Assembly (NCBI GenBank): GCA_946499885.1
Contig: CAMMTN010000012.1
Coordinates: 1-56,997, forward strand
DNA: 56,997 nucleotides
Reading direction: 5' to 3'
Origin: an uncultured Clostridium sp.
GTDB taxonomy: Bacteria > Bacillota > Clostridia > TANB77 > CAG-508
Shown here: one piece after another, positions 1 to 56,997 of the stretch
How the letters are laid out: every line of letters begins with the position of its first letter
Position numbering within the stretch: position 1 is the stretch's first letter
The notes under the pieces: generated by a model
What the model was told of the DNA's origin: nothing
What the model saw: the letters and a program-made list of their open reading frames with translations, nothing else
Database searches by the model: none
Translations under genes and position numbers: made by a program

Positions 1-136
1 GAAAGTTTTGACAAAGTAAAAGAAAAATGTTACAATTATGTTACAAAAATATTACGATTATATTAAATTTTTGGAAAAACTATTGAAAAAAAATAGATTT
101 TATTATATAAAAGATACAAATGAAATATAAATTAAA

Positions 137-155
137 GCAAGGAATAAATCCTTGC
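137..155 (-). terminator. Hairpin terminator of the 53-aa membrane peptide
   Basis: A 7-bp stem (137-143 with 149-155, GCAAGGA/TCCTTGC) with a 5-nt loop is followed on the minus strand by a T-rich stretch. It lies 22 nt beyond the stop of the minus-strand gene ending at 178. Confidence 0.6.
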
Positions 156-177
156 GAAAATCAATTATCTAAATTGT

Positions 178-339
178 CTAAATTGGAGTTCTGTGCATGG
201 ACTTCAATTTTTTGTTATCATCACTATATTTAATATATGTATTATAGCCTAAACTAGCTAAAAAACATAATATAATTCCAACAATTAATAGAACTAAAGC
301 TATGCCAAGAAACTTTACAGCTAATTTGCCTTCTTCCAA
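178..339 (-). CDS. Small single-pass membrane peptide (53 aa), TTG start
   Basis: I do not recognise this family. The frame opens at TTG 337-339 behind a strong ribosome-binding site (GGAGGTG, read on the minus strand) and encodes MEEGKLAVKF followed by a hydrophobic stretch of about 20 residues (LGIALVLLIVGIILCFLASL). A short polar tail (YSDDNKKLKSMHRTPI) follows, so it is probably a one-span membrane peptide. It has its own sigma-A-like promoter (489-517, minus), a long folded leader (378-460) and a hairpin terminator (137-155). A complete transcription unit of this kind around so short a frame argues that it is real. Function unknown. Confidence 0.65.
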   Translation of the reverse strand: MEEGKLAVKFLGIALVLLIVGIILCFLASLGYNTYIKYSDDNKKLKSMHRTPI

Positions 340-377
340 AATATTCACCTCCAATTAGTAAAACTTAAACTGCAACT

Positions 378-460
378 TTGTGGGTGCAGTCTATCAACAG
401 TTGTGAAAGATATACTGCCTTACAATCAGCAGTAACAACTGCTGATTAATACACCCACAA
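378..460 (-). promoter_or_regulatory. Three-way-junction structured 5' leader, unknown class
   Basis: Three perfect or near-perfect stems nest here. The closing stem is 378-386 with 452-460 (9 bp, TTGTGGGTG/CACCCACAA). Arm one is 387-395 with 409-417 (8 of 9 pairs). Arm two is 424-432 with 439-447 (9 bp, AATCAGCAG/CTGCTGATT). The two apical loops contain TTGT and ACAA, which could kiss. The layout resembles a purine-riboswitch scaffold, but I do not see the conserved junction bases of that class. It lies between the minus promoter 489-517 and the TTG start at 339, so it would be transcribed as that gene's leader. Confidence 0.6.
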
Positions 461-488
461 TTTTAGAGGCGATTAGATAATTTTATAT

Positions 489-517
489 AATATATCATTT
501 TTTAACCAATTAATCAA
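489..517 (-). promoter_or_regulatory. Sigma-A-like promoter of the 53-aa peptide unit
   Basis: On the minus strand TTGATT (512-517) is separated by exactly 17 nt from TATATT (489-494). The predicted transcript would begin near 482 and include the folded leader at 378-460. Confidence 0.55.
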
Positions 518-617
518 TACTGAAGTAAAATAAATTTGTTTTTTCTTTTTATACTGACACATTTCGACACAACTATTTAACATAATATGCTATAATAAAG
601 AAAAAGGAGTGTTGCTT

Positions 618-791
618 ATGGAGAAATATTTCAAACAAGCAATACAAAGGATGAGAAGTTTAAAAGAGACAGTTTCAGAAAGAGAATGGAACAGCATAGC
701 AAAGAAAGAAAATCTATTATCAAGTGAGAGTATAAAGTACATATCTAAAAAAGACTTTATAACATTACAAAAGGAAGTGAGAGCTAGTTAA
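618..791 (+). CDS. Small hypothetical protein (57 aa)
   Basis: ATG at 618 is preceded by GGAG at 606-609 with 8-nt spacing; a GTG at 609 in the same frame overlaps that ribosome-binding site and is less likely. The product is charged and probably helical (MEKYFKQAIQRMRSLKE...). A middle block, WNSIAKKENLLSSESIKYIS, looks like a short helix-turn-helix-like segment, but I cannot assign a family. A TATAAT box lies at 591-596. It is followed by the gltX leader on the same strand. Confidence 0.6.
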   Translation: MEKYFKQAIQRMRSLKETVSEREWNSIAKKENLLSSESIKYISKKDFITLQKEVRAS

Positions 792-821
792 TCTAGCTCT
801 TAAAGAAGGTCTTGACAAATA

Positions 822-830
822 TGTTATAAT
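822..830 (+). promoter_or_regulatory. Extended -10 promoter of gltX
   Basis: TGTTATAAT gives an extended -10 (TG at 822-823, TATAAT at 825-830). A TTGACA at 812-817 is too close to serve as the -35 of this box. Two direct copies of TGTTATTAA (836-844 and 847-855) follow. Transcription from here would produce a leader of about 180 nt before gltX. Confidence 0.4.
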
Positions 831-853
831 TTAATTGTTATTAATTTGTTATT

Positions 854-938
854 AACCGTGTAAAATTTTATAGTTTTCAATAGGACATAAGTAGAACGTA
901 TTTCCTTAGAGTATCAATAAAAGGCACGGTTCTCTAAG
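854..938 (+). promoter_or_regulatory. Pseudoknot-forming leader upstream of gltX, unknown class
   Basis: Two perfect 7-bp helices interleave: AACCGTG 854-860 with CACGGTT 925-931, and CTTAGAG 905-911 with CTCTAAG 932-938. Their 3' strands abut at 931/932, so the helices could stack coaxially as an H-type pseudoknot. A competing hairpin, AGGACATA with TATTTCCT (about 883-906), overlaps the first strand of the second helix, which suggests a switch. There is no T-box sequence. I cannot match it to a known riboswitch class. Confidence 0.5.
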
Positions 939-1015
939 AAAAGAAAATTTTATAAAAAATTATGAACTGATACTACCAATTATTATGGAAGTATAGAAAA
1001 AAGAGAGGTAAAGTT

Positions 1016-2668
1016 ATGAATTATAAAGATTTAGCAGATTTAATATTTCCAAATGCAAAGGAAATATCATATTATGAAGAAAAATATCCAGAAAGAGAGT
1101 TAACAGAAGGAGCAGTAGTTTCAAGATTTGCACCAAGTCCAACAGGATTTGTGCATATAGGTGGATTATATCAATCATTAGTTGCACTTGAAATGACTAA
1201 AAAAACAAAAGGAGTATTTTTCTTAAGAGTTGAAGATACAGATCAAAAAAGAGAAGTAGAAAATGGAGTAACGGATATAGTAAATTCATTAAAAGATTTT
1301 AATATGGCTCCAGATGAAGGCATGATAACAGAAACAGAAGAAATAGGAAAATATGGGCCATATAAACAATCTTTAAGGAAAGATATTTATGAGTCTTATG
1401 CTAAATATTTATTAGAGCAAGGTAAGGCGTATCCATGTTTTTGCACTCCAGAAGAAGTTGATGAAATTAGAAAAAAACAAGAGGCTGCTAAAATAAGACC
1501 AGGATATTACGGAGTATGGGCTAAATGCAGAAATCTTACAGTAGAAGAGGCTGTAGAAAAGATAAAAAACGGAGAAAAATATATAATTCGTTTTAAATCA
1601 CCAGGAAGAGAAGATAGAAAAATAAAACATCATGATATTATAAAAGGAAATGTAGACTTTCCAGAAAATGACCAAGATATAGTAATTATTAAAGCAGATG
1701 GACTACCAACATATCATTTTGCACATGCAGTAGATGATCACTTAATGAGAACTACTCATGTAATTCGTAGTGATGAATGGCTATCTTCAGTACCATTACA
1801 TTTACAATTATTCCATGAATTAGGATTTAAAGCTCCAAAATATGCTCATATATCTCCAATCATGAAAAATGATAATGGGAATAAGCGTAAATTAAGTAAA
1901 AGAAAAGACCCAGAAGCAGCAGTTTCATACTATAAAGAAGAAGGTATACCAGTAAATGCAGTAAAAGAATATTTACTAAATATTGCAAACTCTACTTTTG
2001 AAAATTGGAGAAGAGCAAATCCAGATAAAAATATGGAAGAATTTGATTTCCAATTAAACAAAATGAGTGTAAGTGGTGCGTTATTTGATATGATAAAATT
2101 GCTAGATATAGGAAAAACAGTTATATCAAAAATGACAGCTGAAGAAGTGTATGAAAATTCTTTGAATTGGGCCAAAGAATATGATAAAGAATTAGAAGAA
2201 ATTTTAGAAGATAAAGAATATTCTTTAAAAGTATTTGGAATTGAAAGAGGGAATAAAAAGCCTAGAAAAGATATTTCTAAATGGTCTGATGTTAAAAATT
2301 CTATAGTATACATGTATGATAATAAATTCTTAAATGCTGATATAGCATATGAATACGGAAAAATAAGCAATAAAGAGGAAATAAATAAAATATTGCAGAT
2401 GTATATTAATGAATTTTTCGATATTAGTGATAACAAAGATGCATGGTTTAATAAAATAAAAGATTTAGCAGAAAAATGTGGTTATGCAAGAGAAGTAAAA
2501 GAATTTAAGGCAAATCCAGATAATTGGCCAGGACATGTAGGAGATATTAGTACAGTTCTAAGAGTTGCATTAACAGGCAGACAAAATACACCAGATATGT
2601 ATGAAATAATGCAAGTACTTGGAAAAGATAGTGTAATAAAACGCTTAGAAAAAGCAATAAATAGTTAA
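1016..2668 (+). CDS. gltX: Glutamyl-tRNA synthetase (550 aa)
   Basis: Class I aminoacyl-tRNA synthetase that charges tRNA with glutamate in the cytoplasm. The nucleotide-binding motifs are clear: FAPSPTG (residues 38-44) leading into HIGG (47-50, the HIGH motif), and KLSKR (about 292-296, the KMSKS motif). DTDQKRE and the HAVDDHLM block are typical of the Rossmann core. At 550 residues it is longer than the usual 470-490. It carries about 30 extra N-terminal residues before the first motif, and its alpha-helical C-terminal half is also long. ATG 1016 follows AGAGAGG at good spacing. A long structured leader (854-938) precedes it. Confidence 0.95.
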   Translation: MNYKDLADLIFPNAKEISYYEEKYPERELTEGAVVSRFAPSPTGFVHIGGLYQSLVALEMTKKTKGVFFLRVEDTDQKREVENGVTDIVNSLKDFNMAPDEGMITETEEIGKYGPYKQSLRKDIYESYAKYLLEQGKAYPCFCTPEEVDEIRKKQEAAKIRPGYYGVWAKCRNLTVEEAVEKIKNGEKYIIRFKSPGREDRKIKHHDIIKGNVDFPENDQDIVIIKADGLPTYHFAHAVDDHLMRTTHVIRSDEWLSSVPLHLQLFHELGFKAPKYAHISPIMKNDNGNKRKLSKRKDPEAAVSYYKEEGIPVNAVKEYLLNIANSTFENWRRANPDKNMEEFDFQLNKMSVSGALFDMIKLLDIGKTVISKMTAEEVYENSLNWAKEYDKELEEILEDKEYSLKVFGIERGNKKPRKDISKWSDVKNSIVYMYDNKFLNADIAYEYGKISNKEEINKILQMYINEFFDISDNKDAWFNKIKDLAEKCGYAREVKEFKANPDNWPGHVGDISTVLRVALTGRQNTPDMYEIMQVLGKDSVIKRLEKAINS

Positions 2669-2723
2669 TAAAAGAAAAATAACAATAATATGCTTATAGT
2701 AAGAAAGGGGATGTGAAAATTAT

Positions 2724-2912
2724 ATGGAATACAATATAGGAGATATTGTAAGAACAAAAAAACAGCATCCTTGTGGAAGCAAGCTATGGGAAATAACAAG
2801 AATTGGAGTAGACTTTAAGCTAAAGTGTTTGGGTTGTGGTCATACTATAATGATTGAAAGACCAAAAGCTTTGAAAATGATAGTAAAGAAAATGACAGAG
2901 GAGAGCTCATAG
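2724..2912 (+). CDS. DUF951 family protein (62 aa)
   Basis: A short basic protein with the DUF951 pattern: IGDIVRTKKQHPCGSKLWEI followed by GVDFKLKCLGCGHTIMIER. The Cys residues in HPCG and CLGC suggest metal binding or a small RNA-binding fold, but the family has no firmly established function. In Firmicutes it is a widespread single-copy small protein. A GGGGATG ribosome-binding region lies just upstream. The stop codon lies inside a strong 11-bp hairpin (2898-2922). Confidence 0.8.
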   Translation: MEYNIGDIVRTKKQHPCGSKLWEITRIGVDFKLKCLGCGHTIMIERPKALKMIVKKMTEESS

Positions 2913-2922
2913 AGCTCTCCTC
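2898..2922 (+). terminator. 11-bp perfect hairpin overlapping the DUF951 stop
   Basis: GAGGAGAGCTC (2898-2908) pairs perfectly with GAGCTCTCCTC (2912-2922) across a 3-nt loop. It contains the DUF951 stop codon. There is no strong T-run on the plus strand, so it may slow or protect the 3' end rather than act as a full intrinsic terminator. Confidence 0.5.
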
Positions 2923-2941
2923 TATTGCGGAAGGTATAGCG

Positions 2942-3169
2942 TTACAGAAGAGTACCCCCGAGATTATTCGCACTGGCCGACAAAGAAGCCAGAAGGTTAA
3001 GGTCGAAGTTCAAACTCCCAGTTCTCTGAACCAAGACCTGAGTGTCATCAGACTGACCGTCACGGCTGGGATGATGTGAAAGCACATCATACTGCTGTGC
3101 ATCCCGCAGGAAGAGTCCAGCGGAATCTGCATTAGGAAATTGGAACAGGTACGTTTTCTTTCCGGACAT
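2942..3169 (-). CDS. GC-rich hypothetical protein (75 aa), probable acquired gene
   Basis: I do not recognise the family. The frame is intact, starts at ATG with a near-perfect ribosome-binding site (AAGGAGG, minus strand) and has its own promoter (3226-3254). The product begins MSGKKTYLFQFPNADSAGLF and ends in a Ser/Ala/Asn/Leu-rich segment; it has no membrane segment or Cys. Base composition is close to 50% GC and codon use (CTG, GCC, CGG) is quite unlike the AT-rich neighbours, which points to recent transfer. It is convergent with the DUF951 gene and oriented like engB. Confidence 0.65.
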   Translation of the reverse strand: MSGKKTYLFQFPNADSAGLFLRDAQQYDVLSHHPSRDGQSDDTQVLVQRTGSLNFDLNLLASLSASANNLGGTLL

Positions 3170-3225
3170 ATATATGTCCTCCTTCCAATATAAAAATGTT
3201 ATTCATCGAGTAGATGAATATATTT

Positions 3226-3254
3226 ATTATAACAAAAAAACATAAAAAGGTCAA
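3226..3254 (-). promoter_or_regulatory. Consensus promoter of the 75-aa gene
   Basis: On the minus strand TTGACC (3249-3254) and TATAAT (3226-3231) are separated by exactly 17 nt. A hairpin, ATTCATC/GATGAAT with a 5-nt loop, lies just downstream in the leader. Confidence 0.7.
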
Positions 3255-3259
3255 CATAA

Positions 3260-3841
3260 TTAAAAGAGTTTTTCTATTTCTTTCCAAATATTTTCTGAAT
3301 AAATCTTTCTTTCAGAAGAATAAGGAAGAAAAGTAATGTCTTTTAGTGGTTTTAGTTCATTTTGTAAATTCTCGACATAAGAATCTACTTTTGTAACAGC
3401 AATTTTATCTGCTTTATTTGCAATGATAATACAAGGCCTCTTACAATCTATAATATAACGATACATTAACTTATCGTTTTCAGTAGGAAAATGCCTTATA
3501 TCAATTAAGAACACAATTAATGCAATATTCTTACTTTTAGATAAATATTCTTCTATAAAATTACCAACTTTAACTTGTTCTTGTTTAGACATTTTGCTAT
3601 AGCCATAACCTGGTAAATCAACAAAATAAAATTTGTTATCCATATTATAAAAATTAATTTGTCTAGTTTTACCTGGTTCACTACTAGTTCTTGCAAGTTT
3701 TTTTCGATTAACCATAGTATTGATAAAGGAAGATTTGCCTACATTTGATTTACCAACCAATACAATTTGTGGAAGCTCGTCATCTGGATACTGCCTTGGA
3801 CTTACTGCAGAAATTTTGAATTCTGGATTTTTTATTATCAT
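3260..3841 (-). CDS. engB: Ribosome biogenesis GTP-binding protein EngB/YsxC
   Basis: Cytoplasmic GTPase needed for large-subunit ribosome assembly. G1 is GKSNVGKSS near residue 30, followed by the Gly-Lys-Thr-Arg switch (EPGKTRQINFY), G3 DLPGYGYSK and G4 NKAD; the length (193 aa) is normal for the family. Two ATGs are possible. The one at 3841 has an 8-nt spacing from GGAGAG and is preferred; the upstream one at 3847 is only 2 nt from it. It lies downstream of serS on the same strand, separated by an inverted-repeat element (3859-3979), so both may be co-transcribed. Confidence 0.93.
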   Translation of the reverse strand: MIIKNPEFKISAVSPRQYPDDELPQIVLVGKSNVGKSSFINTMVNRKKLARTSSEPGKTRQINFYNMDNKFYFVDLPGYGYSKMSKQEQVKVGNFIEEYLSKSKNIALIVFLIDIRHFPTENDKLMYRYIIDCKRPCIIIANKADKIAVTKVDSYVENLQNELKPLKDITFLPYSSERKIYSENIWKEIEKLF

Positions 3842-3858
3842 AATCATCTCTCCATTCT

Positions 3859-3979
3859 TTGAACTTTAGGGACGTTCCTTAAAGTTCAAAATTTAAAATA
3901 TAACTATTATTAAAATAATAGTTATATTATTTTCTTTATACTATAGTATTGAACTTTAAGGAACGTCCCTAAAGTTCAA
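3859..3979. repeat. REP-like element, family 1 copy A (serS-engB junction)
   Basis: Two 31-nt units in inverted orientation, 3859-3889 and 3949-3979. Each unit is itself nearly palindromic around a GGGACGTTCC core with flanks TTGAACTTT and AAAGTTCAA. The AT-rich spacer holds a further inverted repeat (ATATAACTATTATT/AATAATAGTTATAT). The right unit, read on the minus strand, forms the last codons (NFRDVP) and the TAA stop of serS. Confidence 0.85.
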
Positions 3980-5248
3980 TTTAGAAATTCCTCCCATATA
4001 AGGACGAAGAACTTCTGGAATATTAATACTTCCATCTTCATTATAGTTATTTTCTAAGAATGCAATAAGCATACGTGGTGGAGCAACAACAGTATTGTTT
4101 AAAGTATGTGCATAGTAATTTCCTTTTTCTCCTTTAATTCTGATTCCTAAACGTCTGGCTTGTGCATCTGTTAGGTTAGAACAACTTCCAACTTCAAAGT
4201 ATTTTTTCTGTCTTGGGCTCCATGCTTCTACATCACAGCTTTTAGCTTTTAAATCAGCTAAATCTCCACTACAACATTCTAAAGTACGAACTGGAATATC
4301 CATACTTCTAAATAATTCTACTGTATATGACCATAATTTATCATACCATTTCCAACTATCTTCTGGTTCGCATACTACTATCATTTCTTGCTTTTCGAAT
4401 TGATGAATACGATATACACCACGTTCTTCTATTCCATGAGCTCCCTTTTCTTTTCTAAAACATGGAGAATATGATGTCATTGTATATGGCATATCTGCTT
4501 TTTGCAAAATTTGTCCTTTAAATTTTCCTATCATAGAATGTTCACTAGTTCCTATTAAATATAAATCTTCACCTTCTATCTTATACATCATAGCATCCAT
4601 TTCTTCAAAACTCATAACTCCTGTTACGACATCACTACGAATCATATATGGAGGGATGCAATAAGTAAAACCTTTATTTATCATGAAATCTCTAGCATAA
4701 GAAAGTATTGCAGAATGAAGTCTTGCAACATCTCCCATTAAGTAATAGAATCCGTTTCCAGCAACTCTACGAGCAGAGTCTAAATCTAAACCATTTAAAC
4801 TTTCCATTATATCTGCATGGTAAGGTATTTCATAATCTGGAACAAATGGCTCACCAAATTTTTCTATTTCAACATTTTTACTATCATCTTCACCAATTGG
4901 AACAGATTCGTGAATTATATTTGGAATTTTCATCATTCTTTCTGTTATTGCAGATGCATATTCTGTTTCTAATTTTTCATTTTCTTCAAGTTCTTTATTT
5001 ATTTCTTGAACTTGTGCCTTTATAGTTTCAGCTTCATCCTTTTTTCCATTTTTCATTAAGTTTCCAATTTCAGAGCTTAATGAATTTCTTTTCATTCTAA
5101 GTTCATCACCTTTTAATTTTACATCTCTGTTTTTTTTGTCTAATTCTAAAACTTCATCAACTAAAACAAGTTTGTGATTTTGAAATTTTTTCTTAATGTT
5201 TTCTTTTACTAAATCTGGATTTTCTCTTAAAAATTTAATATCTATCAT
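3956..5248 (-). CDS. serS: Seryl-tRNA synthetase (430 aa)
   Basis: Class II synthetase charging tRNA-Ser. The N-terminal long coiled-coil arm (about residues 25-105) that grips the tRNA long arm is present. Motif 2 (CFRKEKGAHG and RIHQFEKQE) and motif 3 (NTVVAPPRMLIAFLE) are intact. The family normally ends shortly after LRPYMGG; here the protein continues ISKLNFRDVP, whose last six codons and stop come from the inserted repeat at 3949-3979. The start at 5248 has GAGGAGG upstream on the minus strand. A serine T-box leader (5276-5525) should control its expression by uncharged tRNA-Ser. Confidence 0.96.
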   Translation of the reverse strand: MIDIKFLRENPDLVKENIKKKFQNHKLVLVDEVLELDKKNRDVKLKGDELRMKRNSLSSEIGNLMKNGKKDEAETIKAQVQEINKELEENEKLETEYASAITERMMKIPNIIHESVPIGEDDSKNVEIEKFGEPFVPDYEIPYHADIMESLNGLDLDSARRVAGNGFYYLMGDVARLHSAILSYARDFMINKGFTYCIPPYMIRSDVVTGVMSFEEMDAMMYKIEGEDLYLIGTSEHSMIGKFKGQILQKADMPYTMTSYSPCFRKEKGAHGIEERGVYRIHQFEKQEMIVVCEPEDSWKWYDKLWSYTVELFRSMDIPVRTLECCSGDLADLKAKSCDVEAWSPRQKKYFEVGSCSNLTDAQARRLGIRIKGEKGNYYAHTLNNTVVAPPRMLIAFLENNYNEDGSINIPEVLRPYMGGISKLNFRDVP

Positions 5249-5275
5249 CCATATACCTCCTCTTCAAAGATGGTT

Positions 5276-5525
5276 TCAAATAAAACAAAACCCATATGCA
5301 AAAAGCATAAGGGCGAGATTTATTTCGCGGTACCACCTTAATTATTCAAAAATAAATTGAAAACTTTATAACGCTTATAACCTAGCATCAATCGGTCTTA
5401 TTTTCATAAGAAGCTTTTAAAAGTAGATTCATAAAACATTTTAAGCTATTTACACCAACCATAGCCTCTCTAAATAAAATTAATTTTATTACTATTCTTT
5501 TATCAAACGCTTTTTAAAACAATAA
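5276..5525 (-). promoter_or_regulatory. T-box leader of serS, serine specifier
   Basis: The minus strand carries the conserved T-box sequence AAGGTGGTACCGCG (about 5326-5340), followed by a terminator hairpin CCCTTATGC/GCATATGGG with T-run. Upstream is stem I with AGAGAGG. The specifier loop reads GAA-TCT-AC with TCT (serine) at 5425-5427. Uncharged tRNA-Ser would stabilise the antiterminator and permit serS transcription. Confidence 0.9.
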
Positions 5526-5654
5526 TATTTTACCACGAAAAAATAAAAATATCAATAAAAATTTACATATTAAGTACAAAATGGGTAAAAATAGTATAAA
5601 TAATTGTGATATAATATAGTGTAATTATAAAGTTTAATAAGATAGGGGTGGAAA

Positions 5655-6470
5655 ATGTTTATAGAATTTGTAAAATTTTTTATATTTTCACTATTAATTG
5701 TGATAATTTCAAAATATATATTAGTTAGGGTTTTAAGAAATTTAGCTCAAATATTGAATTTGAAGCCAAAAACAATTGGAAATATAGCAGGAATTGCAAC
5801 TTCTATTCCTGAATTATTAACAGTTTCTTTTTCAGCATTTACAGGTTTTATAGAGACAAGTATTTTTAATGTTTTAAGCTCTAATATAATAAATGTAGTG
5901 CAGTATTTAGTAGCAGTATTTATGAATAAAAATCAAAGTAAATTAAAAAATGGTGCAATAAAAACAGATTTACTTTTAGTAATTATAACAATAATAATAC
6001 CAGTTTTTATGATTATATTTAATATAGAAAGTAGCTTTTTCTTAGTTCCTATATTTATAATACTTCTTTTAGTATTTTACAAAATAAGTATAAATGCACA
6101 TAAACTATATTTAAAGCATGAGGAAAAAGCAGAAGAAAAAAATGAGAAAAACAAAAAGTCAGCTATTTTAAATGTTTTAGGAATTATTTTATCAGGAATT
6201 GCTTTATACTATGTTGGAAATTTATTAAGTAATACACTTGAAGTTTTAGCTTTAAGTTTGAATGTTCCTGAATCTGTAATTGGTATATTATTAGGAATAG
6301 TAACAAGTATTCCAGAGTTAATAACCTTTTTTGAATCTCAAAAGCATCATAAAGAAAAAGAAAATCATGAAGGAATTGTGGAAGCGACCAGTAATTTATT
6401 GTTTTCTAATTTTATGAATTTATTTATAATACAATCACTAGGTATAATAATATTTCTAATATTTGCATAA
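5655..6470 (+). CDS. Sodium/calcium exchanger-like membrane protein (CaCA family)
   Basis: An integral membrane protein of 271 aa with about eight to ten hydrophobic segments arranged in two halves. Each half carries the family alpha-repeat signature: GIATSIPELLTVSFSAF (around residues 48-65) followed by SSNIINV, and GIVTSIPELITFFESQ (around 208-225) followed by TSNLLFSNFMNL. The central loop is Lys/Glu-rich. These features match Ca2+:cation antiporters; the actual ion cannot be told from sequence. GGGGTGG precedes the ATG. TATAAT with an upstream TG lies at 5610-5615. Confidence 0.75.
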   Translation: MFIEFVKFFIFSLLIVIISKYILVRVLRNLAQILNLKPKTIGNIAGIATSIPELLTVSFSAFTGFIETSIFNVLSSNIINVVQYLVAVFMNKNQSKLKNGAIKTDLLLVIITIIIPVFMIIFNIESSFFLVPIFIILLLVFYKISINAHKLYLKHEEKAEEKNEKNKKSAILNVLGIILSGIALYYVGNLLSNTLEVLALSLNVPESVIGILLGIVTSIPELITFFESQKHHKEKENHEGIVEATSNLLFSNFMNLFIIQSLGIIIFLIFA

Positions 6471-6527
6471 AATGTAAATTAAAGGCATATAATAAAAGAA
6501 AGATTATATGTGAGGGAAGTGAAAGCT

Positions 6528-6803
6528 ATGTATGAAGCATATATTAGAGAGAATAAGATAGAGGACAAGTCAGAAGACGAAAAAAATTTAGAATTAATTG
6601 TTAGTATAATTAAAACAAAAAATGAGTTAGATTCAGCAAATAAAAATTTTGAATTTGCAGAAGATGGTTTAGTAGATTATTATTCATATCAGATTAAAGC
6701 AAATCAAACAAAGTTAGATTATTTAATGAAAAAAGCCCAAAGCAAAGGAATTGCACTAGATATGATAAATGAGATTTATATAAGAAAAAATAAAGCACAA
6801 TAA
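6528..6803 (+). CDS. DUF2508 (YaaL-like) protein
   Basis: A soluble helical protein of 91 aa. The core DGLVDYYSYQIKANQTKLDYLMKKAQSKG matches the DUF2508 family, found next to bofA in many sporulating Firmicutes (the yaaL-bofA pair in Bacillus). The bofA-like gene indeed follows here. ATG 6528 is preferred because GAGGG (6512-6516) lies upstream; an in-frame GTG at 6510 would lack a ribosome-binding site. Molecular function is unknown. Confidence 0.75.
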   Translation: MYEAYIRENKIEDKSEDEKNLELIVSIIKTKNELDSANKNFEFAEDGLVDYYSYQIKANQTKLDYLMKKAQSKGIALDMINEIYIRKNKAQ

Positions 6804-6903
6804 GTTATCAGGTATAAAGTGCCAAAAATAGAATAACAACATTCATATTTGTCCAAATTTAATCATACAAATAAGTAAGCATATTTAAATAGAGGTGATT
6901 AAT

Positions 6904-7233
6904 TTGGACTTTAATTCAGTTATAACTTTTTTAGCATGTATAATATTCATATTTATATTTGGAAAAATATTTATTTGGCCACTTAAAAACATTTTTAAAT
7001 TAATTATTAATTCGATTTTTGGTGGATTATGTATATATATTATCAATATAATAGGAGCAAGTTTTGGATTTCATATAGGACTAAATTTGTTAACATCAAT
7101 AATTGTAGGGTTACTGGGTTTACCAGGGGCAATATTACTTGTTATTTTAAAGATTATATTGCGGTTAAAAGATAAAAACTCCTCTAAAATAAAGAGGAGT
7201 TTTATATTATTCAACTGTTACCGATTTTGCTAA
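6904..7233 (+). CDS. BofA-like pro-sigma-K processing inhibitor family protein
   Basis: A small membrane protein (about 109 aa) with three hydrophobic segments, homologous in layout to BofA, which in Bacillus restrains SpoIVFB processing of pro-sigma-K. Typical features are KIFIWPLKNIFKLIINSIFGG and the GLPGAILLVIL segment near the C terminus. A TTG start (6904) is chosen because GAGGTG ends 6 nt upstream. The reading frame runs through the intrinsic terminator at 7175-7203 and overlaps the convergent glmS end by 27 nt, so the last 18 or so residues are atypical. Confidence 0.75.
   Translation: MDFNSVITFLACIIFIFIFGKIFIWPLKNIFKLIINSIFGGLCIYIINIIGASFGFHIGLNLLTSIIVGLLGLPGAILLVILKIILRLKDKNSSKIKRSFILFNCYRFC
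7175..7203. terminator. Bidirectional terminator between bofA-like gene and glmS
   Basis: AAAACTCCTCT and AGAGGAGTTTT form an 11-bp stem with A-run and T-run on opposite sides, suited to stopping transcription from both convergent genes. Confidence 0.75.
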
Positions 7234-9060
7234 ATTTCTTGGTTTATCTACATCTAATCCTTTAAATTTAGAAATATAGTATGAAAGTAATTGCATTGGT
7301 ATAATAGACAAAATTGGTGAAAGTAGCGGATTTGTTTCAGGTATATTTATTACATAATCAAAATGGCTATTCGTAAGTATTTGGTTTGTTATAACTAAAG
7401 TTTTAGCACCTCTTGTAATAACTTCTTGTAGATTACTAATCGATTTTTCTACTAAATTTGGATTTGTAATAATCCCTATTACAGTAACACCATTTTCTAT
7501 TAAAGCAATAGGTCCATGTTTTAATTCACCTGCTGCATAAGCTTCTGAGTGAATATATGAAATTTCCTTTAACTTTAAAGATCCCTCTAAGGCAACATTA
7601 TAATCCATGTTCCTTCCTAAGAAAAACATATCTTTTTCAGTATATATTTTTTGAGCAAACTCTTTTATTGGTTCTACATTATCTAATATTTTTTCTATTT
7701 TGGTTGGCAAATCAATCATATCAGTCTTTAGATTCAAAATTGTTTTTTCGTCTGAGCTTCCTAAAATTTCTGCAAAATACATTGCAAGGATAGCAATAAG
7801 TGCAACTTGAGATGTATATGCTTTAGTAGAAGCAACAGCAATTTCAGGACCAGCATGAGTATATATTGTATAATCTGCTTCTCTTGTAATAGAGCTTCCG
7901 ATTACATTAGATATAGCTAATGTTTTAGCTCCTTTTGACTTGGCAAGCTTTAGAGCGGCAATTGTATCAGCTGTTTCACCAGATTGGCTAATATATATAC
8001 ATAAAGTATGATTATCTACTATAGGGTCTCTATATCTAAATTCAGAAGCTATATCTACAGTTGCAGGTATTTTGCAAAGATTTTCTATTAAAGTTTTTCC
8101 AACTAATCCAGCATGCATTGCTGTTCCACAAGCTACTATATAGATGTTATTTATACTGCTTAAATATTCTTTAGAAATATCTATATCATCAAAAGAACAC
8201 TTTTCACCTAAACAAAATCTTGAACCTATTGTTTCTCTAATTGCAGTTGGTTGTTCAAAAATTTCTTTTAACATATAATCTTCAAATCCGCACTTATCAG
8301 CAGCATTTGCATCCCACTCAATATTTTTAATTGGTTTGCTATGTTCTATTAAAGAACTATCATAGAATTTTACTGTATCTTTAGAAATTACAGCAAATTC
8401 ATTATCATCTAAAAGATAAAAATCTTTTGTATATTTTAAAACTGCTGGAATATCAGATGCAATATAATTTTCTCCATTTCCTTTTCCTATTACTAAAGGA
8501 CTATCTTTTCTAACTACAATAACTTCATTAGGGCATATAGGGGAAATAGCTTCAATTGCATAACTTCCCTTTAAATCATTTACTGCAGATTTTACAGAAC
8601 CTAAAAACTTTTCTAAATTATCTTTTAAAATAGAAACTGGCCCATTTGTAAAATAGTAGTGAATTAAATTTGGAATAACTTCAGTATCTGTTTGAGATAA
8701 GAAAGTATATCCTTTTGAACTCAAAAATTCCTTAAGTTCCAAATAATTTTCAATAATTCCATTATGAACTACAGCAAAAGTATTACTATTGTCCATATGA
8801 GGATGAGAATTTTCCTTAGAAGGTTTTCCATGAGTAGCCCATCTTGTATGAGCAATACCAACTGTACCTACCAACTCATTTATTCCTTCTAAATTTTCTA
8901 AATTTTTAACTCTACCTTTATCTTTCATTACTTTTATTGCATCATTTTCAATAGTTGCAATTCCTGCTGAATCATATCCTCTGTATTCTAGGCTTAATAA
9001 TCCATCAATTAAAATTGGTGTAGCTTTTTTATTACCAATGTAACCTACAATTCCGCACAT
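7207..9060 (-). CDS. glmS: Glutamine-fructose-6-phosphate aminotransferase (617 aa)
   Basis: Makes glucosamine-6-phosphate from fructose-6-phosphate and glutamine, the entry step to peptidoglycan amino sugars. The N terminus MCGIVGYIG exposes the catalytic Cys after Met removal. The glutaminase domain (1-240, HTRWATHG) is followed by two SIS domains (about 290-430 and 460-600) with the SQSGETADT and sugar-binding loops. The C terminus LAKSVTVE is the family hallmark. The glmS ribozyme in its 5' leader (9095-9247) indicates feedback by glucosamine-6-phosphate. Confidence 0.97.
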   Translation of the reverse strand: MCGIVGYIGNKKATPILIDGLLSLEYRGYDSAGIATIENDAIKVMKDKGRVKNLENLEGINELVGTVGIAHTRWATHGKPSKENSHPHMDNSNTFAVVHNGIIENYLELKEFLSSKGYTFLSQTDTEVIPNLIHYYFTNGPVSILKDNLEKFLGSVKSAVNDLKGSYAIEAISPICPNEVIVVRKDSPLVIGKGNGENYIASDIPAVLKYTKDFYLLDDNEFAVISKDTVKFYDSSLIEHSKPIKNIEWDANAADKCGFEDYMLKEIFEQPTAIRETIGSRFCLGEKCSFDDIDISKEYLSSINNIYIVACGTAMHAGLVGKTLIENLCKIPATVDIASEFRYRDPIVDNHTLCIYISQSGETADTIAALKLAKSKGAKTLAISNVIGSSITREADYTIYTHAGPEIAVASTKAYTSQVALIAILAMYFAEILGSSDEKTILNLKTDMIDLPTKIEKILDNVEPIKEFAQKIYTEKDMFFLGRNMDYNVALEGSLKLKEISYIHSEAYAAGELKHGPIALIENGVTVIGIITNPNLVEKSISNLQEVITRGAKTLVITNQILTNSHFDYVINIPETNPLLSPILSIIPMQLLSYYISKFKGLDVDKPRNLAKSVTVE

Positions 9061-9094
9061 AAAAATAACCTCCTTAAAATTTAAGAAAGCATTA

Positions 9095-9247
9095 CAAACA
9101 AAGATTACTCTATTAGCTTTGTTTACTAATATTACTATTAGGCTTTAACTAATATTTATGGCAGTAATCTAATGCCAAGAAACCATCCGCCGAATTTTTC
9201 GATAAGTTTCTTCCTCGTCAACGTATATATTACGTCCAGGCGCTTTA
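9095..9247 (-). ncRNA. glmS ribozyme/riboswitch
   Basis: The minus strand contains the conserved core: AGCGCCTGGAC at the cleavage end (9234-9244), GTTGACGAGGA, TTCGGCGGATGG, and the P3/P4-type helices before the glmS ribosome-binding site. Cleavage is expected between 9244 and 9243, 5' of GCGCC. Known function: self-cleavage with glucosamine-6-phosphate as cofactor, destabilising glmS mRNA. Confidence 0.95.
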
Positions 9248-9335
9248 AAAAATATAGTTTGTATTTGTAAAGCTTTTCTTTTATGAATAGTATATTACTA
9301 TAAAAAATAAATTGTGTCAAATTTTTTTAAAATAC

Positions 9336-9364
9336 TTGTAAAAAGTATAAATTTATGCTAAAAT
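9336..9364 (+). promoter_or_regulatory. Promoter of rpsF-ssb-rpsR
   Basis: TTGTAA (9336-9341) and TAAAAT (9359-9364) are 17 nt apart. The 5' leader then runs for about 80 nt to rpsF. Confidence 0.65.
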
Positions 9365-9374
9365 ATTACTGTTA

Positions 9375-9396
9375 AAAAATAGCATTTGCTATTTTT
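9375..9396 (+). promoter_or_regulatory. Terminator-like hairpin in the rpsF leader
   Basis: AAAAATAGCA pairs with TGCTATTTTT across a very short loop, immediately after the promoter and before rpsF. It resembles an attenuator; autoregulatory S6:S18 leaders are known upstream of rpsF, but I do not see enough consensus to name it as one. Confidence 0.4.
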
Positions 9397-9452
9397 CCTT
9401 ACTTATGACATAAAAGTTCATAGGTTATATATCCATAAGGAGGTGAAGAGTA

Positions 9453-9731
9453 ATGAATAAATACGAAAGTGTTGTCATTATTAATCCAAATGTTGAGGAA
9501 ACAGCTTTAAAAGCATTAATAGAAAGATTTTCAACATTAATTAATACTGATGGAAAAGTAGAGCAAGTTAATGAATTAGGCAAAAAGAGATTAGCTTATG
9601 AAATAAAGAAAAACAAAGAAGGATACTATGTAGTATATGACTTTGAAGCTAAGCCAAGCTTAATTGCAGAACTTGAAAGAAACTACAGAATTACTGATGA
9701 AGTAATTAAATTTATAGTAGTAAAAAAATAA
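9453..9731 (+). CDS. rpsF: 30S ribosomal protein S6
   Basis: A 92-aa protein of the small ribosomal subunit platform that partners S18. MNKYESVVIINPNVEE at the N terminus, KKRLAYEIKKNKEGYYVVYDF and the C-terminal TDEVIKFIVVKK are typical of bacterial S6. The ribosome-binding site AAGGAGGTG is strong. First gene of the conserved rpsF-ssb-rpsR operon. Confidence 0.96.
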   Translation: MNKYESVVIINPNVEETALKALIERFSTLINTDGKVEQVNELGKKRLAYEIKKNKEGYYVVYDFEAKPSLIAELERNYRITDEVIKFIVVKK

Positions 9732-9779
9732 TATTTACTATAGGGGGCCTTTAAAAAAGAAAGGTAAAAGGTGTAAAAA

Positions 9780-10208
9780 ATGAACAAAGTAATTTTGATG
9801 GGAAGATTAACAAGAGATCCAGAAGTAAGATACACTCAAACAAGTAATACATTAGTTGCTTCATTTAGTTTAGCAGTTAATAGAAGATTTGTAAGACAAG
9901 GTGAAGAAAGACAAGCAGACTTTATAAACATAGTTGCTTGGGGCAAAACAGGAGAGTTTTGCAGTAAATATTTTAAAAAAGGTCAACAAGTAGGAATAAT
10001 AGGAAGAATTCAAACAAGAACATGGGATGATGACCAAGGTCAAAAACATTATGTTACAGAAGTTATAGCAGAAGAAACATATTTTGCAGATAGTAAAAGA
10101 GATGGCGATAGCGGAGTTTCAAGCTTTGATGCAACATTTGGTGCAATGCCAAATATGGGAGAAAGTTCTGATTTTGAAATATCTTCAGGAGATGATTTAC
10201 CATTCTAA
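9780..10208 (+). CDS. ssb: Single-stranded DNA-binding protein
   Basis: The OB-fold core (about residues 1-105) begins MNKVILMGRLTRDPEVRYTQ and contains FSLAVNRRF, DFINIVAWGKTGEFCSKYFKKGQ and GRIQTRTW, all standard for bacterial SSB. The C terminus ends SSGDDLPF, the acidic tip that recruits replication and repair partners. The linker is short (142 aa total). It lies between rpsF and rpsR as in most Firmicutes. Confidence 0.96.
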   Translation: MNKVILMGRLTRDPEVRYTQTSNTLVASFSLAVNRRFVRQGEERQADFINIVAWGKTGEFCSKYFKKGQQVGIIGRIQTRTWDDDQGQKHYVTEVIAEETYFADSKRDGDSGVSSFDATFGAMPNMGESSDFEISSGDDLPF

Positions 10209-10268
10209 ATAAAATTTTAGAAAACTACTTAAACCTTATATTTAGTCAGAAGATAGGGGGTAAGAATA

Positions 10269-10553
10269 ATGGCTGACAATAAGAAAAATAAAAGAAATAA
10301 TAGAAATAACAATGCTGATAATGATTACAATCCAAAATTTAGAAAAATAAGAAAAAAAGTATGTCCTTTATGTGCAAATAAAGACATGGTATTAGATTAT
10401 AAAAATGCAGAACAAATAAGAAAATTTGTTAATGATAAAGGAAAAATACTTCCAAGAAGAGCAACAGGAGCTTGTGCAAAACATCAAAGAGATATAACAT
10501 TAGCAGTAAAAAGAGCAAGACAAATAGCAGTATTACCATATACAGCTGAATAA
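10269..10553 (+). CDS. rpsR: 30S ribosomal protein S18
   Basis: A 94-aa ribosomal protein with an Asn/Lys-rich N-terminal extension. The core CPLCANKDMVLDYKNAEQIRKF and GKILPRRATGACAKHQRDITLAVKRARQIA is diagnostic. The Cys residues of CPLC plus ACAKH suggest the zinc-binding variant of S18. It is the last gene of the operon and is followed by a strong terminator. Confidence 0.96.
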   Translation: MADNKKNKRNNRNNNADNDYNPKFRKIRKKVCPLCANKDMVLDYKNAEQIRKFVNDKGKILPRRATGACAKHQRDITLAVKRARQIAVLPYTAE

Positions 10554-10558
10554 TAAGA

Positions 10559-10596
10559 AAACTTGAGCAAAGAATTATTTTGTTCAAGTTTTTTTG
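10559..10596 (+). terminator. Terminator after rpsR
   Basis: AACTTGAGCAAA pairs with TTTTGTTCAAGTT (one G-U pair) and is followed by seven T residues. Confidence 0.85.
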
Positions 10597-10665
10597 TGTA
10601 AATAACAGTTTAAAAATACACCAAAATGCAAATAATATATACATATAAAGGAGAGTAATGTATAT

Positions 10666-11518
10666 ATGAAAATCGGTGTAGCTTTGTCTGGAGGAGGAGC
10701 AAGAGGTTTAGCACATGCAGGAGTACTTAAAGCTTTAGAAGAAAATGGAATAAAAATTGATGTTATAGGTGGAACAAGTGCTGGAAGCATGGTTGCAAGC
10801 TTATATGCAATGGGATATAATCCAGATGAAATATTTGATAGTTTTGTGAATAATTATAGCAAAATAATTGGAGGAAAAAACTTTTCGCTATTTAATGGAA
10901 TAAAAAATTTTATAAGTAAAGATATATGTGGTTTAAAAAAAAGGTGAAAATATAGAAGGAGTATTTAATTTGCTAGCTAAAAATAAAAATATTGATGTTA
11001 TAAGCAATATAAAAATGCCACTAGTAATTCCAACAGTAGATATTAAAGATTCAAAGGAATATATTTTTACAAACAATATTCCACAAAATGAAAATAATTG
11101 TTATAAAAAATATATTACAGATATAGGTATTGGAGAAGCGGTAAGAGCTAGCAGTAGTTTTCCAGCTGTATTTAATTTATGTACAATACAAAAGCATGCT
11201 TTTATAGATGGGGGAGCATTAGATAATATTCCTGTAGAAGAAGTAAGAAAACAAGGTGCAGATAAAGTACTTGCAGTAAAATTTGAAGAAGATAAGATTG
11301 ACGAAAATAGTAATATGATGGATATTGTAATGAAAACAATAGATATAATGGGAAGCAAAATTGCAGAGAAAAATTTAGAAAAAAGTGATTATGTGTTAAA
11401 TATAAATACAGAAAAAATGGGACTTTTAGAAATAAAAAATATGGAAAGATGTTTTGAATACGGTTATGAAGCAGTAAAAATGAATATAGAAGAAATAAAA
11501 AAAGCATTGCAAGAATGA
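10666..11518 (+). pseudogene. Patatin-like phospholipase, frameshifted at a poly-A tract
   Basis: Two frames together make one patatin-family serine esterase. The first (10666-10947) has the oxyanion loop [11 protein letters not shown] and the nucleophile elbow GTSAGS; the second (10970-11518 and its upstream continuation) has the catalytic Asp motif DGGALDNIP. Between them is an A8 run (10935-10942). Seven As would read [17 protein letters not shown] and rejoin the halves exactly. The catalytic Ser and Asp are on different sides of the break. Possible causes are sequencing error, genuine mutation, or phase variation by slippage. Substrate unknown; probably a cytoplasmic lipid hydrolase. Confidence 0.8.
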
Positions 11519-11572
11519 AAAAAAAATGTTATTATTGTATAAGTTATGTAATTATTAAAGGGGAATTTGTAA

Positions 11573-12475
11573 ATGAACAAATACATAAAATATATAATAG
11601 TAGCAGTTATATTTTTAGTTATTATTGTAACATTAGTAATTTTAAATATAAATAAAAAAAATAAAGATAAAGAAAATGATGCAAAAACAAAAATAGTTAC
11701 ATCATTTTATCCAATGTATATTATAGCAGAGAATCTATTAGACGGTGCAAATAATACCGAGCTTATTAATATGGCAGATTTAAATGTAGGCTGTTTGCAT
11801 GATTATACATTAACTACAGAAGATATGAAAAAAGTAGAAAATGCAGATATTTTTATTGTAAACGGACTTGGAATGGAAAACTTTTTAGATAAAGTTATAA
11901 GTTCAAATGAAGATATGTATATAATAGATTCAAGTACAAATATACAAAATTTAATAAAAGAAGAAAATGAAACAAATCCACATATTTGGACAAGTATAGA
12001 TAATTATATTTTACAGGTAAAAAATATTTCAAAGGAATTACAAAATAAAGATACTTCAAATGCACAAATATATAAGGAAAATGAAGAAAAATACATAGAA
12101 AAATTAGAAAACTTAAAAGAAGAATATTTAGAAGAATTAAAAAAATTAGAAGGACAAAAAGCAATAATATTAAATGAATCATTTGAATATCTTGCTCAAG
12201 AATTAAAAATAGAAGCGACAACAATAAAAACAGACCATGAAGAAAGTACTTTATCAGCAGAAACATTAAAGAATATAATAGATAAAGCAAAAAAAGAAAA
12301 TATTAAAATAATAATAATTGGCAAAAATGATAATAAATCAAATGCAGAAATAATAGCAAATGAAACAGGAGCAGAAGTATATGAATTAAATTCTGGACTA
12401 ACAGGAAGTTTAGATAAAGATGCATATATAAAAGCTATAGAGGAAAATCTTTGTCGCGTTTGGGACAGGCCCTAA
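11573..12475 (+). CDS. Metal ABC transporter substrate-binding protein (ZnuA/AdcA-like)
   Basis: Binds Zn2+ or Mn2+ outside the membrane and delivers it to the permease encoded downstream. One N-terminal transmembrane helix (residues 7-27) anchors it; there is no lipobox Cys. The SBP_bac_9 fold is shown by VTSFYPMYIIAENL, LHDYTLT (metal His), NGLGMENFLDK, ETNPHIWTS (metal His) and the long charged helix of residues 160-195. The position usually holding the third His reads LNESFEYL, so metal choice is uncertain. The final residues LCRVWDRP and the TAA stop are encoded by the palindrome at 12450-12520. Confidence 0.82.
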   Translation: MNKYIKYIIVAVIFLVIIVTLVILNINKKNKDKENDAKTKIVTSFYPMYIIAENLLDGANNTELINMADLNVGCLHDYTLTTEDMKKVENADIFIVNGLGMENFLDKVISSNEDMYIIDSSTNIQNLIKEENETNPHIWTSIDNYILQVKNISKELQNKDTSNAQIYKENEEKYIEKLENLKEEYLEELKKLEGQKAIILNESFEYLAQELKIEATTIKTDHEESTLSAETLKNIIDKAKKENIKIIIIGKNDNKSNAEIIANETGAEVYELNSGLTGSLDKDAYIKAIEENLCRVWDRP

Positions 12476-12520
12476 TGCGACAAAAAGTGTCGCATTAGGG
12501 CCTGTCCCAAACGCGACAAA
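12450..12520. repeat. REP-like element, family 2 (znuA-znuC): perfect 33-bp hairpin
   Basis: Arms 12450-12482 and 12488-12520 are perfect reverse complements with a 5-nt loop. The arm begins TTTGTCGCGTTTGGGACAGG and ends CCCTAATGCGACA. It supplies the stop of the binding-protein gene and ends directly at the ribosome-binding site GGAGGC of the ATPase gene. Confidence 0.9.
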
Positions 12521-12531
12521 GGAGGCAAAGT

Positions 12532-13260
12532 ATGGAGAAAGCTTGTGGTTTGCACTGTACAAAAATTAATAATATTGGAGTTAAAATTGGAAACGATGAG
12601 ATTTTAAAAAATGTAAATATACATATTCATTGTGGAGAATTAACTGTAATTATTGGAAGAAATGGTGCAGGAAAAAGTACATTACTTAAAGCTATTTTAG
12701 GAGAAATTGAACATACAGGAGATATTACATTTGTTGATCAAAAGGATAATATTACTAAAAAAATAAAAATTGGATATGTACCACAAAGTATAAATGTAGA
12801 AAAGCACATGCCTACAACTGTATATGATTTGTTTGCTTCTAGTATTACACATATACCAGTATTTTTAAAAAAAGATAAAAAGATATATAATGAAATTAAA
12901 GAACATTTAAAAATATTTGGAGCAGATTCACTTATAGATAAAAGTATAGGAGATTTATCTGGTGGAGAATTGCAAAGAGTTCTCATAGCCATTGCAACAA
13001 AGCCAACACCTAATTTACTTATTTTAGACGAACCAGTTTCAGGAATAGACAGAAATGGAATAAAAGATTTTTACAATATTATAAGTAAATTAAAAACAGA
13101 ATATGATATGTCTATTATACTTGTATCACATGACTTGGATTTAGCAAGTAAATATGCAGACAAGGTTATTTTACTAGATAAAGAAGTAATAAAAGAAGGA
13201 AAACCAGAAGATGTTTTTAAGAGTTTAGAATTTAGAAATAGGTTTGGAGAATTAGCATAA
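12532..13260 (+). CDS. Metal ABC transporter ATP-binding protein (ZnuC-like)
   Basis: Cytoplasmic ATPase of the zinc/manganese importer. Walker A is GRNGAGKST (about residues 43-51), the Q-loop is VPQSINVEKHMP, the signature LSGGELQRV, Walker B LLILDEPVSGID and the H-loop SHDLD. At 242 aa it has normal length. The Walker B partner PVSGID is typical of the Mn/Zn type. It starts 11 nt after the long hairpin, so translation may be affected by that structure. The permease follows 15 nt later. Confidence 0.9.
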   Translation: MEKACGLHCTKINNIGVKIGNDEILKNVNIHIHCGELTVIIGRNGAGKSTLLKAILGEIEHTGDITFVDQKDNITKKIKIGYVPQSINVEKHMPTTVYDLFASSITHIPVFLKKDKKIYNEIKEHLKIFGADSLIDKSIGDLSGGELQRVLIAIATKPTPNLLILDEPVSGIDRNGIKDFYNIISKLKTEYDMSIILVSHDLDLASKYADKVILLDKEVIKEGKPEDVFKSLEFRNRFGELA

Positions 13261-13275
13261 AAATATGGGGGAAAA

Positions 13276-14122
13276 ATGGAAATAATAGATAGTATATTAG
13301 AAGTAATATTACCTTTTGAATTTATTAATTATGAATTTATGAAAAATGCTATAATTGCTATAATTTTAATATCACCAATTTTTGCAATATTAGGAACAAT
13401 GATAGTAAATAATAAAATGGCATTTTTCTCAGATGCATTAGGACATTCGGCACTAACAGGAATAGCAATTCGGAAGTTTAATAGGAATAAGTAATCTAAA
13501 TATAGGAATGATAATATTTGCAATAGGTTTTGCGCTTTTATTAAATTGGGTAAAAAATAAAACAACCTACAGCTCAGATACAATAATAAGTGTATTTTCA
13601 TCAATTGCAATTGCTTTAGGACTTGCAATACTAGCACAAACAGGTAGTTTTAATCAGTATTCAAGTTATTTAGTAGGGGATATTTTAAGTATAACAGATT
13701 CAGAGATATTATATGTATTTCTAATTGCAATAGTTGTATTAGTATTTTGGTACTTTACATTTAATAAATTACACTTAATAAGTATAAATTCAACACTTGC
13801 AAAAAGTAAAGGTGTAAAAATTAAAAAAATAGATAATATTTTTGCTGTACTAATTGCAATTGTAGTTATGATTTCTATTAGATGGATAGGAATATTACTA
13901 ATAAATTCACTACTTATTTTGCCAGCAGCATCAAGTAGGAATATTGCAAAAAATATGAGATTGTATCATTTATATGCAGTGCTATTTTCAGTATTTTCAG
14001 GAATAGCAGGACTTATTTTATCATATTACTTTAATATACCAACAGGACCAATGATAGTAATATTATCTGGTGGAATTTACTTTATAACTCTAGCTATAAA
14101 AGATAAAATAAAAGGGAAATAA
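13276..14122 (+). pseudogene. Metal ABC transporter permease (ZnuB-like), frameshifted in this sequence
   Basis: The ABC-3 type permease with about eight transmembrane helices is split. The first part ends after GHSALTGIAI; the second resumes with GMIIFAIGFALLLNW and runs through the conserved helices to LAIKDKIKGK. One extra C at about 13471 (ATTCGGAAG where ATTGGAAG would read Ile-Gly-Ser) fully explains the break: without it the protein reads GIAIGSLIGISNLNIGMIIF. Since the ATPase and binding protein are intact, a sequencing error is a strong possibility; if real, the transporter is non-functional. Confidence 0.85.
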
Positions 14123-14168
14123 AAATAGAATAAATAATAATTTGCTTATATAGATAGGAGGAAATATT

Positions 14169-15173
14169 ATGGAAAAGAAAAAATTTTTAACAGGGGATAG
14201 ACCAACAGGAAGGTTACATATAGGGCATTATTTTGGCTCACTTGCAAATAGAGTAGAAATGCAGAATTCTGGTGAATATGACCCACATATTTTAATTGCA
14301 GATGTGCAAGCATTAACAGATAATTTTAATAATCCAGAAAAGGTTAGAAAGAACATAAGAGAAGTTATGCTCGATTATTTATCAATAGGTATAGATCCAA
14401 ATAAAACTACAATTATAATACAATCAATGGTGCCAGAAATAGCGGAATTAACAGTTTTTTATTCTAATTTGGTTACAATTGCTCGCTTGGAAAGAAATCC
14501 TACAGTAAAAACAGAAATTGCACAAAAGAAAGAATTATTTGGAGAAAGTGTTACTTATGGATTTTTAGGTTATCCAGTAAGCCAAGCAGCCGATATAACA
14601 GCTTTTGAAGGAGCATATGTTCCAGTAGGAGAGGATCAACTTCCTTTAATAGAACAATGTAGAGAGATTGTAAGAAAATTTAATAGTATATATGGTGAAG
14701 TTTTAACAGAGCCAGAAGCGGTATTATCTTCTGCAAAAAGAATAAAAGGATTAGATGGAAATGAGAAGATGGGTAAATCCCTAGGAAATGCTATATATCT
14801 TTCAGATACACCGGAAGAAATAACTAAAAAAGTTATGAGCGCAGTAACAGATCCTAATAGAATAAGAAAAGATGATAAAGGAAATCCAGATGTATGTATG
14901 GTTTCATATTATCATAATTTATTTACAGATAAAGATGAATGTAAAAAAATATGCGAAGAATGTAAAAAAGGTGTAAGAGGTTGTGTTGCATGTAAAAAAG
15001 AACTTTCAAATAATATTATTGGATTTTTAGAACCAATGAGAGAAAAAAGAAAGTACTATGAAGAAAGACCAGAATTAGTAAATAAATTATTAATTGAAGG
15101 AACTGAAAAAGGAAGAAAAGTTGCAAAAGAGACAATGAAGAAAGTAAAGAAGGCAATGAGATTAGATTATTTT

Positions 15174-15197
<24 letters not shown>
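14169..15197 (+). CDS. trpS: Tryptophanyl-tRNA synthetase
   Basis: Class Ic synthetase charging tRNA-Trp. TGDRPTGRLHIGHYFGSL holds the HIGH motif near residue 18; GNEKMGKSLGNAI holds the KMSKS-like signature near 195. Family marks PVGEDQLPLIEQCREI and DPNRIRKDD are present. The CKKICEECKKGVRGCVACKKEL block is a Cys-rich segment seen in some clostridial TrpRS. The natural end KAMRLDYF is extended by VNFRDVP, whose codons and stop come from the inserted repeat at 15174-15306. No T-box precedes it. Confidence 0.95.
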
Positions 15198-16591
<1,394 letters not shown>

Positions 16592-16592
16592 A

Positions 16593-16634
16593 AAAAAAGT
16601 CAAACAAAACACAAAAATTTGTTTGACTTTTTTG
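16593..16634 (+). terminator. Terminator after obgE
   Basis: AAAAAGTCAAAC pairs with GTTTGACTTTTTT across a short AT-rich loop. Confidence 0.8.
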
Positions 16635-16688
16635 TTTGTTTATGTTACTATTATTAAAGAATTAAAATGAATGTGGAGGGGTGTGTAA

Positions 16689-17381
16689 ATGCCAGAAGAA
16701 AAAAAGAGAAGGGGAAGAAAAAGGAATACAGAAGCATTAACAGTTAGACAAAAACAAATTTTAAGATATATAACAAAGCAAATATCAGAAAATGGATATG
16801 CTCCATCTGTAAGAGAAATCGGAAAAGCAGTAGGACTTAGTTCAACTGCTACAGTACATTGCTATATTAAAAGACTAGAAGAACTAGGGTATATAAGAAA
16901 GGAAAATCAAAAAGGTAGGACTTTAAGGATTCTAAAAAAAGAAGATGATTTATATAATCCAAAAAAAATCGGAAAAGAACCATCAAAGCCATATTTTTAT
17001 AAAAAAGAAATGGTAGATGTTCCAGTAGTAGGAAAAATAACAGCAGGTGCACCTATACTTGCTGTTGAGAATGTTACAGATACTATTCCTATACCACTTG
17101 ACTTTGTTGGAAATAGTCAAAGCTTTATGCTTGTAGTTAGAGGGGAAAGTATGATAGAAGCTGGAATATTAGATGGAGATATGATTCTAGTAAGAAGGCA
17201 AAATGTGGCTGAAAATGGTCAAATAATAGTAGCTTTGATAGATGATGAAGCAACAGTAAAAACATTTTATAAAGAAAAAGATTATATAAGACTACAACCT
17301 GAAAATAGTAGTATGGATCCAATAATAGTACCAGATTGTATAATTTTAGGTAAAGTTATAGGTGTATTTAGAAAAATGTAA
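16689..17381 (+). CDS. lexA: LexA repressor
   Basis: SOS regulator of 230 aa. After a basic N-terminal extension ([11 protein letters not shown]) comes the winged HTH (about 18-80: [41 protein letters not shown]). The autocleavage site is the Ala-Gly in KITAGAP. The catalytic Ser lies in [10 protein letters not shown] and the Lys in [16 protein letters not shown] precedes ATG. I did not find a clear LexA operator in the 50 nt upstream. Confidence 0.95.
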
Positions 17382-17402
17382 AATAAGAAGGGAATGAGTA
17401 AA

Positions 17403-17819
17403 ATGAGTTATGATGATTTCTGGTTTATAGATACTAGAGTGCAAACAACTAATTTAAAGAGATGGCTCATTTGGTTTATAGTATTATTTGCATTTGTAAC
17501 AGTTGGAAGTATAATGGCTATAAAGACAATGTATCATGATATTAAGATATATGAAATACAAGATACAAATCCAACTATTATAGTAAATGAAGCAAAAGCT
17601 ACAAATGTAAATGGATATATAAAGGGAGAAGCAAAAAATGAAACAGAGACAGAAATAAGTAATAAAAAAATATGTTTTATATTATTTAATAAAAATAATG
17701 AAAATATTGGAATAGAATATTTAGATATAGGAAACATACAAGCAGGAGAATCTAAAACTTATGAATTAGAATTTAAAAGAAATAATGTAGATAGATTTAT
17801 TATAACTGTTATTGAATAA
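17403..17819 (+). CDS. Membrane-anchored FxLYD-like hypothetical protein
   Basis: A 138-aa protein with one transmembrane helix near residues 24-45 (WLIWFIVLFAFVTVGSIMAI) and an extracytoplasmic part of about 90 residues resembling an immunoglobulin-like/FxLYD fold (NGYIKGEAKNETETEISNKK, IGNIQAGESKTYELEF). Function unknown. ATG 17403 is chosen because AAGGGA lies 7-9 nt upstream; the in-frame ATG at 17394 overlaps that site. It sits 12-21 nt after lexA and may be co-transcribed. Confidence 0.7.
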   Translation: MSYDDFWFIDTRVQTTNLKRWLIWFIVLFAFVTVGSIMAIKTMYHDIKIYEIQDTNPTIIVNEAKATNVNGYIKGEAKNETETEISNKKICFILFNKNNENIGIEYLDIGNIQAGESKTYELEFKRNNVDRFIITVIE

Positions 17820-17831
17820 TAATGTATAAAT

Positions 17832-17878
17832 AAAACAACCTTATAGTATAATATAAATATACAATAAGGTTGTTTTAT
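17832..17878 (+). terminator. Terminator after the lexA unit
   Basis: AAAACAACCTTAT pairs perfectly with ATAAGGTTGTTTT. Confidence 0.8.
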
Positions 17879-17905
17879 AAAATTTTATAAAATTTACAAA
17901 AGTAT

Positions 17906-17934
17906 TTGATATTTTATTATAAATGTAATATAAT
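17906..17934 (+). promoter_or_regulatory. Promoter of mreB
   Basis: TTGATA (17906-17911) and TATAAT (17929-17934) with a 17-nt spacer; mreB starts 57 nt later. Confidence 0.7.
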
Positions 17935-17975
17935 TGTAACACAATTGTAATATAAATGAAATATTTAAAAATTGA

Positions 17976-18990
<1,015 letters not shown>

Positions 18991-19005
18991 AAATCATACT
19001 TGCAT

Positions 19006-19040
19006 AATTCAACAATAAATTATATAATTGTCATTGAATT
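19006..19040. promoter_or_regulatory. Imperfect dyad upstream of the TetR gene
   Basis: AATTCAA at 19006-19012 and TTGAATT at 19034-19040 are symmetric about 19023, with further matching bases inside. It lies 22 nt before the TetR-family start and is a plausible autoregulatory operator. Confidence 0.35.
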
Positions 19041-19061
19041 AAATAATAAAAGGTGAAGTAT

Positions 19062-19625
19062 ATGAATAAAACAAAAAGAAAAATTTTTGAAACTTCAATG
19101 CAACTATTTGCGGATAAAGGATATGATGCTACAAGCATAGAAGAAATAACAGCAACTGTAGGAGTAGCAAAAGGAACTTTATATTACCATTTCTCAAGTA
19201 AAGAAGAGATATTTAATTTTTTAGTAGATGAGGGAGTTAAGTTATTAAAAAATAGTATTAGCATAAAAACAGATAAAATGAGTAATTCACTAGATAAAGT
19301 AAGAGCAATTGTTCTAATACAAATAAAAATACTTTTTAAATATGAAAGTTTTATGACAATTATATTAAGTAAAATCTGGGGAAATGATGAAAGAAGTAAA
19401 TTGTGCAAAAAATATGTATTCGAGTATATACAAATGATAGAAGATATAGTAAAAGAAGGAATAGCTAAAAAAGAAATTGTAAATAAAGATGCAAATGTCA
19501 TAGCTTCAGGAATATTTGGATTTACATGCTCAAGTTTTATATATAAAATGAAACATGAAGAAGTAAATATTCAAGAGCTTTTTAATGAAATTGATAATTT
19601 ATTTTTAAAAAAATTAAAAGGATAA
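19062..19625 (+). CDS. TetR/AcrR family transcriptional regulator
   Basis: 187 aa. The N-terminal HTH is classic: KRKIFETSMQLFADKGYDATSIEEITATVGVAKGTLYYHFSSKEEIF (about residues 5-50). The C-terminal ligand domain is helical and unassigned. ATG 19062 is preferred over a GTG at 19053 because AGGTG (19051-19055) is the ribosome-binding site. It ends 15 nt before an acyl-CoA ligase gene, so it probably controls that gene in response to an acyl-CoA or fatty acid. This is inference from context. Confidence 0.85.
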   Translation: MNKTKRKIFETSMQLFADKGYDATSIEEITATVGVAKGTLYYHFSSKEEIFNFLVDEGVKLLKNSISIKTDKMSNSLDKVRAIVLIQIKILFKYESFMTIILSKIWGNDERSKLCKKYVFEYIQMIEDIVKEGIAKKEIVNKDANVIASGIFGFTCSSFIYKMKHEEVNIQELFNEIDNLFLKKLKG

Positions 19626-19640
19626 AGGTAGGAACAAAAA

Positions 19641-21503
19641 ATGAGAATATTAAAAGATTTTAAAGTGCCAGAATTTAAATTCCCAAAATTTAACATGAAA
19701 GAAATATCAGAAATTGATGAGGTAAATGTTGACTATGATAAAATAAAAAAAGCAGAGGAAAATCAAAATAAGAAAAATAAAAAGAATTATGAGGGAACAA
19801 ATTTTTCTACAATTAAAGAAATATTTATAAATTCATCTAAAGAATATGCAGATAGAACATTTCTACTAGAAAAATTTAATCAAAAAGATGACTGGACAGA
19901 AATTACATATAACCAATTTAAAAATGAAGTAATAGGGTTTGGAACAGCATTAACAAGGAAATTAAATTTAAAAGATTCTAAAATAGTTATAATAGGAGAA
20001 AATACACATCATTGGTATGTATCATATATGACAATGCTTTGTGGAGCAGGAATTGCAGTTCCAGTAGATAAAGAGCTTCCAGAAAATGAAATAGAAAATG
20101 TTATAAAAAGATCAAAAGCAAGTGCTGTTATATTTTCAACGAAGAAAGCAGAAGCAATAAAAAGGGTGGCTGAAAATTTACCAGATGTTAAATATTTTAT
20201 ACAAATGAATTCTAGTAGTGAATTAAATGGAAGATTTATAGGATTAGATTACTTAATTGAAGAAGGAAAAGCACTAGTAAAAGGTGGAGACAATAGCTTT
20301 ATGAATATAGAAATAGATCCAGAAGAATTTAAAGTTTTAATTTTTACATCTGGAACTACTTCAAATGCAAAAGGCGTAATGCTATGCAATAGAAATTTAG
20401 CACAAAATGTTAATGCAGCTACAGCTTATGTTAAACTAACATCAGAGGATAGATTAATGTCAATACTTCCTCTTCATCACACTTATGAATCATCAATTGG
20501 TTTTTTATTGCCTTATGCAGTAGGATGCTCTATTAGTGTATGCCAAGGATTAAAACATATAGTTTCAGATTTAAAAGAAACGAAACCAACAGCACTTTTA
20601 ACAGTACCTTTGCTTGTTGAAAATTTATATAAAAAGATAAATGCTAATATCAAAAAAAGCAAAAAAGATGGTTTAGTAAATTCTATGATACATGTAACTA
20701 ATGCACTAAAAACTGTAGGAGTAGATATAAAAAGAAAAGTATTTAATGAGATATATGAAAATTTAGGAGGAAGAATAAGAATAATCGTTTCAGCTGCAGC
20801 TCCTATAGATGCTAAAATAGGAAAATGGATAGAAGATATAGGAATATTATTTTTACAAGGGTATGGACTTACAGAAACAGCACCTATAGCAGCACTAACA
20901 CCAGATTTTGATACTAAAGTTGGTTCTGCAGGAAAAGCTGTAGTTGGGGCAGAACTTAAAATAAATAATCCAAACGAAAATGGAGAAGGAGAAGTGTTAA
21001 TAAAAAGTAAAACATTAATGCTTGGATATTATGAAGATGAAGAAGCAACTAATGAAGCTATATTTGAAGAAAATGGAGAAAGATGGTTTCATTCTGGAGA
21101 TGTAGGGTATATGGACGGTGATGGATTCTTATACATTACAGGAAGAAGCAAGAATGTTATAGTAACTCAAAATGGAAAAAATATATATCCAGAAGAAATA
21201 GAACTTTTACTTGCAAAACATAACGAGATAAAAGAATGTATGGTTTATGGAAAAGAAATAGAAGGAGAAAAGGAACTAACAATAACAGCAAGAGTAATTC
21301 CAAATTATGAAGAAATAGAAGAAAAATATGGAAAAAATTTAGGTGAAGATGATGTATATAAAATAATTTGGGATAAAATTAAAGAAGTAAATAAAGGACT
21401 AACTTCATATAAAGCAATAAAAAAATTAGAAATTAAACATGATGATTTCGTAAAAACAACTACTATGAAAATAAAGAGGTTTGAAGAAATAAAAAAGCAA
21501 TAA
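19641..21503 (+). CDS. Long-chain acyl-CoA synthetase-like AMP-binding protein
   Basis: 620 aa of the ANL superfamily, which activates fatty acids as acyl-AMP and then acyl-CoA. The P-loop is IFTSGTTSNAKGVML (about 232-246), followed by LPLHHTYESS, the GYGLTETAP motif and HSGDVGYMDGDGFLYITGR with the GRSKNVIVTQNGKNIYPEEIE hinge. Family length is usual for the FadD/FACS branch (about 600). An N-terminal extension rich in Lys and Asn is unusual. Probable operon with the TetR regulator. Confidence 0.85.
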   Translation: MRILKDFKVPEFKFPKFNMKEISEIDEVNVDYDKIKKAEENQNKKNKKNYEGTNFSTIKEIFINSSKEYADRTFLLEKFNQKDDWTEITYNQFKNEVIGFGTALTRKLNLKDSKIVIIGENTHHWYVSYMTMLCGAGIAVPVDKELPENEIENVIKRSKASAVIFSTKKAEAIKRVAENLPDVKYFIQMNSSSELNGRFIGLDYLIEEGKALVKGGDNSFMNIEIDPEEFKVLIFTSGTTSNAKGVMLCNRNLAQNVNAATAYVKLTSEDRLMSILPLHHTYESSIGFLLPYAVGCSISVCQGLKHIVSDLKETKPTALLTVPLLVENLYKKINANIKKSKKDGLVNSMIHVTNALKTVGVDIKRKVFNEIYENLGGRIRIIVSAAAPIDAKIGKWIEDIGILFLQGYGLTETAPIAALTPDFDTKVGSAGKAVVGAELKINNPNENGEGEVLIKSKTLMLGYYEDEEATNEAIFEENGERWFHSGDVGYMDGDGFLYITGRSKNVIVTQNGKNIYPEEIELLLAKHNEIKECMVYGKEIEGEKELTITARVIPNYEEIEEKYGKNLGEDDVYKIIWDKIKEVNKGLTSYKAIKKLEIKHDDFVKTTTMKIKRFEEIKKQ

Positions 21504-21543
21504 TTTATAGTTATAATTTAAAACATAACAAAAATGAGCTAAG

Positions 21544-21582
21544 AAGTCAGAAATATTAATTAAAAATTATTTCTGGCTTTTA
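21544..21582 (+). terminator. Terminator after the acyl-CoA ligase gene
   Basis: AAGTCAGAAAT pairs with ATTTCTGGCTTT (one G-U), followed by T-rich sequence. Confidence 0.65.
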
Positions 21583-21656
21583 TAACAGAATTTTAAATTT
21601 GACTGTAAATCATAACAATCCGTAAGAAAAAAAGACAAATAATTACAAAAAAAGTA

Positions 21657-21685
21657 TTGACTTAATTAAAAACTTGTAATAAAAT
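21657..21685 (+). promoter_or_regulatory. Promoter flanked by an 8-bp inverted repeat
   Basis: TTGACT (21657-21662) and TAAAAT (21680-21685), 17-nt spacer. TCCGTAAG (21619-21626) and CTTACGGA (21730-21737) flank it as a perfect 8-bp inverted repeat, possibly two half-sites of a looping regulator. Confidence 0.55.
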
Positions 21686-21775
21686 TATATTGAAATTAAA
21701 AAAACAAAAAATCCTATAAAACAGAAACACTTACGGAAATAAAAACTACATAGGATGAAGGAGGGAAGGTTTACA

Positions 21776-22630
21776 ATGTCTAGATCTGGCATAGTAAACG
21801 TGAGAATGGTAATCACGGAAGAAAAGATTTTATCAAATATTGATAAAGTACAAAAATTGATAAATCCAAATAATAAAAAGCAAATAATTCAATTAGAAGA
21901 TGATGCTTATTTTAAAGATTTAATAGAATCAATAAAAACATATTTAATTGAATACCCAAAAAAGAAAAACTTTCCAGCAAGTGTATATAAAGCAGCTTAT
22001 GGATTAGTTGAATATGCAACAAATCAATTCGAAGAGAATACTAAAAAAATAGAAGGTTTAATTAGACAAAGGGAAAAGAATATTTCATTAGCAGCAAGTT
22101 TAAAAGACGCTTTATATGCAGTAGAAAATAAATCAGAAGATTGGAAAGAAGCAATAAAGGAAATAGCTAATGATTTTTCAGAAGATATAATAGAAACTTT
22201 AGGAGTTATAGGAAGATGCAAGTCTAATACATCTCAAAATTATCAAGATGCATTAAAATTAATTAATGCAAGGATTGGAAATTTAGAAACTAACTTGCAT
22301 ATTGAAATTGATATGGAAAGAATAGAAGATAGATCAAAAGCATTAAGTTACATAGGAATTGAAATTGCAGATGCATTAAAATTAATTCCAGCTCCAGAAG
22401 AAACATTAGAACCTATTGTAGAAGAAGATATTGTAGAATCTGTACAAGAAGAAGCAAATACAATACAAGAAGAAAATAAACAATATTTTGAACAAACAAG
22501 AATAGAAGTTAAACCTTCATTATGGCAGCGTATAAAGAATAGCAAAGTAGTTAAAGCTATTAAATATATAATGAAAATTAAAGTTGTAATAGAAGTGCCA
22601 AATGCTTTACCAGAGGGTAGAGGAGAATAG
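21776..22630 (+). CDS. Hypothetical protein with helical core and acidic linker (284 aa)
   Basis: I do not recognise the family. ATG 21776 follows AAGGAGGG; an in-frame ATG at 21755 overlaps that signal and is unlikely. The protein is mostly helical and soluble: a charged N-terminal region (ITEEKILSNIDKVQKLI), a middle helical part to about residue 205, then an acidic Glu-rich linker (EETLEPIVEEDIVESVQEE) and a basic/hydrophobic C-terminal segment (WQRIKNSKVVKAIKYIMKIKVVIEV). The tail may touch the membrane. It is a single-gene unit with its own promoter and terminator. Confidence 0.65.
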   Translation: MSRSGIVNVRMVITEEKILSNIDKVQKLINPNNKKQIIQLEDDAYFKDLIESIKTYLIEYPKKKNFPASVYKAAYGLVEYATNQFEENTKKIEGLIRQREKNISLAASLKDALYAVENKSEDWKEAIKEIANDFSEDIIETLGVIGRCKSNTSQNYQDALKLINARIGNLETNLHIEIDMERIEDRSKALSYIGIEIADALKLIPAPEETLEPIVEEDIVESVQEEANTIQEENKQYFEQTRIEVKPSLWQRIKNSKVVKAIKYIMKIKVVIEVPNALPEGRGE

Positions 22631-22631
22631 A

Positions 22632-22676
22632 AAGAAGTCTGATAATTACATATAGTTATCAGACTTCTTGTGTTTT
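22632..22676 (+). terminator. Terminator after the 284-aa gene
   Basis: AAGAAGTCTGATAA pairs perfectly with TTATCAGACTTCTT and is followed by TGTGTTTT. Confidence 0.75.
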
Positions 22677-22869
22677 AATCATGATCAACAAATAATAATC
22701 TTATAGCCCATAAACCAGATAGGCCAACTAATACATATATTATTCTACTAATTATAGACATTGCACCAAATATAGTATCTACTAAATTGAAGCTGAATAA
22801 TCCAACTAATCCCCAATTAATAGCACCTATTATTATTAATGCTAATGCTATTTTATCAATAATCTTCAT
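22675..22869 (-). CDS. DUF378 (YuzA-like) membrane protein
   Basis: A 64-aa protein with two transmembrane helices. The motif ALALIIIGAINWGLVGLF followed by RIIYVLVGLSGLWAI is diagnostic of DUF378, a family of unknown function common in Firmicutes. ATG at 22869 has AGGAAAGG upstream on the minus strand. Longer in-frame starts lack a ribosome-binding site. Confidence 0.85.
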   Translation of the reverse strand: MKIIDKIALALIIIGAINWGLVGLFSFNLVDTIFGAMSIISRIIYVLVGLSGLWAIRLLFVDHD

Positions 22870-22983
22870 GAAAATCATTCCTTTCCTAGCATTTTTAATA
22901 ATAGTATACTCAATAAATAAAATTTTATTCAAAAAATAAATTAAAAATAAAAAAAGCCGAAATCGGTTAAAATTTCAACTTTT

Positions 22984-23069
22984 TGGTGGGCAGGGATGGA
23001 TTCGAACCATCGTACTCAAATGAGAACAGATTTACAGTCTGCCGCCTTTAGCCACTCGGCCACCTACCC
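22984..23069 (-). tRNA. tRNA-Tyr (GTA)
   Basis: The minus strand folds with acceptor GGGTAGG/CCTGCCC, discriminator A and encoded CCA (22984-22986). The anticodon arm reads CAGACTGTAAATCTG with GTA. The long variable arm expected for bacterial tRNA-Tyr is present, and the T arm is GGTTCGAATCC. Length 86 nt. Confidence 0.95.
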
Positions 23070-23114
23070 AAAAAATATAAAAATTTATTAAATAGAAAAA
23101 CTATTTAATAAAAA

Positions 23115-23191
23115 TGGTGCGCCCTCAAGGATTCGAACCTTGGACCTACCGGTTATGAGCCGGTTGCTCTAACCAACTGAGCTAAGGGCGC
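23115..23191 (-). tRNA. tRNA with CAT anticodon, probably elongator tRNA-Met
   Basis: Acceptor GCGCCCT/AGGGCGC, D arm AGCTCAGTTGGTTAGAGC, anticodon stem-loop CCGGCTCATAACCGG with CAT, T arm GGTTCGAATCC and encoded CCA. The paired first base argues against initiator tRNA. tRNA-Ile2 with a modified CAT cannot be excluded by sequence alone. Length 77 nt; lies 45 nt upstream of tRNA-Tyr on the same strand. Confidence 0.92.
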
Positions 23192-23322
23192 ATCTCAAGC
23201 ACATTTACAAGTATAAAACATTTTAATTAATATGTCAATAGTTTTTGATAAAAAAAATAAAAAATAATGTAAAAGTAAATTGATGTAAGGTAAAAAAATT
23301 CACACAAAATTCACAAATAAAA

Positions 23323-23349
23323 TTAGCAATAAGTATTGACAATTGCTAA
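23323..23349. promoter_or_regulatory. CIRCE-like element 1 overlapping the hrcA promoter
   Basis: TTAGCAATA-N9-AATTGCTAA has the 9-9-9 architecture of the HrcA operator CIRCE, with one mismatch between arms and a divergent inner triplet (consensus arm TTAGCACTC). TTGACA (23336-23341) of the promoter lies inside it; TATAAT/TAATAT follows at about 23356-23363. Confidence 0.7.
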
Positions 23350-23373
23350 AAATGGATATAATATATATAAAGT

Positions 23374-23400
23374 TTAGCAGTCATTCATACTAACTGCTAA
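23374..23400. promoter_or_regulatory. CIRCE-like element 2 before hrcA
   Basis: TTAGCAGTC-N9-AACTGCTAA again has 9-nt arms (one mismatch) around a 9-nt spacer. It lies 51 bp centre-to-centre from element 1 and 13 nt before the hrcA ATG, in the transcribed leader. Confidence 0.8.
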
Positions 23401-23413
23401 AAGAAGGTGCAAA

Positions 23414-24415
23414 ATGGATAATAGAAAAAAGAAAATATTGCAGGCCATCATTGAAGAATATATTGATACTGCGGAACCAGTAAGTTCAGGAAGTATAGTA
23501 AAAAAATATGGGCTAGATTTAAGTAGTGCAACTATTAGAAATGAAATGGCAGATTTAGAAAAGATAGGATATATTGAAAAACCACATACTTCAAGTGGAA
23601 GAGTTCCATCAGCTAAAGGGTATAGACTATATGTTGATGAATTAATGAGTGACAGAAAAATAAGCTTAAGCGAAATAAAATATATTCAATCAAAACTTAT
23701 GGCAAAAGTTAATGAAATTGAAGATTTAACAAAAATAACTACAAGTACAATATCAGAAGTTACTCATTATACAACAGTTGCCATAGGCCCTAAAAAAGAG
23801 ATACAAAATATAGCTGAGATTAAATTTGTATTACTAGGATCTAGAATGCTAATGGCAGTAATATTAACAGATACGGGTATTATTAAAGAAACTATTATAA
23901 AATTTAATCAAGATGTAACAGAAGAACAAGTTGAAACTTTAAATTTTATGTTTAACAACAAACTAAGAGGAAAACCATTAGACTGGATAGATAAACCGCT
24001 AGAAGAATATATTTTTTCTCATATGAATTATAGCTTAGAAGTTATAAAACCAATTATGAATCAATTAAATAAAGTAATAAATGAAGAAGAAAAAATATAT
24101 TTAGAAGGGGCAAACAAAGCATTTGATTTACCTGAATTTAAAAGCTTAGAAGTAGCTAAAAAGTTTATAAATGTAATAGACCAAAAAGAAATCGTTGCAG
24201 ACTTATTAAATACAGGATTTGCAAATGACATAAATGTATATATAGGAAGCGAAAATGATAATGAAAAACTAAAAGATTTTAGTATAGTTACCTTTAAACA
24301 TAGATATAAGAACAAGGATTTAGGAACAATAGGAATAATTGGACCAACTAGAATGGATTATTCAAAAGTTATTTCAGTTATGAAGTATATTAGCAAAAAA
24401 CTTAATGGAGAATAG
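23414..24415 (+). CDS. hrcA: Heat-inducible transcription repressor HrcA
   Basis: 333-aa repressor of the class I heat-shock genes. The N-terminal winged HTH has KKKILQAIIEEYIDTAEPVSSGSIVKKYGLDLSSATIRNEMADLEKIGYIEKPHTSSGRVPSAKGYRLYVD (about residues 4-72, in family order). The C-terminal GAF-like domain ends with GTIGIIGPTRMDYSKVISVM. First gene of hrcA-grpE-dnaK-dnaJ; two CIRCE-like sites upstream imply autoregulation, with GroE or DnaK chaperones assisting folding in other species. Confidence 0.96.
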   Translation: MDNRKKKILQAIIEEYIDTAEPVSSGSIVKKYGLDLSSATIRNEMADLEKIGYIEKPHTSSGRVPSAKGYRLYVDELMSDRKISLSEIKYIQSKLMAKVNEIEDLTKITTSTISEVTHYTTVAIGPKKEIQNIAEIKFVLLGSRMLMAVILTDTGIIKETIIKFNQDVTEEQVETLNFMFNNKLRGKPLDWIDKPLEEYIFSHMNYSLEVIKPIMNQLNKVINEEEKIYLEGANKAFDLPEFKSLEVAKKFINVIDQKEIVADLLNTGFANDINVYIGSENDNEKLKDFSIVTFKHRYKNKDLGTIGIIGPTRMDYSKVISVMKYISKKLNGE

Positions 24416-24431
24416 AAAGTGAGGCTAAAAA

Positions 24432-24938
24432 ATGGAAGAAAATAAAGAGATGAAACAAGAAGAAAACATTAATAGGGTAGATGAAATAATAGAATTAAAA
24501 AAGCAAATTGAAGCTCAAAAAGTTCAAATTGAAGAAACAGAGGACAGATTAAAAAGAGTTGCAGCTGAATTTGATAACTACAAAAAAAGAAGTAGCAAGG
24601 AAAAAGAAGGATTATATAATTCTTTAGTTGGAGATATAGTTTCAAATTTCTTGCCAATAATAGACAACTTAGAAAAAGCAGTAGAAGCAGAAACTAAAGA
24701 TGAAGAATATAAAAAAGGAGTAGAACTTGTATTAAAACAATTTAAAGATGTATTATCAGCAAGAGGTGTAACAGAAATAGAAACTGTTGGAAAAACTTTT
24801 GATCCAGAATTACATGAAGCAGTAAGTAGTGTGCAAGATGATACAAAAGGTGAAAAAGAAATAGTTCAAGAATATAGAAAAGGCTATAAAATAGGTGATA
24901 GAGTTATTCGTCATTCTATGGTAGTAGTAGCAAATTAG
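24432..24938 (+). CDS. grpE: Nucleotide exchange factor GrpE
   Basis: 168-aa co-chaperone that releases ADP from DnaK. The N-terminal half is a long charged coiled coil. The family block AAEFDNYKKRSSKEKE and the C-terminal beta domain FDPELHEAVSSVQD and YRKGYKIGDRVIRHSMVVVAN are clear. Ends 65 nt before dnaK. Confidence 0.96.
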   Translation: MEENKEMKQEENINRVDEIIELKKQIEAQKVQIEETEDRLKRVAAEFDNYKKRSSKEKEGLYNSLVGDIVSNFLPIIDNLEKAVEAETKDEEYKKGVELVLKQFKDVLSARGVTEIETVGKTFDPELHEAVSSVQDDTKGEKEIVQEYRKGYKIGDRVIRHSMVVVAN

Positions 24939-24973
24939 TTTTTAATTTTAAATTTAATATATATTGAGAGTAA

Positions 24974-26860
<1,887 letters not shown>

Positions 26861-26872
26861 GATTCCAAGATA

Positions 26873-26970
26873 ATTGGTTTTGGCGTTGTTGCATAAATTT
26901 TAAATCCAATCAACGTACAAAGAGTACGCCTCATGAATTTAAAATTTATGCGCCTAGCCAAAACGCAATT
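26873..26970. repeat. Palindromic element R2, copy 1 (dnaK-dnaJ junction)
   Basis: Nested inverted repeats: TTTTGGC/GCCAAAA (26878-26884, 26957-26963), then GCATAAATTTTAAAT/ATTTAAAATTTATGC (15 bp, perfect, 26891-26905 with 26937-26951), and a central hairpin CGTAC-aaaga-GTACG. The conserved signature GGCGTTGTT ... CAACGTAC ... GTACGCCTC ... GCCTAGCC recurs in the fatty-acid cluster. Confidence 0.85.
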
Positions 26971-27012
26971 CTATTGAAATCCTTATAAGTAATAAAAACA
27001 ATTAGTATTAAA

Positions 27013-27037
27013 GAGGTTGGACTATTTCGCCAACCTC
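27013..27037 (+). promoter_or_regulatory. GAGGTTGG/CCAACCTC hairpin upstream of dnaJ
   Basis: A perfect 8-bp stem (27013-27020, 27030-27037) with a 9-nt loop, without T-run, 33 nt before dnaJ. It may act as an mRNA processing or stability element separating dnaK and dnaJ expression. Confidence 0.4.
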
Positions 27038-27069
27038 AAATACTATGATAGACTTTAAGGAGAATAAGT

Positions 27070-28239
27070 ATGGCAGGAAAAGATTATTATGAAATTTTAG
27101 GAGTACAAAAAAATGCAAGTGATGATGAACTAAAAAAAGCATATAGAAAACTTGCTAAAAAATATCATCCTGATGCAAATCCTGATAATAAAAAAGAGGC
27201 AGAAGCTAAATTTAAAGAAGTTAACGAGGCATATGAAACTTTATCTAATCCTGAGAAAAGAAGAATGTATGACCAATTCGGAACTGCAGATCCACAAGGA
27301 TTTGGAGGAGCAGGAGGTCCTTTTGGCGGAAGTAATGGTTATTATTCATATTCATCTTCTGGAGGATTTGATGGATTTGGCGATTTTGGTGACTTGGGAG
27401 ATATATTTTCTTCATTTTTTGGAGGAGGCTTTGGTGGAAGAAGTTCTTCAAAAAATGCTAATGGACCAAGACAAGGTGCTGACTTAAGATATAATCTAGA
27501 TATTACTTTTGAAGAATCTTTTTTAGGAACAGAAAAACAAATTTCTATTTCAAGGAATGAAGTTTGTAATACATGCCATGGAGAAGGAGCAAAGCCAGGA
27601 ACTAAAAAACAAACATGTTCAATGTGTCACGGAACTGGTCAAATAAAGCAAACTCAAACAACAATATTTGGACAAATGCAAACTGTAAGACCATGTACTA
27701 CTTGTAATGGAACTGGAGAGATAATTCCAGAACCTTGTATGGATTGTAAAGGTAAAGGAACTGTTAGAAAACAAGTGAAAGTTACTGTAAGAATTCCAGC
27801 AGGAATAGATGAAAATCAAACAATTGTACTTAGAGGTGAAGGAGAGCCAGGTGAAAAGGGTGGAGCAAAAGGAGATTTATACATAACTGTTCATGTAAAG
27901 AGACATAGTATTTTTACAAGAAAAGGTCAAGATGTTCTATGTGAAGTGCCAATAACATTTACACAAGCAACTCTAGGAGCAGATTTAGAGATACCAATGG
28001 TAGATGGTACTAAAGAAATTTATAGAATACCAGATGGTACTCAACCTGGAACTAAATTTACAATTAGAGGAAAAGGTTTTAAAAACATTAATAATAGTTC
28101 ACAAGGAAATTTTGTATTTACAGTTTTAGTTCAAGTGCCAAAGAGACTTACAAAAGAACAAAGAGATTTGATGTTAGAACTTGCTAAAACAATGAATGAA
28201 CAACCACCTATAAAGAAAAAAGGAATATTTGGAATTTAA
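27070..28239 (+). CDS. dnaJ: Chaperone DnaJ (Hsp40)
   Basis: 389-aa co-chaperone. The J domain has [15 protein letters not shown] with the HPD triad; a Gly/Phe-rich region follows (about 75-130). Four zinc motifs CxxCxGxG are all present: [32 protein letters not shown]. The C-terminal substrate-binding beta domains follow. It is separated from dnaK by 209 nt containing the R2 element, so it may need read-through or its own promoter. Confidence 0.97.
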
Positions 28240-28268
28240 AGAACTGCACTTTTTGCAGTTCTTTTTTT
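28238..28268 (+). terminator. Terminator after dnaJ
   Basis: AAAGAACTGCA pairs with TGCAGTTCTTT and continues into a T-run; it overlaps the stop codon region. Confidence 0.85.
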
Positions 28269-28357
28269 AAAATAAAAGAATTTTGTCAAATTATATGTTT
28301 TTTGCATATTATATATTAGATAATATATTTTGTATTATCCAAGAGAGGTGAAATATA

Positions 28358-28609
28358 ATGTTTAATAAATGTTGTGAAATAGCAAAATGTTGTGTAGATG
28401 CAGTAATATGTGTATTAACTTCTTTACTACTATTCATTACAGGAGTAATAGTTGGAGCATATACAGGTTTAGCAACTATACTAGGATTAGGAGCTATAAT
28501 TGCAATTACAGCAATATTACTAATACTATTAATAATAAGAATTATAACATTGATTTGCTGTAAAAATAAGGAACAAAATAATTGTTGCAACTATGATAAA
28601 TACTGCTAA
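28358..28609 (+). CDS. Cys-rich small membrane protein (83 aa)
   Basis: Unrecognised. Two hydrophobic stretches (about residues 15-35 and 43-66) are flanked by Cys pairs: MFNKCCEIAKCC at the N terminus and LICCKNKEQNNCCNYDKYC at the C terminus, nine Cys in all. The layout suggests a two-helix membrane protein with metal- or disulfide-forming ends. AGAGGTG precedes ATG. It is a monocistronic unit between two terminators. Gene reality is supported by the ribosome-binding site and flanking terminators; function is unknown. Confidence 0.65.
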   Translation: MFNKCCEIAKCCVDAVICVLTSLLLFITGVIVGAYTGLATILGLGAIIAITAILLILLIIRIITLICCKNKEQNNCCNYDKYC

Positions 28610-28619
28610 TTTATAAAAT

Positions 28620-28656
28620 AAACCCTATCATCAATATGGTAGGGTTTGAATTTTTT
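28620..28656 (+). terminator. Terminator after the Cys-rich protein
   Basis: AAACCCTATCA pairs with TGGTAGGGTTT (one G-U pair) and is followed by TTTTTT. Confidence 0.8.
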
Positions 28657-28716
28657 AATTGACTGCATATAGCGTTTGTGATATTATATATTTATCAAAA
28701 AATGGAGGGATTGTAT

Positions 28717-29520
28717 ATGGAGGAAAAGGTAAAAAGTAATATTTTAATATACATAATAGTAGTTATAAGTTTAATTATTATATTATTAATATGTGGAGGA
28801 ATTATATTATATAAGAATTTAATGAATAATAACAATAATAAAATTCAAAATGAAGAAAAAAACTTTTATAACTACATAAATAATCAACAAGAAAATAGTA
28901 TTAATCAAGATAATTATGACGGAAGTATAAATAAACAGATTACTTTAAATGGAGAAAGCGTAAATATAGAGCTAAATTACATAAATGGAGATATAATAGA
29001 AGAAAATGAAGGTTCAAATTTATATTCACAAAAATATGATTTAATTATAAATAGTAAAAAAATAGATGGCATAGAGGATGGATCAAAATATATTAATACT
29101 AAAAATCAAATTAATGGAGATTTATATACAACAACTAAAGTTAAAGATAAAGTAACAAATAATGAATATTTAGTTTTACAAGTATATAAAGATTTAATAG
29201 CAGCAGGACCTACAATTAATGTATATATTATAGACTACAAAGAAGGAAAAATAATAACGAAATTAGTAGATGACAAAAACTGTTCAACATATTTTCTAAT
29301 AGATAAAATGCAGACAGATGAAAATGGAGAATATATACTAAATGAAGAAGCACAATTAAAAATGAAAATTTTAGATAATGAAATAATTTCTTATGAGTAT
29401 AACAAAGACGTAGCAAAACTTGAAAAGAAAATTTATACTATAAATAATGGAAAGATTGAAAGCAAAGTAGATAAAGCATATGAAACAAGCGATATTTGGG
29501 GAGTAGGAAAGTCTTGGTAA
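28717..29520 (+). CDS. Membrane-anchored hypothetical protein (267 aa)
   Basis: Unrecognised. A single transmembrane helix near residues 7-32 (ILIYIIVVISLIIILLICGGIIL) is followed by an Asn-rich linker and an extracytoplasmic domain of about 200 residues rich in beta-type sequence. ATG 28717 follows GGAGGGA at 28704-28710; longer in-frame starts lack a signal. There are no catalytic motifs I can name. It may be a cell-surface or envelope-associated protein. Confidence 0.6.
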   Translation: MEEKVKSNILIYIIVVISLIIILLICGGIILYKNLMNNNNNKIQNEEKNFYNYINNQQENSINQDNYDGSINKQITLNGESVNIELNYINGDIIEENEGSNLYSQKYDLIINSKKIDGIEDGSKYINTKNQINGDLYTTTKVKDKVTNNEYLVLQVYKDLIAAGPTINVYIIDYKEGKIITKLVDDKNCSTYFLIDKMQTDENGEYILNEEAQLKMKILDNEIISYEYNKDVAKLEKKIYTINNGKIESKVDKAYETSDIWGVGKSW

Positions 29521-29545
29521 AGAATATGTTTTCTACAGAATAATA

Positions 29546-29577
29546 AAAATATCCCTGGATTATCCAGGGATATTTTA
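29546..29577. terminator. Bidirectional terminator
   Basis: AAAATATCCCTGGA pairs perfectly with TCCAGGGATATTTT. It separates the convergent 267-aa and VirD4-like genes. Confidence 0.85.
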
Positions 29578-29588
29578 AGGAAAAAATG

Positions 29589-31940
29589 TTAGTTATCTTT
29601 TTTGTGATTTAAATCAAAAATAATTGCATCATCATTAGTTAAGAAATATTTGGAATCTGTACTATCTGTTTTTATAGGATCTACTTCTTTACTAATATCT
29701 ATTGGATCATTATCAGATGTGGCTGCTGCAAAATTTCCTCTAAATTTAGTACTAATAGGTTTCTTTTTTATATTATCAGATGTAATACCATTAGTGAACT
29801 TTTCAAAATTATACTCTTTTAATTTCTTAGGCTCTTTATACTTCGCTTCCAAGAAATCTAATTTGCCTTTTGCAACATAACTTTTTCCTTTACTATCCTT
29901 GACTTTAAATAAAATTTGCTTACCTTTAAGAGACATAATTTTTCCAGCAGTATAGTTGGGTTTCCACTTATATTGTATATTAGCTAATTTTGAATCATAG
30001 CCAAAGTTAGACTTATCAGAATCAGTTTCATAATTCTTAGTCCAATCCCATTCTCTTTTATCTTGTAATTCTGTTTCCCACCATTTTACATCTTCTGGTA
30101 AAGCATTTCCAAATATTGCTTTATTTACACAGTTAGCTAGTATTTCATCTTTAAAATTACCTTTTTCATCACCGTTTAATTGGGATAATGTTTGAGCAGA
30201 CAATATATTTCCAACTTTATATTTTCTATAAACTGTGAATATTGGTTCAATAGCTTTACACAAAAATTCAGGAAAATCATCTATATATAGAAAATGAGGA
30301 ATTCTTGTACTATCATTTCCAGGTCTAGAAAGAACGGATTGTTGCATTAATAACAAGAAAAATATACCAAAAGCTTTATGAGCATTTGCTCCTAAATCTC
30401 CTCTCCTTGTACATACAAAGGTTACTTCTCCATTTAGCAAAGCTTTATCAAATTCTAAATTATTAGTTCTATTGCATAGAATATTTTTTACACCAGGATA
30501 TCTCAATAAATTATCTAATTCAGCAGATGCTGTGAATACAGACTGCTTAGTATTTGTTAAATCTTTTCCATCTGCATAAAAGTTATTTTCAAAATACTTA
30601 ATAAGTATTTTATATTTATTAGCTAATTCTGGTATTTCTTTCATTTGATTACACATTTCTTCAACTAAAGAGAAATCATTCATCATATTAAGTATATCTT
30701 CTAAATTAGGTAAATCCCCACCATTTAATCTAGGATACATTTCTTTTAATAATATAGATAAATTCTCAATAATTTGAATTGCGGCATTTTCTCTAAATGC
30801 TAGTTGTAAATCAGGTCTACTTGTTGCATATAAACCTTTTAAAACAGAGGAAATTGCGACCCCAGTTTTTATAGGATCTTCGTATACGAATGGATTCATA
30901 CCAGGTGAATCAACATTATTTGGATCTATTAAATTAACTTTAAGTCTATAATTCTTAGCAACTTTTATCATTTTTTCAACTGAATCATATTCAGCAGAAA
31001 GGTATGTTAATCCAAAATCTCTATAAATATATTTTCCATTTGAAGAGCCTAAAATCATTTTTTTCATATATGCATTATACAAATCAATTTTATCTGGATT
31101 AGGAGATAACATACTTAAATTAAAGTTCTCATTTAAATAATCATTAGCATATGGACAAGTTAAATTTGCTATACCTGTTTTTAATGCTGTAAATCCCATT
31201 TCTTTTGAAATTTCTCTAAAGAAATATTTTCTATCTAAATCTCTAGCTATCATTGGCTCGTAAATCATAGTTGTTTTACCTGAACCAGATACACCTACTA
31301 CTAAGAATGATTCCAAACGTTTTGTTTCTGGAATGACTACATCTTCACCAGATTCAGTATCTACACAAAGCATAATTTCACATGAATATTTACCAGTGTC
31401 TTTAGATTTTCCTGCTAAACTAATTCCACCATAGTCAAAAATTGAATCCTTTATATCCTTAGTATCATTAATAGTAAATGTAAGCCATTTAAAAACCTTA
31501 TAAAATGTTACGATAGGAATATAAAGTGATATAGCTGTAAATGCTGGCCTAAATAAATTAGAAAATTCACTTACGATTTCAACGTAATTTGGACTAGATA
31601 AAATAAAAGTCCAAGCTAAAGAATTAAGCCCTTGTACTACAAATGAAACAAATAAGATATATAGGCTTATTACATAAGTATTAAAAAATCTAAGTTTATC
31701 TATATCTGCTTTTGCAAATTTTGAACTAAAAGAAAAGTAAAAAGCAAAAATAAGTGTAGCAAATGCTAATGTATATTCAATTGGTCCCCAATAAGAATAT
31801 GCTACTCCAGTAAAAATCATAAACATTAATTCAACTAATCTATCGATAAGGATATAAGCTGAAATTAAAGTTAAAATATATGTAGCAAATGTATTTCTAT
31901 CAGTTTTTAAAAATTTTAAAAAGTTATCTATATATTTCAA
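29589..31940 (-). CDS. VirD4/TraG-like ATPase, solitary (about 783 aa)
   Basis: A membrane-anchored ATPase of the type IV coupling-protein/TraG superfamily. About four N-terminal transmembrane helices (residues 18-170) precede the motor. Walker A is VGVSGSGKTTMIYEP, Walker B is HFLYIDDFPEFL, and a Gln-containing sensor segment LSAQTLSQL follows. The C-terminal 170 residues are charged and family-specific. A TTG at 31940 after GTGGTG gives the most likely start; a longer frame to 32030 is open. There is no relaxase, mating-pore gene or integrase nearby, so conjugation is not implied; it may move DNA or protein across the membrane. Confidence 0.75.
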   Translation of the reverse strand: MKYIDNFLKFLKTDRNTFATYILTLISAYILIDRLVELMFMIFTGVAYSYWGPIEYTLAFATLIFAFYFSFSSKFAKADIDKLRFFNTYVISLYILFVSFVVQGLNSLAWTFILSSPNYVEIVSEFSNLFRPAFTAISLYIPIVTFYKVFKWLTFTINDTKDIKDSIFDYGGISLAGKSKDTGKYSCEIMLCVDTESGEDVVIPETKRLESFLVVGVSGSGKTTMIYEPMIARDLDRKYFFREISKEMGFTALKTGIANLTCPYANDYLNENFNLSMLSPNPDKIDLYNAYMKKMILGSSNGKYIYRDFGLTYLSAEYDSVEKMIKVAKNYRLKVNLIDPNNVDSPGMNPFVYEDPIKTGVAISSVLKGLYATSRPDLQLAFRENAAIQIIENLSILLKEMYPRLNGGDLPNLEDILNMMNDFSLVEEMCNQMKEIPELANKYKILIKYFENNFYADGKDLTNTKQSVFTASAELDNLLRYPGVKNILCNRTNNLEFDKALLNGEVTFVCTRRGDLGANAHKAFGIFFLLLMQQSVLSRPGNDSTRIPHFLYIDDFPEFLCKAIEPIFTVYRKYKVGNILSAQTLSQLNGDEKGNFKDEILANCVNKAIFGNALPEDVKWWETELQDKREWDWTKNYETDSDKSNFGYDSKLANIQYKWKPNYTAGKIMSLKGKQILFKVKDSKGKSYVAKGKLDFLEAKYKEPKKLKEYNFEKFTNGITSDNIKKKPISTKFRGNFAAATSDNDPIDISKEVDPIKTDSTDSKYFLTNDDAIIFDLNHKKDN

Positions 31941-32132
31941 TAATTTCACCACTTTCAAAATAAAAATATACACATATATTATCCTATAAAATAAGAAAAA
32001 AAACAATAGATTTTGAGAAAAAATAAGCAAAAAGTGTAAAATATCTGTAATTATTTAATAAATTCATTTCTAAAATAATGTTTTAAAAATATTTGTTTTG
32101 AATAATTAGTAACTTATTGAATAATATTAAAC

Positions 32133-33782
32133 ATGATAAATTTAAATAATAATAAAGGAAGATTAAAAAAATCTAGTTTTAAAAAGAATATATTTATATT
32201 ATTTATATCCCATGTGTTTATTAAGATTTTAGGAGTAATTAATAAAATATATTTAACTAATAAAGAGGGATTTGGAGATGAAGGAAATGCTATATATTCA
32301 AGTGCTTTTCAAATATATGCTTTATTTCTTACAATAACATCTATAGGAATACCAAATGCAGTATCAAAACTAGTTTCAGAAAAACTAGCAATAGGAGATA
32401 CAAGAGGAGCTCATAAAATATTTAAAATTACTATTTTAGCATTTGGAAGCTTAGGATTTATAGTATCGGTCTTTGTATTTTTATTTGCAAGTACAATAGC
32501 AAATAATTGGATTCAAATACCAGAAGCAGAGCTTTGTTTATTAGCTTTATCACCATCTATCTTTTTTGTATCTATAACTTCTGTTATAAAAGGATACTTT
32601 AATGGTAGAGAAAATTTAAGTGTTGGTGCAAATTCTCAAACTACAGAGCAAATTTTTAGAACCGCTATTACTATTATTTTAATAGAATTTATTGCCCAGA
32701 CTACTGGTTTGGACACGAAAATTATGGCTGCAGGAGCAGCAGTTGCTAGCACTTTAGCAGAAATATCCTGCTTTATTTATTTATATAGATATTATAAAAG
32801 TGTACAAAAAGAAATAGCAAATGAAATAAAATTAAGTGTAAATTATAAATATATGGGAAGAAGAAAAACAATAAAAGAAATACTATTTGTATCTATTCCT
32901 ATGTCTATTGCACCAGTTATTGGAGGAATAAATAAAAACATAGATTCAATGACAATAGTAAGAAATTTAAAAAAATTTATGTCTGAAACAGATGCAAAAC
33001 TTCAATATGGAATTTTAAGTGGTAAGATAGATACATTAGTAGCATTTCCATTATCATTTAACGCTGCATTTACAAGTACATTAATACCAGCAGTATCAGC
33101 AGCAAAAGCTAGTGGAAATTTTGAAATAGCTAAAAGAAAAATAGAATTTTCTATGTTAATATCGATTTTAATTGGACTGCCATGTACAATGGGAATGATA
33201 ATTTTAGCAGAACCTATATTAAAACTATTATTTCCAAATCAGCCCTCTGGAGCTTTTTTATTACAAATAAGTTCAGTATCTATAACTTTTATAATGCTTA
33301 ATCAAAACGTAAGTGCCATTTTGCATGGACTAGGGAAAACAATTATTCCAGCAATATCATTAATTATAGGCTCATTTATAAAATTAACTTTAAATACTAT
33401 ATTAGTACAAATAAACCCTAATATATATTGGTTTGGTGGAACAGCTGGAGCAGCAATAGCAACTGTAGCATGTAATGTCATTACATTACTGATTTCAATT
33501 AATATACTAAAAAGAAATATATTCATAAATATAGGAATGAAAAAAATAATAAAATCAATAGTTGCAACTATTATGATGTCAATTACAATGATTTTTATAT
33601 ATAAAAATTTATTAAGTATAATATCAGAAAAAATGTGTATAATACTAACAATACTAATTGCAATTACAGTATATGTAATAGTAATATTAATTTTAAATAT
33701 ATTTTCTGAACAAGAAATAAAAGTTTTACCGTTTGGAAATTCTATTTATAAAATTTTAAAATTATTAAAAATTTATAAATAA
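32133..33782 (+). CDS. SpoVB/MurJ-like polysaccharide or lipid flippase
   Basis: 549 aa with about 14 transmembrane helices, MOP superfamily. Typical sequences are IKILGVINKIYLTNKEGFGDEGNAIY near the start, SIGIPNAVSKLVSEKLAIGD, and KGYFNGRENL. In Firmicutes, relatives include SpoVB and MurJ-type flippases for lipid-linked peptidoglycan precursors and capsule/teichoic flippases; I cannot choose among them. It is divergent from the VirD4-like gene, sharing a 190-bp AT-rich control region. The start lacks a strong ribosome-binding site. Confidence 0.8.
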   Translation: MINLNNNKGRLKKSSFKKNIFILFISHVFIKILGVINKIYLTNKEGFGDEGNAIYSSAFQIYALFLTITSIGIPNAVSKLVSEKLAIGDTRGAHKIFKITILAFGSLGFIVSVFVFLFASTIANNWIQIPEAELCLLALSPSIFFVSITSVIKGYFNGRENLSVGANSQTTEQIFRTAITIILIEFIAQTTGLDTKIMAAGAAVASTLAEISCFIYLYRYYKSVQKEIANEIKLSVNYKYMGRRKTIKEILFVSIPMSIAPVIGGINKNIDSMTIVRNLKKFMSETDAKLQYGILSGKIDTLVAFPLSFNAAFTSTLIPAVSAAKASGNFEIAKRKIEFSMLISILIGLPCTMGMIILAEPILKLLFPNQPSGAFLLQISSVSITFIMLNQNVSAILHGLGKTIIPAISLIIGSFIKLTLNTILVQINPNIYWFGGTAGAAIATVACNVITLLISINILKRNIFINIGMKKIIKSIVATIMMSITMIFIYKNLLSIISEKMCIILTILIAITVYVIVILILNIFSEQEIKVLPFGNSIYKILKLLKIYK

Positions 33783-33901
33783 TGTAATATTATGCAAAAA
33801 AAAATAAAAAAAAGAAGGATTTTATTGAAGTTTGGAGAATATTCATAGTAGTAGATAGCTTTTACAGTCTACATATGAAAATCTTATAGGAGGTAATTTA
33901 A

Positions 33902-34180
33902 ATGAACAAATCAGAATTAATCGCAGCTATCGCAGCTAAAACAGGAGAAACAAAAAAAGATGCAGAAGCAACATTAAATGCTTTTATAGATGTTGTAACA
34001 GAAGCATTAGTTAGAGGAGATAAAGTTCAATTAGTTGGATTTGGATCTTTCGAAGTAAGAAAAAGAGCTGCTAGAAAAGGTAGAAACCCACAAACTAAAG
34101 AAGAAATAAAAATACCAGCTTCTAAAGCACCTGTATTCAAAGCAGGAAAAGCATTAAAAGAATTAGTAAATAAAAAATAA
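33902..34180 (+). CDS. hup: DNA-binding protein HU
   Basis: A 92-aa histone-like protein. [52 protein letters not shown] and [16 protein letters not shown] match the family along its whole length. AGGAGGT ribosome-binding site. A hairpin GTAGA/TCTAC lies in its leader near 33853-33873. Confidence 0.96.
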
Positions 34181-34216
34181 TTGGAAATTTATATAAATAT
34201 ATGAATTCATATGACA

Positions 34217-34258
34217 ATAAATAGGAATAAGAAATATGTTTTTTATTCCTATTTTATT
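34217..34258 (+). terminator. Terminator after hup
   Basis: AATAAATAGGAATAA pairs with TTATTCCTATTTTATT across an 11-nt loop. Confidence 0.75.
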
Positions 34259-34384
34259 GTTATATGAAATTTTTTAGAAAAAACAATTAAAAAAATATAA
34301 AAAAGTGATTTTTTTATTTGAAATTATGAAAATCTATGATATAATAATAACACTTAAAAATAAAACCATTGAAAAAGCAAAGTA

Positions 34385-34633
34385 AGTTTATAAAAAATAT
34401 TTAAAGAGAGATAGGACAGAGGCTGAGAGCCTATTAATATAATAAACTGAAATTTCACTTTTGAGGTTCTTTTTTGAAAAGTAATATGGATTTTAACTAT
34501 ATATAATAGTAGAAAAAGACGGGTAGCCCGTTATAGCAAAAAGAGGTTAATTATTTAATTAATAAATTTAGGTGGTACCACGGTATAGAAAGCTAATCGT
34601 CCTATAAAGTATTAGGAAGATTAGCTTTTTTCA
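34385..34633 (+). promoter_or_regulatory. T-box leader of pheST, phenylalanine specifier
   Basis: Contains AGAGAG (about 34405) and GACAGAGGCTGAGAGCC. The specifier region is GAAATTTCACTTTTGAGG with TTC (Phe) at 34454-34456. The T-box TTAGGTGGTACCACGG lies near 34569-34584. The terminator AAAGCTAATC/GATTAGCTTTTTT ends near 34632. Uncharged tRNA-Phe should promote read-through into pheS. Confidence 0.9.
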
Positions 34634-34636
34634 AAA

Positions 34637-34667
34637 TGGCGCGAAATGGTCAGTCACTAACGCGACA
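34637..34667. repeat. REP-like half-element, family 2 (before pheS)
   Basis: A single 31-nt unit, TGGCGCG ... CGCGACA, matching the end sequences and length of the znuA-znuC palindrome unit but with a diverged core. It sits between the T-box terminator and the pheS ribosome-binding site (GGAGG from 34671). Confidence 0.6.
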
Positions 34668-34680
34668 AAAGGAGGAAAGT

Positions 34681-35718
34681 ATGGAAGAGCAAATTAGTAA
34701 AATTAAAGAGGTAGCTACTAGTGAAATAAATAAAGCTACTAATACAAAAGAATTAGAGGAAGCAAGAGTAAAATACTTGGGGAAAAAAGGTGAACTTACA
34801 GTTATTTTAAGAGGAATGGGAGCATTAGCACCAGAAGAAAGACCAATTATAGGTGGAAAAGTAAATGCTGTAAGAGACGAGCTTGAAAGTTTAATAAAAG
34901 AAAAAGAAGCAGAGTTTGAAAAGAATGAACTTGAAAGAAAATTAAAAGAGGAAACAATCGATATTACATTGCCAAGTACTAAAGTTAAAAGAGGAAGTAA
35001 ACATCCTTTAAATAGAATAATTGAAGAAGTAGAAGATTTATTTGTTTCTATGGGTTATGATGTTGTAACAGGCCTAGAGCTTGAAACAGATGAATACTGT
35101 TTCGAAAGATTAAATTTACCCAAAGGACATCCAGCAAGAGATATGCAAGACAGTTTCTATATTACAGAAGAATATTTATTAAGAACACAAACTTCTGCAG
35201 TTCAAGCAAGAACAATGATGTCAAATGAGAAAAAAGGGCCAATAAGGGTAATATGCCCAGGTAAAACTTATAGAAGAGATGATGATGCAACACATTCACA
35301 TCAATTTAGCCAAGTTGAAGGTTTAGTTATAGACAAAAATATTTCATTAGCAGACTTAAAAGGAACATTAGAAGTTTTTGTTAGGAAAATGCTTGGAGAA
35401 AATCTTGAGCTTCGTTTTAGACCAAGTTATTTTCCATTCACAGAACCATCTTATGAAGTTGATGTAAGCTGCTTTAAATGTGGAGGAAAAGGCTGCAATT
35501 TATGCAAACAAACAGGCTGGATAGAAGTTTTAGGTTCAGGTATGGTTCATCCAAATGTATTAAAAATGGGTGGATATGACCCAGAAGTCTATAGTGGATT
35601 TGCGTTTGGTACAGGTCTAGATAGGTTAGCAATGTTTAAATACGGAATTACAGATATAAGGTTATTATACCAAAATGATGTGAGGTTTTTAAATCAATTT
35701 GATAGATTAGATAGATAG
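34681..35718 (+). CDS. pheS: Phenylalanyl-tRNA synthetase alpha subunit
   Basis: 345-aa catalytic subunit of the (alpha-beta)2 class II enzyme. The N-terminal coiled coil (about 5-85) is followed by the catalytic core: [39 protein letters not shown] (motif 2) and the motif 3 region [31 protein letters not shown] insertion is seen in many Firmicutes PheS. ATG 34681 follows GGAGG; the upstream in-frame ATG (34636) would translate the repeat and is rejected. Overlap-like spacing with pheT. Confidence 0.97.
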
Positions 35719-35733
35719 AAAGAAGGTAAAAGA

Positions 35734-38148
35734 ATGAAACTAAGTAAGAATTTCGTAAAAGACTATGTTGATATAGATGTAGATATTAAAACTCTTGCAG
35801 AAAATATGACAAAAGTAGGAAATGAATATGATGAAGCAGGAAAATTAATAAATGCTACAAAACTTGTAATTGGTGAAGTTAAGGAATGTGAAATGCACCC
35901 AGATTCTGACCATTTACATGTGTGCAAAGTAGATATTGGAACAGAAGTTTTAAATATAGTTTGTGGTGCACCAAATGTTAGAAAAGGACTTAAAGTTATA
36001 GTTGCTTTAGTTGGTGCAGAGCTTCCACAAATAACTATAAAAAAAGGAAACATTAGAGGGCAAGAATCAAATGGAATGCTTTGTTCTATGTTAGAACTTG
36101 GTATGGAACATAAGTATGTGGATGAAATAGACAAAACAGGTATACATGAATTGCCAGAAGATGCACCAGTCGGAGAAGATCCTATAAAATATATGGGATT
36201 AGATGACGAGGTTATTGATTTTGACTTAACTGCAAATAGAGGAGATTTATTAAGCATACTTGGTATGGCTTATGAATTAGGCGCTATATATGATAAGAAA
36301 GTAAAAGAAATTGATTTATCTCATAAGGAAAATAGCGACGATATTAATGATACTTTCAAAGTGGAAGTAAATACAGATAATTGTTCTATATTCCTAGCTA
36401 AAAAGGTTAAAAATATAGCAATAGGAGAAAGCCCAGTCTTTATAAAAAATAGATTAATTGCTTCAGGTATTAGACCAATTAACAATGTTGTTGATATAAG
36501 TAACTATGTAATGCTTGAAACTGGTCAACCACTACACTTCTATGATGCAGATACTTTAAAAGGAAAACTTGAAGTAAGAATGGCAAAGGAAAGAGAAAAA
36601 CTTACTACATTAGATAATATAGAAAGAACTTTATCTAAAGAAGATATAGTTATATCTGATGGAGAAAAAGCTATTGGTCTTGCTGGTGTAATGGGTGGAT
36701 TAGAAACTGAAATTACAGATAACACAAAAAATGTTATTATAGAGTCTGCAATTTTTGATGGTGTAAAAGTAAGAAAAACATCAAAAGAAATTTTAAGAAG
36801 TGAAGCAAGTTCAAGATTTGAAAAAGGATTAGATCCAAATAGAACATATATGGCTATAGAAAGAGCATGCAAATTATTAGAAGAGTATGCTTCTGGAGAA
36901 ATTGTTGGAGGAATAGCTAAATTTGATAATTCTGATAAAGAAAATAGAAATATAGAAATATCTTTTAAGAAAATAAATGATGTTCTTGGAATGGAAATTA
37001 GCAAAAAAGATGTTTTAGATGTATTTAGAAGACTTGGATTTGATGTAATAATAAATGGCAAAGAATCTCAATTTTCAGAAACAGAGCAAGACTTAGAAAA
37101 CGTAGAAGAAATAACAGTATCAGTTCCAAGAAGAAGAGGGGACATCTCTATAAAAGAAGATTTAATTGAAGAAGTTGGACGTATATATGGTGTTGATAAT
37201 ATAGTTGGAAAACTTCCTGAAATGCCTTTAAAATCAGGAAATTACGATAAAGTGACTCGTGGAATAAGAAATAAAATGGTAGATTTAGGCTTAAACGAAA
37301 CTTTATCATATATTTTAGTAAATGAAAAAGAAGCAAAATGCTTTACTAAAGATGAAACTGAACTAGTTAAACTATTAGCTCCAATGAGTGAAGATAGAAA
37401 TACATTAAGACATAGCATACTTCCATCACTTCTAAAAATATATGAATATAACAAAGCTAGAAGTAACAAAGATGTATCTATATTTGAAATAGGTAAGGCA
37501 TTCTATAAACAAGCAGAAGAATATGGAGAGCACAATAAATTAGCAAGTCTAATGACAGGAGATTTCTATTTAGGTGTAGATAATAAAAAACAAGTTGATT
37601 TCTATATTATAAAAGGAATTGTAGAAGAATTATTAGATTATTTAGGATATGCAGGAAGATATAGCTTTGTAATAAAAGCAAATCAAATGCCAGATGAAGT
37701 ACATCCAGGTCAATCTGCATTAATTTCTATAAACAATGATATGGTTGGTATAATTGGAAGAGTGCATCCATCAGTAGTAAAAGAAGCGGTTTATGTATTT
37801 GAAATTGATTTAGATAAATTGCTAGATAAAAAAGTTGGAAAAATGAAATACAAAGAATATTCAAAATTCCCAAGTGTAAAAAAAGACTTAGCAGTTGTGG
37901 TTGATAAAGAAGTTACATCAGCTGAAATTGCTACATTAATAAAAAAAGCAGGAGGCTCTAGCTTAAATAGTATAGAAGTATTTGACATATATACTGGAAA
38001 AGGAATAGATGAAGATAAGAAAAGTATTGCATATTCATTAACATTTGAAAAAATGGATAGAACTTTAACAGATGAAGAAATTAATGCAAGCTTAGCAAAA
38101 ATAATTGAGATGTTAGAGAAAAAAATAGGCGCAGAGCTTAGAAAATAA
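35734..38148 (+). CDS. pheT: Phenylalanyl-tRNA synthetase beta subunit
   Basis: 804 aa, normal length. Domains in order: N-terminal, tRNA-binding EMAP-like fold (about 40-150, VIGEVKECEMHPDSDHLHVCKVD), B3/B4 (INNVVDISNYVMLETGQPLHFYD), B5 (VEEITVSVPRRRGDISIKEDLIEEVGRIYG), the catalytic-like core, and a C-terminal FDX-ACB domain (KFPSVKKDLAVVVDKEV, DIYTGKGIDEDKKSIAYSL). Starts 15 nt after pheS. The editing site should lie in B3/B4. Confidence 0.97.
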   Translation: MKLSKNFVKDYVDIDVDIKTLAENMTKVGNEYDEAGKLINATKLVIGEVKECEMHPDSDHLHVCKVDIGTEVLNIVCGAPNVRKGLKVIVALVGAELPQITIKKGNIRGQESNGMLCSMLELGMEHKYVDEIDKTGIHELPEDAPVGEDPIKYMGLDDEVIDFDLTANRGDLLSILGMAYELGAIYDKKVKEIDLSHKENSDDINDTFKVEVNTDNCSIFLAKKVKNIAIGESPVFIKNRLIASGIRPINNVVDISNYVMLETGQPLHFYDADTLKGKLEVRMAKEREKLTTLDNIERTLSKEDIVISDGEKAIGLAGVMGGLETEITDNTKNVIIESAIFDGVKVRKTSKEILRSEASSRFEKGLDPNRTYMAIERACKLLEEYASGEIVGGIAKFDNSDKENRNIEISFKKINDVLGMEISKKDVLDVFRRLGFDVIINGKESQFSETEQDLENVEEITVSVPRRRGDISIKEDLIEEVGRIYGVDNIVGKLPEMPLKSGNYDKVTRGIRNKMVDLGLNETLSYILVNEKEAKCFTKDETELVKLLAPMSEDRNTLRHSILPSLLKIYEYNKARSNKDVSIFEIGKAFYKQAEEYGEHNKLASLMTGDFYLGVDNKKQVDFYIIKGIVEELLDYLGYAGRYSFVIKANQMPDEVHPGQSALISINNDMVGIIGRVHPSVVKEAVYVFEIDLDKLLDKKVGKMKYKEYSKFPSVKKDLAVVVDKEVTSAEIATLIKKAGGSSLNSIEVFDIYTGKGIDEDKKSIAYSLTFEKMDRTLTDEEINASLAKIIEMLEKKIGAELRK

Positions 38149-38150
38149 TA

Positions 38151-38255
38151 TGCCAATGGGGACGTACACATTTGGCATAGTTCCTAAAATAGTATAAAAT
38201 TTAGTTTAGAAAATAAATTCTATAACGGTGCCAAATGTGTACGTCCCCATTGGCA
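38151..38255. repeat. REP-like element, family 3 (pheT-capA-like junction)
   Basis: Inverted pair of 27-nt units, 38151-38177 and 38229-38255. The unit has ends TGCCAA/TTGGCA and a core GGGGACGTACACA. It begins 2 nt after the pheT stop and ends before the next ribosome-binding site. Confidence 0.85.
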
Positions 38256-38278
38256 CAGGTTAGAAAGGGAATATGTGT

Positions 38279-39433
38279 ATGGCAAGAAACAGAAGAAATG
38301 TAAGAAGAATAAATAGTATAAAAGATGTAATAACTACAAAATCATTTTTAATAATAGTTAGCATTTTATTATTAGTTATTTTTGCAAGTATTGGACTTAA
38401 TGAGTATAGAAGATACCAAGATAAAGAAGTTATGGCAAAAGAAAGAGAAGAATTAAATAAACAAACTCAAGCTATGTTTGCAAGTTTAAATGATAAAATT
38501 GCTCAAACGAATCAAAATATATCAGAATCTGATAGTATAATAAAAATGTCTGCAGTAGGTGATATTTTATGTAGTGAAGCAATGATTGAAGATGCGTATA
38601 ATAGTGAAAAAAATACATATGATTTTTCACATATGTTTGGAAATGTATCAGATTATATAGATGATGCAGATATTATAATGGGAACAATGGAGACAGGAAT
38701 AGTATCTTCAAAATACAATGACAAAAGAGCACCTATAGAATTTGCAAAAGCGGTAAAAGATTCTGGAGTAAATCTTGTTACAGTAGCACATAACCATAGT
38801 TTAGATAATGGGGTGGATGGACTTCAAGAAACAAAAGAAAACTTACAAGAGATAGGATTTGATGTTGTAGGTGAAAAAATAGAAAATTCAAATGCAGTTA
38901 TTATTAAAGAAGTGAAAGATACAAAAATAGCTTTTTTAACTTATACTTGTTTTATGGATAATAAAGAACAAAGGACAAATGAAGAACTAAATTGTGTGAA
39001 TATGTATAGTCAGGAGCAAGCAAAGTCAGATATAGAATATGCTAAAGAAGAAGGAGCAAAGTACATTTGCGTAATAATACATTGGGGAGATGCAATATCT
39101 AGCAATGTAAATGATGAGCAAAAGCAAATAGCACAATTTTTAGTAGATAATGGAGTAGATATGATACTTGGGGCACATCCATCGGTAATGCAAGATATGG
39201 AAGTAGTACAAAATGAAGAAGGAAAAAATGTTTTTATAGCATATTCGATAGGTACATATATTTCTACATTATCTGCCGAAGAAACTAGAACAGAATTAGT
39301 TTTAAACATACAACTTGCCAAAAGTGGAAAAAGTGGGGAAATATACTTAAATAAAGTTGATTATACTGAGCTAAATATGGTAGATAATGGAGAAAATGCA
39401 GAAAATAGATTTGTATTAAAAGCAGGAAATTAA
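38279..39433 (+). CDS. CapA-family (poly-gamma-glutamate biosynthesis-like) protein
   Basis: 384 aa. An N-terminal transmembrane helix (about 20-42) and coiled segment precede a calcineurin-like metallophosphoesterase-type domain of the CapA/PGA_cap family: MSAVGDILCSEAM, ADIIMGTMETGI, VTVAHNHSLDNGVDGL, VIIHWGD and GAHPSVMQDMEV. Relatives are needed for capsule poly-glutamate or have related surface roles; no capBC homologues occur in the window, so the substrate is unknown. ATG 38279 has an 8-nt spacing from GGGA; ATG 38273 is too close. Confidence 0.8.
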   Translation: MARNRRNVRRINSIKDVITTKSFLIIVSILLLVIFASIGLNEYRRYQDKEVMAKEREELNKQTQAMFASLNDKIAQTNQNISESDSIIKMSAVGDILCSEAMIEDAYNSEKNTYDFSHMFGNVSDYIDDADIIMGTMETGIVSSKYNDKRAPIEFAKAVKDSGVNLVTVAHNHSLDNGVDGLQETKENLQEIGFDVVGEKIENSNAVIIKEVKDTKIAFLTYTCFMDNKEQRTNEELNCVNMYSQEQAKSDIEYAKEEGAKYICVIIHWGDAISSNVNDEQKQIAQFLVDNGVDMILGAHPSVMQDMEVVQNEEGKNVFIAYSIGTYISTLSAEETRTELVLNIQLAKSGKSGEIYLNKVDYTELNMVDNGENAENRFVLKAGN

Positions 39434-39436
39434 AAA

Positions 39437-39538
39437 TTAAGCCAAAGGGGACGTACACATTTGGCTTAATAATAGATTAATTGTTATAAAAAAATATGCT
39501 TAAAAATAAGCCAAATGTGTACGTCCCCTTTGGCTTAA
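39437..39538. repeat. REP-like element, family 3 (capA-like-rimO junction)
   Basis: Inverted units 39437-39469 and 39508-39538. Ends are TTAAGCC/GGCTTAA and the core is GGGGACGTACACA, as in the previous copy but with different end sequence. The left unit starts 3 nt after the stop codon; the right one runs close to the rimO ribosome-binding site. Confidence 0.85.
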
Positions 39539-39568
39539 TTTTTAATTTTACAGGAAAGGAATAGATTT

Positions 39569-40876
39569 ATGAAAGTAGGATTTGTGTCATTAGGATGTAG
39601 TAAAAATTTAGTAGATACTGAAAAAACAATAGGAATTTTTAAGTCAAACGAATATGAAATTGTAAATAATCCAAAGGAAGCGGAAATTATTGTAATAAAT
39701 ACTTGTGGATTAATTGAATCTGCAAAAGAAGAAGCTATAAATACTATTTTAGAAATGGCAGAATACAAAAAGAAAAAATGTAAGTATCTAATTGCCATGG
39801 GTTGCCTAGTAGAAAGGTACAAAGATGAACTAGAAAAAGCACTTCCAGAGGTTGATTTGTTTATTAAATACAGTGAATATAATTCTCTATGGGAACAAAT
39901 AGAAAATTTACTTGGAGATAATAAAAATAAAGAAAAGTATAAAGAATTTGACAAAGTGGAAGAAAGAGTAATTTCAACTGGAGATAATTTTGCATATTTA
40001 AAAATTGCAGATGGATGCAGTAATAGGTGTACATATTGTGCTATACCATACATAAGAGGACCACAAATTAGTAGAAAAATGGAAGATATAATAAAAGAAG
40101 CTGAAAAATTAGTAAAAGAAGGATATAAGGAGCTTATACTAATAGCACAAGATACTACAAAATATGGAACAGATATATATGGAAAGCCAAGATTAGCAGA
40201 GTTGTTACAAGAACTATGTAAATTAAAAAAGTTGCATTGGATAAGATTTCTATATGCATATCCTGAAACTATTGATGATGAACTAATAAAAGTTGTAAAA
40301 GAAAATGAAAAAATATGTAAATATTTTGATATTCCAATTCAACATATTTCTGATACAGTTCTAAAAAGAATGAATAGACAAAGTAATGGCCAAACTATAA
40401 GAAATTTAATACAAAAATTAAGAAAAGAAATTCCTGAAGTAGTTATAAGAACTACAGTTATGGTAGGTTTTCCAGGAGAGACTAAAAAAGATTTTGAAGA
40501 ATTATATAATTTTTTAAAGGAAGCAAGATTTGATAAATTAGGTTGTTTTGCATATTCTAAAGAAGATGGCACACCAGCAGCTAGAATAAAAGAACAGATT
40601 CATCCAATGACTAAGAAAAGTAGATACAACAAAATAATGAGTCTGCAACAAGAAATTTCTAAAGAAAACCTACAAAAGCAAATAGGAAAAGATATAGAAA
40701 TTTTAGTAGAAGAAAAGTCTTTTGATGGAAAAACATATGTAGGAAGAACATATATGGATGTACCAGAAATTGATGGAATAACATATATAAATACAGACAA
40801 AGAATTACAAATAAGTGAATTCACTATAGGAAAGATAATTGATGTAAGTAATTATGATTTGATATGTAGAAGATAA
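39569..40876 (+). CDS. rimO: Ribosomal protein S12 methylthiotransferase RimO
   Basis: 435-aa radical-SAM enzyme that methylthiolates Asp of ribosomal protein S12. The N-terminal UPF0004 domain has SLGCSKNLVDTE, NTCGLIESAKEEAI and AMGCLVERY (three cluster Cys). The radical SAM motif is CSNRCTYC within KIADGCSNRCTYCAIPYIRGPQISR, which points to RimO rather than MiaB. The C-terminal TRAM domain is present (VGRTYMDVPEIDGITYI). AGGAAAGG precedes ATG. Confidence 0.95.
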   Translation: MKVGFVSLGCSKNLVDTEKTIGIFKSNEYEIVNNPKEAEIIVINTCGLIESAKEEAINTILEMAEYKKKKCKYLIAMGCLVERYKDELEKALPEVDLFIKYSEYNSLWEQIENLLGDNKNKEKYKEFDKVEERVISTGDNFAYLKIADGCSNRCTYCAIPYIRGPQISRKMEDIIKEAEKLVKEGYKELILIAQDTTKYGTDIYGKPRLAELLQELCKLKKLHWIRFLYAYPETIDDELIKVVKENEKICKYFDIPIQHISDTVLKRMNRQSNGQTIRNLIQKLRKEIPEVVIRTTVMVGFPGETKKDFEELYNFLKEARFDKLGCFAYSKEDGTPAARIKEQIHPMTKKSRYNKIMSLQQEISKENLQKQIGKDIEILVEEKSFDGKTYVGRTYMDVPEIDGITYINTDKELQISEFTIGKIIDVSNYDLICRR

Positions 40877-40919
40877 AAGAACTTTAAACAAGAGTAAATG
40901 TAAAAAAATCATAATTCAT

Positions 40920-40957
40920 AAAAGGGAGAAGACTATAAAAGATCTTCTCCCTTTTTG
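40920..40957 (+). terminator. Terminator after rimO
   Basis: AAAGGGAGAAGA pairs with TCTTCTCCCTTTTT across a 10-nt loop. Confidence 0.85.
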
Positions 40958-40982
40958 AATGACAAGAATATGCTTAAAAAAA

Positions 40983-41359
40983 TTATTTCTCTATTTTTAA
41001 CTCTTTCCTTAAAGCCCTTTGCAGTAATTGAGAAAAGTTAATACCCCGATCTTCAGCAACGGCATTTAACCACATGGGAATTGTTAGAGTTTTTTTATGG
41101 ATAATTGCTGACACTTAAACAAATCTACTTCAATAAGAGAAATAAACTGATTTTTCTCTAGAGAAATATGAGAATAAGGTATTGTTGGTGTCGGACGATG
41201 ATCGGAATTGGTTAAAAACTCAAATAAATGAACTTGCGCAGTCTGAAATGCTTCTTCTAAGGATGAAGCCGATAATTCACACTCGAAATCGAGAAATTTA
41301 ACTTAATAAGAATCATCTAAATGTTTCGTAAAAATTGCTGGATAGAAGCAAATATTCAT
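40983..41359 (-). pseudogene. Degraded HicB-type antitoxin gene
   Basis: Read on the minus strand, ATG at 41359 opens MNICFYPAIFTKHLDDSY and meets an in-frame TAA. The next part reads VKFLDFECELSASSLEEAFQ. One base is missing in an A7 run near 41091-41097, after which the frame KTLTIPMWLNAVAEDRGINF followed by SQLLQRALRKELKIEK resumes. The N-terminal partial RNase H-like fold and the C-terminal ribbon-helix-helix-like ending are typical of HicB. No intact HicA toxin frame is visible beside it. Confidence 0.65.
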
Positions 41360-41600
41360 AAAGTACACCTCAACAATTAAATTTTAGTAGTGAATAATGA
41401 ACTTATAGATTATTGTCATTCGAATAAATTGTTCTTTGTTTAAATAAGCAAGGTAATCAAATCCTTTCTTAAAAATAGATTATCAAATCAAATATGAATT
41501 TGACATAAAAAGAATAAAATTCAAATATATAATAGCATGAATTTACATAAAAGTCAACATAAAGCCATTCGACATAATCATAAATAATATCAATAAAAAA
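41360..41600. other. AT-rich intergenic stretch, no gene seen
   Basis: Between the hicB remnant and the fabH control region. I see no credible coding frame, RNA gene or strong repeat here. Confidence 0.5.
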
Positions 41601-41650
41601 TCGACTGATTGGATAAATATATACAAAAAGAATGAAGGATATGGTATAAT
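41601..41650 (+). promoter_or_regulatory. fabH control region: TCGACTGATTGG motif and TATAAT
   Basis: TCGACTGATTGG (41601-41612) lies exactly 32 nt before an extended -10, TATGGTATAAT (TATAAT 41645-41650). The same arrangement recurs before fabD. There is no good -35, so an activator bound near -50 is plausible. Confidence 0.6.
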
Positions 41651-41683
41651 TCCATAAAGAATAATAATTAGAAAGGAAAACAA

Positions 41684-42610
41684 ATGAATTCAATAAAATT
41701 AGTAGCAAGTGGTAGGTATTTACCAAATAATTGTATAGAAAATAGCTACCTAAATAATAAATTTGCTTTAAGTGATGAGTGGATATATAAAAGAACAGGT
41801 ATACAAAAAAGATATTGGGCAGAGAGTGAATCAATGCAGGAATTAGCAATTAAATCAGTAGAAAATATGCTAGAAAGCACAAATATAAATATTCAAGATA
41901 TAGGGCTTATAATTACCGCATCTACTAGATTTGAGGATAGTATGCCAGGAATTTCTTTTGGAATACAAAAGGAATTCAACATTAATGATTGCATGTGTAT
42001 GGATTTATTAGCAGGATGTAGCGGATACATAAATGCGATAGATATAGCGAAAAAATATATTGAAATGGATGAAATTAAATATGCATTAATAATAGGCGTG
42101 GAAAAATTATCTAAGTACATAAATAAGGATGATATAAATACGGCTATTCTTCTAGGAGATGGAGCAGGAGCTACATTAATAGGAAAATCAGAAAATAAAA
42201 CATATGCAAAAAATATAGAGAGTATTGGACAAGATGGAGATATTTTAACTTGCAAGGAAAATGAAAAAATATATATGAATGGAAAGAAAATATACAAATT
42301 TGCAACAGCCAGAGTAGCACAAAATATAAATGAATTGTTGAAAAAAGAAAAATTAGATATAGCCGAGGTTAAATATATAGTTCCACATCAATCAAACTTG
42401 AGAATTTTAACAAGCATTGCTGAGAAAATAGGTGCAAAAGAAGAACAAATGTATATAAATATGGCAAATATAGGTAATACATTTAATGCGAGTATTCCGA
42501 TTGCTTTAAATGAGATGATAAGAAATAAATTATTAAAGGAAAATGATAAAATAGTCTTAGTAGGATATGGTGGGGGACTTAATTTAGGAAGTATTTTGAT
42601 TGAAATATAA
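41684..42610 (+). CDS. fabH: 3-oxoacyl-ACP synthase III (FabH)
   Basis: Starts fatty-acid synthesis by condensing acyl-CoA with malonyl-ACP. 308 aa. The catalytic triad is visible: Cys in DLLAGCSGYINA, His in VPHQSNLRI and Asn in NIGNTFNASIPIAL. Gly-rich C-terminal VGYGGGLNLGSILIEI. AGAAAGGA ribosome-binding region. It starts the fatty-acid cluster but is followed by its own 152-nt gap with a second promoter before fabD. Confidence 0.95.
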   Translation: MNSIKLVASGRYLPNNCIENSYLNNKFALSDEWIYKRTGIQKRYWAESESMQELAIKSVENMLESTNINIQDIGLIITASTRFEDSMPGISFGIQKEFNINDCMCMDLLAGCSGYINAIDIAKKYIEMDEIKYALIIGVEKLSKYINKDDINTAILLGDGAGATLIGKSENKTYAKNIESIGQDGDILTCKENEKIYMNGKKIYKFATARVAQNINELLKKEKLDIAEVKYIVPHQSNLRILTSIAEKIGAKEEQMYINMANIGNTFNASIPIALNEMIRNKLLKENDKIVLVGYGGGLNLGSILIEI

Positions 42611-42676
42611 GCAAAATATAATATAAAATGTAATTTAATAATATTATGAGATAGTGTAAAAAGACATATTATTTTT

Positions 42677-42726
42677 TCGACCAATTGGTTAAAACTAATG
42701 CAAAAAAATAATATTTATGGTATAAT
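42677..42726 (+). promoter_or_regulatory. fabD control region: TCGACCAATTGG motif and TATAAT
   Basis: TCGACCAATTGG (42677-42688), containing the perfect palindrome ACCAATTGGT (42680-42689), lies exactly 32 nt before TATAAT (42721-42726), which is preceded by TATGG as at fabH. Shared spacing indicates common control of fabH and the fabD operon. Confidence 0.65.
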
Positions 42727-42789
42727 TTCAAACAAGAGTGAAATTTACATTAAATGTAAATATTGATTAGAACGAAAGGAAGAAAAACC

Positions 42790-43737
42790 ATGAAAATAGC
42801 ATATATATTTCCAGGTCAAGGAACACAAATTGTTGGAATGGGAAAAGATTTATATGAAAAATATGATGAAGTAAAGAATGTATATAAAAGAGTAGATGAG
42901 GTACTAGGAGAAAGTGTTGAAAATATAACATATAATATTAGTCAAGAAGAATTAAATGAAACACAAAACACACAAATTGCTATATATACAATGGGCATGG
43001 CAATATTAGAGATTTTAAATAAAAAGGGAATTAAGCCAGATGCTTTAGCAGGATTAAGCTTGGGTGAATATAGTGCACTTACATGTGGTAATGCAATTTC
43101 ATTAGAAGAAGGAGCTAAGATTGTAAGAAAACGTGGGAAATTTATGCAAGAATTAGCACCAAAAGGAAATTGGTCAATGGCAGCTATTATTGGATTAGAA
43201 GATGAACAAGTAGAAGAAGTTTGTTCTAAAGTGGAAGACGGATTTGTAAGAGCTGTAAACTATAATTGCCCTGGTCAAGTAGTGGTATCAGGAGAAAAAG
43301 ATGCTGTATTAAAAACTATGGAAATAGCAAAAGAAATGGGGGCAAGAAAAGCTATAGAACTTAAAACAAGCGGACCATTTCATACAGAGAAACTAGAAGA
43401 AGTATCAAATGCATTAAGAAAAGAATTAGAAACTGTAGAATTTAATAAAATTAAAATACCAGTTATAAAAAATATAAATGGAGAACCATATGCTGATAAA
43501 GATAATATGGTAGATATTTTAGCAAAGCACGTAATGAGCCCAGTAAAATTTAGAAAATCAATAGAAACAATGTTAAGTTTGGGAATAGATACATTTGTAG
43601 AAATAGGACCAGGAAAAACATTATCTGGATTTGTAAAAAAAGTATGTAAAGAAAAAGATATAGAAGCAAATGTACTTAATATAGAAAATGTAGAAACACT
43701 TGAGAATGCTTTGGTGAACTTTAGGGACGTTCCTTAA
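42790..43737 (+). CDS. fabD: Malonyl-CoA:ACP transacylase (FabD)
   Basis: 315 aa. Transfers malonyl from CoA to ACP. The nucleophile motif is GLSLGEYSAL, the substrate Arg lies in KRGKFMQE, the second His in KTSGPFHTEKL, and FPGQGTQIVGMG opens the protein. ATG 42790 has AAAGGA upstream; the frame is open further upstream without a start signal. The C terminus ENALVNFRDVP carries the tail and stop supplied by the repeat at 43714-43785; the natural family end would be close to VETLENAL. Confidence 0.95.
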   Translation: MKIAYIFPGQGTQIVGMGKDLYEKYDEVKNVYKRVDEVLGESVENITYNISQEELNETQNTQIAIYTMGMAILEILNKKGIKPDALAGLSLGEYSALTCGNAISLEEGAKIVRKRGKFMQELAPKGNWSMAAIIGLEDEQVEEVCSKVEDGFVRAVNYNCPGQVVVSGEKDAVLKTMEIAKEMGARKAIELKTSGPFHTEKLEEVSNALRKELETVEFNKIKIPVIKNINGEPYADKDNMVDILAKHVMSPVKFRKSIETMLSLGIDTFVEIGPGKTLSGFVKKVCKEKDIEANVLNIENVETLENALVNFRDVP

Positions 43738-43785
43738 AGTTCAAAAAATAAATAATGAACTTTAAGGAACGTCCCTAAAGTTCAA
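43714..43785. repeat. REP-like element, family 1 copy C (fabD-fabG junction)
   Basis: Shortest copy: units 43715-43743 and 43756-43784 in inverted orientation with only a 12-nt spacer. The left unit encodes NFRDVP-stop of fabD. The right unit abuts the fabG ribosome-binding site (AAAGGAGG). Confidence 0.88.
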
Positions 43786-43797
43786 AGGAGGAAAAAA

Positions 43798-44538
43798 ATG
43801 AGTGAAAATAAAGTCGCATTAGTTACAGGTGCTACAAGAGGAATAGGAAAGGAAATTGCATTAGAACTTGCTCAAAATGGATTTGATATAGCAGTAAATT
43901 GTAGAAATAAAGAAAATGCACCAGAAGAATTAAAAAAAGAAATTGAGAGCTACAATGTAAGATGTGAATTTGTGGAAGCAGATGTTGCAAATTTTGAACA
44001 ATGTGAAAATATGATAAAAGAAACAATAGAAAAATTGGGCAAAATAGATGTACTTGTAAATAATGCAGGAATTACAAAAGACGGATTAATAATGAGAATG
44101 AAAAAAGAAGATTTTGAATCAGTAATTGATATAAATTTAACAGGAACATTTAATGTTACAAGAAATGTTATCCCATATATGATAAAACAAAAATCAGGAA
44201 GAATAATTAACTTGTCATCAGTAGTTGGGGTTGCAGGAAATGCAGGACAAACAAATTATTCAGCATCAAAAGCAGGAATAATTGGATTTACCAAAAGCTT
44301 GGCAAAAGAAGTTGCAAGTAGAAACATATTAGTAAATGCAATAGCTCCTGGATTTATTGATACAGATATGACAAAAGTATTATCTGATTCTGTAAAAGAA
44401 GGAATAAATGCACAAATTCCATTAAAAAGAATGGGAACAGCAAAAGAAGTTGCAAAAGTTGTAAAATTCTTGTCATCAGAAGATAGTTCATACATTACAG
44501 GACAGGTTATAAACATAGATGGCGGTATGGTAATGTAA
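43798..44538 (+). CDS. fabG: 3-oxoacyl-ACP reductase (FabG)
   Basis: 246-aa NADPH-dependent short-chain dehydrogenase. Cofactor loop TGATRGIGKEIA, NNAGITKDGLIMRMKKEDF, catalytic Ser in INLSSVVGVAGNAGQ, and Tyr/Lys in NYSASKAGIIGF. C terminus ITGQVINIDGGMVM is typical of FabG. GGAGG precedes the ATG. Confidence 0.96.
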   Translation: MSENKVALVTGATRGIGKEIALELAQNGFDIAVNCRNKENAPEELKKEIESYNVRCEFVEADVANFEQCENMIKETIEKLGKIDVLVNNAGITKDGLIMRMKKEDFESVIDINLTGTFNVTRNVIPYMIKQKSGRIINLSSVVGVAGNAGQTNYSASKAGIIGFTKSLAKEVASRNILVNAIAPGFIDTDMTKVLSDSVKEGINAQIPLKRMGTAKEVAKVVKFLSSEDSSYITGQVINIDGGMVM

Positions 44539-44539
44539 A

Positions 44540-44662
44540 CAATTGAAAATAAACTGCGTCTTGCGTTGTTAAAATTTAGATAAAAAATCCTCGATGTGCA
44601 AAAAGCACACCTCCGGTTTTTTACTAAATTTTGCCTAGCAATACTTGTTTCTTTTTAATTGC
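44540..44662. repeat. Palindromic element R2, copy 2 (fabG-fabF junction)
   Basis: TTGCGTTGTT-AAAATTTAG ... CTAAATTTT-GCCTAGCAA flank a central hairpin GTGC-aaaaa-GCAC followed by ACCTCCGG. It shares the GTTGTT ... GCCTA(G) arrangement of R2 copy 1 but with different arm sequence. It fills most of the 182-nt gap. Confidence 0.8.
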
Positions 44663-44720
44663 AGAAAGTAAAAGAGTTAAATTGTATGGTGTAGAAGATT
44701 AAAAGTAGAAAGGATTAAAA

Positions 44721-45956
44721 ATGGAAAGAAGAGTAGTTATTACAGGTCTTGGAGCAATAACTCCAATAGGAAATAATGTGGAAGAATTTTGGAAAGGTAT
44801 TAAAGAAGGAAAATGTGGAATTGATGAAATAACACATTTTGATACAACAAATTACAAAGTGAAATTTGCAGCAGAAGTAAAAGGATATAATCCAGAAGAA
44901 CATTTTGACAGAAGGGGAGCAAAAAGATTAGATACATTTTCACAATTTGCTATTATCGCTGCAAAAGAAGCTTGGAATGATAGTAAATTAGATAAAGAAA
45001 AAGAAGATATGGAGAGAGTAGGAGTAATCTTAGGTTCTGGTATAGGAGGATTAGAAACTATGGAGAAAGAAATGTCTAATCTTCATGAAAAAGGTCCAGA
45101 TAGAGTATCTCCAATGTTTATTCCAATGAATATAGCAAATATGGCAGCAGGAAATGTTGCAATTGAATTAGGTACTAAGGGAGAATCTATTTCAATGGTT
45201 ACAGCGTGTGCTTCAGGAACTCATTGCATAGGAGAAAGTTTTAGAATGATAAAAAATGGTTATCAAGATATAGTTTTAGCAGGAGGAACAGAAGCAGCTA
45301 TAACTCCAATAGGAATAGCTGGTTTTACAAATATAAAAGCACTTTCTCAAGCTACAGATAAAAATAGAGCAAGCATTCCATTTGACAAAGAGAGAAGCGG
45401 ATTTGTTATGGGAGAAGGAGCAGGAATAGTAATATTAGAAGAATTAGAACATGCAAAAGCAAGAGTTGCTAAGATTTATGCAGAAGTAGTAGGTTATGGA
45501 GCAACATCAGATGCATATCATATAACTTCACCAGCACCAGGTGGAGAAGGTGGAGCAAGAGCTATGAAAATTGCAATGCAAGAAGCAGGGGCAAAGCCTG
45601 AAGATATTACATATATTAATGCACATGGAACTTCAACACATTTAAATGATTCTTGCGAAACAATGGCTATAAAATCAGCTTTAGGTGAAGCAAGCAATAA
45701 AGTAATGGTAAGTTCTACAAAAGGTCATACAGGACATTTACTAGGAGCGGCTGGAGGAGTAGAAGCAGTAGTATGTGCTAAAGCGGTAGAAGAAGGATTT
45801 GTTCCAGCTACAATAAACTATCAAGTCCCAGATGAAGAATGTGATTTAGACATTGTCCCAAATGAAGGAAGAAAAGTTGATATAAAATATGCAATGTCAA
45901 ATTCTTTAGGATTTGGAGGACATAATGCTAGTATTTTATTAAAAAAATATGAGTAA
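44721..45956 (+). CDS. fabF: 3-oxoacyl-ACP synthase II (FabF)
   Basis: 411-aa condensing enzyme for chain elongation. Catalytic Cys in SMVTACASGTHCIGES, His in INAHGTSTHLND and SSTKGHTGHLLGAAGGVEA, with the C-terminal SNSLGFGGHNASILLKKYE. Full length. AGAAAGGA ribosome-binding region. Confidence 0.96.
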   Translation: MERRVVITGLGAITPIGNNVEEFWKGIKEGKCGIDEITHFDTTNYKVKFAAEVKGYNPEEHFDRRGAKRLDTFSQFAIIAAKEAWNDSKLDKEKEDMERVGVILGSGIGGLETMEKEMSNLHEKGPDRVSPMFIPMNIANMAAGNVAIELGTKGESISMVTACASGTHCIGESFRMIKNGYQDIVLAGGTEAAITPIGIAGFTNIKALSQATDKNRASIPFDKERSGFVMGEGAGIVILEELEHAKARVAKIYAEVVGYGATSDAYHITSPAPGGEGGARAMKIAMQEAGAKPEDITYINAHGTSTHLNDSCETMAIKSALGEASNKVMVSSTKGHTGHLLGAAGGVEAVVCAKAVEEGFVPATINYQVPDEECDLDIVPNEGRKVDIKYAMSNSLGFGGHNASILLKKYE

Positions 45957-45959
45957 ATA

Positions 45960-46001
45960 AAAAATAAACTTCGTCTTGCGTTGTTAAAATTTAGATAAAA
46001 A
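45960..46001. repeat. Solo left half of R2 (fabF-accB junction)
   Basis: About 40 nt nearly identical to the left arm of R2 copy 2 (AAATAAACT.CGTCTTGCGTTGTT, then AAAATTTAGATAAAAA). The right half is missing; the accB ribosome-binding site (TAGGAGA) follows directly. A truncated or recombined copy. Confidence 0.75.
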
Positions 46002-46015
46002 TAGGAGATAATTTT

Positions 46016-46441
46016 ATGAATTATGATGATATAAAAAAGTTAATTGATGATATGGGAAATTCTAAAATAGATGAATTAAAAATAGAATTTCCAGATGGAA
46101 TAAAAATAAGTATGAAAAAAGATAAAACACCGGTTGCACCAATTGTGCCAGCCGAAACAGTACAACATATAAGTGTTCCTGAGAAGAAAGAAATAGTACA
46201 AGAAGAATATAAGATAGTTAAATCACCAATGGTCGGAACATTTTATTCAAAATCTTCACCAAATGCCAAACCTTATGCAGAAGTTGGTCAAAAAGTAAAA
46301 AAAGGAGATATACTTTGCATAGTTGAAGCTATGAAATTAATGAATGAAATAGAATCAGAATATGATGGAGAAATAGTAGAGATTTGTGTAAATGACGGAG
46401 AAATGGTGGATTATGGTAAGCCTTTATTTAAAATAAGATAG
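46016..46441 (+). CDS. accB: Biotin carboxyl carrier protein of acetyl-CoA carboxylase
   Basis: 141 aa. The N-terminal helix (MNYDDIKKLIDDMGNSKIDELKIE) and a Pro-rich linker lead to the biotinyl domain with the biotinylated Lys in CIVEAMKLMNEIES. SPMVGTFYSKSSPNAKPY is the thumb-containing BCCP1 type. Carries carboxybiotin between AccC and AccAD. Confidence 0.95.
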   Translation: MNYDDIKKLIDDMGNSKIDELKIEFPDGIKISMKKDKTPVAPIVPAETVQHISVPEKKEIVQEEYKIVKSPMVGTFYSKSSPNAKPYAEVGQKVKKGDILCIVEAMKLMNEIESEYDGEIVEICVNDGEMVDYGKPLFKIR

Positions 46442-46564
46442 AATGAAAGATAATTGTTTTTGGCGTTGTTACATTTCGTTTTAAATTTAATCAACGTACA
46501 AAAAGTACGCCTCATAAATTTAAAACTCATGTGCCTAGCCAAAAATCAATTCTTTTTCATTCTA
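46438..46564. repeat. Palindromic element R2, copy 3 (accB-fabZ junction)
   Basis: Signature GGCGTTGTT ... CAACGTACAAAAAGTACGCC ... GCCTAGCC as in copy 1, with longer outer inverted repeats (TAGAATGAAA / TTTCATTCTA, then TTTTTGGC/GCCAAAAA). The left end overlaps the accB stop codon. Confidence 0.85.
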
Positions 46565-46625
46565 GTAAACTCATGAAAACTGGCATCTTAAAGGTGTCAA
46601 ACTATATAGACAAAAGGAGACAATC

Positions 46626-47048
46626 ATGTTAGATATAGATGAAATAATGAAAATAATTCCTCAAAGACCTCCATTTTTGATGATAGATAAGGTAGAGGAA
46701 TATGTACCAGGAGAGAGTTGTATAGCATACAAAAATGTATGTATAAACGAACCACATTTCGAAGGCCATTTTCCAGGAAATCCAATAATGCCAGGAGTTC
46801 TAATAGTAGAAGCTTTAGCACAGACAGGAGCTGTAGCAATCCTTTCAAAAGAAGAAAACAAAGGCAAAAATGCATTATTTGGTGGAATAGATAAACTTCG
46901 TTTTAAGAAGCAAGTATTACCAGGAGATGTTTTAAAGCTAGAGGTTAAAATTATAAAACAAAAAGGTCCAGTAGGAGTAGGAGAAGCTGTAGCAACAGTT
47001 GATGGAAAAGTTGCAGCAAAAGGAGAATTAACTTTTGCAATTGTGTAA
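46626..47048 (+). CDS. fabZ: 3-hydroxyacyl-ACP dehydratase FabZ
   Basis: 140-aa hot-dog fold enzyme. Catalytic His in [15 protein letters not shown] and Glu in [32 protein letters not shown] opens the family core. AAAGGAG ribosome-binding site. Confidence 0.96.
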
Positions 47049-47153
47049 AGAATATGTTTAATAGGAATGAAAAATAAGTTAAAGAATATCGTTTTTAAAA
47101 TAAATACTTAGGCTAATATAGACCTGCTTGATATTATTGAGTTTGTAGAAATA

Positions 47154-47187
47154 TAAAAAAGCTTGGGGAATAATAATACCCCAAGCT
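47154..47187 (-). terminator. Terminator of the 113-aa antisense gene
   Basis: On the minus strand AGCTTGGGG pairs with CCCCAAGCT and is followed by TTTTTT. It faces the minus-strand gene 47208-47549, not fabZ. Confidence 0.8.
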
Positions 47188-47207
47188 CAAATGTGGAAAA
47201 AGTGCTA

Positions 47208-47549
47208 CTATCTTATCCGCCATGCATGGAAAAAACGATTAGGAATCAAAACCACAGGGGCAGCGGGGATGCGATACCCCATTGCAAGTAAAACTCTTCG
47301 CAAAAGTCTGTGACTATATTTATGACGAACATATAGTCCAATGATATTTGGCGAGAAGTCGTATTTTTCCAGCTGTTCTGAAAGTTCTTCCAATAATTGT
47401 TTTTTGGTTGGGCAGTTTTTATATCTTTCTTCTAACCGCCCAAGACGATACATAGGGTAAAGTTCTAAGGAGCTGGAAGTAAATTTCTTTCCATATTTTA
47501 CTTCATCATCAATGCCCTTTTGAAAGAAACTAGAAACAACATTTTCCAT
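47208..47549 (-). CDS. Unknown protein (113 aa), antisense cassette within the fab cluster
   Basis: Unrecognised. The frame is intact and codes for a basic helical protein (MENVVSSFFQKGIDDEVKYG ... LYVRHKYSHRLLRRVLLAMG ... IPNRFFHAWRIR). GC content is about 41%, well above the neighbours. Own promoter (47585-47613), ribosome-binding site (AAAGGAG) and terminator (47154-47187) make it a self-contained cassette read against fabZ and accC. It interrupts the otherwise co-oriented fatty-acid genes. Likely horizontally acquired; a regulatory or toxin-antitoxin-type role cannot be excluded. Confidence 0.65.
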   Translation of the reverse strand: MENVVSSFFQKGIDDEVKYGKKFTSSSLELYPMYRLGRLEERYKNCPTKKQLLEELSEQLEKYDFSPNIIGLYVRHKYSHRLLRRVLLAMGYRIPAAPVVLIPNRFFHAWRIR

Positions 47550-47584
47550 AAATAATATACTCCTTTCGAGTAAAATATAATAAA

Positions 47585-47613
47585 ATTATACCATAAATAA
47601 TTAGAAAAAACAA
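47585..47613 (-). promoter_or_regulatory. Promoter of the 113-aa cassette gene
   Basis: On the minus strand TTGTTT (47608-47613), 17 nt, TATAAT (47585-47590), the latter preceded by TATGG. It lies in the accC upstream region. Confidence 0.6.
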
Positions 47614-47623
47614 GGAGAAAATT

Positions 47624-48997
47624 ATGTTAAAAAAAGTATTAATTGCAAACAGAGGAGAAATTGCTGTAAGAATTATTAGAGCATGTAAAGAATTAAACAT
47701 AAAAACTGTAGCAATATATTCAGAAGCAGATAAGGATGCACTTCATGCTAAACTTGCAGATGAAGCTGTTTGTGTAGGTCCTGCACCATCTGCTAAAAGT
47801 TATTTAAATATCCAAAATATATTAGAAGCTGCTTGCACTACAAATTGTGATAGCATACATCCTGGTTTTGGATTTCTATCAGAGAATGCAAGTTTTGCTA
47901 AGATGTGTGAAGAGAGCAATTTGAAATTTATAGGACCATCATATAATGTAATTAATTTAATGGGAAATAAATCAAATAGCAAGGAATTAATGAAAAATGC
48001 AAAAGTACCTGTAGTGCCAGGCTCTGAAGGATGTGTAGAAACTCTTAAAGATGCTATTAAATGTGCAAAAGAAATAGGCTATCCTGTACTTCTTAAAGCA
48101 TCTGCTGGTGGTGGTGGAAAAGGAATAAGAAAAGTAGAATTTGAGTCTGAAATGGAAAATGCTTTTAACTTGGTAAAGCAAGAAGCAAAAGTGTCATTTA
48201 ATGATGATTCAATCTACATAGAAAAATTCATAGTTAATCCACGTCATGTAGAAATGCAAGTTTTAGCTGATGAACATGGAAATGTAGTTCATTTAGGAGA
48301 GAGAGACTGCAGTGTACAAAGAAGAAATCAAAAAGTATTAGAGGAAAGCCCTTCAATGGTACTTACAGAAGATTTAAGAACTAAGATGGGAAAAGCGGCA
48401 ATAAGAGCGGTAAAGGCCTCTGGATATACTAATGCAGGAACAATAGAATTTTTAGTAGACAAAGATAAAAACTTCTATTTTATGGAAATGAACACAAGGA
48501 TACAAGTTGAACATCCTGTAACAGAAATGATAACAGGAATAGACATAGTAAAGGAACAAATAAAAATTACATCAGGAGAAAGTTTAAGTTTCTCTCAAAA
48601 AGATATTACTTTTAGAGGTCACGCAATAGAATGCAGAATTAATGCAGAAAATCCAGATAAAAACTTTAGACCATGTCCAGGAAAGATTGTAGAACTAAAT
48701 TTACCAGGAGGAAATGGAGTAAGAGTAGATACTGCAGTATATACAGGATATACAATTCCACCAGTATATGATTCAATGATAGCAAAGATTATAGTACATG
48801 CAGAAGATAGAAATGCAGCAATAGCTAAAATGAAAAGAGCATTAGAAGAATGTGTTATAGAAGGTATTGATACTAATATAGACTTTTTATTTAAAATATT
48901 ATCAAATGTACACTTTATTAATAATGATTATGATACATCTTTTATAGAAAAATGTCTAATCGGGGACAGGTCTATTTCTGACAAAATTACAAAATAG
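47624..48997 (+). CDS. accC: Biotin carboxylase subunit of acetyl-CoA carboxylase
   Basis: 457 aa. The N-terminal preATP-grasp domain (KKVLIANRGEIAVRIIRACKEL) is followed by ATP-grasp with LLKASAGGGGKGIRKV, EKFIVNPRHVEMQVLADEHGN, the catalytic EMNTRIQVEHPVTEM, and the C-terminal Biotin_carb_C domain (FRGHAIECRINAENP). The last residues GDRSISDKITK and the TAG stop are provided by a repeat insertion (48960-49088). It is separated from fabZ by the antisense cassette. Confidence 0.96.
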   Translation: MLKKVLIANRGEIAVRIIRACKELNIKTVAIYSEADKDALHAKLADEAVCVGPAPSAKSYLNIQNILEAACTTNCDSIHPGFGFLSENASFAKMCEESNLKFIGPSYNVINLMGNKSNSKELMKNAKVPVVPGSEGCVETLKDAIKCAKEIGYPVLLKASAGGGGKGIRKVEFESEMENAFNLVKQEAKVSFNDDSIYIEKFIVNPRHVEMQVLADEHGNVVHLGERDCSVQRRNQKVLEESPSMVLTEDLRTKMGKAAIRAVKASGYTNAGTIEFLVDKDKNFYFMEMNTRIQVEHPVTEMITGIDIVKEQIKITSGESLSFSQKDITFRGHAIECRINAENPDKNFRPCPGKIVELNLPGGNGVRVDTAVYTGYTIPPVYDSMIAKIIVHAEDRNAAIAKMKRALEECVIEGIDTNIDFLFKILSNVHFINNDYDTSFIEKCLIGDRSISDKITK

Positions 48998-49088
48998 GGA
49001 CAGACTTTAATAAAATATGTTAAAAATAAAGGGGTGTCCCCGAATCTGACAAAATTACAGAGAAAGGCCTGTCCCTTTTCTGACAAAA
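48960..49088. repeat. Composite REP-like element, family 2-like (accC-accD junction)
   Basis: Contains several GGGACAG or CTGTCCC cores: GGGGACAGGTC (48962-48972), AGGGACAGAC, GGTGTCCCCG and GGCCTGTCCC, with a repeated TCTGACAAAATTAC. It looks like nested or tandem insertions. It gives accC its last codons and stop and ends at the accD ribosome-binding site (AAAAGGAG). Confidence 0.75.
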
Positions 49089-49098
49089 GGAGAAAGAA

Positions 49099-49953
49099 AT
49101 GGTAATTGATAAAATAAAGAAAAGAATTGAACATGATGATAAAGACGAGAGCAAGGAGAATGAACATAGAAGTGATATTCCAGTAGGAATGTGGGTTAAG
49201 TGTAGTAAATGCAAAGAAATATTATATAAAGAAGATTTGCATAAAAATTATAGTGTTTGTCATAATTGTGGTAATCATTTTAGACTTTCCAGCAGAAGAA
49301 GAATAGATCAAATAATAGATGCAGGTACTTTCCAAGAATTTAATCTAGAAATAAAGACTGGTAATCCATTAGAGATGGAAGATTATGTGAAAAAATTAGA
49401 TGCTCTAAAAGAAAAAACTGGATTAGATGAAGCTGTAAAATGTGGTATAGGAAATATAAATGATGAAAAAGTCGTGATATGTGTGATGGATAGCAATTTT
49501 ATGATGGGGAGTATGGGAAAAGTTGTTGGTGAAAAAATTACATATTCTGTAGAAAAAGCAATAGAACTAAATTTGCCAGTTATTATATTTTGTGCTTCGG
49601 GTGGGGCTAGAATGCAAGAGGGAATAGTTTCTTTAATGCAAATGGCAAAAACATCAGCAGCTATTCAAAAATTAAATAAGGCTGGAAACTTGTATATATC
49701 AATTCTTACAGATCCTACTTATGGAGGAGTTACAGCTAGTTTTGCAAGTCTCGGAGATATTATATTGGCAGAGCCAAATGCAATGATAGGATTTGCAGGT
49801 CCAAGAGTTATAAAGCAGACAATAGGTCAAGATTTGCCAGAGGGATTTCAAACAGCAGAGTTCCTATTAGAACATGGTTTTGTAGATAAAGTGGTAGAAA
49901 GAAAAGAGATGAAAGATACATTATACAAATTAATAAAATTTAATAAAGTATAA
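49099..49953 (+). CDS. accD: Acetyl-CoA carboxylase carboxyltransferase subunit beta
   Basis: 284 aa. The N-terminal zinc finger is [24 protein letters not shown] (four Cys). The crotonase-type core has [33 protein letters not shown] and [20 protein letters not shown]. Works with AccA. Starts 101 nt after accC through the composite repeat. Confidence 0.96.
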
Positions 49954-49972
49954 TGAGAAGGGATTGATAAAA

Positions 49973-50761
49973 ATGTCAAAAGTAACAGCATGGGAAAAAG
50001 TAAAAATTGCAAGAGAACCAGACAGGCCAACAGCATTAGATTATATAGAAAATATATTTGATGATTTTATAGAACTTCATGGAGATAGATATTTTAAAGA
50101 TGACAAATCTATAGTATGTGGACTTGGAAATATAGGAAAACAGAATTATACAATAGTAGCAGAACAGAAAGGAAGAAATACAAAAGAAAATATTGAGAGA
50201 AATTTTGGAATGCCTAACCCAGAAGCATATAGAAAAGCCTTAAGATTTATGAAACAGGCAGAAAAATTCAAAAGGCCAATAATAACGTTTATTGACACAA
50301 AAGGTGCGTATCCAGGCCTTGGAGCAGAAGAAAGAGGGCAAGGAGAGGCTATTGCAAGAAATTTAATGGAAATGTCAGATTTAAAAGTGCCTATAATAGC
50401 TATAGTCATAGGAGAAGGATCAAGTGGAGGAGCATTGGCAATAGGAGTAGGAGATAAAATCTTAATGCTCGAAAATGCAGTGTATTCTATACTTTCGCCA
50501 GAAGGATATGCAAGTATACTATGGAAAGATAGCTCAAGAGCAGAAGAAGCAGCCCAAAAAATGAAACTTACAGCAGAAGACTTATTAGAATTAGGTGTAA
50601 TAGACGAAGTTCTAAAAGAGCCAAAAGGAAATGCAAAACAAGATGTGGAAAAGATGTCAAACATAATAAAGAAAAAAATAATAGAAAATACAAAAGAATT
50701 AAAAAAATTAGATATAGACGAACTAACAGAAAGAAGATATCAAAAATTTAGAAATATGTAA
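49973..50761 (+). CDS. accA: Acetyl-CoA carboxylase carboxyltransferase subunit alpha
   Basis: 262 aa. [20 protein letters not shown] opens the core, then [61 protein letters not shown] and [18 protein letters not shown] 49973 follows GAAGGGA at proper spacing; an upstream TTG at 49964 is less likely. The accD-accA gap is only about 20 nt and is the one junction of the cluster without an inserted repeat. Confidence 0.96.
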
Positions 50762-50847
50762 TTTTGAGCCAAAGGGGACGTACTTATTTGGCTCAAAAAG
50801 TTTAAAATAAAAATAGGCCAAATAAGTACGTCCCCTTTGGCTCAAAA
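50762..50847. repeat. REP-like element, family 3 (accA-fabI junction)
   Basis: Inverted units 50762-50798 and 50816-50847 with ends TTTTGAGCC/GGCTCAAAA and core GGGGACGTACTTA. The right unit abuts the fabI ribosome-binding site (GGGAGGA). Confidence 0.85.
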
Positions 50848-50863
50848 TTGGGAGGAAATTATA

Positions 50864-51634
50864 ATGTTATTAGAAAATAAAACAATTTTAATTATGGGAA
50901 TTAGAAATAAATGGAGTATTGCATGGGGAGCAGCAAGGTCAGCAGCAGATAATGGTGCAAAAGTAATATTTACTTTTATGGGAGAAGAGAATAGAGAGAA
51001 AATAGAGGAGTTAATTTCAGAAATTCCAAATAGTAAAGCATATACTTGTGATGCTTCAAGCGACGAATCAATAAGAGAATCTTTTGAAAAAATAAAAGAA
51101 GAAAATGGAAAGATAGATGGTATATTACACAGTATAGCTCATGCTAATACAGAAGATTTAAGAAATGATTTTATAACAACAAGTAGAGAAGGTTTTTCTC
51201 ATGCAAACGATGTAAGTGCATATTCATTTGTTGCTGTTGCTAGAATAGCAGATGAATTAGAACTTTTAAATGAAGGAGCAAGCTTAGTATCACTAACATA
51301 TTATGGTTCTACGAAAGTACTTCCAGGATACAATGTAATGGGGGTTGCAAAAGCAGCGTTAGAAACTAGTGTAAGATATTTAGCAGATAATTTAGGAAAG
51401 AAAAACATTAGAGTAAATGCAGTTTCAGCAGGACCAATAAAAACTTTATCAGCAAAAGGAATAAAAGATTTTGGAAGTATTTTAGGCGTAGTAGAGGAAA
51501 AAGCGCCACTAAAAAGAAATGTAACTACAGAAGAAGTAGGCGATGTAGTATCATTCTTATTTAGCAAAATGTCTTCGGTAATAACAGGTCAAGTAATATA
51601 TGCAGATAATGGGTATAATATAATGGGAATATAG
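50864..51634 (+). CDS. fabI: Enoyl-ACP reductase FabI
   Basis: 256 aa short-chain-reductase type enoyl-ACP reductase. Cofactor loop MGIRNKWSIAWGAARSA, then LHSIAHANTEDL, catalytic pattern SLTYYGSTKVLPGYNVMGVAKAALE (Tyr-x6-Lys), and C-terminal ITGQVIYADNGYNIMGI. FabI is the triclosan-sensitive type; no FabK is seen in this cluster. ATG 50864 follows GGGAGGA. Confidence 0.95.
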   Translation: MLLENKTILIMGIRNKWSIAWGAARSAADNGAKVIFTFMGEENREKIEELISEIPNSKAYTCDASSDESIRESFEKIKEENGKIDGILHSIAHANTEDLRNDFITTSREGFSHANDVSAYSFVAVARIADELELLNEGASLVSLTYYGSTKVLPGYNVMGVAKAALETSVRYLADNLGKKNIRVNAVSAGPIKTLSAKGIKDFGSILGVVEEKAPLKRNVTTEEVGDVVSFLFSKMSSVITGQVIYADNGYNIMGI

Positions 51635-51636
51635 AG

Positions 51637-51677
51637 ACAAGTGAGAAATTTGGGTATGTCCCCAATTTCTCACTTGT
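51637..51677. repeat. REP-like single unit after fabI
   Basis: ACAAGTGAGAAATT and ATTTCTCACTTGT flank TGGGTATGTCCCCA, a GGGAC-type core. It follows the fabI stop by 2 nt and reaches the stop codon of the gene remnant on the minus strand. It could act as terminator for both. Confidence 0.75.
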
Positions 51678-51834
51678 TTTCATGTTCATGAATGTATTTT
51701 AACTTAGTAGCCATACCACCTCTAATATGTCTTTCTGCTTTATTTTCATCTAGAATAGCTCTCACTTCAGTTGCTAAATAAGGGCTTATTTTTAACAATC
51801 GTTCACTAACATCTTTATGTACCGATGTTACTTT
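51670..51834 (-). pseudogene. 3' remnant of a chromosomal gene cut by the integrative element
   Basis: On the minus strand an open stretch reads HKDVSERLLKISPYLATEVR, then AILDENKAERHIRGGMATKLKYIHEHENK and stop. It has no start codon or ribosome-binding site and runs directly into the recombinase gene end in another frame. It looks like the C terminus of a target gene left at the insertion junction. I cannot name the gene. Confidence 0.5.
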
Positions 51835-53395
51835 TCGTAACGGTAGAATTTATATCTTCAAAATTAGTAATTACTGTAGGTTGACTTCCAATTTCATTTA
51901 ATAATTTTAGTCTTACTTCTACATTCGAATCACTGTCAACTTCTATTACATCTATTATTGTTTTTAACATTGTATTTGTAATTGTTTCATTATTTAATAC
52001 ATCATCAACTGTACTTATTGTTTTTGCTAGTTCTTTTTCTAATACATCTTTTTCTTTTATTTCTGATGTAATTAGTTTTAATTCTCGCTCTAGTCTTGCA
52101 ATATCTTCATTTAATGGATTTGTATATTGTTTTAATTCTTGTATATTGATTACTTCATTTTGGAACATTTCCATATATTTTTGCTTTTTTACTGTTACTT
52201 TTTCTATTTCTTTTAATAAACTTTCTTCACTTCTTTCGTTACTTTCTCTTAATGCTGTTATTTTTTCAAACTCTTTTTCAACTGCTTTCATAAAATTCTT
52301 TTTATTAGAAATTATACTTTTTAAATATTCTTTAATTGCATTTAATAGTTCTTCTTCATCTATTACTGTTGTGTTAGGGCAATGGTTTACACCCATCGAA
52401 TTTCTTCCGCTACATACCCATCTTATATATTCTGGTCCATCAGTCGTATATTTTCTTTTTATTCTTCTAAACGAATAACCACAATGTTTGCAATATATAA
52501 GTGTACTAAATACATATTCTGTTTTTTCGCGTTTACTATTTAGTTTAAATTCATTTGACCTCTGTGCTAAAATGTCTTGTGCTCTATTAAATAATTCATC
52601 CGATATAATTCTCATTTCTGGCTTTTCTACTATAATCCATTCATCTTCTGGTAAATCTTTTCTTGTTCCTGTTATAAAGTCTGTAATTTCGGATTTCTTA
52701 TTTGTGATTCTACCTGTGTATATTGGATTTTTAAGCATTCTTACAATAGAAGTTTGTACCCATTTTGATTTTGTTTTTTTAGTTCTTATTCCTTTATCAT
52801 TTAATTCCCAAGCGATTTTTGTTGTTCCCATTCCTTTATACACATAGCTTTCAAATATTTCTTTAACTATTTTGGCTTCTTCTTCATTTATTTTTAAGAT
52901 ATATTTTTCATCTGGTATCTTATCATAACCAAATACTAAATTAGGAACTCGTCCTTTTTTGGCAGTAATATCCTTCCCAAATTTAACTCTTTTAGACATA
53001 TTAGCACTCTCTTGTTGTGCCATTGCACCTAAAATAGTTAGTATAAATTCAGATCCACCTTCCATAACTTCGCCATTATTTAAGAAGTCTACTTGTATTC
53101 CATAAGATTTTAATTCTCTTATACTTTGTAATAAATCTACTGTATTTCTTGCAAAACGACTTACATCTTTTACGACAACTCTTTCAAATTTATGTGCTTT
53201 TGCATCTTGCATCATTGCTTGAAATTGTTTTCGGTGTTTTATTTGTTTTCCAGAAATTCCTTCATCTGCATATAGCTTGTACAACTCATAACCATTCTTC
53301 TTTGTGAATTCATTAAAAAACTCTATCTGTTTTTCAAGAGAATCAATTTGTGCTTCTTTTTCAGTTGATACTCTACAATATGCTGCGATTTTCAT
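51815..53395 (-). CDS. Large serine recombinase/integrase
   Basis: 526 aa. Resolvase/invertase domain 1-150 with catalytic Ser in AAYCRVSTEKEAQ (Ser10) and the VVVKDVSRFARNTVDLL motif with the Arg. The recombinase domain follows (about 160-260), then a zinc ribbon CKHCGYSFRR ... CSG ... HCPN (about 302-340), then a coiled coil (about 365-460). This layout is that of integrases of phage and transposable elements. The gene points to the element boundary: it ends within a dyad (51820-51845). ATG at 53395. Confidence 0.92.
   Translation of the reverse strand: MKIAAYCRVSTEKEAQIDSLEKQIEFFNEFTKKNGYELYKLYADEGISGKQIKHRKQFQAMMQDAKAHKFERVVVKDVSRFARNTVDLLQSIRELKSYGIQVDFLNNGEVMEGGSEFILTILGAMAQQESANMSKRVKFGKDITAKKGRVPNLVFGYDKIPDEKYILKINEEEAKIVKEIFESYVYKGMGTTKIAWELNDKGIRTKKTKSKWVQTSIVRMLKNPIYTGRITNKKSEITDFITGTRKDLPEDEWIIVEKPEMRIISDELFNRAQDILAQRSNEFKLNSKREKTEYVFSTLIYCKHCGYSFRRIKRKYTTDGPEYIRWVCSGRNSMGVNHCPNTTVIDEEELLNAIKEYLKSIISNKKNFMKAVEKEFEKITALRESNERSEESLLKEIEKVTVKKQKYMEMFQNEVINIQELKQYTNPLNEDIARLERELKLITSEIKEKDVLEKELAKTISTVDDVLNNETITNTMLKTIIDVIEVDSDSNVEVRLKLLNEIGSQPTVITNFEDINSTVTKSNIGT
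51820..51845. mobile_element. Candidate attachment-site dyad at the element end
   Basis: TACCGATGTTAC-ttttc-GTAACGGTA is a nearly symmetric 26-nt dyad overlapping the recombinase 3' end and the gene remnant. Serine-integrase att sites are about 40-50 bp with partial dyad symmetry, and this is the junction of element and chromosomal remnant. The core dinucleotide cannot be fixed without the other end. Confidence 0.45.
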
Positions 53396-53500
53396 AACAT
53401 CACTACTTTCTTTTTAGTTATTGTATTTTCAGTATCTTCAATTTCGTTCTGTTACATTGTAGCATATTGATATTGTTTTTGCAATACTTAAACACAAAAA

Positions 53501-53525
53501 AGCTATTCTTGTTCCAAGAATAGCT
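53501..53525 (-). terminator. Terminator of the 59-aa gene
   Basis: AGCTATTCTT pairs with AAGAATAGCT and is followed by TTTTTTGTG on the minus strand. Confidence 0.8.
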
Positions 53526-53544
53526 ATAATCTCTATAATTAGTT

Positions 53545-53724
53545 TTATCTTTCCAATTCATTTTTTGCGTTATGAGAATTTTGAAAAGTATTTACATTAG
53601 TATAGTCAAATTTTATATTTTTATTGTTTTCAGCTAAATTATATGCTAGTACCCCTGCAAATGCTTGTACTATTTGTTCTTCAGTATTAGGATTAAAAAA
53701 TGTAATATTCAAGGCTTTCTTCAA
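53545..53724 (-). CDS. Small hypothetical protein of the integrative element (59 aa)
   Basis: TTG start at 53724 behind AAGGAAGGTG on the minus strand. The product reads MKKALNITFFNPNTEEQIVQ, then AFAGVLAYNLAENNKNIKFD and an Asn-rich tail. No family recognised. Small proteins of this kind sit beside recombinases in Firmicutes integrative elements. It has a terminator downstream. A longer ATG start at 53808 lacks a ribosome-binding site and would overlap the 155-aa gene's terminator. Confidence 0.55.
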   Translation of the reverse strand: MKKALNITFFNPNTEEQIVQAFAGVLAYNLAENNKNIKFDYTNVNTFQNSHNAKNELER

Positions 53725-53784
53725 AATTCTCACCTTCCTTCTTTTCAATACTATTAATAAAGTTATAAAAATATTACTAAAATA

Positions 53785-53813
53785 AAAAAATTCACTTTGA
53801 CTTAACAAAGTGA
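53785..53813 (-). terminator. Terminator of the 155-aa HTH gene
   Basis: ATCACTTTG/CAAAGTGA-type stem (53791-53812) with TTTTTTT following on the minus strand; it begins at the stop codon of the gene ending at 53814. Confidence 0.7.
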
Positions 53814-54281
53814 TTATCTTGCATATACATTTGAACTTTTTATACTACTTGCTTTTACAACATTTCTTACAACTTTTGGTACATCTTTTGTAACATTTAT
53901 TCCTCTTTTCAAGACTAAATTACTAGAGTTCTTATCATATTGATATATAGATCTATTCCATTTAGCAAAGGCAATATCTGACATTTCATATTTTGTTGAT
54001 AAAAACTTATTATCTTTTTTCAACAATTCAAGTAAAGCATAATATTCTTCAATAACATTATTTTTTCTTTTTCTAATATAAGTTTTATTATACTCTTTAT
54101 TATATTCAGCTTTTTTCTGCATTGACTCTTTATGCCTTGTTTCTTTTTCTTTAGTATATCTTGAATCTTTTTGTATTACTTGAGAGATATAGCTTTGTGA
54201 AACTCCAACAAGTTCTGCAATACTCTCTTGTTTCTTGTGGTCTCCAAAATACATTTGTAAAATTTCTTCTTTTTTAGTCAT
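53814..54281 (-). CDS. HTH DNA-binding protein (155 aa)
   Basis: The N terminus MTKKEEILQMYFGDHKKQES followed by IAELVGVSQSYISQVIQKDS is a compact helix-turn-helix similar to sigma-factor region 4 or RinA/terminase-small-type domains. A basic linker (RHKESMQKKAEYNKEYNKTY) and a further helical domain follow. AGGAGG precedes ATG. Probably a regulator of the element. Its likely targets are the repeated motifs at 54397-54543, but that is inference. Confidence 0.7.
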   Translation of the reverse strand: MTKKEEILQMYFGDHKKQESIAELVGVSQSYISQVIQKDSRYTKEKETRHKESMQKKAEYNKEYNKTYIRKRKNNVIEEYYALLELLKKDNKFLSTKYEMSDIAFAKWNRSIYQYDKNSSNLVLKRGINVTKDVPKVVRNVVKASSIKSSNVYAR

Positions 54282-54597
54282 TTTAACCTCCTTTCCTTAC
54301 TTATATTTTTTACTTGCACTTTTTTAGATACAAAAATACCATATAAAGTACAATATGTAATTTATAAATAATATTTGACAATCATAAATATTTAGTGTAA
54401 TATATTATTATAGATAAAGTATTAGTTTTACCTTAAATTTACCGTTAATTACCTGTTATTTGGAAATAGCAATAATGTAAAGCAAAGTAATATATTATAC
54501 ATAACAATAGATTACAATATAAGTATAGCGTAATATATTATACTTGTCAATAGATTACAATAAAAATTTAAAATATTTTTAAGAATAGGAGAAAATT
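54282..54597 (+). promoter_or_regulatory. Regulatory gap with three GTAATATATTAT repeats
   Basis: GTAATATATTATAC occurs at 54487-54500 and 54530-54543, each followed by a near-identical 19-nt tail ending CAATAGATTACAATA, a 43-bp period. A partial copy GTAATATATTATTA is at 54397-54410. TTGACA (54375-54380), 17 nt, TAATAT (54398-54403) forms a promoter that includes the first copy. No gene is seen in this 316-nt stretch. Confidence 0.6.
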
Positions 54598-55569
54598 ATG
54601 AAAATGAATTTAGAATATGGTTTTAATAATGAATCAATGCCAAAATTTAGAGAATATGAAATAAAATTAATTAACAATATTAAATATGTTGTTCCTAAAA
54701 CTTTAGAAAAACAAATTTCAAACTATTCTTTAATTGATTTTGATGATTATAAAGAAAATGATAAACCACTAATTGATTTTATAAATTTAGGAAAATTATC
54801 TTTAGAAGAAACAGAAAATACTGATAAATTATTACTTGAATATGTAAATCAATATGGACTTTTAGGATTTATTCACGATTTCCCAGTAAATAGATATTAC
54901 ACATTAGACAAGGAAATACTATTAAAAGAATTTAATTATATCAATAATAGTGATTGCTTTAGCACAATGAAAATAATTGATTATTTTAAAATATTCTTTC
55001 CTAATGCTACTGATGAAGAAATAAAAGAATTATTAGAAAAAGTAAACAAAAATATATATGAACATAGTATGGAAAAATTTATTTCTCCAGAAATAAATAA
55101 TTTGTTATTTGAAAATGAAAAATATTACGAACAAGTAGATATGATAATAAAATATGCTCAATTTATGTATAATACTTTAAAAGAATTGAAAAAAGATAAT
55201 GGAGAATATATCAATACAAGAGAAATAAATAAACTAGAATCAAATCACATAAGAGTTAATTTAGAATATGACGGACTAACAATACATATTAGGAGTTTAA
55301 AAGAATACATAGATGAAAACTTTAAATTATATGCAATACAAGAAAAGAAATATTTAAAACTGTGTAAGCATTGTGGAAAAGCATTTATTGCTAACAACCC
55401 GAAAACAGTATATGATACATTTAGTTGTAAAAACCAAGAAAATGTTTACAACAGTAGAGCAAGGTTAAGCTCAAATGTAATAAAAACAAAAGATGGACTA
55501 ACTGTAAAAGTAACACCAAGTGAAGAATTATCTAATGAAATAATAAGAAAACTAAAAAAGAAAAAATAA
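54598..55569 (+). CDS. Hypothetical protein with C-terminal zinc-finger-like motif (323 aa)
   Basis: Unrecognised overall. The N-terminal 220 residues are helical and charged. The C-terminal part has YLKLCKHCGKAFIANN followed by TFSCKNQENVYNSRARL, a treble-clef-like Cys pattern seen in CGNR-type and related mobile-element proteins, ending with a Lys-rich tail. TAGGAGA precedes ATG. It may be a nucleic-acid-binding accessory protein of the element. Confidence 0.6.
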   Translation: MKMNLEYGFNNESMPKFREYEIKLINNIKYVVPKTLEKQISNYSLIDFDDYKENDKPLIDFINLGKLSLEETENTDKLLLEYVNQYGLLGFIHDFPVNRYYTLDKEILLKEFNYINNSDCFSTMKIIDYFKIFFPNATDEEIKELLEKVNKNIYEHSMEKFISPEINNLLFENEKYYEQVDMIIKYAQFMYNTLKELKKDNGEYINTREINKLESNHIRVNLEYDGLTIHIRSLKEYIDENFKLYAIQEKKYLKLCKHCGKAFIANNPKTVYDTFSCKNQENVYNSRARLSSNVIKTKDGLTVKVTPSEELSNEIIRKLKKKK

Positions 55570-55580
55570 TAATTTGTATA

Positions 55581-55608
55581 AAGAGAGTTGCTATACTCTC
55601 TTATTTTA
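55581..55608 (+). terminator. Terminator after the 323-aa gene
   Basis: AAGAGAGT pairs with ACTCTCTT across a 6-nt loop, followed by ATTTTAT. Confidence 0.7.
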
Positions 55609-55732
55609 TGCAAATACGCACAAAAGATAAACCTGTTTATACTCATTTATAAGGAATTAAAACAAGTATTATTTAAAAACAAAATTTTATATAATTCAAA
55701 TGGTTGTAAAATGAGTAATAGGAGGTGGATAT

Positions 55733-56077
55733 ATGAGTGCAATAGACAGATTATATTCTATCAATAATAAAACTGTTAAGAAATCAATTAACATTGATGA
55801 TAGTTTATACAAAAAACTAATGAAATTTACTAAAAAGAACTATGACGCAACATTTAGTGAAGTTATGAATGTGTGCATAGAAGAATATGTATATGAAAAT
55901 AATCCTTCCTTTTATGAAAAGCCAGAAAATGAAACAGTTACATATAGAAGTATTATGATTAGAAAAGAAAATTTAGATAACTTACAAAAACTTCATAAAA
56001 AAACTGGTATTTCTGTAACAAGATTATTAAATTGTGCAGTAAAAGAATTTTTAGAAAAATATGATAATAAAAGATAA
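55733..56077 (+). CDS. Tandem ribbon-helix-helix protein (114 aa)
   Basis: Two consecutive RHH-like domains: KKSINIDDSLYKKLMKFTKK then EVMNVCIEEYV, and TYRSIMIRKENLDNLQKLHK then TGISVTRLLNCAVKEFLEKY. Each has the beta strand plus two-helix pattern of MetJ/Arc regulators. The product may bind as a single-chain pseudo-dimer. AGGAGGTGG ribosome-binding site. A candidate dyad target is at 56921-56944, but this is only a guess. Confidence 0.65.
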   Translation: MSAIDRLYSINNKTVKKSINIDDSLYKKLMKFTKKNYDATFSEVMNVCIEEYVYENNPSFYEKPENETVTYRSIMIRKENLDNLQKLHKKTGISVTRLLNCAVKEFLEKYDNKR

Positions 56078-56157
56078 GTTGAATACATATAAATATCAAC
56101 TTACCTTATATTATAAAACCAAGTATAGTTTATTATATAATGAATTTATATAATAGA

Positions 56158-56857
56158 CTATTTTTTATTTAAAGCAATATAGTATGCTAGACTATTTTGA
56201 TAAGAAGAAAGTTCTAGTTCTATTTGCTGATATTCACGAAATTTATGAGTTTGTTCTATATCTAAATTAGATATGAGTTCTACTGTTAATTTCTGTAATT
56301 TGCGATTGAGTATAATATATTCTTCTATATCTAGTAAATCATTTATATTTTCTTCTACTTTATCATCTACCATATCAATATTACTCTTGTTAAACCAATT
56401 CAAATCAAGATGTTTTGTTCCTGACTTATTTTCGTTATTTAAATCTTGTTGTATAAAATTTCTAATTGTTTTTGGTGCTTTAGAACTACTTAATATATAG
56501 TCGCCGTTTAGTTCTAAAGAAAATAGTAAATCCGTCTAACTTGTTGTCTATAAATAATGGAAAAATCATTTGTGCTGAATACTTTGTATTATCATCTTTT
56601 ACAATTTGTTTTAAATTATTATTTAAAATCAAAAATAAATCTTCGGAAAATTCTTTGTCTTTCCATTCATCTACTAAATTGAGCATATCTTTGCTTAATG
56701 GTTTATGCCAATAATTATCATAATCTAAAGTTAAATCACTTTTCTCATCAACTATACCATATTGTATTGTCTTTAAATCAGCAATTAGAACATTAGATTT
56801 TAAAGCAGAAATATTAAAAGATTTTAGTAAGTTTATACATTTTTCAGAAACTTGCAT
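56158..56857 (-). pseudogene. Unknown protein, frameshifted (about 230 aa restored)
   Basis: Two minus-strand frames join into one if a single base is added in the A4 run at 56520-56523: IDNKLDGFTIF would continue SLELNGDYILSSSKAPKTIR, then NFIQQDLNNENKSG and on to the downstream frame ending ALNKK. ATG 56857 has an AAGGAGG site and a consensus promoter. No family recognised; the protein appears soluble and acidic. Confidence 0.55.
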
Positions 56858-56887
56858 ATTTTACCTCCTTTCTAAATATTTGAACAT

Positions 56888-56916
56888 ATTATATATTAAA
56901 AACACTTTTTATTCAA
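56888..56916 (-). promoter_or_regulatory. Promoter of the last minus-strand gene
   Basis: On the minus strand TTGAAT (56911-56916), 17 nt, TATAAT (56888-56893). Confidence 0.65.
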
Positions 56917-56920
56917 CCTA

Positions 56921-56944
56921 TTATCGTGTATCAATACACGATAA
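56921..56944. promoter_or_regulatory. 24-bp perfect dyad operator candidate
   Basis: TTATCGTGTAT-CA-ATACACGATAA: 11-bp arms, 2-nt centre. It lies 4 nt upstream of the -35 of the minus-strand promoter. A further half-site AATCGTG is near 56982. Confidence 0.6.
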
Positions 56945-56997
56945 AGTTAAGTTACATACTGCAAATGTTTTAAGTATAATAATCGTGAAAAGGTTAT

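Follow-up and report, generated by a model that had tools for sequence, protein, structure and literature searches.

Inverted palindromes linked to Y1 transposases have been described in several bacterial systems. In REPIN-RAYT systems, the mobile unit is described as a hairpin-forming inverted doublet with conserved ends and a less conserved spacer (Bertels and Rainey 2011, PMC3116915). RAYT transposases are reported to share the motif NP(L/V)(R/K)xG adjoining the Tyr (PMC2817692). In the TIRYT/TIRtron kind, inverted repeats, some of them self-complementary, lie on both sides of a Y1 transposase gene, and certain species carry further copies, single or paired, at scattered locations (Di Nocera et al. 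2013, PMC3733652). According to a figure legend of the same paper, these repeats, which carry a GGGG-led motif, overlap the 3' end of the transposase gene. For TIRYT subclass 2.1, a C-terminal DnaA-like or other HTH domain is reported (PMC6006769). Effects of palindromes on proteins are described as well. The supply of stop codons by REP ends has already been published for GTAG REPs at gene ends, and the Rickettsia palindromic elements, named in the same paper, add coding sequence to unrelated proteins (PMC3733652).

Here we analyse a stretch of 56,997 nucleotides from an uncultured Clostridium sp. (hereafter the window), its genome and related sequences. Palindromes at the ends of several of its genes very probably belong to miniature mobile doublets that depend on a RAYT/TIRYT-type Y1/HUH transposase, with the protein tail that they create being passive.

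Results

Palindromic doublets in the window

Three ORFs of the window have Pfam matches to seryl-tRNA synthetase, class I (W and Y) synthetase and acyltransferase, which fits with serS, trpS and fabD. Their C-termini read ...KLNFRDVP*, ...FVNFRDVP* and ...LVNFRDVP*, respectively. The first-pass annotation ascribed the common NFRDVP to a palindrome, and the element is as described at all three places. The three proteins share the tail because a 29-31 nt palindrome provides their stop. The features below include genes taken as uncurated longest-ORF calls, and equivalent places in a near relative, G016, are given where compared.

3260-3847, minus strand: engB-like GTPase gene, on the other side of the serS doublet
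3860..3978: family-A doublet, units 3860-3888 and 3950-3978, between serS and the engB-like GTPase gene
3956-5248, minus strand: serS ORF
3956..3976, minus strand: serS NFRDVP codons and TAA, from the unit
12449..12521: palindrome of the related family C (GTCGCGTTTGGGACAGGCCC...); in G016 the equivalent place holds a variant with both arms changed
14169-15197, plus strand: trpS ORF
15175..15305: family-A doublet, units 15175-15203 and 15277-15305 with one mismatch, between trpS and the obgE-like gene
15177..15197, plus strand: trpS NFRDVP codons and TAA stop
15320-16591: obgE-like gene, beyond the trpS doublet
38152..38254: family-B doublet (GCCAATGGGGACGTACACATTTGGC); a doublet whose arms differ (B') occupies the equivalent place in G016
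39427..39548: family-B doublet with inverted flanks; the site is empty in G016
42763-43737, plus strand: fabD ORF
43715..43784: family-A doublet, units 43715-43743 and 43756-43784 with a 12-nt spacer, between fabD and the fabG-like gene
43717..43737, plus strand: fabD NFRDVP codons and TAA stop
43798-44538: fabG-like gene, beyond the fabD doublet
50760..50849: family-B doublet; the equivalent place in G016 is occupied by a different GGGGAC palindrome

At all three family-A sites the element consists of two inverted copies of TGAACTTTAGGGACGTTCCTTAAAGTTCA, a 29-nt palindrome, with an AT-rich spacer between them. The core GGGACGTTCC occurs six times in the window with at most one mismatch (0.10 expected; 0 of 100 shuffles gave six). 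Direct reading bears out the earlier claim that TGA, TAG and TAA lie in three different frames of the unit: the frames run TGA, GAA CTT TAG and AAC TTT AGG GAC GTT CCT TAA, and each is closed inside the first 23 nt. The outer ends read identically because the element is symmetric. Because a stop lies in every frame from either side, a gene entering an intact unit ends after 0, 2 or 6 added residues. Nearly all units have TGAAC at the outer ends, and the GTAG tetranucleotide is absent from the foot of the unit, which is not a classical GTAG-tagged REP. Spacers vary among copies and lack a clear consensus, a pattern not expected if one miniature element were simply copied.

As single-stranded DNA, the serS doublet forms one long hairpin (-40 kcal/mol, z -14.6), and hairpins of -37.6 kcal/mol (z -12.5) and -31.9 kcal/mol (z -14.6) are obtained for the trpS and fabD doublets. 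The outer flanks of B doublets are inverted repeats of each other, with 10 of 17 scoring at least 7 and the mean reached by 0 of 2000 re-pairings. Such flanks are rare in A doublets (2/19 in this genome, 1/30 elsewhere), where the means were reached by 11 and 1186 of 2000 re-pairings, respectively.

In relatives, serS usually ends in ...KL(E/V/I)PKK* or similar, trpS in ends such as ...LDYFEV* or ...LDYFENM*, and fabD in ends such as ...ETLENALxxLK*. None of the readable C-termini of the three genes (28 per gene) carries NFRDVP, and comparison with these relatives indicates that the tail substitutes for a few variable terminal residues.

Recurrence and position at gene ends

With up to three mismatches, the unit matches the genome 20 times in forward and 25 times in reverse orientation, a few of those with three mismatches looking unrelated, and a reversed control pattern has no match. 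The first-pass annotation had named two outcomes that would speak against it, a tail in relatives without the repeat and a unit that does not recur; recurrence and tail-less relatives are the reverse of both. In the genome, we annotated 22 elements, comprising 19 inverted doublets and 3 single units. The view that the elements are tolerated at gene ends gains from their positions, as 18 of the 22 contain, or lie within 20 nt of, the 3' end of a facing ORF and 4 do not. Leaving aside the 10 elements entered by an ORF, 8 of 12 lie near such an end. The null for this position is 7.2% of intergenic bases, calculated from the window alone with ORFs of at least 100 aa, whereas the element count used ORFs of at least 60 aa.

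Linked transposases

A Y1 (RAYT-like) transposase gene, which the first-pass annotation proposed to look for, lies between two units. The genome encodes two Y1_Tnp genes, both exceeding the PF01797 (Pfam) cut-off.

C1:114339-114674: RAYT-A gene, flanked by A units (C1:113922 and 114861)
C7:23985-24314: second Y1_Tnp gene, flanked by B units (C7:23837 and 24743)

RAYT-A contains the motifs NHAHF (HUH) and YIHNNP, of which the Tyr is presumably the catalytic one. The two transposases score 58.5 and 69.4 bits with the NCBIfam model NF047646, below its equivalog cut-off (80), and far lower with the IS200 model (16.1 and 19.5). RAYT-A reads NNPVKAKM, with NPVK present and the G missing, which leaves the NP(L/V)(R/K)xG motif incomplete. 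Residues 221-256 of the transposase give weak HTH-like matches, all below cut-offs, and a sequence search of solved structures returned two weak, unrelated matches and nothing else. The last codons and the stop of RAYT-A (...HEL*) lie inside its unit; the RAYT of genome G015 and three of four MAG transposase ORFs also stop inside a unit.

Units and transposase occur together. Among 56 genomes, more than two A-unit matches with at most two mismatches were found in two, this genome (37) and G015 (17), and 49 had none. Identity to RAYT-A above 60% was likewise confined to this genome (100%) and G015 (64%), the next being 52%. The G015 transposase gene is flanked on both sides by that genome's A units. 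Unit-bearing MAG stretches numbered 111, from 12 named assemblies. Four of them, on Clostridia contigs, hold an ORF carrying HUH and Tyr motifs, and each of these four ORFs has A-unit cores on either side. After 6 misread loci had been left out of 30 returned, 24 RAYT ORFs (this genome included) could be scanned by script: 21 lie within an inverted pair that scores at least 20, each with a GGGAC core, and 3 do not.

Such a distribution bears on whether the doublets might instead be immobile host hairpins, acting as terminators or mRNA stabilisers and kept at gene ends by selection. Very stable folding and a position mostly at gene 3' ends would suit this role, as would the A-rich and T-rich outer flanks of some B doublets. 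However, near-identical sequence is carried by unrelated genes and lacks a match in the 49 genomes above, the units bracket a transposase gene, the orthologous site of one B doublet is empty, and an Rfam search at the window's elements gave no family at threshold. We therefore consider purely regulatory hairpins improbable, and a regulatory use may have been acquired later.

Frame use

Among 250 unit ends, with all 111 MAG stretches in the final count, 64 ORFs enter a unit: 24 stop immediately at TGA, 25 gain EL and 15 take the NFRDVP frame, the least used of the three, though not significantly (p = 0.24). That all copies use this longest frame, as first claimed, holds within the window (3/3) but not across the genome, where ten ORFs ending in an element comprise 3 TGA, 4 NFRDVP and 3 EL. 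No preference for the NFRDVP frame was seen, and three of three, as in the window, would arise by chance in 1 of 27 cases.

The tail could also be a selected portable tag, such as a degron or docking peptide, delivered by the element. Exact NFRDVP ends do recur in four ORFs of this genome and in seven ORFs on the 111 MAG stretches, with NFGDVP in three more. Yet EL and tail-less ends are at least equally common, and in the window the tail is carried by three unrelated housekeeping enzymes, whose native ends vary from relative to relative. On frame use we set a selected peptide aside as highly improbable, and the portable C-terminal peptide of the first-pass annotation is not supported as a distinct feature. 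The tail is better seen as a passive outcome of the reading frame, because an intact unit stops every frame.

A elements are entered by ORFs more often than B elements, both in frames besides the edge stop (7/41 vs 1/36, p = 0.06) and in all frames (10/41 vs 4/36, p = 0.15), the B edge-stop cases being three zero distances. An explanation by the all-frame stop is suggestive only.

Units at inherited sites

Between species, inherited sites differ by whole unit families. Nine aligned sites carry B in this genome and B' in G016 at an identical or almost identical position, and serS and C7:42031 carry A here and B' in G016. Of 18 distinct G016 B' sites, 12 map with both flanks to element-holding loci of this genome. 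Two loci of this genome retain B'-like sequence, as a half arm just outside the B unit (L049) and as a whole B'-type unit (L060). At four A sites common with G016, G009 or G010, this genome's units have 0 or 1 changes; the relatives have decayed units at three of these sites and, at the fourth, only one unit, which carries one change. RAYT-A was absent from the sequence searched of these three relatives.

These patterns raise the possibility that the transposase rewrites resident palindromes in place, with family identity sweeping the genome in concert. serS would then have gained its tail by a unit swap rather than by insertion at a bare site. The family differences, the mapped B' sites, the leftover B' sequence and the contrast between little-changed A units here and mostly decayed ones in relatives without RAYT-A all favour rewriting. 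Independent insertion at favoured sites would look alike, though, and this genome's units at an A site common with G015 (C17:36425) carry 3 changes each. Orthologous doublets show no clear similarity in their spacers (6 of 7 pairs comparable; the best, serS, equalled by 26 of 1000 shuffles), and a conserved spacer thus failed as proof of orthology. The comparison covers mainly one species pair at this genome's known element sites, 5 of the 18 G016 sites have no match among this genome's fetched loci, and G016 and G009 are 72% and 78% complete. We regard such rewriting as conceivable but somewhat doubtful, and advance only tentatively that Y1 transposases of this branch rewrite existing doublets besides adding new ones, laying new units into old at inherited sites. 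Higgins and colleagues reportedly proposed in 1988 that gene conversion is a force keeping REP copies alike. In the literature searched, no paper mentioned REP sequences together with both gene conversion and concerted evolution.

Discussion

We favour mobile doublets depending on a Y1/HUH transposase encoded between two such units. Like known TnpA-REP proteins, the transposase may cut the single strand in its folded form and rejoin it. Insertions would survive mostly near stop codons because little is lost there, and the all-frame stop probably limits damage while also terminating the transposase's own gene. Mobility is inferred here from sequence and is supported by recurrence, transposase bracketing, co-occurrence with the transposase in 2 of 56 genomes and position at gene 3' ends.

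A tiny mobile sequence could thus persist in a gene-dense genome at low cost by ending genes in any frame. Unrelated proteins sometimes receive the same short tail because the palindrome has a stop codon in every frame, and the tail looks like a harmless by-product. For annotation this is a trap, as unrelated proteins may have a last peptide in common without a common function. The apparent renewal and swapping of palindromes in place merits study. If rewriting occurs, arms would change together across copies, units would decay where the transposase is lost and sites could switch family. Gene ends would become long-term docking sites with the protein tail tracking the ruling palindrome family, and serS would have passed from an EPKK-like end to NFRDVP by a single swap. 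Orthologous sites differing by family in two related species would then provide a natural test of the gene conversion idea.

Comparison with known systems

Judged by sequence, the closest described kind appears to be the TIRYT/TIRtron branch, which the elements resemble, with a REPIN-like organisation. The first-pass view of mobile, RAYT-linked elements stands in that the unit recurs and brackets a transposase; the unit resembles the TIRYT/TIRtron kind rather than a classical GTAG-tagged REP. As in the published TIRYT/TIRtron description, inverted repeats that recur elsewhere in the genome enclose the transposase gene. The motif GGGGWSAS given there is not exactly fitted by the GGGACGTTCC (A) or GGGGACGTAC (B) cores; both families read GGG(G)ACGT and depart from GGGG[AT][CG]A[CG] in the final letters. 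Within the genus, sister families (L315, L319, L325-L328) have GGGGACAG, which fits. The all-frame stop, the uncultured Clostridia host and two separate families in one genome set the present elements apart from TIRYT/TIRtron as described. REPINs, in their published outline, are matched by 19 of 22 elements being inverted doublets with conserved ends tied to a RAYT. Unlike REPIN-RAYT systems, the elements lack a GTAG tag, number about 20 doublets rather than hundreds, and are linked to a transposase from a different branch, whose C-terminal end is weakly helix-turn-helix-like. The GTAG REPs described at gene ends supply one stop at their end, whereas the units here close all three frames within their first 23 nt. 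The palindromic elements of Rickettsia, as cited there, sit within ORFs that are kept open, whereas an intact unit here terminates the protein.

Palindromic elements at gene ends

Three elements of family A, a family of 29-nt palindromes with a GGGAC core, are present in the window. Each forms a doublet of two inverted near-palindromic 29-nt copies with an AT-rich spacer between them.

Family-A elements in the window, folded as single-stranded DNA
3860-3978, family-A doublet, -40 kcal/mol, z -14.6
15175-15305, family-A doublet, -37.6 kcal/mol, z -12.5
43715-43784, family-A doublet, -31.9 kcal/mol, z -14.6

A single unit folds at -8.4 kcal/mol as single-stranded DNA. The core occurs six times in the window against 0.10 expected, a count matched by none of 100 shuffles of the window. 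The serS-, trpS- and fabD-like genes (Pfam match) terminate within a family-A unit, which supplies NFRDVP and the TAA and confirms the shared tail reported in the first-pass annotation. The window also carries a glmS ribozyme at 9101-9255 (minus strand) and two T-box leaders, at 5306-5516 (minus strand) and 34360-34607 (plus strand), one of which immediately precedes serS. Further repeats with TTGGCGTTGTT or CGTCTTGCGTTGTT lie at 26859-26983, 46479-46580, 44541-44586 and 45956-46001, and a TTGGCGTTGTT-bearing stretch is also found 3' of trpS in a few relatives.

The annotation had expected recurrence beyond the window, and this was borne out in the genome containing it (1.67 Mb, 52 contigs; hereafter the own genome). 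The outer 18 nt of the A unit, with up to three mismatches, gave 20 forward and 25 reverse matches, and the reversed control pattern gave none. The 22 annotated elements comprise 19 doublets and three single units; an adjacent ORF terminates within ten, a facing ORF end lies at most 20 nt from eight more, and four have no such neighbor. Because just 7.2% of the window's intergenic bases are as near to a facing ORF end, the placement of 18 of 22 elements at or near gene ends is far above expectation (binomial 1.6e-17; 8 of 12, 2.9e-7, excluding ORF-entered elements), the null being a rough one drawn from the window alone with a stricter ORF length than for the elements.

Reading frames and native C-termini

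Entered from outside, a unit reads TGA, or GAA CTT TAG (tail EL), or AAC TTT AGG GAC GTT CCT TAA (tail NFRDVP). ORFs of at least 80 residues enter 10 of 41 unit ends in the own genome (three TGA, four NFRDVP, three EL). In 111 stretches from 12 named MAG assemblies, among the matches listed by a contig scan, 54 of 209 ends are entered (21 TGA, 11 in the NFRDVP frame, 22 EL), and those in the NFRDVP frame are seven exact tails, three NFGDVP and one running on. Pooled over the own genome and these listed MAG matches, the 64 cases divide into 24 TGA, 15 NFRDVP-frame and 25 EL (p = 0.24); some of the ORFs counted may be spurious, the transposase gene accounts for at least one, and a single inherited insertion may have been counted repeatedly. 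The NFRDVP tail is therefore not preferred, and the portable C-terminal peptide proposed at first pass is not supported, nor is a reading of NFRDVP as a peptide tag.

For each of trpS, serS and fabD, 29 loci outside the own genome were compared, taken from as many as 30 genomes in the genus. The tail, for which relatives were to be checked, ends none of the 28 readable C-termini per gene, a few paralogues or partial genes among them. Native trpS ends are ...LDYFEV*, ...LDYFENM* and similar, those of serS are mostly ...KL(E/V/I)PKK* or close to it, and those of fabD are ...ETLENALxxLK* and similar. Compared with relatives, all three enzymes have lost a few variable C-terminal residues to the element. 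Several relatives (L251-L279) carry a different GGGAC-core palindrome directly 3' of serS, so that this gene end looks like a favored landing place for several palindrome families.

Association with transposase genes

The Y1 transposase sought elsewhere in the own genome was found twice, as two Y1_Tnp genes above the Pfam cut-off. RAYT-A (256 aa) is flanked on either side by A units, 0.94 kb from one another, and RAYT-B by units of a second palindrome family, B. Both score much higher against the REP-associated transposase model of NCBIfam than against the IS200 model, and neither reaches the cut-off of the former. RAYT-A ends in ...RILHEL*, with EL and the stop contributed by the unit. Among 56 genomes including the own, the A unit (up to two mismatches) is numerous only in the own genome (17+20) and its relative G015 (9+8), with one or two matches in five others and none in 49. 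Only these two encode a transposase more than 60% identical to RAYT-A, and in G015 the gene is flanked on both sides by that genome's A units. Among the matches listed, the 111 MAG stretches include four RAYT-like ORFs with A cores on both sides, and three of these terminate within a unit. The transposase search yielded 24 RAYT ORFs read from 30 loci, own included, and an inverted pair of GGGAC-core repeats brackets 21 of them (three being near copies), the arms often differing from gene to gene. In 11 of these 21, L316 being an unclear case among the 11, the right-hand repeat and the end of the gene itself overlap. Mobility of the element and its link to RAYT are well supported; we read the whole as a RAYT-type system with a separate palindrome for each transposase.

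Site comparison with relatives

G016 is the nearest genome of the genus by protein identity of serS (99%), fabD (84%) and the PGA_cap gene (92%), not by trpS, and syntenic stretches are 85-98% identical. It carries a sister unit, B' (GCGCAATTGGGGACGTACACCTTTTGCGC), with 24 forward and 21 reverse matches; flanks obtained for 30 of the 45 define 18 distinct sites. Twelve map by both flanks to element-holding own loci and one more by one flank; five have no match among the own loci fetched and may therefore be empty there. At nine aligned B sites, own B units face B' units of G016 in identical or nearly identical positions; most of the core is preserved, and the arms differ. At two of these sites G016 has just a single unit, and two sites are mixed, with one B'-type unit in the own genome at L060 and a B-like arm on one G016 unit at L385. 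A B'-like half arm (TGCGCAATT) lies directly outside the own B unit at L049, and at serS and C7:42031 a family-A doublet in the own genome faces B' in G016. Most of the RAYT-B gene seems missing from G016 at the orthologous place (L384 vs own L041, alignment gap of ~0.7 kb), despite its many B' units.

The sole clean empty site found is opposite window 39427-39548, where G016 (L341) reads ...AAAGCAGGAAAGGAATAG. In this one case CAGGAAA flanks the own B doublet on both sides, resembling a 7-bp target duplication; such duplication is not known for IS200-type elements. Among the own B elements (L049-L078, L041), outer flanks are inverted repeats of each other over ~8-14 nt in 10 of 17 doublets, far above re-paired controls, and the triplet preceding GCC is TAA, TGA or TAG at 29 of 36 unit ends.

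Six own A sites were compared with relatives. Two are shared with G016, which has a decayed copy at one and, at the other, a single unit carrying one change. G009 and G010 each share one site, where their units are altered, and G015 shares one (C17:36425); at the sixth, no recognizable unit was seen in G015. Some family-A sites are old as well. Own units carry 0 or 1 changes at the four sites shared with G016, G009 or G010, and 24 of 42 own A units with an intact GGGACGTTC seed have no mismatch (mean 0.79 per 29 nt). Since own units are so little changed, it seems that units undergo renewal in place in the presence of the transposase. However, own units at C17:36425 carry three changes each, which counts against simple renewal, as do the spacers of orthologous doublets, whose alignments do not surpass those of shuffled sequences apart from a weak signal at serS (matched by 26 of 1000 shuffles). 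Repeated insertion at favored sites may instead account for the pattern. In-place rewriting of resident palindromes is the most interesting reading, one we hold tentatively and consider somewhat less probable than its negation.

Relation to described systems

REP termini frequently supply ORF stops and lie <20 bp from gene ends, according to PMC3733652, so both stop supply and gene-end proximity are already in print. In the open-licence literature searched, we found no statement of an all-frame-stop unit that also terminates the transposase gene. Quentin et al. (PMC6006769) report no REP-like sequences near their subclass 2.1 genes. The TIRYT/TIRtron kind (PMC3733652) and subclass 2.1 of Quentin et al. 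are nearest to the present system in anatomy, and the doublet form is nearest to REPINs (PMC3116915).
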